Made by a program: the position numbers and the translations under genes. A stretch of 39,504 nt of DNA. Origin: Scytonema hofmannii PCC 7110. Its GTDB lineage: Bacteria > Cyanobacteriota > Cyanobacteriia > Cyanobacteriales > Nostocaceae. Below are positions 1 through 39,504 of this stretch, in pieces (within the stretch, counting starts at the first letter, position 1; every line of letters begins with the position of its first letter). Under the pieces are notes generated by a model that was not told the DNA's origin, did no database searches, and was given only the letters and a program-made list of their open reading frames with translations. The stretch covers positions 3,739,845 to 3,779,348 of the forward strand of contig NZ_KQ976354.1 of assembly GCF_000346485.2 (NCBI RefSeq), written 5' to 3'.

Positions 1-29
1 CTACCCCCTACCCCCTATCCCCTATTTTC
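1..29 (+). repeat. In-frame heptamer tandem repeat in an A domain
   Basis: Four tandem 7-mers of the form CTACCCC, CTACCCC, CTATCCC, CTATTTT read in frame as a Pro/Thr/Ser-rich stretch directly before core A7. They occupy the same loop (between A6 and A7) that carries G-rich or AT-rich repeats in other A domains here. The left end is cut by the window, so the full copy number is unknown. Confidence 0.7.
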
Positions 30-2081
30 AAAACCGGAGATTTGGCACGTTACTTGCCAGATGGTAGTATAGAATACCTGGGACGCATCGACAATCAAGT
101 GAAAATCCGGGGATTCCGCATTGAGTTGGGAGAAATTGAAGCGGTGCTGAGCCAACACGAGCACGTGCAAGCCTGTTGTGCGCTCGCACGCGTTGATAGT
201 CCTGGGGATAAACGCCTGGTCGCCTACGTCGTACCGCACCCACAAGCAACACCAACAAGTAGCAAACTGCGGCAATTCCTGAAAACCAAGCTACCAGAGT
301 ACATGGTACCCAGTGCGATTATGTTCTTGGAGTCCCTACCCCTGACTCCTAACGGCAAAGTAGACCGTCGCGCCCTACCAGTCCCAGAATCACGTGCAGG
401 AATAGAAGTCTCTTTCATAGCACCCCGCACTCCAGTGGAAGCCAAATTAGCACAAATTTGGTCGCAAGTGCTGAGAGTCGATGTAGGTATACACGATAAT
501 TTCTTTAGCTTGGGAGGAGATTCTATTATCAGCATTCAAATCATCGCCAAAGCAAAACAAGCGGGAATAGAACTGACTCTCAAACAACTGTTTGCCAATC
601 CAACCATAGCGGAATTAGCGACTGTTGTAGATACAACAACATCACTTTCCATCGAACAAAGACTAGTTACAGGAACATTGCCATTAACACCCATTCAACA
701 GTGGTTTTTTGAACAGCAATTCCCACAACCGCACCACTTTAATCAATCATTTTTATTCACAGTTCCATCCAATATTAATATCGAGTTTTTAGAGCAAGTT
801 TGGAAAGAATTACTCAAACATCATGATGCTCTGCGCTTGCGATTTACACAGACACAGTCGAATTGGCAAGCCATTCATGCAGAACCGAGCGATCGCCAGA
901 TCGTATCCAGTTTTGACTTAAGGACATTAACACACAGCGAGCAAACAACTGCTATTGAAAATACCGCTAATGCCTTACAAGCGAGTTTGGATTTATCAGA
1001 AAATCTGGTGCAAGTGGCACTATTCCAACTAGGAATTAACCAACAAGCACGATTACTGATTGTAATTCATCACTTAGTAGTAGATGGTGTATCCTGGCGG
1101 ATTTTATTAGAAGATTTGCAAACAGGATACGCGCAACTGATTGCAGGTCAAAGCATTCAACTGCCAAACAAAACTACCGCCTTCAAAGATTGGGCGCAAC
1201 AACTGAGAGAATACGCTGTGAGCGATCGCCTCACATCAGAACTGAATTATTGGTTAAGTGCATCCTCTTCCGAAGTCGCTTCCATCCCAGTAGACCGTGC
1301 AAATGGAGAAAACACAGTTGCATCAGCTCATATAATATCGGTGTCATTAAACTCTGCTGAAACTCAGTCCCTGTTGCAAGAAGTCCCAAAAGCTTATAAC
1401 ACTCAAATTAACGATGTGTTGTTAACAGCTTTAGTTTTAGTTTTAAACAGATGGACTGACTCAAAATCGGTGTTATTCAATTTAGAAGGACATGGGCGAG
1501 AAGAAATTCTTGATGGTGTTGATTTATCACGCACCGTAGGTTGGTTTACAACGATGTTCCCAGTGGTTTTAAAACTCTCAGCAATAGAATTAAACAATCT
1601 CGAGCGGGCATTAAAATCGGTCAAGGAACAATTACGAGCCATTCCCAATAAAGGCATAGGCTACGGCTTATTGCGTTATTTGAATCAAGACGCCGAAATT
1701 CACTCCCAACTTGCCACAATTCCTACTCCAGAGATTAGCTTCAATTATCTGGGTCAATTTACGCAAGTTGTGAATACAGAGTCTTTGACATCGCCAGCAA
1801 GCGAGTCGAGCGGACAAAGTCAAAGTTTACAAGGTCAGCGTGCAAATCTGCTAGACATTAACGCCATTATTACAGACGAACAGCTACAAATACATTGGAC
1901 ATACAGCAGCAATATCCACGAGCAAGCAACAATTGAGTCTATTGCTCAAGAATTTGTCTGCAAGTTGCAAGATATTATTGCTCATTGTTTAGAGCCAGAA
2001 AATACTGGTTTTACACCAACAGATTTCCCATTGCTCGAATTTAATCAGTCAGAATTGGATCGGATCTTAGGAAATTTATGA
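1..2081 (+). CDS. NRPS, 3' end: A (C-terminal part)-T-E
   Basis: The gene runs in from the left edge; codons are in phase from base 3, so a TTG at 42 is internal and not a start. The visible part opens in the adenylation domain just before core A7 (FKTGDLARY), then A8 (GRIDNQVKIRGFRIELGEIE) and A10 (NGKVDRRAL, about 350-375). A carrier domain follows (LGGDS about 510-525). An epimerization domain runs from about 670 to 2060, with HHLVVDG, EGHGRE and the VGWFT region. The variant LGGDS in place of LGGHS is usual for carriers that feed an E domain. The substrate code lies upstream and cannot be read. The E domain means this module delivers a D-residue to the next protein, whose first C domain is of the DCL-like subgroup. 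The stop overlaps the next start (ATGA at 2078-2081), suggesting translational coupling. If the laxaphycin A reading holds, this residue would be D-Leu7; that is inference. Confidence 0.97.
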   Translation, partial: TPYPLSPIFKTGDLARYLPDGSIEYLGRIDNQVKIRGFRIELGEIEAVLSQHEHVQACCALARVDSPGDKRLVAYVVPHPQATPTSSKLRQFLKTKLPEYMVPSAIMFLESLPLTPNGKVDRRALPVPESRAGIEVSFIAPRTPVEAKLAQIWSQVLRVDVGIHDNFFSLGGDSIISIQIIAKAKQAGIELTLKQLFANPTIAELATVVDTTTSLSIEQRLVTGTLPLTPIQQWFFEQQFPQPHHFNQSFLFTVPSNINIEFLEQVWKELLKHHDALRLRFTQTQSNWQAIHAEPSDRQIVSSFDLRTLTHSEQTTAIENTANALQASLDLSENLVQVALFQLGINQQARLLIVIHHLVVDGVSWRILLEDLQTGYAQLIAGQSIQLPNKTTAFKDWAQQLREYAVSDRLTSELNYWLSASSSEVASIPVDRANGENTVASAHIISVSLNSAETQSLLQEVPKAYNTQINDVLLTALVLVLNRWTDSKSVLFNLEGHGREEILDGVDLSRTVGWFTTMFPVVLKLSAIELNNLERALKSVKEQLRAIPNKGIGYGLLRYLNQDAEIHSQLATIPTPEISFNYLGQFTQVVNTESLTSPASESSGQSQSLQGQRANLLDINAIITDEQLQIHWTYSSNIHEQATIESIAQEFVCKLQDIIAHCLEPENTGFTPTDFPLLEFNQSELDRILGNL

Positions 2082-5000
2082 AACTAGAACTTAGTAAAAA
2101 TAATCGACAAAATATTGAGGATATGTATCCCCTATCGCCGATGCAAGAGGGGATGCTGTTTGAAAGTTTGTATACTCCTAATTCCGGAGTCTATTTTGAG
2201 CAGATAATTTGTAAGTTCACAGGAAACCTGAATGTTAAAGCCTTTGAACGAGCTTGGCAAATGGTGGTAGCACGTCATTCTGTTTTCCGCACGGCTTTTA
2301 TTTGGGAGTCTTTGAACAAGCCAATTCAAGTCGTGTATCGACAGGTTCAAGTCACTGTTAACACCATTGACTGGCGCAAGTTAACAAAAGTGGAGCAGCA
2401 AGCGCAATTAGAGACTTTTCTTTCTTCTGAACAACAGCAGGGCTTGCAACTTTCTCAAGCACCATTGATGCGCTTACACTTGCTGCATTTGGATGAATTA
2501 ACTTATCAGTTTGTTTGGTGTTTTCATCATATTTTACTTGATGGCTGGTCGTTACCGTTGGTGTTTCAAGATTTATTTGAGTATTATCAAGCCATCGCTG
2601 ATGGTGTAAATGTAGCGTTACAGCCAACAAGAAGCTATCGTAACTACATTGCTTGGTTACAACAACAAGACCTCAATTCAGCTAAAGAATTTTGGCGACA
2701 AAAACTCCAAGGTTTTAGCGCTCCCACGCCACTCACTGTCGATAAACCATTATCAAACAGAGAGCATTCTCGTTATGGCGATCGACAAATACACTTAACT
2801 CCAAGTACAACTTCACAAGCGGTAGATTTTGTCAAGCAGCATCAATTGACAATGAATAATTTGGTGCAGGCAACTTGGGGATTGCTGTTATCTCGTTACA
2901 GCCAAGAAACCGATGTGGTGTTTGGTGCGACGGTGTCCGGTCGTCCCCCCGGATTGCTTGGTGTCGAATCGATGGTGGGGTTATTTATCAATACGGTACC
3001 AGTCCGCTTGCAAATTTCCCCAGAAACGAGTTTGCTAGATTTGTTAAAAGATTTACAAGCACAACAGGTAGAATCAACACAATTTTCCTATTGCTCGTTG
3101 GTAGAAATTCAGGGTTTGAGTGATGTTCCCAGAGGCACGTCTTTATTTGAGAGCATTGTCGTGTTTGAGAATTATCCGGTGGATACTGATGCTCTACAAG
3201 ACAGTAGCGGTTTGACGGTTGAGAATTTTCCAGGAATTGAACACACGAATTATCCCCTGACAATTATAGCTGTCCTTGATGAGCAATTGTTGCTCAAGGT
3301 GAGCTACGATACAACTCGATTTGAGCTAGAGACGATTGAGCGGATGCTGGGTCATTTTGTGACACTCCTTGAGGCAATTGTAGCAAATCCACAGCAAAGA
3401 ATTTCTCAATTGCCATTGCTAACAGCATCCGAGCAACACCAGTTATTAGTGGAGTGGAATGAGACATCTGTAGACTATCCCCACGATAAGTGCATTCATC
3501 AGTTATTTGAGGAGCAGGTGGCGCGTACCCCGGATGCAGTCGCGGTGGTGTATGAAAATCAACGACTGACATATGGTGAATTGAACTGTCGTGCAAACCA
3601 GTTAGCACACTACTTGCAATCTTTGGGAGTGGGAGCGAACGTGCTGGTGGGTATTTGTGTGGAGCGAGCCTCCGTAGGAGGAGCTTCGCTAACGCTCTTA
3701 ATGGTAGTAGGACTGTTGGGTATTCTCAAGGCGGGGGGGGCTTATGTACCACTCGATCCAGAGTATCCCAGCGAGCGTTTAGCTGCGATGGCAGAAGATG
3801 CTCAGATATCAGTGCTGTTGACGACAGAGAAATTAGCCACTCGTATCCCTTATCGAGGACGTGTCATTTGCTACGAACGCGATTTCGCAGAACTCACACT
3901 CCAAAGCCAGGAGAACCTTACACCGGAAGTCAGAGCCGATGGTCTGGCTTATGTCATCTACACTTCAGGTTCTACGGGAAAACCCAAAGGAGTAAGCGTG
4001 ACTCACCAAGGGGTGAATCGTTTGGTGATGAACACAAATTACATTCACATCGAACCACTCGATGTGATCGCACAAGCCTCAAATTACGCCTTTGACGCGG
4101 CGACTTTTGAGATTTGGGGAGCGTTACTTCACGGAGCGCGGCTCATAGGTGTGAGCAAAGAGGTGGCGCTGTCGCCTTCATATTTCGCCGCCTTAATTCG
4201 AGAGCAAGGCATCAGCGTGTTATTCTTGACAACAGCTTTGTTCAATCAAATTGCCCAAGTCGCACCTTCGGCGTTCAATTCACTGCGGTATCTTCTGTTC
4301 GGAGGAGAGGCTGTCGATCCGAAATGGGTGCAAGAGGTGCTGAAACACGGTAGACCGCAACGACTGCTGCACGTATATGGACCAACAGAGAATACAACAT
4401 TTACGTCCTGGTACTTAGTGCAGGATGTGCCCAAAGACGCAACAACGATTCCCATTGGGAGACCGATCGCCAACACGCTGCTTTACATTTTAGACAAGTC
4501 CCTGCAACCAGTACCTATAGGAGTGCCAGGAGAATTGCACATTGGCGGTGAGGGATTGGCAAGAGGCTATCTCAACCGTCCCGAATTGACACAAGAGAAA
4601 TTCATCCCCAACCCCTTTAGAAAAAGCAGGGGCGTAGGGGCGCAGGGGTGCAGGGTCCTCAAGGAAGACCAATCCTGTTCTGAACGCCTTTACAAAACAG
4701 GTGACTTAGCACGTTATTTACCAGATGGTAATATAGAATACCTAGGGCGAATTGACAATCAGGTAAAAATTCGGGGCTTCCGCATTGAGTTGGGTGAAAT
4801 CGAGGCAGTCCTGAGCCAACACGAGCACGTGCAAGTCTGTTGTGCGATCGCACGCGTTGACACACCAGGAGACAAGCGCTTAGTCGCATATATTGTACCG
4901 CACCCACAGCAGATACCCACAGTCAGCGTTTTGCGTAGCTTTCTCACCAAAAAGTTACCAGAATACATGGTACCAAGTGCAATAGTCATTTTGGAGTCCC

Positions 5001-8000
5001 TTCCGCTCACTCCCAATGGTAAAGTAGACCGTCGCGCCTTAAAAGCACCAGAGCCAAGTCGCGAACTATCCGACAAATTTGTTGCACCTCGCACCCCGAT
5101 AGAAGAAATGCTGGCACTTCATTGGGCACAAGTACTGAAAGTAGAGCTTGTCGGCAGAAATGATAACTTCTTTGAGATGGGAGGACACTCCTTACTGGCA
5201 ACGCAACTGGTTTCGCGCATCCGCAAGATTTTCCAAGTAGAACTGCCCTTGCGGAGCATATTTGCCAGACCAACATTAGCCGAATTGGCGCAAGAGATAC
5301 AGCAGTTACAGCAACAGGACGTAGAACTTGCTGACTCGCCCATCTTACCAAGAGCAGAAAATGCAGAATTACCACTGTCATTTGCACAACAGCGGTTGTG
5401 GTTTTTGGATCGGTTAGAACCTCTAAGTGCCTCATACAATATTCCAGCAGCTTTGCGCTTGCAAGGAACTCTGTGTGTTGCTGCTTTAGAAAAAAGCTTA
5501 GTTGAAATTATTCATCGCCATGAAGCATTACGTACCAATTTCATCACAGTCGATGGCAAAGCAACTCAGTTAATTCATACAAACCCAAATTGGAAAGTAT
5601 CAGTTGTTGACTTGAAGCACTTACCTTCGAGCGAACAAGAAATAGCTGCTAAGCAACTAGCGCGACTTCACGCAATTGAACCTTTTGACTTAACAACTGA
5701 AGCTTTAATCAGAGCAACATTAGTTGTGCTGTCTCAAACAGAACACGTGTTATTGGTGTGTATGCACCACGTTGTCTCGGATGGCTGGTCAATAGGTGTG
5801 TTTGTGGCGGAATTCACAACACTGTACAACGCTTATTGTGAAGGTAAGCCTTCACCCTTGTTGCCACTGCCAATTCAGTACGCGGATTTTGCCATTTGGC
5901 AACGACAATGGTTGCAAGGAGATGTACTACAAAGCCAATTGAATTACTGGCTTCAACAACTGACTGATGCACCGACATTCCTGCCATTACCCACAGACAG
6001 ACCCAGAGGTGCGGTGCAAACCTTCAATGGGGCATATCTTGAGTTTGCACTTTCGGTGGAACTGACTCAAAAACTGACACTTCTGAGCCAGGAACAAGGA
6101 TGTACTCTCTTTATGACCTTGTTAGCGGCATTTAATACATTACTCTACCGCTACACGGGACAAGCAGACATTTTGGTAGGGTCGCCCATCGCCAACCGCC
6201 ATCGCAGTGAAATCGAATCTTTAATTGGCTTTTTTGTTAACACATTAGTTTTCCGTACAGATCTCTCAGGCAATCCCAGCTTTAACGAGTTACTCTTACG
6301 GATTCGGTCGATGGCATTATCGGCGTATGCACACCAAGATTTACCGTTTGAAATGCTTGTGGAAGCATTACAGCCAGAAAGAGACCTGAGCCATACACCA
6401 TTGTTCCAGGTGATGTTCGTTCTTCAAAATGCGCCCACATCAGTTGTCGAGTTAACTGGGTTAACGGTGAGTTCATTGCCCATAGAAACCACCACAGCAA
6501 AGTTTGACCTTACCTTATCCATGGAGAATACGCCCACAGGACTCGTGGGAGCATGGGAGTACAACACGGACTTGTTCGATCGCCTCACCATTGAGCGGAT
6601 AGCAAAGCATTTTATGACACTGCTAGAAGCTATTGTGACAAATCCCGGCGAGCGGATTTCGCAATTGCCATTGTTAACAGAATCTGAACAACAGCAATTA
6701 TTGGTGGAGTGGAATGATACACTGCAAGACTATCCCCAAGATAAGTGTATCCATCAATTATTTGAGGAGCAAGTAGTGCGTACACCCAATGCAGTCGCAG
6801 TAGTGTATGAAAATCAACAACTGACTTACAACGAGTTGAACTGTCGTGCCAATCAGTTGGCGCACTACTTGCGGTCTAGTGGAGTGAGAGCAGGTGTGCT
6901 GGTGGGCATTTGTATGGAGCGCTCTGTGTCCATGGTGGTGGGGTTGTTGGGTATTCTCAAAGCTGGTGGTGTCTATGTGCCACTAGACCCAGAATATCCC
7001 ACTCAGCGTTTGGTAGCGATCGTCGAATCCGCTCAAGTTTCCGTGCTGTTGACCGCAGACACATTCGCCACCGCTCTCCCCCAACAGCAAGCGCGTGTCA
7101 TTTGTTACAATACCGCTTCCCCAGAACTTGCCTGCCAAAGCGAGGAAAACCCAACACCACAAGCCAGTGCTGATGCTCTGGCTTATGTCATCTACACGAG
7201 CGGTTCCACAGGACAACCCAAAGGTGTCAGCGTCACTCACCAAGGGGTAACTCGTTTGGTGATGAACACAAATTACATTCACATCGAAGCGTCTGACGCG
7301 ATCGCACAAGCCTCAAATTACGCCTTCGATGCTGCTACTTTTGAAATTTGGGGAGCGCTACTTCATGGGGCGCGACTGTTTGGGGTGAGCAAAGAGTTGG
7401 CGCTCTCACCAATAAATTTTGCCGCCAGTATTCGCGAGCAAGGGATAACGGTGTTATTCTTGACAACTGCTTTGTTCAATCAAATTGCCCAAGCAGTACC
7501 CAACGCTTTCAATCCACTGCGCTATCTTTTGTTTGGCGGCGAGGCTGTCGAGCCAAAATGGGTGCAACAAGTGCTGAAAAATGGCGCACCGCAACGACTG
7601 CTGCACGTTTACGGACCGACAGAGAATACAACGTTTAGTTCCTGGTACTGGGTGCAAGATGTCCCCAAAGACGCCACAACCATTCCTATTGGGCGACCGA
7701 TTGCCAACACACAAATCTACATTTTAGACGAATACCTCCAACCAGTACCTGTGGGTGTACCGGGAGAACTGCATATTGGCGGTGCGGGATTGGCAACAGG
7801 CTACCTCAACCGCTCAGAATTGACAGCAGAGAAATTCATCACCAACCCATTTAACAATCCAAAATCCCAAATCCCAAATCCCAAATTATACAAGACGGGA
7901 GACCTAGCACGTTACTTAAGCGATGGTAATATAGAATACCTAGGACGCATTGACAATCAAGTAAAAATTCGAGGCTTCCGTATTGAGTTGGGGGAAATTG

Positions 8001-11000
8001 AGGCAGTTTTGAGTCAGAACGAGCACGTGCGCTCGTCTTGTGTCATCGCACGCGTTGATACTCCTGGAGATAAACGCCTGGTTGCCTACATCGTACCGCA
8101 AAAACAGGTAATACCAACAAGTAGCGAATTGCGGCAATTCTTGAAAGCTAAGCTACCAGAGTACATGGTACCAAGTGCGTTTGTTATCTTGGAGTTCTTA
8201 CCCCTGACAAACAATGGTAAAGTAGACCGTCGCGCCCTACCAGTCCCAGAATCACGCACGGGAATAGAAAACACTTTCGTCGCACCCCGCACCCCAATTG
8301 AAGAAAAACTCGCATCCATTTGGGCGCAAGTACTGAGAGTCGAGCCAGTGGGGATTCACGATAACTTCTTTGAACTCGGAGGAGATTCCATCCTCAGCAT
8401 TCAAATTATTGCCAAAGCAAAACTGGCTGGAATAGAACTCAGCCTCAAACAACTGTTTGCCAATCAAACGATTGCTGAATTAGCGACAGTCGCTCTCACA
8501 ACAAAAGCACTGTTCATAGAACAAGAATTAGTCACAGGAGTATCACCTTTAACACCCATTCAACAATGGTTTTTTGAGCAGCAATTGCCACAGATGCATC
8601 ATTTTAATCAATCATTTTTGCTCACAGTTCCCACTGATATTAAGATCGAGTTCTTAGAGGTAGTGTGGAAGGAATTACTCAAACATCACGATGCTCTGCG
8701 CTTGCAATTTACACAAACAGAATCGAATTGGTTGGCGATTCACGCCGAGAATTGCGATCGCAATGTCGTGTCCTGTTTTGACTTCTCAACATTGTCAGAC
8801 AGCGAGCAACAAAAAGCGATGGAAAGCACCGCCAATTCGTTACAAGCGAGTTTGAATTTATCAGAAAATTTGGTGCAAGTGGCATTATTCCGTCTGGGGG
8901 TTGACAAAGGAGCGAGATTACTCATCATCATTCATCACTTAGTGGTAGACGGGGTGTCCTGGCGGATTTTGTTAGAAGATTTGGTCACCGGATACCGTCA
9001 ACTGTGTGAAGGCAAAGCCATTCAACTTCCAGCCAAAACCACTTCTTTCAAAGATTGGGCGCAACACCTCAGAGAATACGCCCAATCTCATCGCCTCACA
9101 TCAGAACTGGATTATTGGTTGAGTGTATCCAATAGCGCCTCCCCTCCCCTCCCAGTAGACCATGCTGATGGCATGAACACAGTGGCATCTGCTAGTACCA
9201 TATCGGTGTCATTAAATGTCGCTCAAACGCGATCGCTGCTGCAAGATGTGCCGAAAGCGTATAAAACTCAAATTAACGATGTCTTGTTAACGGCATTATT
9301 GTTGGTTGTGAGTCGATGGACTCACTCAAAGTCAGTGTTGCTCAACTTAGAAGGACATGGGCGAGAAGATATTATTGAAGGTGTGGATTTATCACGCACC
9401 GTCGGTTGGTTTACGACGATATTCCCAGTGGTGTTAAAACTTTCAGATCCAGAGAATCTGGGCCAGGTTTTAAAATCAGTCAAAGAACAATTACGGGCGA
9501 TTCCAAACAAAGGTATTGGCTACGGTTTATTGCGCTATCTCAATCAAGAAATCGTTCAAAGTGCTCAACTTGCCACAGTGTCAAAGGCTCAGATTAGTTT
9601 CAATTATCTCGGTCAATTTACTCAAGTTCTCAATACCGAGTCTCTGATATCGCCTGCAACTGAATCAAGCGGACAATTCCAAAGCTTACAAGGTCAGCGC
9701 TCAACTTCTTTAGACATTAACGCCATCATTGCAGACCAACAGCTACAAATACATTGGACATACAGCCGCAATCTCCACGAGCACGCAACCATCGAACATC
9801 TAGCCTCAGAATTTGTCTGTGAGTTGCAAAATCTCATTGCTCATTGTTTAGAACCGGACAATGTCGGTTACACACCCACAGATTTCCCACTGATCCAACT
9901 CAACCAGTCAGAACTGGATCTTGTGTTGGCAAAACTTGCATTCAAAACGGAATCTGGTAGAGTCAATCAACAGAATCTGGAGGATATTTATCCGTTATCA
10001 CCAATGCAAGCGGGAATGCTGTTTGAAAGTTTGTACGCTCCAGACACAGGTGTCTATTTTGAGCAGATAACTTGCACCTTTGCAGGAAACCTCAACGTCC
10101 GAGCTTTTGAGCAAGCTTGGCAGATGCTAGTAGCACGGCATTCTATCTTCCGCACGGCTTTTGAGTGGGAGTCTTTAAGTACTCCCGTGCAAGTTGTGTA
10201 TCGACAACTGGATGTGAATGTTAATACTCTAGACTGGCGAGGGCTAACGAAAACTGAGCAGCAAGCACAACTAGAGACTTTTCTGTTGGATGAGCAAAAA
10301 CAGGGTTTCCAACTCCATCAAGCGCCATTGATGCGTTTACATCTGCTGCAATTGGATGAGAGCATTTATCAATTTGTTTGGTGTCATCATCATATCTTGC
10401 TGGATGGCTGGTCGTTACCGTTGGTGTTTCAAGACTTGTTTGCGTTTTATCAAGCCATTTGTGATGGAGGAAGTGTATCATTACCACAAACTGTCAATTA
10501 CCGCAACTATATTGCTTGGTTAGAGCAACAAGATTTAGATGCCGCCAAAGAATTTTGGCGACAAAAACTCTTAGGTTTTAGTGCTCCCACACCGTTGAGA
10601 GTGGATAAACCACTGTCAAACACGCAACAGCATTCTGGCTATAGCGAACAACAGATTCAATTAACGGTAAGTGCAACAGAAAAAGCAGTGTCTTTTGTCA
10701 AACAGCATCAGTTGACACTGAATAATTTGGTGCAGGTGAGTTGGGGATTGCTCCTATCTCGCTACAGTGGTGAAACTGATGTCGTCTTTGGTGCCACCGT
10801 GTCTGGTCGTCCCCCCGCACTCTTGGGTGTGGAGTCGATGGTGGGGATATTTATCAATACAGTGCCCGTGCGTTTGCAAATCTTCCCCCAGACAGATCTG
10901 CTAGATTTGTTAAAAGATTTACAAACCCAACACGTAGATTCAGGGCAATTTTCCTACTGCTCGTTGGTTGAGATTCAAGGTCTAAGTGACATTCCTAGGG

Positions 11001-14000
11001 GTAAATCGTTATTTGACAGTATTGTCGTATTTGAGAATTATCCGGTAGACGCTGGTACTCTACAAGACAATGGCGGTTTAACGCTCTCTAATTTTCGGGG
11101 AATTGAACACACGAATTATCCCCTAACGGTTGTTGCAGGGCTTGGCGAGCAATTGTGGCTGAAGGTGAGCTATGATACCAATCGATTTGACCGAGAGACG
11201 ATTAACCGAATGCTGGGTCATTTTGTCACCCTGCTAGAAGCGATTGTTGCCAATCCACAACAACCGATTGAGCAATTGCCGTTGTTGACAGCATCTGAGC
11301 AACAGCAGTTATTACTGGAGTGGAATGATACACAAGTAGACTATCCCGTTGATAAGTGTATCCATCAGTTGTTTGAGGAGCAAGTGGCGCGGAACCCGAA
11401 TGCCGTGGCAGTTGTGTTTGAAGACCAACAACTCACTTATGGTGAGTTGAACTCTCATGCCAATCAGTTGGCACATTACTTGCGTTCAGCGAAGCTGTCG
11501 CGTAGCGATTCGCTTGGTGTGGGAGCTAACGTACTTGTAGGCATTTGTGTGGAGCGTTCCTTGTCCATGGTGGTGGGACTGTTGGCGATTCTCAAAGCGG
11601 GCGGTGCTTATGTGCCACTTGACCCAGAATATCCCACTGAACGCCTGAATTTCGTGTTAGAAGATGCCCAAGTTTCCGTGCTGTTGACCCAACAACATCT
11701 GGTGGCTAAATTCGCATCGCTTCCGGCACGAGTTGTGTGTTTAGATACTCAGTGGCACGTGGTGTCTCAGTTCTCTCGGGAGAATCCGGCTACGGTTGTA
11801 AGCGCAACTGATTTGGCTTATGCCATCTACACCAGTGGTTCCACAGGAACACCTAAAGGAGTGCCCATCGCCTACGAAGGATTGTTAAATTTAGTGTTCT
11901 GGCATCAGCGAACTTTTGAAATTGCTTCGTCCGATAGAGCCACCCAACTGGCTGGAACAGGATTTGATGCGGCGGTGTGGGAAATCTGGCCTTACCTAAG
12001 TGCAGGTGCAAGCCTCTACTTAGTCAAATCCGAACTCGTCACCGAGCCTGAGAATCTGCAACAGTGGTTGACCGACAACCAGATTACCATCGCTTTTGTG
12101 CCCACACCAGTGGCTATTGAGTTATTGTCTTTAGAATGGACAACCCAAGGTTTAGCATTGCGTTACCTGCTCACAGGCGGGGATAAGCTGCATCAGTATC
12201 CATCCCCCTCAGTACCGTTCTCAGTTGTGAATAATTATGGGCCAACCGAGAATACGGTGGTTACCACTTCTGGGCTGGTCGTTGCACGCGAACAGTCACA
12301 GATCTCACCTCCTATTGGGCGACCAATTGCCAACACACAAGTCTACATATTAGATAAGCATCTGCAACCAGTACCAATTGGTGTACCGGGAGAACTGCAT
12401 ATTAGTGGCGCTTCTTTGGCAAAGGGCTACCTCAACCGCCCGGAATTAACAGCAGAAAAATTTATTCCCAACCCCTTTAGAAAAAGCAGGGGAGCAGGGG
12501 ATCTGGGGAGCAGGGTCCTCAAGGAAGACCAATCCTGTTCTGAACGCCTTTACAAAACAGGTGACTTAGCCCGCTTCTTAAGCGATGGCAACATAGAATA
12601 CATCGGACGCATCGACAATCAAGTGAAAATTCGGGGTTTCCGCATCGAATTGGGCGAAATCGAGGCAGTACTGAGTCAACACGAACACGTGCAAGCCAAT
12701 TGTGTCACTGTAAGCGAAGATAGGAATGGGGATAAATGCCTGGTGGCCTACACCGTACCGCAAAAACAGGCAACACCTACAATTAGCCAACTGCGGCAAT
12801 TCTTGAAAGCTAAGCTACCAGAGTACATGGTGCCAAATGCTTTTGTGTTCCTCGAAGCCCTACCCCTGACCCCCAATGGGAAAGTAGCTCGTCGTGCTTT
12901 ACCCACACCAGATAAACACAGCAAACTCCAACCGAAGTATGTCGCGCCACGCACTCCCGTTGAAGAAATGCTGGCACAACTTTGGGCACAAGTACTGAAA
13001 ATAGAGCTTATCGGTATCTATGATAACTTCTTTGAACTGGGAGGACACTCACTACTGGCAACGCAACTTATCTCTCGCATCCGCAGCGTTTTCAAAGTAG
13101 AACTCCCCTTACGAAGCTTGTTTGTCACACCAACAGTATCCGAATTAGCGCTATCAATTCAACAGAAAAAGCAAGAAAAGGTAGAACTCACTAACACGCC
13201 CATCTTACCAAGGTCAGAGAGCGCAGAACTCCCACTTTCATTTGCACAACAGAGGTTGTGGTTTTTAGATCGGTTGGAGCCTCTGAGTTCTTCATACAAT
13301 ATGTCTGTAGCTTTTCTCCTAGTAGGAAATCTCCGTATTCCTGCTTTAGAAAAAAGCTTCATTGAAATTATTCATCGCCACGAAGCATTACGTACCAATT
13401 TCATCACAGTCGATGGACAAGCAACTCAGCTGATTCACACAGATTTAAATTGGACAGTCTCAGTGGTTGACTTGCAGCATTTATCTCCTAGCGAACAAGA
13501 AATAGCGTCACGGCAATTAGCCCAACAACAAGCGCTCGAACCTTTTGACTTGTCAAATGCCACCTTACTGAGAGCAAAATTAGTCGTGCTGTCTCAAACA
13601 GAACACGTGTTATTGGTGTGCATGCACCACATTGTCTGTGATGGCTGGTCAATGGGTGTGTTTGTTGAGGAACTGGCAGCGTTGTACAACGCTTACGTTC
13701 AAGATCAACCCTTACCGTTAGCACCACTGCCGATTCAGTACGCAGATTTTGCTATTTGGCAACGACAATGGTTACAAGGAGATGTACTACAAAGCCAATT
13801 GAATTACTGGCTTCAACAACTGGAGAATGCACCAACATTCTTGCCATTACCCACAGACCGACCCAGAGGCGCGGTGCAAACCTTTGCGGGAGCATATCAA
13901 AAGTTTGCACTTTCGCTGGAACTGACTCAAAAACTGACACGCCTGAGTCAGGAGCAAGGATGTACTCTCTTTATGACCTTGTTAGCGGCATTTGATACAT

Positions 14001-17000
14001 TACTCTACCGCTACACGGGTGTGGCGGACATTTTAGTGGGGTCGCCTATTGCCAATCGCCATCGCAGTGAAATCGAAGGATTGATTGGCTTTTTTGTCAA
14101 CACATTAGTTTTGCGTGCCGATCTCTCAGGCAATCCCGGCTTTAATGAATTACTGAGTCGCATTCGGTCGATGGCGTTGTCGGCGTATGCATATCAAGAT
14201 TTACCGTTTGAAATGCTTGTGGAAGCATTGCAGCCAGAAAGAGACTTGAGCCATACACCATTGTTCCAAGTGATGTTCGTCCTTCAGAATGCACCCACAT
14301 CAGTTGTCGAGTTAACTGGGTTAACGGTGAATTCATTGCCCGTAGAAATTGCTACAACCAAGTTCGATCTGACTTTATCGATGGAGAATACGCCCACAGG
14401 ACTTGTGGGGGGGTGGGAGTACAACACTGATTTGTTTGACAGCAGCACTATTGAGCGGATGATAGGGCATTTTGTGACACTGCTAGAAGCAATTGTGGCA
14501 AATCCTACTGAGCGGATTGACCAACTGCCACTGCTGACGCCAACGGAGCAACAGCAGTTATTAGTTGAGTGGAATGATACACGGGTAGACTACCCCATTG
14601 ATAAGTGTATTCATCAGTTATTTGAGGAGCAAGTAGCACGCACCCCAGATGCTGTGGCAATCGTGTTTGAAGACCAACAACTGACTTACGATGAGTTGAA
14701 TTCTCGTGCCAACCAATTGGCGCATTACTTGCAATCGCTCGGAGTGAAACCGGATGTGCTTGTAGGCATTTGCGTGGAACGTTCTCTGTCCATGGTGGTA
14801 GGAATGTTGGGCATTCTTAAAGCAGGTGGTGCTTATGTACCACTCGATCCCGCTTATCCCCAAGAGCGTTTGGGCTTTATGCTCTATGATGCTGGAGTTT
14901 CAGTGCTGGTGACCCAACAGCATCTTGTTGAACAATTACCCGAGCATAATGCACAAGTTGTTTGCTTAGATACTCACTGGCAGCTAATTTCTCTGTTGAA
15001 TCAGAAAAATTCCATCTCTGGTGTGCAAGTTAGTAACCTGGCTTATGTGATTTACACGAGCGGTTCAACCGGTCAGCCCAAAGGTGTGCAAATTTCACAC
15101 AACTCTGTGGGCAATTTCTTATATGCTATGCAGCAGCGACCGGGAATTACAAAACAAGACATACTCCTTGGGATCACTACTATTGCTTTTGATATTGCCG
15201 CTTTAGAAATTTTCTTGCCGATAACTGTAGGTGCTCGTTTGGTTATAGCCCGTCGTGAGGTAACCTTTGATGGAAGACAGTTATTAGACCTGCTAGTTAA
15301 GTCTCAAGCAACGCTCGTGCAAGCCACTCCAGCTACGTGGAGATTACTTTTAAAAGCCAACTACCAATCCAGCCATCTAAAAATACTTTGCGGGGGTGAA
15401 GCTTTACCTTGGGAGTTAGCCCATCAATTGTGTACTAGGAGCGCTTCCTTATGGAATCTTTATGGACCTACAGAGACTACTATTTGGTCATCAGTGTATC
15501 AAGTCGAATCCAAGGAGAACTTGATTTCTATCGGTCGTGCGATCGCTAATACCCAGTTTTATGTATTAGACCAAAACTTACAACCAGTACCTGTGGGTAT
15601 ACCAGGAGAACTGCACATTGGGGGCGCTGGGTTGGCACGAGGTTACCTCAACCGCCCCGACTTAACACAACAGAAATTCATTCCCAACCCCTTTAGAAGA
15701 AGCAGGGGAGCAGGGAAGCAGGGGAGCAGGGGAGTCAAGGAAGACCAATCCTGTTCTGAACGCCTTTACAAAACAGGGGATTTAGTACGTTATCGACCAG
15801 ATGGCAACATAGAATACCTAGGACGCATGGACAATCAGGTGAAAATCCGGGGCTTCCGCATCGAATTGGGTGAAATCGAGGCGCTACTGAGTCAACACCA
15901 CCACGTGCAAGCCAATTGTGTCATTGTCCGCGAAGATACCCCAGGCGATCTTCGCCTCGTCGCTTACATCGTACCCCACACCGACCACGCCCCCACTCCT
16001 CACTCTCTACGTAGCTTCCTCAAACAAAAGCTACCAGATTACATGGTTCCGAATGCGATCGTTATCCTCGAGTCCCTACCTCTGACCAACAACGGCAAAG
16101 TTGACCGTCGCGCTCTCAAAGCCCCCGTTCATTCCAGTGGTTCCGACACATTCGTTTCTCCCCGCAACACTGTAGAACTCCAACTCGTCCAAATCTGGTC
16201 TCAAATTCTTCAGGTTGACAATGTAGGGGTTAAAGATAACTTTTTTGACCTTGGGGGTCATTCCCTCTTGGCTGTCCACTTAATGACTCAGATGAAACAG
16301 CAGTTTGGTAAAGACATCCCCTTAGCCATGCTCTTCCAACATCCCACAATTGAAGACTTGGCAGTTGTCGTACAAAAAGATACCGATACTTCCCCTTGGT
16401 CTCCCTTAGTCGCCATTCAGCCAACTGGCTCCAATCCACCTTTGTTCTGTGTTCCTGGCGCGGGGGGCTTTCCGTTCTATTTGTATAATTTAGCTCGTTG
16501 TCTTGGGCCTGACCAACCGTTCTACAGTTTCCAAGCCCAAAGTCGGGATGGCGAATTAGCGAAGATTGGCACAGTCGAAGAGATCGCCTGTGACTACATT
16601 CAAGCAATGCAAGCTGTACAGCCCCAAGGTCCTTATTTTTTGGGCGGACACTCTTTCGGCGGTAAAGTTGTGTTGGAAATGGCAAAGCAGTTACTGCTTC
16701 AGGGACAGGTGGTGACTTTAGTTGCCATTTTTGATACTACAGCACCCATCGTCTACGGAGAACCACAAGAATCTGATGATGCTACGTGGCTGATTAACAT
16801 TGCCAAAAGTTTACAAATGGCGTTCGCAAAAAATTTGGAGATGGATGCTGAGCCTTTGCGTTCTCTAGCTACTCCCGAACAACTGAAATATGTCCTGGAG
16901 TACCTTCATCTGCTTGAGGTTGTGCCTCCCAATGCCGATACTACATATTTGAAGCATTTGTTGCAAGCTTACAAGGCTAACAATACCACTGTGTATTTAC

Positions 17001-17254
17001 CACAACAGGTTAATCCCGTTCCAATTACTCTATTTCGTGCCAGCGAGTCTAGTATAGAGGAGCAAACTGCGTTAGAGTCTAAGTTTTCACAGGATTTATC
17101 CTGGGGGTGGAGCGAGTTTTCTAACGAACCAGTGGATATCCATTTTGTCCCTGGTAACCATATCAGTATGATGACTCAACCCCACGTTCAGGTTTTAGCT
17201 GAACGATTGAACGCTTGCATCAAGAAGCGTAAAACACCGAACGCCGTAGATTAG
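2078..17254 (+). CDS. Four-module terminating NRPS (C-A-T, C-A-T-E, C-A-T, C-A-T-TE)
   Basis: A 5058-residue nonribosomal peptide synthetase that adds four residues to a peptide handed over by the upstream protein and releases it. Approximate residues: C1 12-455 (H150-H151..D155-G156), A1 468-988, T1 995-1065 (S1038), C2 1089-1541, A2 1558-2055, T2 2065-2135, E 2148-2618, C3 2628-3075, A3 3091-3612, T3 3621-3691, C4 3708-4158, A4 4175-4685, T4 4692-4765, TE 4775-5052 (GHSFG with S4859; likely catalytic H5028). C1 and C3 are of the DCL-like sequence type (MYPLSPMQEGMLFESLY and its IYPLSPMQAG variant) and each follows an E domain; C2 and C4 are LCL-like (LSFAQQRLWFLDRLEP). The start overlaps the previous stop by 4 nt. 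The specificity codes read by eye (Ile/Val, Ile/Val, Leu, Gly) with E in module 2 match the last four residues of laxaphycin A-type peptides. No N-terminal docking domain is visible. Confidence 0.97.
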   Translation: MKLELSKNNRQNIEDMYPLSPMQEGMLFESLYTPNSGVYFEQIICKFTGNLNVKAFERAWQMVVARHSVFRTAFIWESLNKPIQVVYRQVQVTVNTIDWRKLTKVEQQAQLETFLSSEQQQGLQLSQAPLMRLHLLHLDELTYQFVWCFHHILLDGWSLPLVFQDLFEYYQAIADGVNVALQPTRSYRNYIAWLQQQDLNSAKEFWRQKLQGFSAPTPLTVDKPLSNREHSRYGDRQIHLTPSTTSQAVDFVKQHQLTMNNLVQATWGLLLSRYSQETDVVFGATVSGRPPGLLGVESMVGLFINTVPVRLQISPETSLLDLLKDLQAQQVESTQFSYCSLVEIQGLSDVPRGTSLFESIVVFENYPVDTDALQDSSGLTVENFPGIEHTNYPLTIIAVLDEQLLLKVSYDTTRFELETIERMLGHFVTLLEAIVANPQQRISQLPLLTASEQHQLLVEWNETSVDYPHDKCIHQLFEEQVARTPDAVAVVYENQRLTYGELNCRANQLAHYLQSLGVGANVLVGICVERASVGGASLTLLMVVGLLGILKAGGAYVPLDPEYPSERLAAMAEDAQISVLLTTEKLATRIPYRGRVICYERDFAELTLQSQENLTPEVRADGLAYVIYTSGSTGKPKGVSVTHQGVNRLVMNTNYIHIEPLDVIAQASNYAFDAATFEIWGALLHGARLIGVSKEVALSPSYFAALIREQGISVLFLTTALFNQIAQVAPSAFNSLRYLLFGGEAVDPKWVQEVLKHGRPQRLLHVYGPTENTTFTSWYLVQDVPKDATTIPIGRPIANTLLYILDKSLQPVPIGVPGELHIGGEGLARGYLNRPELTQEKFIPNPFRKSRGVGAQGCRVLKEDQSCSERLYKTGDLARYLPDGNIEYLGRIDNQVKIRGFRIELGEIEAVLSQHEHVQVCCAIARVDTPGDKRLVAYIVPHPQQIPTVSVLRSFLTKKLPEYMVPSAIVILESLPLTPNGKVDRRALKAPEPSRELSDKFVAPRTPIEEMLALHWAQVLKVELVGRNDNFFEMGGHSLLATQLVSRIRKIFQVELPLRSIFARPTLAELAQEIQQLQQQDVELADSPILPRAENAELPLSFAQQRLWFLDRLEPLSASYNIPAALRLQGTLCVAALEKSLVEIIHRHEALRTNFITVDGKATQLIHTNPNWKVSVVDLKHLPSSEQEIAAKQLARLHAIEPFDLTTEALIRATLVVLSQTEHVLLVCMHHVVSDGWSIGVFVAEFTTLYNAYCEGKPSPLLPLPIQYADFAIWQRQWLQGDVLQSQLNYWLQQLTDAPTFLPLPTDRPRGAVQTFNGAYLEFALSVELTQKLTLLSQEQGCTLFMTLLAAFNTLLYRYTGQADILVGSPIANRHRSEIESLIGFFVNTLVFRTDLSGNPSFNELLLRIRSMALSAYAHQDLPFEMLVEALQPERDLSHTPLFQVMFVLQNAPTSVVELTGLTVSSLPIETTTAKFDLTLSMENTPTGLVGAWEYNTDLFDRLTIERIAKHFMTLLEAIVTNPGERISQLPLLTESEQQQLLVEWNDTLQDYPQDKCIHQLFEEQVVRTPNAVAVVYENQQLTYNELNCRANQLAHYLRSSGVRAGVLVGICMERSVSMVVGLLGILKAGGVYVPLDPEYPTQRLVAIVESAQVSVLLTADTFATALPQQQARVICYNTASPELACQSEENPTPQASADALAYVIYTSGSTGQPKGVSVTHQGVTRLVMNTNYIHIEASDAIAQASNYAFDAATFEIWGALLHGARLFGVSKELALSPINFAASIREQGITVLFLTTALFNQIAQAVPNAFNPLRYLLFGGEAVEPKWVQQVLKNGAPQRLLHVYGPTENTTFSSWYWVQDVPKDATTIPIGRPIANTQIYILDEYLQPVPVGVPGELHIGGAGLATGYLNRSELTAEKFITNPFNNPKSQIPNPKLYKTGDLARYLSDGNIEYLGRIDNQVKIRGFRIELGEIEAVLSQNEHVRSSCVIARVDTPGDKRLVAYIVPQKQVIPTSSELRQFLKAKLPEYMVPSAFVILEFLPLTNNGKVDRRALPVPESRTGIENTFVAPRTPIEEKLASIWAQVLRVEPVGIHDNFFELGGDSILSIQIIAKAKLAGIELSLKQLFANQTIAELATVALTTKALFIEQELVTGVSPLTPIQQWFFEQQLPQMHHFNQSFLLTVPTDIKIEFLEVVWKELLKHHDALRLQFTQTESNWLAIHAENCDRNVVSCFDFSTLSDSEQQKAMESTANSLQASLNLSENLVQVALFRLGVDKGARLLIIIHHLVVDGVSWRILLEDLVTGYRQLCEGKAIQLPAKTTSFKDWAQHLREYAQSHRLTSELDYWLSVSNSASPPLPVDHADGMNTVASASTISVSLNVAQTRSLLQDVPKAYKTQINDVLLTALLLVVSRWTHSKSVLLNLEGHGREDIIEGVDLSRTVGWFTTIFPVVLKLSDPENLGQVLKSVKEQLRAIPNKGIGYGLLRYLNQEIVQSAQLATVSKAQISFNYLGQFTQVLNTESLISPATESSGQFQSLQGQRSTSLDINAIIADQQLQIHWTYSRNLHEHATIEHLASEFVCELQNLIAHCLEPDNVGYTPTDFPLIQLNQSELDLVLAKLAFKTESGRVNQQNLEDIYPLSPMQAGMLFESLYAPDTGVYFEQITCTFAGNLNVRAFEQAWQMLVARHSIFRTAFEWESLSTPVQVVYRQLDVNVNTLDWRGLTKTEQQAQLETFLLDEQKQGFQLHQAPLMRLHLLQLDESIYQFVWCHHHILLDGWSLPLVFQDLFAFYQAICDGGSVSLPQTVNYRNYIAWLEQQDLDAAKEFWRQKLLGFSAPTPLRVDKPLSNTQQHSGYSEQQIQLTVSATEKAVSFVKQHQLTLNNLVQVSWGLLLSRYSGETDVVFGATVSGRPPALLGVESMVGIFINTVPVRLQIFPQTDLLDLLKDLQTQHVDSGQFSYCSLVEIQGLSDIPRGKSLFDSIVVFENYPVDAGTLQDNGGLTLSNFRGIEHTNYPLTVVAGLGEQLWLKVSYDTNRFDRETINRMLGHFVTLLEAIVANPQQPIEQLPLLTASEQQQLLLEWNDTQVDYPVDKCIHQLFEEQVARNPNAVAVVFEDQQLTYGELNSHANQLAHYLRSAKLSRSDSLGVGANVLVGICVERSLSMVVGLLAILKAGGAYVPLDPEYPTERLNFVLEDAQVSVLLTQQHLVAKFASLPARVVCLDTQWHVVSQFSRENPATVVSATDLAYAIYTSGSTGTPKGVPIAYEGLLNLVFWHQRTFEIASSDRATQLAGTGFDAAVWEIWPYLSAGASLYLVKSELVTEPENLQQWLTDNQITIAFVPTPVAIELLSLEWTTQGLALRYLLTGGDKLHQYPSPSVPFSVVNNYGPTENTVVTTSGLVVAREQSQISPPIGRPIANTQVYILDKHLQPVPIGVPGELHISGASLAKGYLNRPELTAEKFIPNPFRKSRGAGDLGSRVLKEDQSCSERLYKTGDLARFLSDGNIEYIGRIDNQVKIRGFRIELGEIEAVLSQHEHVQANCVTVSEDRNGDKCLVAYTVPQKQATPTISQLRQFLKAKLPEYMVPNAFVFLEALPLTPNGKVARRALPTPDKHSKLQPKYVAPRTPVEEMLAQLWAQVLKIELIGIYDNFFELGGHSLLATQLISRIRSVFKVELPLRSLFVTPTVSELALSIQQKKQEKVELTNTPILPRSESAELPLSFAQQRLWFLDRLEPLSSSYNMSVAFLLVGNLRIPALEKSFIEIIHRHEALRTNFITVDGQATQLIHTDLNWTVSVVDLQHLSPSEQEIASRQLAQQQALEPFDLSNATLLRAKLVVLSQTEHVLLVCMHHIVCDGWSMGVFVEELAALYNAYVQDQPLPLAPLPIQYADFAIWQRQWLQGDVLQSQLNYWLQQLENAPTFLPLPTDRPRGAVQTFAGAYQKFALSLELTQKLTRLSQEQGCTLFMTLLAAFDTLLYRYTGVADILVGSPIANRHRSEIEGLIGFFVNTLVLRADLSGNPGFNELLSRIRSMALSAYAYQDLPFEMLVEALQPERDLSHTPLFQVMFVLQNAPTSVVELTGLTVNSLPVEIATTKFDLTLSMENTPTGLVGGWEYNTDLFDSSTIERMIGHFVTLLEAIVANPTERIDQLPLLTPTEQQQLLVEWNDTRVDYPIDKCIHQLFEEQVARTPDAVAIVFEDQQLTYDELNSRANQLAHYLQSLGVKPDVLVGICVERSLSMVVGMLGILKAGGAYVPLDPAYPQERLGFMLYDAGVSVLVTQQHLVEQLPEHNAQVVCLDTHWQLISLLNQKNSISGVQVSNLAYVIYTSGSTGQPKGVQISHNSVGNFLYAMQQRPGITKQDILLGITTIAFDIAALEIFLPITVGARLVIARREVTFDGRQLLDLLVKSQATLVQATPATWRLLLKANYQSSHLKILCGGEALPWELAHQLCTRSASLWNLYGPTETTIWSSVYQVESKENLISIGRAIANTQFYVLDQNLQPVPVGIPGELHIGGAGLARGYLNRPDLTQQKFIPNPFRRSRGAGKQGSRGVKEDQSCSERLYKTGDLVRYRPDGNIEYLGRMDNQVKIRGFRIELGEIEALLSQHHHVQANCVIVREDTPGDLRLVAYIVPHTDHAPTPHSLRSFLKQKLPDYMVPNAIVILESLPLTNNGKVDRRALKAPVHSSGSDTFVSPRNTVELQLVQIWSQILQVDNVGVKDNFFDLGGHSLLAVHLMTQMKQQFGKDIPLAMLFQHPTIEDLAVVVQKDTDTSPWSPLVAIQPTGSNPPLFCVPGAGGFPFYLYNLARCLGPDQPFYSFQAQSRDGELAKIGTVEEIACDYIQAMQAVQPQGPYFLGGHSFGGKVVLEMAKQLLLQGQVVTLVAIFDTTAPIVYGEPQESDDATWLINIAKSLQMAFAKNLEMDAEPLRSLATPEQLKYVLEYLHLLEVVPPNADTTYLKHLLQAYKANNTTVYLPQQVNPVPITLFRASESSIEEQTALESKFSQDLSWGWSEFSNEPVDIHFVPGNHISMMTQPHVQVLAERLNACIKKRKTPNAVD
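3663..3690 (+). repeat. Palindromic repeat inserted in frame in an A domain
   Basis: An imperfect palindrome with central CCTCCGTAGGAGG and outer AGCG/CGCT arms. Compared with equivalent positions in other modules (CVERSLSMVVG), this copy is 8 residues longer (CVERASVGGASLTLLMVVG), so 24 nt were gained in frame just before core A2. The sequence type resembles small dispersed palindromes of Nostocales intergenic regions. Confidence 0.7.
4616..4689 (+). repeat. G-rich A6-A7 loop insert, copy 1
   Basis: Encodes a basic Gly/Arg-rich segment (FRKSRGVGAQ... to KEDQSCSERL) between cores A6 and A7. The first part has four runs of three or more G with short spacers (4629-4655), matching the canonical G-quadruplex pattern on the coding strand. 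The 3' part is nearly identical in all six copies. Confidence 0.8.
5341..9930 (+). other. NRPS module C-A-T-E, predicted D-Ile (or D-Val)
   Basis: Second module, with its own epimerase (HHLVVDG near 8930; EGHGRE near 9350-9375). The by-eye A-domain code is D-A-F-F-L-G-V-T-F-K, identical to module 1, and the two specificity regions are near-identical at protein level, suggesting recent duplication or homogenisation. An epimerised Ile would be D-allo-Ile, as found next to L-Ile in laxaphycin A. The carrier motif is LGGDS, usual ahead of an E domain. Confidence 0.75.
7859..7887 (+). repeat. AT-rich heptamer repeat in an A6-A7 loop
   Basis: Tandem 7-mers of the form AAATCCC, about four copies, in frame as NPKSQIPNPK directly before LYKTGDL in the second A domain. 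The site is the same loop that carries G-rich inserts elsewhere, but the repeat family is different. These are STRR-like heptamers known from Nostoc-type genomes. Confidence 0.75.
11488..11514 (+). repeat. Palindromic repeat inserted in frame in an A domain
   Basis: An imperfect palindrome with AGCGAA/TTCGCT ends and a central TCGCG. Other modules read HYLRSLGVG here; this one reads HYLRS-AKLSRSDS-LGVG, an 8-residue, 24-nt in-frame gain after core A1. It has the same length as the insertion at 3663-3690 but different sequence. Confidence 0.7.
12476..12549 (+). repeat. G-rich A6-A7 loop insert, copy 2
   Basis: Same length and reading frame as copy 1 (FRKSRGAGDLGSRVLKEDQ). Four G-runs with 4-nt spacers lie at about 12489-12515, a G-quadruplex pattern. 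Confidence 0.8.
13200..17251 (+). other. NRPS module C-A-T-TE, predicted Gly, chain release
   Basis: Final module. The by-eye A-domain code is D-I-L-Q-L-G-L-I-W-K, which I recall as a Gly code in cyanobacterial synthetases. A type I thioesterase follows the carrier (FCVPGAGG near 16450, GHSFG at about 16646-16660, late PGNH near 17150-17161). It would release or cyclise the chain. In a laxaphycin-type product the ring closes between the terminal carboxyl and the beta-amino group of the fatty acid. Confidence 0.85.
15692..15765 (+). repeat. G-rich A6-A7 loop insert, copy 3
   Basis: Same loop and length, encoding FRRSRGAGKQGSRGVKEDQ. Four G-runs are present on the coding strand (about 15704-15732). 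The 3' half is almost identical to the other copies. Confidence 0.8.
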
Positions 17255-17287
17255 CTTTGGCACAAGCACCTCGTCCATACAAACAGC

Positions 17288-17292
17288 AGGAG
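17288..17292 (+). promoter_or_regulatory. Ribosome binding site of the AT-ACP-AMT gene
   Basis: AGGAG lies 8 nt before the ATG at 17301 and supports that start. This matters because the protein lacks the KS that usually precedes an AT; the start therefore looks genuine and not a truncated model. The gap after the previous stop is 46 nt. Confidence 0.7.
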
Positions 17293-17300
17293 TCTTTCAA

Positions 17301-20300
17301 ATGGAGCCAAGTCAAAAAGCAAAAGACACCGAGCAAAAACAACAAGAAATTGAGCGATCGCTGCACTTGCTGACCCTATCCGCAAAAAGCGAGCAGGCTC
17401 TATCAGATCTGGTTGGTCGTTACCAAACATTTTTAGCAGATGAGCCAACAGAACCGTTGGCAGATATTTGTTTTTCTGCTAATACAAGGCGATCGCATTT
17501 TGAACACAGGTTAGCTGTTGTTACTGAATCTACTATACAGTTGCAAGAGGTGCTGGATGCGTTTATCGCTGGAAAGAAGGCTGCGACACTCGTCAGCGGT
17601 CAATCACGAAAGAATCAGCGTCCTCGACTCGCGTTTTTATATACCGGTCAAGGTTCCCAGTATATAAATATGGGACGCCAGCTGTATGAACAAGCGCCTA
17701 CCTTCCGCAAAATCATCGACCTAGCAAATGAGATTTTACGTCCCGATCTAGAAAAACCCCTGCTCGAAGTCTTATACCCATCAACTGAAGACAGTTCCTT
17801 TATCAATGAAACTGCTTACACTCAACCTGCTTTATTTGCTCTGGAATATGCTTTAACAGAGTTATGGCAGTCTTGGGGCATTAAACCTTCTGTAGTCATA
17901 GGTCATAGTGTGGGAGAATATGTGGCGGCTTGTATCGCAGGGGCTTTTAATTTGGAACAAGGACTCAAGCTTAAAGCAAAGGGAGCCAGTCTCATGCAAG
18001 CACTTCCCCAAGAAGGTGAGATGGTAGTTGTGTTTGCTGATGAGGTAACAGTGCAAGCAGCCATTCAACCCTACTTGCAAGAAATCTCGGTAGCTGCCAT
18101 TAATAGTCCAAGGAATATTGTCATTTCCGGTGTAGATCGAGCAATAGAAGCAGTTGTGGCTATTCTAGCAACACAAGGAGTTGAAACCAGACGCTTAAGA
18201 GTTTCTCATGCCTTTCACTCTCCTCTCATGGAACAAATGTTAGATACATTTGAACAATATGCGAGCCAGATTCAGTTTCAAGCCTTGCAAATTCCACTCA
18301 TTTCCAATTTGACTGGTCAGATAATACAACCAGGACAGATTCTTGATGCTAAGTATTGGATTCGCCAAACTCGAAAAACTGTGCAATTTATGACGGGGAT
18401 TGATACTCTGTTTAAGCAGGGCTACGAGTTATTTTTAGAAATCGGGCCAAAACCGATTCTCTCAAGTTTAGGGAAACATTGTCAGCAGGAAGGAACTACA
18501 ACTTGGTTATCTTCTTTAACTCAAGAAAAGGATGACTGGAATTCATTGCTTTTCAGCTTATCAAGTCTTTACGTACAAGGAGCAGATATCAACTGGATGG
18601 GATTTGATGAGGGCTACTTAAGAAGAGTTTTATCGCTCCCGACATACCCTTTTCAGCGAAAAAGTTACTGGTTTGAAAACTTTCCCCTCAATGGCAATAA
18701 ATTGAATAGCAATCAAGACAAATCTGAGAATAACAAATCGAGAGAAAAAGAAAACCAGTTTGAAATGACTGCCCCCTCTACAAGAATACCACGGGACAAG
18801 ATCCTTTTCCAATTGCGTTCTTTAGTAGCAAATTTACTGAAAACAGATCCAGACGAAGTGGGGCTTTCTACTTACTTCTTAGAAATGGGTGCTGATTCAA
18901 TAGCGCTGATGGATGCTGTACGAGCGATTGAAAATACTTACGGTTTCAAAATTACTATTCGTCAGTTCTTTGAAGAATTACCAAATATTGATACACTGGC
19001 AACCTACATTTATCAAAATCTTTCCCCAGAGTGGACTCTTGCAGATTCACAACAAGTTGAGTCTGAACCAGAAAGAACAGTGCAACAACAAACTCAACCA
19101 ACTATAGCTGTCACATTTGCAAAGCCACCAACTTCCAGTACACAGGATATAGAAAAAGGAGAAACGACATCAGAGACTACTTTAGAACGAATTATGAGGC
19201 AGCAACTAGAAGTCATATCTCAAAGTATGTCACAAGTTGTATCTCAGCAGTTAGAATTCTTGCAAAATAACGGCTTGTCTACAACACATTTCTTGTCGTC
19301 GCAGAATGGAAAATTTCAACCGAATGCTCAAATAAAAACGCCTATTATTCCTTCTTTTGAAAACAACCAACCAAAAGAAGTGACAACACTATATTTAAAT
19401 TCTATAGAAGGGCTAAGCCAACAACAGCAACAACATCTAGAAGCATTGATTGCGCTTTATAACAAGCGTACTGAAAAATCAAAGCAGCGAGCACAGAGTT
19501 ATCGTCAAGTTTTAGCAGATAGCAGAGCCGTAGCAGGATTTCGTCTTTCTACTAAAGAAATGGTTTATCCTATCGTTGGCGAACGAGCAAAAGGCTCTAA
19601 ATTTTGGGATGTAGATGGTAATGAGTATGTAGATATTACAATGGGATTTGGGGTGCTTCTGTTTGGTCATGCTCCATCTTTTCTGACAAACGCCGTACAA
19701 GAGCAGATGGATTTGGGTCTGCAAATTGGTCCACAGTCACAATTAGCGGGAGAGGTTGCCGAGTTAATTTGTGAACTGACTGGCATGGAGCGCGTTACCT
19801 TTTGTAATTCAGGTACAGAAGCAGTGATGACAGCGCTGCGTTTGGCACGCACAGCCACACGTCGTACCAAGATAGTTATATTTGCTGGTTCTTACCACGG
19901 TCATTTTGATGGAGTTTTAGCCACAGCGCTTAACGGGCAGACGATCGGGGTACCGATGACTTCTGGAGTCTCGCAGCAAATAGTTCAAGATGTTATGGTA
20001 CTTGATTATGGAAATCCTGAATCTCTTAAGCTTTTACAAACTTGCTGTCATGAGTTAGCTGCCGTATTGGTTGAACCTGTACAGAGTCGTCAACCCCATT
20101 TACAACCTCAAGAGTTTTTACGAGAATTAAGACACTTGACACAAGTATCGGGATGTGCGCTCATCTTTGATGAAGTTCTTACAGGCTTCCGCATCCATCC
20201 AGGTGGAGCACAGGCTTGGTTTGGCATTCAGGCAGACATAGCCATATATGGCAAGATTGTTGGTGGCGGAATGCCCATTGGGGTCGTCGCTGGTAAAGCG

Positions 20301-20786
20301 ACCTACATGAATGGAATCGATGGTGGTTTGTGGAACTACGGAGACGCTTCCTATCCTGAAGCTGAAAAGACATTTTTCGCCGGAACCTTCAACAAAAACC
20401 ACACAGGTATGGCGGCTGCACGTTCAGTTCTTCAGTATCTCAAAAATCAAGGTTCTACCTTACAGCAGCAGTTAAATCAACGCACATCACAGTTAGCTAC
20501 AACACTTAATACTTATTTCGATGAAGAAAACGTACCTATTAAAATTGTCTCTTTTGGTTCGCTGTTTCGCTTCTCCTTCTCAGGAAATTTAGACTTATTG
20601 TTCTATCACCTACTAGTCGAGGGTATTTATATTTGGGAAGGACGCAACTGTTTTCTGTCCACAGCACACACAGACCAAGACATCGATCGTATCATTCAGG
20701 CTGTTAAGAATAGCACAGAGGCGTTGCGCTCTGGAGGATTCTTGCCCAAACATTCAGTCAAGCCACCAGAAGCAGTGAAGCACTAG
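17301..20786 (+). CDS. KS-less PKS protein: AT-ACP-aminotransferase
   Basis: A 1161-residue PKS-type protein. Residues about 15-45 look like the KS-AT linker (LHLLTLSAKSEQALS). AT spans about 108-400: TGQGSQ at 115, nucleophile S203 in GHSVG, and HAFH at 303-306, which predicts malonyl-CoA. A post-AT linker ends in PFQRKSYWF (450-458). The carrier is about 498-575, with the phosphopantetheine Ser533 in GADSI. A Gln-rich linker follows to about 715. A class III PLP aminotransferase (glutamate-1-semialdehyde type, as in McyE and iturin synthetases) spans about 735-1150: CNSGTE 835-840, SYHGHFD 864-870, FDEVLTGFR 956-964, probable PLP Lys985 in YGKIVGG. The role would be malonate loading and conversion of a beta-keto acyl chain to a beta-amino acyl chain. 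No KS is present, so chain extension needs one supplied by another protein. It sits between the two NRPS lines, as expected of a shared starter unit. Confidence 0.93.
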   Translation: MEPSQKAKDTEQKQQEIERSLHLLTLSAKSEQALSDLVGRYQTFLADEPTEPLADICFSANTRRSHFEHRLAVVTESTIQLQEVLDAFIAGKKAATLVSGQSRKNQRPRLAFLYTGQGSQYINMGRQLYEQAPTFRKIIDLANEILRPDLEKPLLEVLYPSTEDSSFINETAYTQPALFALEYALTELWQSWGIKPSVVIGHSVGEYVAACIAGAFNLEQGLKLKAKGASLMQALPQEGEMVVVFADEVTVQAAIQPYLQEISVAAINSPRNIVISGVDRAIEAVVAILATQGVETRRLRVSHAFHSPLMEQMLDTFEQYASQIQFQALQIPLISNLTGQIIQPGQILDAKYWIRQTRKTVQFMTGIDTLFKQGYELFLEIGPKPILSSLGKHCQQEGTTTWLSSLTQEKDDWNSLLFSLSSLYVQGADINWMGFDEGYLRRVLSLPTYPFQRKSYWFENFPLNGNKLNSNQDKSENNKSREKENQFEMTAPSTRIPRDKILFQLRSLVANLLKTDPDEVGLSTYFLEMGADSIALMDAVRAIENTYGFKITIRQFFEELPNIDTLATYIYQNLSPEWTLADSQQVESEPERTVQQQTQPTIAVTFAKPPTSSTQDIEKGETTSETTLERIMRQQLEVISQSMSQVVSQQLEFLQNNGLSTTHFLSSQNGKFQPNAQIKTPIIPSFENNQPKEVTTLYLNSIEGLSQQQQQHLEALIALYNKRTEKSKQRAQSYRQVLADSRAVAGFRLSTKEMVYPIVGERAKGSKFWDVDGNEYVDITMGFGVLLFGHAPSFLTNAVQEQMDLGLQIGPQSQLAGEVAELICELTGMERVTFCNSGTEAVMTALRLARTATRRTKIVIFAGSYHGHFDGVLATALNGQTIGVPMTSGVSQQIVQDVMVLDYGNPESLKLLQTCCHELAAVLVEPVQSRQPHLQPQEFLRELRHLTQVSGCALIFDEVLTGFRIHPGGAQAWFGIQADIAIYGKIVGGGMPIGVVAGKATYMNGIDGGLWNYGDASYPEAEKTFFAGTFNKNHTGMAAARSVLQYLKNQGSTLQQQLNQRTSQLATTLNTYFDEENVPIKIVSFGSLFRFSFSGNLDLLFYHLLVEGIYIWEGRNCFLSTAHTDQDIDRIIQAVKNSTEALRSGGFLPKHSVKPPEAVKH

Positions 20787-20837
20787 GAAGAAATATTCAT
20801 ACCCACACTCAGCCAGTTGGAAAGTTAAGTGATGTTT

Positions 20838-20922
20838 AATACTTGTCGGTTAAGCCGAAAAATCCAAAAATACGTAGGTTGGGTTGAGGAACGAAACCCA
20901 ACATTGACAGACATTTGTTGGA
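20838..20922 (+). repeat. Dispersed repeat, left arm of inverted pair
   Basis: Contains the imperfect palindrome TTGGGTTGAGGAACGAAAC followed by CCAA, flanked by AATACTTGTCGGT on the left and GACAGACATTTGTTGG on the right. The same sequence occurs reverse-complemented at 23381-23451 with small differences. The GGTTGGGTT..AACCCAAC core belongs to a repeat type common between cyanobacterial genes. Confidence 0.8.
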
Positions 20923-21018
20923 TTTTCCCTTATCCGAGCAGTATTGAAGTGATGTTTATAGTTATGTCCAAAAGTGGTGTTTTGATGGCAGTGAGGAGTC
21001 AAGCATAGATGCAAATCC

Positions 21019-21024
21019 TATAAT
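21019..21024 (+). promoter_or_regulatory. Candidate -10 box (TATAAT)
   Basis: A perfect TATAAT lies 62 nt before the first hydroxylase ATG. I see no good -35 at 16-18 nt spacing, so this is only a weak promoter candidate. Confidence 0.3.
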
Positions 21025-21085
21025 TGTGAGATAACGTTTCTTCCTTTCACAAAAGAAAATTCAAAATAAACAATGAGGAAAATTT

Positions 21086-21976
21086 ATGAAGCTCCATGTA
21101 GAAAATCAAGTGATTCAAACTTCAGTAAAGAAAATTGAACGTATTTATCAGCCTACACAAGAACAGTTTAAACAAGCAACTCGCTCTTATACACAACCAA
21201 TTATCATTACTGGAAAAATAGCTGAGTGGAAAGCATTTGATTTATGGTCAATTGATTATTTGAATAGTGTGGTAGGTAACAAAGAAGTTAAGATCAGCAT
21301 TTCTAAAAATAAAATTTTCACCTTTGCTCCAGAAAATGACTTTATTTTACCAAGCATACAAATGCCGTTTACTGACTTCACGAATTGGATTCTCCATGAA
21401 AAAAAAGCTGACCACTACTATTATCTTTACCAAACTCCTATTGAAAGCTCTTTTCCAGAACTATTTCCAGATATTGAAATTCCAGAGTATGTTAATAAAA
21501 ATTTAATTATGGTGTCAAATCTGTGGATAGGGACTGGTGGTAATACCACTCCATTACATTGGGATTCAGCAAAAAATCTATTATCTCAAGTGCGCGGTCG
21601 AAAGCGCATCTTGTTGTTTGAGCCAAAACAAACTGCTTTTTTATATCCTTTTTCCGTGCATTCAAAAACACCACACATGAGTCACTTAAATATTGACAAA
21701 CCTGACCTTGATAAATTTCCAAAATTTCAAAATGCAAAATCCATAGAGTGTACGCTAGAACCAGGTGAAATGCTTTTTATTCCAGCCTTTTGGTGGCATC
21801 AAGTTTACTCTCTTGACCAGATCAATATTGCTATTAATTTCTGGTGGCAGGCGAATTTGAAAGACTATCTTACACCACAGGCAAGGCGAATTTTGATACA
21901 AAATCCCAAACAGGTTTGGTATATTTTGAAGGACTTTGCAAAAAAACTGTATGAAAAAAAATGGTCTAGCTTGTAG
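21086..21976 (+). CDS. JmjC/cupin-type Fe(II)/2-oxoglutarate hydroxylase 1
   Basis: A 296-residue soluble protein of the cupin-8/JmjC-like oxygenase family. The iron-binding triad is visible as H158-x-D160 (TTPLHWD) and H238 (FIPAFWWHQV). K172-R-K174 and N251 are in places where family members bind 2-oxoglutarate or shape the site. Family members hydroxylate protein side chains or carrier-bound amino acids; inside an NRPS cluster the likely role is beta-hydroxylation of an aminoacyl residue. It is followed 33 nt later by a close paralogue with the same leader (ATGAGGAAAATTTATGAA around both starts), so the pair arose by tandem duplication that included the ribosome binding site. In a laxaphycin B-type product the two 3-hydroxy-Leu residues would explain having two enzymes; 3-hydroxy-Asn or hydroxy-Pro are alternatives. 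Confidence 0.88.
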   Translation: MKLHVENQVIQTSVKKIERIYQPTQEQFKQATRSYTQPIIITGKIAEWKAFDLWSIDYLNSVVGNKEVKISISKNKIFTFAPENDFILPSIQMPFTDFTNWILHEKKADHYYYLYQTPIESSFPELFPDIEIPEYVNKNLIMVSNLWIGTGGNTTPLHWDSAKNLLSQVRGRKRILLFEPKQTAFLYPFSVHSKTPHMSHLNIDKPDLDKFPKFQNAKSIECTLEPGEMLFIPAFWWHQVYSLDQINIAINFWWQANLKDYLTPQARRILIQNPKQVWYILKDFAKKLYEKKWSSL

Positions 21977-22009
21977 GGAAAGAATCAAAAATAAAAATGA
22001 GGAAAATTT

Positions 22010-22927
22010 ATGAACATCCATGTAGAAAATCAAGTGGCTCAAACTTCAGTAAAGAAAATTGAACGCATTCACAAACCTACACCAGAGGAATTTAAACAAG
22101 TAACTCGCTCTTATACACAACCAATTATCATTACTGAAAAAATAGCTGAGTGGAAAGCATTTGATTTATGGTCAATTGATTATTTGAATAGTGTGGTAGG
22201 TAACAAAGAAATTAACGTCAACGTTTCTAAAAACAAAATCTTCACCTTCGATCCAGAAACTGAGGATACGTTTCCAAGCACAAAAATGCAGTTTACCGAC
22301 TTCACGAATTGGATTCTCAATGGTAGAAAATCTGACCAGTATTATTACCTTCAACAACATCCCATTGAAAGCTCTTTTCCAGAACTATTTCCAGATATTG
22401 AAACTCCAGATTACATTAATAAAAATTTACTGATGGTGTCAAATCTATGGATGGGCACTGGTGGTAATACCACTCCATTACATTGGGATGCAGCAAAAAA
22501 TCTATTATCTCAGGTGCGCGGTCGAAAGCGCATCTTGTTGTTTGAGCCAAAACAAACTGCTTTTTTATATCCTTTTTCCGTGCATTCAAAAACACCACAC
22601 ATGAGTCACGTAAATATTGACAAACCTGACCTTGATAAATTTCCAAAATTTCAAAATGCAAAATCTATGGAGTGTGTACTGGAACCAGGCGAAATGCTTT
22701 TTATTCCAGCCTTTTGGTGGCATCAAGTTTATTCTCTTGACCAGATCAATATTGCTGTTAATTTCTGGTGGCAGGCGAATTTGAAAGACTATCTTACACC
22801 ACAGGCAAAGCAAATTTTGATACAAAGACCTAAGTTTTTTTGGGCAATTATACTACAAAGAACTAATCCATATTGGAAACTTATTAAGGACTTTGTAGTT
22901 CGAATTTCTAATAAGAAAATTGTCTAG
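22010..22927 (+). CDS. JmjC/cupin-type Fe(II)/2-oxoglutarate hydroxylase 2
   Basis: A 305-residue paralogue of the preceding gene. The triad H158, D160, H238 falls at identical residue numbers. Residues 31-66 and about 139-265 are nearly identical between the two proteins. Differences concentrate at residues about 67-138 (for example FAPENDFILPS versus FDPETEDTFPS, LYQTPIE versus LQQHPIE) and in the C-terminal tail after 268. The variable stretch is a natural candidate for recognition of substrate or carrier protein, so the two may act on different residues. The 5' leader and start context match the first copy. Function as a tailoring hydroxylase is inferred from family and context. Confidence 0.88.
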   Translation: MNIHVENQVAQTSVKKIERIHKPTPEEFKQVTRSYTQPIIITEKIAEWKAFDLWSIDYLNSVVGNKEINVNVSKNKIFTFDPETEDTFPSTKMQFTDFTNWILNGRKSDQYYYLQQHPIESSFPELFPDIETPDYINKNLLMVSNLWMGTGGNTTPLHWDAAKNLLSQVRGRKRILLFEPKQTAFLYPFSVHSKTPHMSHVNIDKPDLDKFPKFQNAKSMECVLEPGEMLFIPAFWWHQVYSLDQINIAVNFWWQANLKDYLTPQAKQILIQRPKFFWAIILQRTNPYWKLIKDFVVRISNKKIV

Positions 22928-22982
22928 GTATTTGAAAAAAAATCTTTCAGGGGTTGGTTCAAATCTGACTTTAAAAAAAGAT

Positions 22983-23011
22983 GTATTTCTCACGCACGGC
23001 GTGAGAAATAC
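22983..23011. repeat. Perfect 13-bp hairpin
   Basis: GTATTTCTCACGC, loop ACG, then GCGTGAGAAATAC. It lies 55 nt after the second hydroxylase stop. A run of seven A precedes it on the + strand, so it has terminator form only when read on the - strand, where no gene ends. It is probably a dispersed repeat and may stabilise the hydroxylase mRNA 3' end. Confidence 0.6.
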
Positions 23012-23099
23012 GGATTTATTGTTTCTCCACCAATTAGCTATTTTTTCTCTAGAAAATAGTACTATTATAATAGTAATTTTCATTAATACATAAATGTAG

Positions 23100-23119
23100 A
23101 GACGCGCCATGGCGCGTCT
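23100..23119 (+). terminator. GC-rich palindrome, possible terminator
   Basis: AGACGCGCCATGGCGCGTCT is a perfect 20-nt palindrome followed by TTATTCTATTT. Its shape allows a weak intrinsic terminator for the hydroxylase pair, but this sequence type (GTAGAGACGCGCCATGGCGC) is also a common cyanobacterial intergenic repeat. Confidence 0.45.
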
Positions 23120-23197
23120 TTATTCTATTTGTGATATTTGAGTTGTTATTATAATAAGTTGATTATAAAATTTATTTATATTATAGGAATCATAAAT

Positions 23198-23325
23198 GAT
23201 GTTTGAAAAGTGATTGGCTGTGATTTTAATCACATTATTACCCCCCATTGGTCCCCCCTTTCCTAGGTCCGGGTTAGGGTGGGGTAAAAAATATTTAATA
23301 CATGAATCATGACTTTTCAAACATC
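23198..23325. mobile_element. MITE-like element, 128 bp
   Basis: Perfect 14-bp terminal inverted repeats: GATGTTTGAAAAGT at 23198-23211 and ACTTTTCAAACATC at 23312-23325. The interior has runs of C and G (CCCCCCATTGG, GGGTTAGGGTGGGG) and no coding capacity. No clear target-site duplication is visible. A non-autonomous element is the simplest reading. Confidence 0.5.
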
Positions 23326-23380
23326 CTCTAAATAGAGTGGGCTAAAAAGGAAATTGTAGGTTGGTAAATCCGTATGGAAA

Positions 23381-23451
23381 CCTAACAAATGTCTGTAAAT
23401 GTTGGGTTTCGTTCCTCAACCCAACTTACGTATTTTCTACCGACAAGTATT
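23381..23451 (-). repeat. Dispersed repeat, right arm of inverted pair
   Basis: Reverse complement of the repeat at 20838-20922: ACAAATGTCTGT, then GTTGGGTTTCGTTCCTCAAC, then ACCGACAAGTATT. The copy is shorter by about 12 nt between the core and the ACCGACAAG end. Together the two arms bracket both hydroxylase genes. Confidence 0.8.
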
Positions 23452-23717
23452 GAATTCTTACCTTGTGGATTTTGTAAAAAAATTGCTTTACTGTACGTGG
23501 TATTGTTTACGAAGCAAAATCCGCCCACGACTGACTCCCATCGACTATAGGGGTAGCTTTCAAGGTATACTATCGCAAAGTACACGATCGCAATGAAAGG
23601 AGTTTGATTCTCGAAAATCCCCTCTAGCCTCTCATAGTTGCTATGAACGTTGATTCTAAAGGACTTAATTCTTTTAATTCATCAGTCAGACTAAAAAACT
23701 AAATTAAATTTTTCAAT

Positions 23718-25505
23718 ATGGAATCTACAACTTTTATTAATAAAAAATCAGAGAATGATTCTTCTCCAGGTTTTAATCAATTTTGGCAGAGTGTAATAGC
23801 GATCGCAGAACCTTATTGGTATCCGACAAAGCCAGGGCAAAGAGCATTTTCTGATGTGATTCGGGCATGGGGGATGCTGGCGCTGTTATTATTACTAATA
23901 ACCTTGGTAGTAAGTTTAACAGCTTTTAATAGCTTCGTTAATCGCTATCTACTTGATATCATTGTTGAACAAAAAGACGTTACGAAATTTCTTAATACAT
24001 TATGGCTTTACGGTTTTGCTCTCATCTTTGTGACACTCTTAGCCGGATTTTCTAAATTCGTCAGAAAACAAATCGCTCTTGATTGGTATCAATGGCTAAA
24101 TGATTATACAGTAGAAAAATATTTTAGCAAAAGAGCCTATTATAAAATAAATTTTCAATCCAAGATTGATAATCCAGATCAACGTTTATCTCAAGAAATC
24201 GAGCCAATTACCAGCAATGCTCTTAACTTTTCCGCTACTTTTATAGAAAAAACGCTGGAGATAACAGTGTTTTTTATAATTCTCTGGTCAATTTCGCAAT
24301 TTATGGCAATTGGTTTGGTTGTTTATACAATCCTAGGGAATTTAATTGCTCTTTACTTGACTCAAGAATTGAATAGCATTAATCAAGAGGAACTCGAATC
24401 GAAAGCTGACTTCACTTACGGGCTAACTCATGTTCGCAATCATGCTGAATCTATAGCTTTTTTTCATGGAGAAAACCAAGAATTAAAGATAATTAAACGT
24501 AGATTTATGAATTTAGTGGAAAATGCTAAACGCAAGATATCTTGGGAGAGAAATCAAGATATTTATAGTAGAGGATATCAATCTGTTTTCCAAATAGCTC
24601 CCTATATAGTACTTGCGCCTTTACAGTTTAGAGGAGAAATGGAATTGGGAGAAATTACCCAAGCGGCTGTTGCTTGCAGTCTGTTTGCTAGTGCTATGGG
24701 AGAATTAATTAATGAATTTGGAAATTCAGGAAGGTTTTCCAGTTATGTTGAGCGATTGAGTCAGTTTTCAAATGCATTAGAAGACGTTACCAAACAACCA
24801 GAGAATTTGAGTACAATTAAAACAGTTGAAGACAACCGTCTGGCTTTCGAGAATGTCACCTTACAAACACCAGACTATGAGCAGGTAATCGTTGAAAACT
24901 TATCAGTTTCTGTTCAACCAGGAGAAGGTTTATTAATTATAGGTCCTAGTGGTCGTGGGAAAAGCTCTTTATTAAGAGCGATCGCAGGTTTGTGGAATGC
25001 AGGAACTGGTCGTGTGGTGCGACCTCCCCGAGAAGAAGTGTTATTTTTACCCCAACGTCCCTATATAATTTTAGGAACATTGCGCGAACAGTTACTTTAT
25101 CCTCAAACGACCCGTCAAATGAGCGATCGAGAACTCGAAGATGTTTTGCAACAGGTTAACCTGCAAAACTTGCTGACCCGTATTGATGGCTTTGATACAG
25201 AAGTTCCTTGGGAAAATATACTCTCGTTAGGAGAGCAACAACGTCTTGCATTTGCGAGGATATTAGTCACCCGTCCGAATTATACTATCTTAGATGAAGC
25301 AACAAGTGCCTTAGATTTGAATAATGAAGGTAATTTATATCGAGAGTTACAAGCAAGTCAAACAACTTTTATTAGTGTAGGACATCGAGAAAGCCTGTTT
25401 AATTATCATCAATGGGTTTTGGAGCTATTACAAGATTCCAGTTGGCAACTTTCAACTGTACAAGATTATCTTGTTCAAAAAGCTGACGCAACAAGGTTTG
25501 GTTAA
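23718..25505 (+). CDS. ABC transporter, fused membrane and ATPase domains (SbmA/BacA/ABCD type)
   Basis: A 595-residue half transporter. The N-terminal membrane domain has hydrophobic segments near residues 52-74, 94-113, 178-214 and 292-302, and the NPDQRLSQE motif (152-160) typical of the ABC_membrane_2 family (YddA, SbmA/BacA, ABCD). The ATPase has Walker A GPSGRGKSS (409-417), Q-loop Gln446, signature LSLGEQQRLAFAR (502-514), Walker B YTILDEATSALD (522-533) and switch His556. Members work as homodimers in the inner membrane. Transporters of this type often accompany cyanobacterial lipopeptide clusters, so export of the product or self-protection is likely but inferred. The start has no clear Shine-Dalgarno; it is kept because the conserved AFSDVIRAWG stretch (43-52) needs an upstream start. 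A hairpin follows the stop. Confidence 0.93.
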   Translation: MESTTFINKKSENDSSPGFNQFWQSVIAIAEPYWYPTKPGQRAFSDVIRAWGMLALLLLLITLVVSLTAFNSFVNRYLLDIIVEQKDVTKFLNTLWLYGFALIFVTLLAGFSKFVRKQIALDWYQWLNDYTVEKYFSKRAYYKINFQSKIDNPDQRLSQEIEPITSNALNFSATFIEKTLEITVFFIILWSISQFMAIGLVVYTILGNLIALYLTQELNSINQEELESKADFTYGLTHVRNHAESIAFFHGENQELKIIKRRFMNLVENAKRKISWERNQDIYSRGYQSVFQIAPYIVLAPLQFRGEMELGEITQAAVACSLFASAMGELINEFGNSGRFSSYVERLSQFSNALEDVTKQPENLSTIKTVEDNRLAFENVTLQTPDYEQVIVENLSVSVQPGEGLLIIGPSGRGKSSLLRAIAGLWNAGTGRVVRPPREEVLFLPQRPYIILGTLREQLLYPQTTRQMSDRELEDVLQQVNLQNLLTRIDGFDTEVPWENILSLGEQQRLAFARILVTRPNYTILDEATSALDLNNEGNLYRELQASQTTFISVGHRESLFNYHQWVLELLQDSSWQLSTVQDYLVQKADATRFG

Positions 25506-25571
25506 GCAGAGAATGCTCTTGATGCGGGAGCATCCCGATTTGGCATATTGCCCTCAAAATAGAATTCTCTT

Positions 25572-25645
25572 GCTATACAAACAAAGTCAGAAAGGTAAGA
25601 ACTTTGTTTGTATAGCCCCGATTTCTAATCGCGGGCGTGTTTTTT
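25572..25645 (+). terminator. Hairpin and T-run after the ABC transporter
   Basis: A perfect 16-bp stem, GCTATACAAACAAAGT (25572-25587) and ACTTTGTTTGTATAGC (25601-25616), with a 13-nt loop. A second, bulged CCCGAT/ATCGCGGG stem follows at once and leads into GTGTTTTTT (ending about 25646). The second stem plus T-run has the form of an intrinsic terminator. The position, 66 nt after the ABC stop, fits. Confidence 0.6.
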
Positions 25646-26173
25646 CCAATTATTGGCTTCATTTAACTTAAATAATTTACAAGTATCTACACATAAGTAC
25701 ACGTATTTTTGTTAAGCTAAATTTGACAGATTTTGAATCCGTTTGCTTCAGTGCTCGCCACACTCCCCAATCAGCGATCGCCGGTTGAAAAAAATTTTGG
25801 GTTTACCGATCAAATCCAGGTAAATTGTTGTACCATCAGTAGTGTCTAAATTAAAACAAAACTCAAGAGTCAAAAGTTAGTTGTCAAAATCAATCAATTA
25901 GGGATTTGACTGCTATTCTAGAAGCGCCACCAAATCTTCTTTTGGAGACATTACGCGAACAATTTTGGTGGGGGATTTAAACCTCTCTATTCATGCCCCA
26001 ATCGCACAGAATTCATTCGCTTATTCTGGTTCCTGGCTCCTGAATTCTTGTTAAAGCGCAAAGATTTTAAGTAACCATAATGGACGAAATCGTTAAAAAA
26101 TTGTTAAAAAACAGGTTGGGCTGGGTCTTCTTGGCGTAGTTATGATGATTCTCACTGTGGTATCAGAAGGTAG

Positions 26174-26271
26174 TTCAGCCAAGGAATTGAATTTCTACTC
26201 CGCCTACTGACCCTCTCTGCAAAAAGTGAGCAGTCTGTGTCTGGTCAAAACAATTATGTTGAAGGAGAATT
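26174..26271 (+). pseudogene. Relic of a PKS KS-AT linker (5' part of an AT-ACP-AMT-like gene)
   Basis: An open frame reading GIEFLLRLLTLSAKSEQSVS lies directly before the second NRPS. It matches EIERSLHLLTLSAKSEQALS near the N-terminus of the AT-ACP-AMT protein. At nucleotide level 26203-26246 agrees with about 17366-17409 at roughly 34 of 44 positions, counted by eye. The frame is closed upstream by TAG at 26171 and ends in TGA at 26273-26275, overlapping the NRPS ATG. No AT follows. The simplest reading is the remnant of a deleted or partly copied PKS gene that once preceded this NRPS. Confidence 0.65.
26262..26267 (+). promoter_or_regulatory. Ribosome binding site of the second NRPS
   Basis: AAGGAG lies 4 nt before the ATG at 26272. 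It fixes the start and places the docking domain at the extreme N-terminus. Confidence 0.7.
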
Positions 26272-26440
26272 ATGAATCTAACAGAGCTGCTAGAAAATCT
26301 TTCAGCAAAGAATGTAGAACTGTGGATTGAGGGGGACAAGCTGCGTTACCGAGGACCAGAAAACGCACTCAGCCCGGAGTTATTAGCTTCAATGAAGCAA
26401 TACAAACCAGAAATTCTCCGAATTCTATCCCAGAGCAGCG
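26272..26440 (+). other. TubC_N-like docking domain
   Basis: About 55 residues with the pattern LLxxLxxxxVELWIEGDKLRY, then ALSPELLASMKQYKPEIL. This is the signature of the TubC N-terminal docking domain, which binds a short C-terminal motif of the upstream protein. A candidate partner in the window is the C-terminal tail of the AT-ACP-AMT protein (GGFLPKHSVKPPEAVKH), which is unproven. Confidence 0.85.
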
Positions 26441-29400
26441 ATGGGTCAGCGAGTTATCCCCTGTCTCAAGGTCAAAAGGCACTGTGGTTTTTGTATCAAT
26501 TAGCACCAGAAAGTTCGGCCTACAACATCACCTACGCAGCCAAATTAGTCACAAATTTAGAGATTTCCGCCCTGGAGCAGGCAGCGCAGGCTTTAGTTGA
26601 AAGGCATCCTGTTTTGAGGACGACCTTTACAACCATTGACGGCGAACCTGTACAAACAGTTCACAAACACCAGCCAGTGGACTTTAGTGTCGAAAACGCT
26701 TTTGCCCTGAGTCCTGATGACATCAACGACTGGCTATTACAAACCAGCGCTTGCCCTTTCAACTTAGAAGTCGGGCCATTATTGCGCTGGCGCGTGTTAA
26801 TCAATCACACGCCAACACCAGAACAGATTCTGTTAATCACGCAGCATCATATAATCACGGATTTCTGGTCTTCAGAAATCATGCTGGATGAACTGAAAGT
26901 CTTATATGAAGCTTTGACAAAAGACACCGAGCCATTATTACCCGTACACAAGTGCGAGTATCGCGATTACCTCAACTGGTCAGCGGAAATGCTGAGTGGG
27001 TCAAAGGGGGAGAGTTTGTGGAATTACTGGCGGCAACAACTCTGTGGCGAGTTGCCAGTGCTGAATTTGCCCACGGATAGACCCAGACCGCACAGCCAAA
27101 GCTATCGAGGCGATTCCCTGTTTTTTCGTCTCGAAGAAAAACTGCAGCAATCCCTCACTCAATTGGCGAAGAAAAAGCGTGCATCGCTTTATATGGTATT
27201 ATTAACAGCATTACAAATATTATTATTTCGTTACACAAGTCAAGAAGATATCTTAATTGGTTCGCCAATGGTGAATCGCCGCCGCCTTGAATTTGAAAAG
27301 ATTCTGGGTTATTTTACCAACCCTGTGGTGTTGCGAGCCAACCTGTCAGGAAATCCCAGCTTTGAAGAGTTGCTAGGGCGAACGCGCTTGTGCGTGTTAG
27401 ATGCGCTAGAGCATCAAGAGTATCCGTTTCCACTGCTGGTGGAGCGACTGCAACCAGTGAGAGACCCGAGCTATTCACCACTCTACCAGGTAGCGTTTGC
27501 CTGGGATCGACCGCATCAGAGTGGCGAAGAGTCACTCACAAACAGTGATGGGTTGGTTGTGGAATCGATAACGACACCGATAAAAGGAGCAGCATTTGAT
27601 TTAACTTTAAGCATTCTTCATGAGTCGGAAGCTCTCACAGGGACATGGAATTACAACAGTGACTTGTTCGAGCGCATTACAATTGAGAGGATGAGTGGTC
27701 ATTTTGTGACATTGCTCGAAGCAATTGTGGCAAATCCCGGCGAGCGAATTTCGCAATTGCCATTGTTAACCGCGTCTGAACAACAGCAGTTATTAGTGGA
27801 GTGGAATCAGACTCTTGCAGACTATCCGCATGATAAGTGTATTCATCAGTTATTTGAAGAGCAAGTAGAGCGTACACCTAATGCAGTGGCACTGGTGTAT
27901 GAAAATCAACAACTGACTTATGGGGAATTAAACTGCCGTGCGAACCAATTGGCGCAGTACCTGCGATCGCTCGGAGTGGGAACTGGTGTGCTCGTCGGCA
28001 TTTGTGTGCAGCGCTCGTTGTCGATGGTGGTGGGATTGTTGGGAATTCTGAAAGCGGGTGGTGCGTATGTACCACTCGACCCAGATTATCCTACCGAACG
28101 GTTGAGCTTCATGCTTGAAGATGCTCGAATTTCCGTGTTGCTCACTCAACAGTCACTTCTGAACAAACTACCCCAGCATCAAACGATTGTTGTGGGTTTG
28201 GATACAGACTGGCAGTTAATTTCGCAATCAACTCAAGACAATCCAATCTCTGAAGTCCAAGCCACGGATTTGGCTTATGTGATTTACACTTCGGGTTCCA
28301 CAGGTCAGCCTAAAGGAGTGGAAGTGATTCACCGTGGCGTGAATCGTCTGTTGTTTGGAGTCGATTACGTTCATCTTGATGCAACACAAAAATGGCTTCA
28401 GATGGCATCCATTTCTTTTGATGCCTCCACATTCGAGATTTGGGGAGCTTTGTTGCACGGTGGGTTGTGCGTGATTTTCCCAGAAAGTATTCCGACGGCG
28501 AAAAATCTGAGTGAGGCCATCGACAAACACGGAATTACGGTGGTGTGGCTGACGGCAGCTTTATTTAACGCCATAGTTGATGAGAATGTACAAGCGTTGT
28601 CAGGGATTAGACAGCTACTGATTGGCGGGGAAGCACTTTCGGTAGCTCACGTCCACAGAGCGCTCGAAAAGCTACCAAGTACGCAAATCATTAATGGATA
28701 TGGTCCAACGGAAAGCACGACTTTTACCTGTTGTCACCCGCTAGGGAAACAATTGCAGAGGAATATCGAGTCAATCCCCCTGGGAAGACCCATTGCCAAC
28801 ACGCAGGTTTACATTTTAGATAAGTATCTGCAACCAGTGCCTGTGGGTGTACCGGGAGAATTGCACATTGGCGGTGCGGGATTGGCAAGAGGCTACCTCA
28901 ACCGTCCCCAATTAACAGCAGAAAAATTCATCCCCAACCCCTTGAGAAGAAGCAGGGGAGCACAGGAGCACAGGAGCAGGGGAGTCAAGGAAGACCAATC
29001 CTGTTCTGAACGCCTTTACAAAACAGGTGACTTAGCCCGCTTCTTAAGCGATGGTAACATCGAATACTTAGGTCGAATCGACAACCAGGTCAAAATCCGT
29101 GGCTTTCGCATTGAGTTGGGGGAAATTGAGGCAGTTCTGGGTCAAAACGATGACGTGCAATCCTCTTGTGTCATTGCCCGTGAAGATACCCCAGGAGATA
29201 AATACCTCGTCGCCTACATCGTACCGCTTCCACAGGTGACACCCACACTCAGCGTTCTGCGTAGCTTCCTGATTGAAAAGCTTCCAGAGTACATGGTGCC
29301 AAACGCTTTTGTGTTTCTTGAAGCCCTACCACTCACACCCAACGGCAAAGTAGACCGTCGCGCTTTACCCACACCAGATCGACACAGCGGACTCCCAGAA

Positions 29401-32400
29401 AAATCTGTCGCGCCACGCACCCCCACGGAAGAAATGCTGGCACAAATTTGGGCACAAGTGCTGAAAGTAGAGGCTGTGGGCAGACACGATCGCTTCTTTG
29501 AGCTAGGAGGACACTCGCTACTGGCAACGCAACTGGTTTCGCGCATCCGCAGCGTTTTTAAAGTCGAACTGCCATTACGGAGCTTATTTGTCACACCAAC
29601 AGTAGCGGAGTTAGGGCAACAGATACAGCAGTTACAGCAACAAAATGCACAACTCAATGACACTCCCATCTTACCAAGGTTAGAGAGTGCAGAACTCCCA
29701 CTTTCATTTGCACAACAGAGGTTGTGGTTCTTAGACCAATTAGAGCCAAACAAGCCTTCATACAATATTCCAGCTGCTTTGCGCTTGCAAGGAACTCTGT
29801 GTGTTGCTGCTTTAAAACAAAGCTTAGTGGAAATTATTCATCGCCACGAAGCATTACGCACTAATTTCATTACAGTCGATGGACAAGCAACTCAACTGAT
29901 TCACCCAAACCCAAATTGGAAAGTCTCAGTGCTTGACTTGCAGCAGTTACCTTCGAGCGAACAAGAAACAACTTCACAGCAATTAGCTCAACTTCAAGCA
30001 ATTGAACCTTTTGACTTAGCAACTGAAACCTTAATCCGAGCAACATTAGTCCTGTTGTCTCAAACAGAACACGTGTTATTGGTGTGCATGCACCACATTG
30101 TCTGTGATGGCTGGTCAATAAGTGTGTTTGTTGAGGAACTGGCAGCATTGTACAACGCTTATTGTGAAGGTAAGCCCTCACCGTTAGCACCACTGCCAAT
30201 TCAGTACGCAGATTTTGCCATCTGGCAACGACAATGGTTGCTTGGCGAAGTCCGGCAAAGTCAATTGAGTTACTGGCTTCAACAACTGGAGTACGCACCG
30301 ACATTCCTGCCATTACCCACAGACCGACCCAGAGGCGCGGTACAATCTTTCGCAGGGGCATCTCAAACGTGTACACTTTCGGTGGAACTGACTCAAAAAC
30401 TGACACTCCTGAGTCAGGAACAAGGGTGTACTCTCTTTATGACCCTGTTAGCAGCATTTGATACGTTACTCTACCGCTACACGGGTGTGGCGGACATTTT
30501 GGTAGGGTCGCCCATCGCCAACCGCCATCGCAGCGAAATCGAAGGATTAATTGGCTTTTTTGTCAACACATTAGTTTTGCGTGCAGATCTTTCAGGTAAT
30601 CCCAGCTTTAACGAATTACTCTTACGGATTCGGTCGATGGCGTTGTCGGCGTATGCCCATCAAGATTTACCATTTGAAATGCTTGTGGAAGCATTGCAAC
30701 CAGAAAGAGACCTGAGCCATACACCATTGTTTCAGGTGATGTTTGCCCTCCAGAATGCACCTACATCAGTTGTCGATCTCACTGAGTTAACTCTGAGTTT
30801 ATTGCCCGTAGAAACTGCCACAACCAAGTTCGATCTGACTTTATCTATGGAGAATACGCCCACAGGACTTGTGGGAGAGTGGGAGTACAATACGGACTTG
30901 TTTGATGGCAGCACGATTGAGCGGATGAGCAGTCATTTTGTGACACTACTGGAAGCGATTGTGGCAAATCCCAGCGAGCAGATTTCGCAATTGCCACTGC
31001 TGACACTAACGGAGCAACAGCAGTTATTGGTGGAGTGGAATGATACAAGGGTAGACTATCCCGTCGATAAGTGTATCCATGAGTTATTTGAGGAACAAGT
31101 AGCACGTACCCCGAATGCCGTGGCAATCGTGTTTGAAAATCAACAACTGACTTATGGTGAATTGAACTCTGATGCCAACCAATTAGCGCATTACTTGCGC
31201 TCTCGTGGAGTGGGAGCGAATGTGCTCGTAGGCATTTGTGTAGAGCGCTCAATCGAAATGGTTGTAGGACTTTTAGGCATTCTCAAGGCAGGCGGGGCTT
31301 ACGTACCACTTGACCCGGAATATCCCACTGAACGCCTGAGCTTCATGTTAGAAGATGCCCAAGTTTCCGTGCTGTTGACCCAACAGCATCTTGTGGAGAA
31401 ATTCCCATCACATCAAGCACAAGTTGTGTGTTTAGAGACTCAGTGGCAGGTGGGGTCTCAGTTCTCTGGAGAGAACCCTACCACGGTTGTACGCGCAACT
31501 GATTTGGCTTATACCATCTACACCAGTGGTTCCACAGGAACGCCCAAGGGAGTGCCCATCGCCTATGAAGCATTGTTAAATTTAGTGTTCTGGCATCAGC
31601 GAACTTTTGAAATCGCTTCATCCGATAGAGCTACCCAACTGGCTGGAACAGGATTTGACGCGGCGGTGTGGGAAATTTGGCCTTACCTGACCGTAGGTGC
31701 AAGCCTCTACTTAGTCAAATCCGAACTCGTCACCGAGCCTGTGAATTTGCAACAGTGGTTGATCGACAACAAGATTACCATCACTTTTGTACCGACACCA
31801 GTGGCTATTGAGTTGTTATCTTTGGAATGGAAGACCCAAAATTTAGCATTGCGTTATCTGCTCACGGGAGGGGATAAGCTGCATCAATATCCATCCGCCT
31901 CAGTGCCGTTCTCAGTTGTAAATAATTATGGACCGACAGAGAATACAGTGGTCACAACTTCTGGGCAGATAGTTGCGCGGGAGCAATTGCAGACATCGCC
32001 TCCGATTGGACGCCCGATTGCCAACACACAAGTCTACATTTTAGATAAACATCTGCAACCAGTACCAATTGGTGTACCGGGAGAATTACACATTGGCGGT
32101 GCTTCCTTGGCAAGAGGCTATCTCAACCGCCCTGAATTGACACAAGAAAAATTCATCCCCAACCCCTTGAGAAGAAGCAGGGGAGCACAGGAGCACAGGA
32201 GCTGGGGAGTGAAGGAAGACCAATCCTGTTCTGAACGCCTTTACAAAACAGGTGACTTAGCCCGCTTCTTAAGCGATGGCAACATCGAATACTTGGGTCG
32301 GATCGACAATCAAGTGAAAATTCGGGGCTTCCGCATTGAGTTGGGTGAAATCGAGGCAGTCCTGAGCCAACACGAGCACGTACAATCATCCGTGGTTGTC

Positions 32401-35400
32401 GCACGCGTTGACATTCCTGGAAATAAACGCCTGGTGGCCTACATCGTACCGCAAAAACACGTAAGACCTACACTGAACGAACTGCGTAGTTTCCTCAAGG
32501 AAAAGCTACCAGACTACATGGTACCTTCCGTACTTGTGCTCCTGGAATCCCTACCCTTGACCCCCAATGGCAAAGTAGACCGCCGCGCCTTACCAATTCC
32601 AGAATCACGCACGGGAATAGAAGACAAGTTCGTCGCACCCCGCACGCCAGTAGAAGCCAAATTGGCAGAAATTTGGGCACAAGTCCTCAGAGTCGAAGCT
32701 GTCGGTATACATGATAACTTCTTTAGCTTGGGGGGAGATTCCATCCTCAGCATTCAAATTATTGCCAAAGCAAAACTCGTTGGGATAGAACTCAGCCTCA
32801 AACAACTGTTTGCCAATCAAACCATCGCCGAATTAGCCACAGTCGCTCTGACAACAAAAGCACTTTTCATAGAACAAGGACTTGTTACTGGGGCATCACC
32901 TTTAACACCCATTCAACGATGGTTTTTTGAGCAGCAATTGCCACAGCCGCATCATTTTAATCAATCATTTTTGCTCACAGTTCCCACTGATATTAAGATT
33001 GAGTTCTTAGAGGTGGTGTGGAAGGAATTACTCAAACACCACGATGCTCTGCGCTTGCGGTTTACACAAACAGAATCGAATTGGCAGCAGGTTCATGCCG
33101 AGCTTTGCGATCGCAATATCATATCCTGTTTTGACTTCTCAACACTCCCTGATAGCGAGCAACAAAGGGCGATAGAAAACACCGCCAATTCGCTACAAGC
33201 GAGTTTGAATTTATCAGAAAATTTGGTGCAAGTGGCATTATTCCGTTTGGGAGTTGACAAAGGAGCACGATTACTCATCATCATTCACCACTTAGTGGTA
33301 GACGGAGTGTCCTGGCGGATTTTATTAGAAGATTTGGTCGCGGGATACTCACAGCTGTGCCAAGGTAAAGTCATTCAACTTCCAGCCAAAACCACTTCAT
33401 TCAAAGATTGGGCGCAACACCTCAGAGAATATGCCCAAGCAAATCACCTCAAATCAGAACTGGATTATTGGTTGAGTATATCTAACGCCGCAGTGGCTTC
33501 CATCCCAGCAGACCATGCTCATGGAGCCAATACAGTGGCGTCTACTTGCACAGTCTCAGTGTCATTAAACTCCAGTGAAACGCAAGCGCTGCTGCAAGAT
33601 GTGCCGAAAGCGTATAAAACTCAAATTAACGATGTTTTATTAACAGCTTTAGTGCTGGCTGTCAGCCGATGGGTTGACTCAAAGTCGGTGTTGTTTAACT
33701 TAGAAGGACACGGGCGAGAAGATATTATTGAAGGTGTGGATTTATCACGCACCGTCGGTTGGTTTACGACAATGTTTCCAGTGGTTTTAAAACTCTCAGA
33801 TACAGAGAATCTGGGCCAGGTTTTAAAATCAGTCAAGGAACAATTACGGGCAATTCCCAACAAAGGCATCGGTTACGGTTTATTGCGCTATCTCAATCAA
33901 GACGCCGTTCAAAGTGGTCAACTTGACAAAGTTCCAAAGGCTCAGATTAGCTTTAATTATCTCGGTCAATTTACTCAAGTTCTCAACAGAGAGTTTCTGA
34001 TATCGCTGGCAGATGAATCAAGCGGAAAAGACCAAAGCTTACAAGGTCAGCGCTCAACTTCGTTAGACATTAACGCCGTCATTGCAGACCAACAGCTACA
34101 AATACATTGGACATACAGCCGCAATCTCCACGCGCAGACAACCATCGAACATCTGGCTTCAGAATTTGTCTGTGAGTTGCAAAATCTGATTGCTCATTGT
34201 TTAGAACCGGACAATGTCGGTTACACACCCACAGATTTTCCACTGATCCAACTCGACCAGTCAGAACTGGATCTCATTTTAGCAAAAGTAGCATCCAACG
34301 TACAACAGAGTCAAATTCATTGGCAAAATCTTGAGGATATTTATTCGTTATCGCCGATGCAGGAAGGGATGCTGTTTGAAAGTTTGTACGCTCCCGACAC
34401 AGGCGTCTATTTTGAGCAGATCGCTTGCACCTTTGCAGGAAACCTTAACGTCCGAGCTTTCGAGCAAGCTTGGCAGATGGTGGTAGCACGGCATTCCATC
34501 TTCCGCACGGCTTTTGCCTGGGAGTCTTTAAGTACCCCCGTGCAAATCGTGTATCGACAGCTAGATGTTAGTATTAATACTTTAGACTGGCGAGGGCTAA
34601 CGAAAACTGAGCAGCAAGCACAACTAGAGACTTTTTTGGATGAGGAGCAAAAACAGGGTTTCCAACTCCATCAAGCGCCATTGATGCGGCTACATCTGCT
34701 GCGATTGGATGAGAACACTTATCAATTTGTTTGGTGTCATCATCACATCTTACTTGATGGCTGGTCGTTACCGTTGGTGTTTCAAGACTTGTTTGTCTGT
34801 TATCAAGCCATTTGTGATGGGGAAAGTGTATCCTTACCAGCAACTGTCAACTACCGCAACTATATTAGTTGGTTACAGCAACAAGATTTAAATTCTGCCA
34901 AAGAATTTTGGCAACAAAAACTCTTTGGTTTTAGCGCTCCTACACCGTTGAGAGTCGATAAACCACTCTCACAACGGCAACAGCATTCTCGTTATGATGA
35001 ACAACACATTCACTTATCCGCGCTCGCAACTTCACAAGTCGTGGATTTTGTCAAACAACATCAATTGACACTAAATAATTTGGTGCAGGTGAGTTGGGGA
35101 TTGCTCCTCTCGCGCTACAGTGGTGAAACCGATGTGGTGTTTGGTGCCACCTTATCTGGTCGCCCCCCCACGCTCCTCGGTGTGGAGTCGATGGTGGGGA
35201 TATTTATCAATACAGTGCCCGTGCGCTTGCAGATCTCCCCCAACACCGATCTGCTGAGTTTGTTGAAAGATTTACAAACCCAACAGGTGGAATCCGAAGA
35301 ATTTTCCTACTGCTCATTGGTTGAGATTCAGGGCGTGAGTGACATTCCCAGGGGTACACCTTTATTTGAGAGCATTGTCGTATTTGAGAATTATCCCGTA

Positions 35401-38400
35401 GATACGGCTGTTCTGGAAAACAATGGCAGTTTGACGCTCTCTAATTTTTGGGGAATTGAACACACGAATTATCCCCTCACGGTTGTCGCTATCCCTGGCG
35501 AGCAATTGTGTCTGAAGGTGAGCTACGATACCAATCGATTTGAACGAGGGACAATAGACCGAATGTTGGGGCACTTTGTGACCTTGCTGTCGGCGATTGT
35601 CACCAATCCACATCAACCGATTGAGCAATTGCCCCTGCTGACAGCATCTGAGCAACAGCAGTTATTAGTGGAGTGGAACGATACTCAAGTAGACTATCCC
35701 GTTGATAAGTGTATCCATCAGTTGTTTGAGGAGCAGGTGGCGCGTACCCCGAATGCCGTGGCGGTTGTTTTTGAAGAACAACAACTGACTTACTATGAGT
35801 TAAATAGCCGTGCCAACCAGTTAGCCCATGAGTTGCACTCGTTGGGAGTGGGCGCGGATGTACTGGTAGGCATTTGTGTGGAGCGTTCCTTGTCTATGGT
35901 TGTGGGACTTTTGGGCATTCTCAAGGCGGGAGGGGCTTATGTGCCACTTGACCCAGAGTATCCCCAAGAACGCCTGAGCTTCATGGTGCAAGATGCTCAA
36001 CTCTCAGTGCTGGTGACTCAACAGCATCTTGTTGAGAGACTACCCGAACACACAGCTTGCCTTGTGTATTTAGAGACTCAGCATCAAGAACCGTTTCAAA
36101 CTCAGACCATTCCTTTTGTAGCTGAGGTCAAGTCATCCAATCTAGCTTATGTACTCTATACCTCCGGCTCTACAGGTAAACCAAAGGCGGTCGCGATCGA
36201 GCATCACAGTGCAGTTGCTCTGGCGAGTTGGGCCAAAGAAGTTTTTACACCAGAGCAGCTTGCTGGTGTCTTAGCTTCTACCTCTATCTGTTTTGACCTC
36301 TCAGTCTTTGAATTGTTTGTGACTCTTAGTGTGGGAGGAAAAGTGATTGTAGCTGAAAATGCTTTGCGTTTATTCAGCATACCAGCTGCAAACCAAGTCA
36401 CTTTGATCAACACAGTTCCTTCTGCGATCGCACAGTTAATTCGAGAACAGGACTTACCACAGCAACTATGTACAGTGAATTTAGCTGGGGAAGCTCTGCA
36501 AAATCAACTGGTGCAGCAAATTTATCAGCACAGTCAAACTGAGCGTGTATTAAATCTCTACGGTCCATCGGAAGACACTACTTACTCTACCTATAGCTCC
36601 ATCGAAAAAGGGGCAAGCACCGCACCGACCATTGGGCGACCGATCGCAAATACACAAGTTTACATTCTAGACTCGCACCTGCAGCCAGTACCTGTGGGTG
36701 TGCCAGGAGAATTACACATTAGCGGTGCGGGATTGGCAAGAGGCTACCTCAACCGTCCCCAATTGACAGCAGAAAAATTCATCCCCAACCCCTTTAGAAG
36801 AAGCAGGGGCGCAGGGACGCAGGGGCGCAGGGTCCTCAAGGAAGACCAATCCTGTTCTGAACGCCTTTACAAAACAGGTGACTTAGCGCGTTACTTAAGC
36901 GATGGCAACATCGAATATCTAGGACGCATCGACAACCAGGTAAAAATTCGGGGCTTCCGCATTGAGTTGGGTGAAATTGAGGCAGTCCTGGGTCAAAACG
37001 AGTATGTGGAATCATCTGTAGTCATTGCCCGTGAAGATATCCCAGGGGATCTTCGCCTCGTCGCCTACATCGTACCGCTTCCACAGGTGACACCCACACT
37101 CAGCGTTCTGCGTAGCTTCCTTAGCAAAAAGCTGCCAGAGTATATGGTGCCAAATGCTTTTGTGTTCCTCGAAGCCCTACCACTCACTCCTAACGGCAAA
37201 GTAGACCGTCGCGCTTTACCCACACCAGATAGACACAGCGAACTCCCAGAAAAATATGTTGCCCCACGTACCGCTACGGAAGAAATGCTGGCACAACTTT
37301 GGGCACAAGTGCTGAAAGTAGAGGCTGTGGGCAGACACGATAACTTTTTTGACCTGGGAGGACACTCGCTACTCGCAACGCAACTGGTTTCGCGCATCCG
37401 CAGCGTTTTCAAAGTCGAACTCTCGTTACGGAGCTTATTTACGACACCAACAGTAGCGGAGTTAGGGCAACAGATACAGCAGTTACAGCGACAAAATGCG
37501 GCACTTAATGAAACGTCCATCTTACCAAGGTCAGAGAGTGCAGAACTCCCACTTTCATTTGCACAACAGAGGTTGTGGTTCTTAGACCAATTAGAGCCAA
37601 ACAAAGCTTCATACAATGTTCCAGCCGCTTTGCGTTTGCAAGGAAACCTTTGTGTCACCGCTTTAGAACAAAGCTTAGTGGAAATTATTGACCGTCACGA
37701 AGCATTACGTACCAATTTCATTACAGTCGATGGACAAGCAACTCAACTGATTCACCCAAACCCAAATTGGAAAGTCTCAGTGGTTGATTTGCAGCACTTA
37801 CCTTCCAACGAACAAGAAATAGCATCACAGCAATTAGCTCAACAGCAAGCGATTGAACCTTTTGACTTAGCAACTGAAGCCTTAATCAAAGCAACATTAG
37901 TCGTGCTGTCTCAAACGGAACACGTGTTATTAGTGTGCATGCACCATATTGTCTGTGATGGCTGGTCAATAGGTGTATTTGTTGAGGAACTGGCGGCATT
38001 GTACAACGCTTATTGTGAAGGTCAACCCTCACCGTTAGTACCACTGCCAATTCAATACGCAGATTTTGCCATTTGGCAAAGACAATGGTTCCAGAATGAA
38101 GTCCGACAAAGCCAATTGAGTTACTGGCTTCAACAACTGGAGTACGCACCAACATTCTTGCCATTACCTACAGATAGACCCAGAGGCGCGGTGCAAACCT
38201 TCGCAGGCGCATATCAAAAGTTCGCACTTTCGGTGGAACTGACTCAAAAACTGATACACCTGAGTCAGGAACAAGGGTGTACTCTCTTTATGACGTTGTT
38301 AGCAGCATTTGATACGTTACTTTCCCGTTACACGGGTGTGGCGGACATTTTGGTAGGGTCGCCCATCGCCAACCGCCATCGCAGTGAAATCGAATCTTTG

Positions 38401-39504
38401 ATTGGCTTTTTTGTCAATACATTAGTATTACGCACAGACCTATCGGGCGATCCCAGCTTTAATGAATTACTGACTCGCATTCGGTCGATGGCGTTGTCGG
38501 CGTATGCACATCAAGATTTACCGTTTGAAATGCTTGTGGAAGCATTGCAGCCAGAAAGAGACCTGAGCCATACACCATTGTTTCAGGTAATGTTTGACCT
38601 CCAAAATGCGCCCACATCAGTTGTCGAGCTAACCGGGTTAAGGGTGAGTTCATTGCCCATAGAAACAGCCACGACCAAGTTCGATCTCACCATTACGATG
38701 GAGAACACGCCCACAGGACTTGTGGGGGGATGGGAGTATAACACGGACTTGTTTGATGGCAGCACCATTGAGCGGATGATTGGGCATTTTGTGACCTTAC
38801 TGGAAGCGATTGTGGCAAATCCCAACGAGCAGATTTCGCAATTGCCACTGCTGACACTAACGGAGCAACAGCAGTTATTGGTGGAGTGGAATGATACAAG
38901 GGTAGACTACCCCGTTGATAAGTGTATCCATGAGTTATTTGAGGAGCAAGTAGCTCGTACCCCAAATGCTGTGGCGATCGTGTTTGAAAATCAACAACTG
39001 ACTTATAGTGAGTTGAACTCTCGCGCCAACCAGTTAGCGCATTACTTGCGCTCTCGTGGAGTGGGAGCGAATGTGCTCGTAGGCATTTGCGTGGAACGTT
39101 CTTTGTCCATGGTGGTAGGACTGTTGGCTATTCTCAAGGCGGGAGGAGCTTACGTGCCACTCGATCCGGAATATCCCCAAGATCGCCTGAGCTTCATGTT
39201 AGAAGATGCCCAAGTTTCCGTGCTGTTGACCCAACAGCATCTTGTGGAGAAATTCCCATCACATCCGGCACAAGTTGTGTGTCTAGATACTCATTGGCAG
39301 TTGGTGTCTCAGTTCTCTGGGGAGAACCCTGCCACGGTTGTACGCGCAACTGATTTAGCTTATACCATCTACACCAGTGGTTCCACAGGAACACCTAAGG
39401 GAGTGCCCATCGCCTATGAAGGATTGTTAAATTTAGTGTTCTGGCATCAGCGAACTTTTGATCTCGCTTCATCCGATAGAGCCACACAACTGGCTGGAAC
39501 AGGA
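26272..39504 (+). CDS. NRPS with TubC-type docking domain (C-A-T, C-A-T-E, C-A-T, C-A...), 3' end outside
   Basis: The frame is open from ATG 26272 to the window end, 4411 codons so far. Approximate residues: TubC_N-like docking domain 1-55 (ELWIEGDKLRYRGPENALSP), C1 60-507 (H192-H193..D197-F198-W), A1 510-1033, T1 1047-1117 (S1082), C2 1140-1580, A2 1597-2117, T2 2123-2190, E 2203-2673, C3 2683-3127 (DCL-like), A3 3143-3653, T3 3667-3730, C4 3757-4200, A4 from 4217, cut soon after core A3. By-eye codes give Val, Leu (with E, so D-Leu), Ala and a fourth resembling the Leu domains. This matches residues 2-5 of laxaphycin B-type lipopeptides, which start Val - D-3-OH-Leu - Ala - 3-OH-Leu after a beta-amino fatty acid. 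The docking domain and unusual C1 fit reception of the chain from the AT-ACP-AMT protein. Lines sampled along the gene are in one frame with no stop. Confidence 0.95.
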   Translation, partial: MNLTELLENLSAKNVELWIEGDKLRYRGPENALSPELLASMKQYKPEILRILSQSSDGSASYPLSQGQKALWFLYQLAPESSAYNITYAAKLVTNLEISALEQAAQALVERHPVLRTTFTTIDGEPVQTVHKHQPVDFSVENAFALSPDDINDWLLQTSACPFNLEVGPLLRWRVLINHTPTPEQILLITQHHIITDFWSSEIMLDELKVLYEALTKDTEPLLPVHKCEYRDYLNWSAEMLSGSKGESLWNYWRQQLCGELPVLNLPTDRPRPHSQSYRGDSLFFRLEEKLQQSLTQLAKKKRASLYMVLLTALQILLFRYTSQEDILIGSPMVNRRRLEFEKILGYFTNPVVLRANLSGNPSFEELLGRTRLCVLDALEHQEYPFPLLVERLQPVRDPSYSPLYQVAFAWDRPHQSGEESLTNSDGLVVESITTPIKGAAFDLTLSILHESEALTGTWNYNSDLFERITIERMSGHFVTLLEAIVANPGERISQLPLLTASEQQQLLVEWNQTLADYPHDKCIHQLFEEQVERTPNAVALVYENQQLTYGELNCRANQLAQYLRSLGVGTGVLVGICVQRSLSMVVGLLGILKAGGAYVPLDPDYPTERLSFMLEDARISVLLTQQSLLNKLPQHQTIVVGLDTDWQLISQSTQDNPISEVQATDLAYVIYTSGSTGQPKGVEVIHRGVNRLLFGVDYVHLDATQKWLQMASISFDASTFEIWGALLHGGLCVIFPESIPTAKNLSEAIDKHGITVVWLTAALFNAIVDENVQALSGIRQLLIGGEALSVAHVHRALEKLPSTQIINGYGPTESTTFTCCHPLGKQLQRNIESIPLGRPIANTQVYILDKYLQPVPVGVPGELHIGGAGLARGYLNRPQLTAEKFIPNPLRRSRGAQEHRSRGVKEDQSCSERLYKTGDLARFLSDGNIEYLGRIDNQVKIRGFRIELGEIEAVLGQNDDVQSSCVIAREDTPGDKYLVAYIVPLPQVTPTLSVLRSFLIEKLPEYMVPNAFVFLEALPLTPNGKVDRRALPTPDRHSGLPEKSVAPRTPTEEMLAQIWAQVLKVEAVGRHDRFFELGGHSLLATQLVSRIRSVFKVELPLRSLFVTPTVAELGQQIQQLQQQNAQLNDTPILPRLESAELPLSFAQQRLWFLDQLEPNKPSYNIPAALRLQGTLCVAALKQSLVEIIHRHEALRTNFITVDGQATQLIHPNPNWKVSVLDLQQLPSSEQETTSQQLAQLQAIEPFDLATETLIRATLVLLSQTEHVLLVCMHHIVCDGWSISVFVEELAALYNAYCEGKPSPLAPLPIQYADFAIWQRQWLLGEVRQSQLSYWLQQLEYAPTFLPLPTDRPRGAVQSFAGASQTCTLSVELTQKLTLLSQEQGCTLFMTLLAAFDTLLYRYTGVADILVGSPIANRHRSEIEGLIGFFVNTLVLRADLSGNPSFNELLLRIRSMALSAYAHQDLPFEMLVEALQPERDLSHTPLFQVMFALQNAPTSVVDLTELTLSLLPVETATTKFDLTLSMENTPTGLVGEWEYNTDLFDGSTIERMSSHFVTLLEAIVANPSEQISQLPLLTLTEQQQLLVEWNDTRVDYPVDKCIHELFEEQVARTPNAVAIVFENQQLTYGELNSDANQLAHYLRSRGVGANVLVGICVERSIEMVVGLLGILKAGGAYVPLDPEYPTERLSFMLEDAQVSVLLTQQHLVEKFPSHQAQVVCLETQWQVGSQFSGENPTTVVRATDLAYTIYTSGSTGTPKGVPIAYEALLNLVFWHQRTFEIASSDRATQLAGTGFDAAVWEIWPYLTVGASLYLVKSELVTEPVNLQQWLIDNKITITFVPTPVAIELLSLEWKTQNLALRYLLTGGDKLHQYPSASVPFSVVNNYGPTENTVVTTSGQIVAREQLQTSPPIGRPIANTQVYILDKHLQPVPIGVPGELHIGGASLARGYLNRPELTQEKFIPNPLRRSRGAQEHRSWGVKEDQSCSERLYKTGDLARFLSDGNIEYLGRIDNQVKIRGFRIELGEIEAVLSQHEHVQSSVVVARVDIPGNKRLVAYIVPQKHVRPTLNELRSFLKEKLPDYMVPSVLVLLESLPLTPNGKVDRRALPIPESRTGIEDKFVAPRTPVEAKLAEIWAQVLRVEAVGIHDNFFSLGGDSILSIQIIAKAKLVGIELSLKQLFANQTIAELATVALTTKALFIEQGLVTGASPLTPIQRWFFEQQLPQPHHFNQSFLLTVPTDIKIEFLEVVWKELLKHHDALRLRFTQTESNWQQVHAELCDRNIISCFDFSTLPDSEQQRAIENTANSLQASLNLSENLVQVALFRLGVDKGARLLIIIHHLVVDGVSWRILLEDLVAGYSQLCQGKVIQLPAKTTSFKDWAQHLREYAQANHLKSELDYWLSISNAAVASIPADHAHGANTVASTCTVSVSLNSSETQALLQDVPKAYKTQINDVLLTALVLAVSRWVDSKSVLFNLEGHGREDIIEGVDLSRTVGWFTTMFPVVLKLSDTENLGQVLKSVKEQLRAIPNKGIGYGLLRYLNQDAVQSGQLDKVPKAQISFNYLGQFTQVLNREFLISLADESSGKDQSLQGQRSTSLDINAVIADQQLQIHWTYSRNLHAQTTIEHLASEFVCELQNLIAHCLEPDNVGYTPTDFPLIQLDQSELDLILAKVASNVQQSQIHWQNLEDIYSLSPMQEGMLFESLYAPDTGVYFEQIACTFAGNLNVRAFEQAWQMVVARHSIFRTAFAWESLSTPVQIVYRQLDVSINTLDWRGLTKTEQQAQLETFLDEEQKQGFQLHQAPLMRLHLLRLDENTYQFVWCHHHILLDGWSLPLVFQDLFVCYQAICDGESVSLPATVNYRNYISWLQQQDLNSAKEFWQQKLFGFSAPTPLRVDKPLSQRQQHSRYDEQHIHLSALATSQVVDFVKQHQLTLNNLVQVSWGLLLSRYSGETDVVFGATLSGRPPTLLGVESMVGIFINTVPVRLQISPNTDLLSLLKDLQTQQVESEEFSYCSLVEIQGVSDIPRGTPLFESIVVFENYPVDTAVLENNGSLTLSNFWGIEHTNYPLTVVAIPGEQLCLKVSYDTNRFERGTIDRMLGHFVTLLSAIVTNPHQPIEQLPLLTASEQQQLLVEWNDTQVDYPVDKCIHQLFEEQVARTPNAVAVVFEEQQLTYYELNSRANQLAHELHSLGVGADVLVGICVERSLSMVVGLLGILKAGGAYVPLDPEYPQERLSFMVQDAQLSVLVTQQHLVERLPEHTACLVYLETQHQEPFQTQTIPFVAEVKSSNLAYVLYTSGSTGKPKAVAIEHHSAVALASWAKEVFTPEQLAGVLASTSICFDLSVFELFVTLSVGGKVIVAENALRLFSIPAANQVTLINTVPSAIAQLIREQDLPQQLCTVNLAGEALQNQLVQQIYQHSQTERVLNLYGPSEDTTYSTYSSIEKGASTAPTIGRPIANTQVYILDSHLQPVPVGVPGELHISGAGLARGYLNRPQLTAEKFIPNPFRRSRGAGTQGRRVLKEDQSCSERLYKTGDLARYLSDGNIEYLGRIDNQVKIRGFRIELGEIEAVLGQNEYVESSVVIAREDIPGDLRLVAYIVPLPQVTPTLSVLRSFLSKKLPEYMVPNAFVFLEALPLTPNGKVDRRALPTPDRHSELPEKYVAPRTATEEMLAQLWAQVLKVEAVGRHDNFFDLGGHSLLATQLVSRIRSVFKVELSLRSLFTTPTVAELGQQIQQLQRQNAALNETSILPRSESAELPLSFAQQRLWFLDQLEPNKASYNVPAALRLQGNLCVTALEQSLVEIIDRHEALRTNFITVDGQATQLIHPNPNWKVSVVDLQHLPSNEQEIASQQLAQQQAIEPFDLATEALIKATLVVLSQTEHVLLVCMHHIVCDGWSIGVFVEELAALYNAYCEGQPSPLVPLPIQYADFAIWQRQWFQNEVRQSQLSYWLQQLEYAPTFLPLPTDRPRGAVQTFAGAYQKFALSVELTQKLIHLSQEQGCTLFMTLLAAFDTLLSRYTGVADILVGSPIANRHRSEIESLIGFFVNTLVLRTDLSGDPSFNELLTRIRSMALSAYAHQDLPFEMLVEALQPERDLSHTPLFQVMFDLQNAPTSVVELTGLRVSSLPIETATTKFDLTITMENTPTGLVGGWEYNTDLFDGSTIERMIGHFVTLLEAIVANPNEQISQLPLLTLTEQQQLLVEWNDTRVDYPVDKCIHELFEEQVARTPNAVAIVFENQQLTYSELNSRANQLAHYLRSRGVGANVLVGICVERSLSMVVGLLAILKAGGAYVPLDPEYPQDRLSFMLEDAQVSVLLTQQHLVEKFPSHPAQVVCLDTHWQLVSQFSGENPATVVRATDLAYTIYTSGSTGTPKGVPIAYEGLLNLVFWHQRTFDLASSDRATQLAGTG
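26449..29620 (+). other. NRPS module C-A-T, predicted Val; atypical C domain
   Basis: The C domain is clearly diverged from the other C domains here and has HHIITDFWS, with Phe in place of the Gly of HHxxxDG. The by-eye A code is D-A-F-W-L-G-G-T-F-K, close to known Val codes. The carrier motif region reads DRFFELGGHSLL. An unusual donor, a beta-amino acyl chain, would explain the distinct C type; this is inference. Confidence 0.8.
28942..29015 (+). repeat. G-rich A6-A7 loop insert, copy 4
   Basis: Encodes LRRSRGAQEHRSRGVKEDQ in the same loop. The G-runs are interrupted (GGGGAGCACAGGAGCACAGG), so it does not fit the quadruplex pattern. Otherwise it has the same length and 3' part as the other copies. 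Confidence 0.8.
29690..34290 (+). other. NRPS module C-A-T-E, predicted D-Leu
   Basis: The by-eye A code is D-A-W-F-L-G-N-V-V-K (Leu), identical to the Leu module of the first NRPS. The epimerase has HHLVVDG (about 33286-33306) and EGHGRE (about 33700-33720). In laxaphycin B-type peptides this position is a D-configured 3-hydroxy-Leu. Confidence 0.85.
32167..32240 (+). repeat. G-rich A6-A7 loop insert, copy 5
   Basis: Nearly identical to copy 4 (LRRSRGAQEHRSWGVKEDQ), also with interrupted G-runs. The pair suggests recent exchange between neighbouring modules. Confidence 0.8.
34320..37460 (+). other. NRPS module C-A-T, predicted Ala
   Basis: A DCL-type C domain follows the epimerase. The by-eye A code is D-L-F-N-N-A-L-T-Y-K, which I recall as the Ala code of microcystin synthetase. 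The specificity core (about 36060-36620) differs strongly from neighbouring A domains while the flanks are near-identical to them. Confidence 0.82.
36793..36866 (+). repeat. G-rich A6-A7 loop insert, copy 6
   Basis: Encodes FRRSRGAGTQGRRVLKEDQ. Four G-runs with 4-nt spacers are present (about 36806-36832). It is closest in form to copy 1. Confidence 0.8.
37540..39504 (+). other. NRPS module C-A(partial), probably Leu
   Basis: A complete LCL-type C domain, then an A domain cut after DRATQLAGTG, just before the first specificity residues. The sequence from core A3 onward (GTPKGVPIAYEGLLNLVFWH) is almost identical to the two Leu A domains at about 11850 and 31540, so Leu is likely but the code itself is not visible. 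Confidence 0.65.

Follow-up and report, generated by a model that had tools for sequence, protein, structure and literature searches.

Do two NRPS lines draw on one beta-amino fatty acid starter? The question is raised by the window analysed here, a stretch of 39,504 nucleotides at positions 3,739,845–3,779,348 of the 12,293,081-bp genome of Scytonema hofmannii PCC 7110, in which the end of one NRPS line and the head of another enclose a PKS protein. The locus itself is not new. The window is the middle of the already published scytocyclamide (laxaphycin) lxa cluster for two antifungal lipopeptides. Heinila et al. 2020 (PMC7524897) reported it for this strain, whose draft genome ANNX02 measures 12.3 Mb, at 3,716,086–3,812,822. 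One ORF starts exactly at 3,716,086 and another ends exactly at 3,812,822. The identification follows from this coincidence of the printed limits with ORF ends, from the position of the window inside them and from the order of 21 modules, which fits. Coordinates, genome size, gene and residue order, epimerases, N-methylation and the single starter are the same in the published cluster and in the locus described here. The initial annotation mentioned that a shared PKS had been proposed for laxaphycins in Scytonema; that proposal was made for this very locus and strain (PMC7524897), so that the match is one of identity and not an independent second case. According to the same source, both scytocyclamide types are produced by PCC 7110, as documented by LC-MS, and both bear the same Aoa. 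The observation is confirmed and its interpretation supported, but published already for this locus. What is added here is a two-member acceptor class, remnants of ketosynthase (KS) sequence, a relative with unlinked lines and gene breaks at runs of N. The shared starter, a published exception to NRPS/PKS colinearity, rests on gene content. Its logic becomes testable through the twin heads, the KS remnants and the relative whose lines are unlinked, which also show how, in nature, an existing starter may acquire a second assembly line.

Domains were located by profiles built from the locus itself and by Pfam. All genes of the window lie on the plus strand, and the ORFs, domains and their order are as first described. 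The window opens with the C-terminal end of LxaC (1–2081; gene start outside the window), which comprises the end of an A domain, T and the epimerase (E) of the D-Leu7 module. LxaD (2078–17254), an NRPS of 5058 aa, ends the 11-residue line with Ile8, D-allo-Ile9 (E), Leu10, Gly11 and a terminal thioesterase (TE; 16436–17212; PF00975, E 9.2e-28). The epimerase of its second module (D-allo-Ile9; 8543–9850) carries the motifs HHLVVDGVSWRIL and EGHGRE, both of which are also present in the E domains of the second LxaI module and of the LxaC end. LxaE (17301–20786; 1161 aa) is the beta-amino fatty acid PKS, with AT (17634–18488), ACP (18810–19010) and a class III aminotransferase (AMT; 19563–20639). 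Downstream lie two cupin_8 oxygenases, namely LxaF (21086–21976), a putative Leu/Asn hydroxylase as proposed in PMC7524897, and its tandem paralogue LxaG (22010–22927; 79% identical), followed by the ABC exporter LxaH (23718–25505). Thus, ORF and domain searches recovered the aminotransferase PKS, the two putative hydroxylases and the exporter that had been placed between the two NRPS. The description of LxaE as a PKS protein holds for its AT, ACP and aminotransferase, but the protein contains no ketosynthase. LxaI (26272–39504, its first 4411 codons) heads the 12-residue line with Val2, D-Leu3 (E), Ala4 and the start of the Leu5 module, and runs past the window. It begins with a TubC_N docking domain (26281–26433; PF18563), near-identical to that of LxaC, followed by the first C domain (26458–27738), which forms a class of two with the first C domain of LxaC. 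The epimerase of the second module (D-Leu3) is at 32896–34203, and the first part of the Leu5 A domain (38950–39504) stops with the window, where a 10-N assembly gap follows. Such gaps border the window on either side (3,739,835–44 and 3,779,349–58 of the genome), each inside a Leu A domain. The gaps between lxaE, F, G, H and I (20787–26271) contain no ORF longer than 100 aa, so that neither ORF1 of PMC7524897 nor a LxaN-like prolyl hydroxylase, as mentioned in the review PMC8471579, is evident in the window. No tRNA was found in the window by ARAGORN. A dispersed repeat is present in two copies of opposite orientation (59 nt, 93%) at 20867–20925 and 23378–23436, flanking lxaF–G; a 161-base query containing one of the copies has 41 matches in the genome, self included.

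Pocket codes were read against what we take to be the GrsA anchor, and the meanings of all codes other than those of Leu and Hse are presumed. The Leu and Hse meanings are those given in PMC7524897. LxaD reads C-A(DAFFLGVTFK, Ile)-T / C-A(same code, Ile)-T-E / C-A(DAWFLGNVVK, Leu)-T / C-A(DILQLGLIWK, Gly)-T-TE, and LxaI reads docking-C-A(DAFWLGGTFK, Val)-T / C-A(DAWFLGNVVK, Leu)-T-E / C-A(DLFNNALTYK, Ala)-T / C-A(cut). The end of the upstream NRPS had been annotated as Ile, D-Ile, Leu, Gly and TE, with which the codes, the E position and the PF00975 TE agree. For the downstream start, annotated as Val, D-Leu, Ala and a Leu-like residue, the first three stand; the fourth is unreadable in the window, its A domain being cut before the pocket. 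This Leu5 A domain lies in two halves at the N gap, and the second half, beyond the window, reads FLGNVVK (7 of the 10 letters, the first three missing), which fits Leu. Over the full locus, LxaC–D give Gln, Thr (at the Dhb position), Pro, Hse, Phe(E), Leu(E), Ile, Ile(E), Leu, Gly and TE, matching the published 11-residue order Gln-Dhb-Pro-Hse-D-Phe-D-Leu-Ile-D-Ile-Leu-Gly-TE. LxaI–L give Val, Leu(E), Ala, Leu(E), Gln, Ile (its module bearing a methyltransferase insert), Asn(E), Thr, Pro, Leu(E), Thr and TE, matching the published 12-residue order Val-D-Leu-Ala-D-Leu-Gln-NMeIle-D-Asn-Thr-Pro-D-Leu-Thr-TE. Together the two lines comprise 21 modules (19 with full codes, one with 9 letters and one with 7), 7 E domains, one methyltransferase insert and 2 TEs, the code with 9 of 10 letters being that of NMeIle. 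The proposed laxaphycin A-type end and B-type start are borne out by the codes, E positions and N-methylation of the full locus, which fit scytocyclamide A and B (PMC7524897, Table 3), and across the 21 modules the specificity reading agrees with both peptides of the published cluster. The same residue mostly has the same code (five Leu, one of them at 7/10; three Thr; two Gln; three Ile, one of them at 9/10), and this recurrence supports the residue reading without recourse to presumed meanings. The two Pro domains differ in code (DAHFIAHVVK versus DVQFMAHVVK). The third C domain of LxaC is an outlier, with at most 28% identity to the others, in line with its published role in making Dhb (PMC7524897). 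In substance nothing differs from that paper, but two details deviate: the broken Leu pocket (-FLGNVVK) belongs to position 5 by the codes read here and to position 3 there, and the Leu code is found in five domains here (D-Leu7 included), whereas four are named there.

The starter set FAAL-ACP (LxaA), KS (LxaB) and AT-ACP-AMT (LxaE) is present in the locus, LxaA and LxaB being located 20–24 kb upstream of the window. The interval 3,712,000–3,820,000 contains one FAAL, one KS and one LxaE (FAAL matches below 45% identity were dropped, since A domains match weakly); in place of a separate complete starter PKS for each line, there is this single set. We consider it highly probable (roughly 0.92) that in the lxa locus one beta-amino fatty acid starter set feeds both NRPS lines. 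LxaA would load hexanoate, as in PMC7524897, and LxaB and LxaE would extend it and set the beta-amino group, yielding 3-aminooctanoyl on the ACP of LxaE. Two NRPS heads would accept this one starter, LxaC for the 11-residue line, closed by the TE of LxaD, and LxaI for the 12-residue line; the two heads are alike in their TubC_N docking domain and in the special class to which their first C domain belongs. LxaF and LxaG would hydroxylate Leu/Asn residues, and LxaH would export. In this scheme, LxaE would transfer Aoa to both heads.

Relatives were sought with LxaE in 388 genomes of the order, 247 of which have a match at E ≤ 1e-100. At the family level, 217 genomes were covered with two queries: the LxaI head matches in 26 of them at E ≤ 1e-150, and LxaE in 79 at E ≤ 1e-200. 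In five genomes, here called G330, G282, G292, G385 and G511, the loci were read fully or partly, and up to 20 kb was read around the other head matches. G330 carries both lines and one LxaE; its Ser and Tyr pocket codes are those that we take to specify these residues. The line orders of G330 read as heinamide A and B according to the review PMC8471579, and its gene order and both residue orders fit the heinamide cluster as given there. That cluster, from Nostoc sp. UHCC 0702, is like lxa in having one PKS starter, 11- and 12-residue lines and cupins (PMC8471579). Compared with lxa, the heinamide-type cluster of G330 has a reversed line order, fewer proteins per line and the FAAL outside the cluster. 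In G282, the region at 490–535 kb contains FAAL, KS, a B-type line, LxaE and two cupins, and a one-protein line at 88–125 kb has the order Hse, Thr, Pro, Hse, Phe(E), Leu(E), Ile, Ile(E), Leu, Gly, TE, which is the laxaphycin A order. This laxaphycin-A-type line is 365 kb away from the only full-length LxaE of the genome; a search of 70–140 kb yielded neither a KS or LxaE relative (E ≤ 1e-8) nor a FAAL with at least 45% identity. In the whole of G282, LxaE is matched four times at E ≤ 1e-20, once at full length, and FAAL twice at E ≤ 1e-40. Its B-type line (G282:C1:515679-531218) lacks the Leu5 and Gln6 modules and is predicted to make a 10-residue peptide, although near-identical modules may have collapsed in the assembly. 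G385, which is related to G282, is fragmented: it has two heads, each on a contig of its own, and one LxaE of full length.

The loci of the two remaining genomes are incomplete. LxaE of G292 (81%) lies beside a line cut by record ends, with Val(E), Gln, N-MeIle and Asn at one end and Gly-TE at the other. Its description as a 'mini-laxaphycin' was withdrawn because the Asn A domain breaks off at profile position 303 and the C domain that follows starts only at 371, so that sequence is missing between the record ends. In G511, one contig carries a Leu-Gly-TE end, two cupins and T-KS-AT-T-AMT, and a second contig carries a Val-Pro-Val(E)-Thr-TE end; as a side observation (contigs C356 and C377), the counterparts of LxaB and LxaE are fused there as one T-KS-AT-T-AMT protein. 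G511 was not upheld as a further double-line genome, since its assembly is too broken to join the lines and the head on C356 is a candidate laxaphycin head. Among the full-length LxaE matches listed, compared by eye, the frame is 1160–1212 aa in PCC 7110, G292, G282, G385 and G330 and longer in others. Clusters of the puwainaphycin/minutissamide type share with lxa a FAAL start and a PKS with aminotransferase, whereas their starters are, to our knowledge, each dedicated to one NRPS line. Puwainaphycin is named as analogous in the review PMC8471579.

The heads of the two lxa lines form an acceptor class of their own. The TubC_N docking N-termini of LxaC and LxaI are 92% identical over the first 50 alignment columns, and the C domains that come first in the two proteins share 84% identity, against no more than 45% with any of 18 further C domains of the cluster (a set without the Thr12 C domain, which is interrupted by N). 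Along the head modules, identity is 74–92% through docking, C and the start of A, 24–55% in the specificity core and 72–88% afterwards. Since the drop is confined to the A core, the two acceptors resemble copies of one module that differ in this core. The corresponding pair of first C domains in G330 is 98% identical. The degree of identity is not special in itself: in a control covering the clusters of PCC 7110, G330 and G282, the most similar pairs within the remaining C and E classes are 86–100% identical, so that neither 84% nor 98% counts by itself, and only the exclusive two-member class does. Homogenisation is thus general in these clusters, and strong head identity was rejected as proof of special co-evolution. 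In G282, the two heads share only 75% identity, whereas pairs from other domain classes of that genome are up to 100% identical; this counts against the reading proposed here. The TubC_N domain is not unique to the two heads, as LxaK also begins with it, and a search of LxaE for a C-terminal docking tail found no TubC_N partner motif; five LxaE tails align up to ...GGFLP(K/Q) and then diverge. As a mark of laxaphycin heads, HHxxxDF (versus HHxxxDG) was discarded: among 39 rows, DF is found in 21 and DL in 2, with 16 unmatched by the pattern, and DF marks a wider class. The word 'docking' has no occurrence in PMC7524897 or PMC8471579, and our literature search found no paper combining 'laxaphycin' with 'docking domain'.

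How the second head arose is suggested by the head phylogeny and by KS remnants. In a tree of 39 heads, the pair of PCC 7110 are sisters (100/99), as are those of G330 (100/100); the heads of G282 and G385 pair by line, the A heads with 100/100 and the B heads weakly with 89/69. Decayed KS pieces covering LxaB 1–123, 119–265 and 397–446 lie 0.3–1.4 kb upstream of the B head in G330, and in G511 a KS fragment (LxaB 127–257, 85%) immediately adjoins a head of this class on its upstream side. Given these remnants in two genomes, it is quite possible, if at somewhat less than even odds, that the head of a second NRPS received a copy of a KS-docking-C segment and that the copied KS then decayed. 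The remaining starter would serve the duplicated acceptor in trans, even where the lines are unlinked. The DNA of the G330 heads is 97–100% identical in 9 of 10 steps of 150 bases from −111 to about 1.4 kb (89% in the remaining step) and 41–55% identical in the A-domain core. Upstream, the KS stretches are 77–93% identical in those steps from −1500 to −561 that align, and then 50–58% up to −111. This patchy alignment, together with the candidate status of the G511 head, weakens the copying scenario, and later gene conversion could also account for the pattern. The general homogenisation of domains in these clusters speaks against copying, as do the two places where no KS trace was found, namely upstream of the LxaI head of PCC 7110 and near the A line of G282.

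Whatever the origin of the heads, the starter might not be common at all, one line being fed in trans by another beta-amino fatty acid PKS. Two extra sets outside the locus keep such a separate supply open in principle in PCC 7110. The likelier source is the pair at 9.376–9.384 Mb (G000:C1:9375609-9383964, G000 being PCC 7110), where a FAAL (698 aa) and a KS-AT-T-AMT protein (1645 aa; T corresponding to the ACP) form an orphan beta-amino fatty acid PKS; the surrounding 50 kb that were read (9.345–9.395 Mb) yielded no NRPS. The second set, at 2.087–2.100 Mb (G000:C1:2087472-2100063), consists of a FAAL and a single protein KS-AT-ACP-AMT-C-A(DLYNLSLIWK)-T-TE, and so ends in its own C-A-T-TE; its code, which we take to be that of Cys, suggests a beta-amino fatty acyl-cysteine product. 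However, G282 has both line types and no second set, with one full-length protein among its four LxaE matches, and none of the 23 LxaE matches in G330 is a second protein with both AT and this AMT. The head class is, moreover, the same in both lines, and both peptides contain the same Aoa (PMC7524897). We regard a separate supply as improbable. That the locus should belong to a related lipopeptide pathway with similar ends, and not to laxaphycins, is far less probable still and can hardly be entertained: the broad head-domain class does occur in other PKS/NRPS pathways (at E ≤ 1e-150 it is present in 26 of the 217 genomes, and many of these pathways have a different residue order), but the coordinates coincide with those of the published cluster and the 21 modules fit the scytocyclamides. 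One starter set feeding both lxa lines is the reading that we retain.

The relatives also bear on the published gene boundaries of the 12-residue line. LxaI and LxaJ are divided inside the Leu5 A domain by the 10-N gap (3,779,349–3,779,358), and LxaK and LxaL in the Thr12 module by a gap of 2,482 N (3,806,954–3,809,435). At the points where lxaI/J and lxaK/L break, the proteins are continuous in G330 and G282; G330 has the modules for positions 2 to 7, six in all, on a single protein of 7826 aa, and those for positions 9–12 on a single protein of 5046 aa. Because both borders coincide with runs of N and the G330 proteins are continuous, the published LxaI/LxaJ and LxaK/LxaL breaks are probably assembly effects. 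On the other side of the cluster, just upstream of lxa, many further NRPS condensation domains are found at G000:C1:3639216-3697605, where a second large NRPS cluster seems to adjoin.
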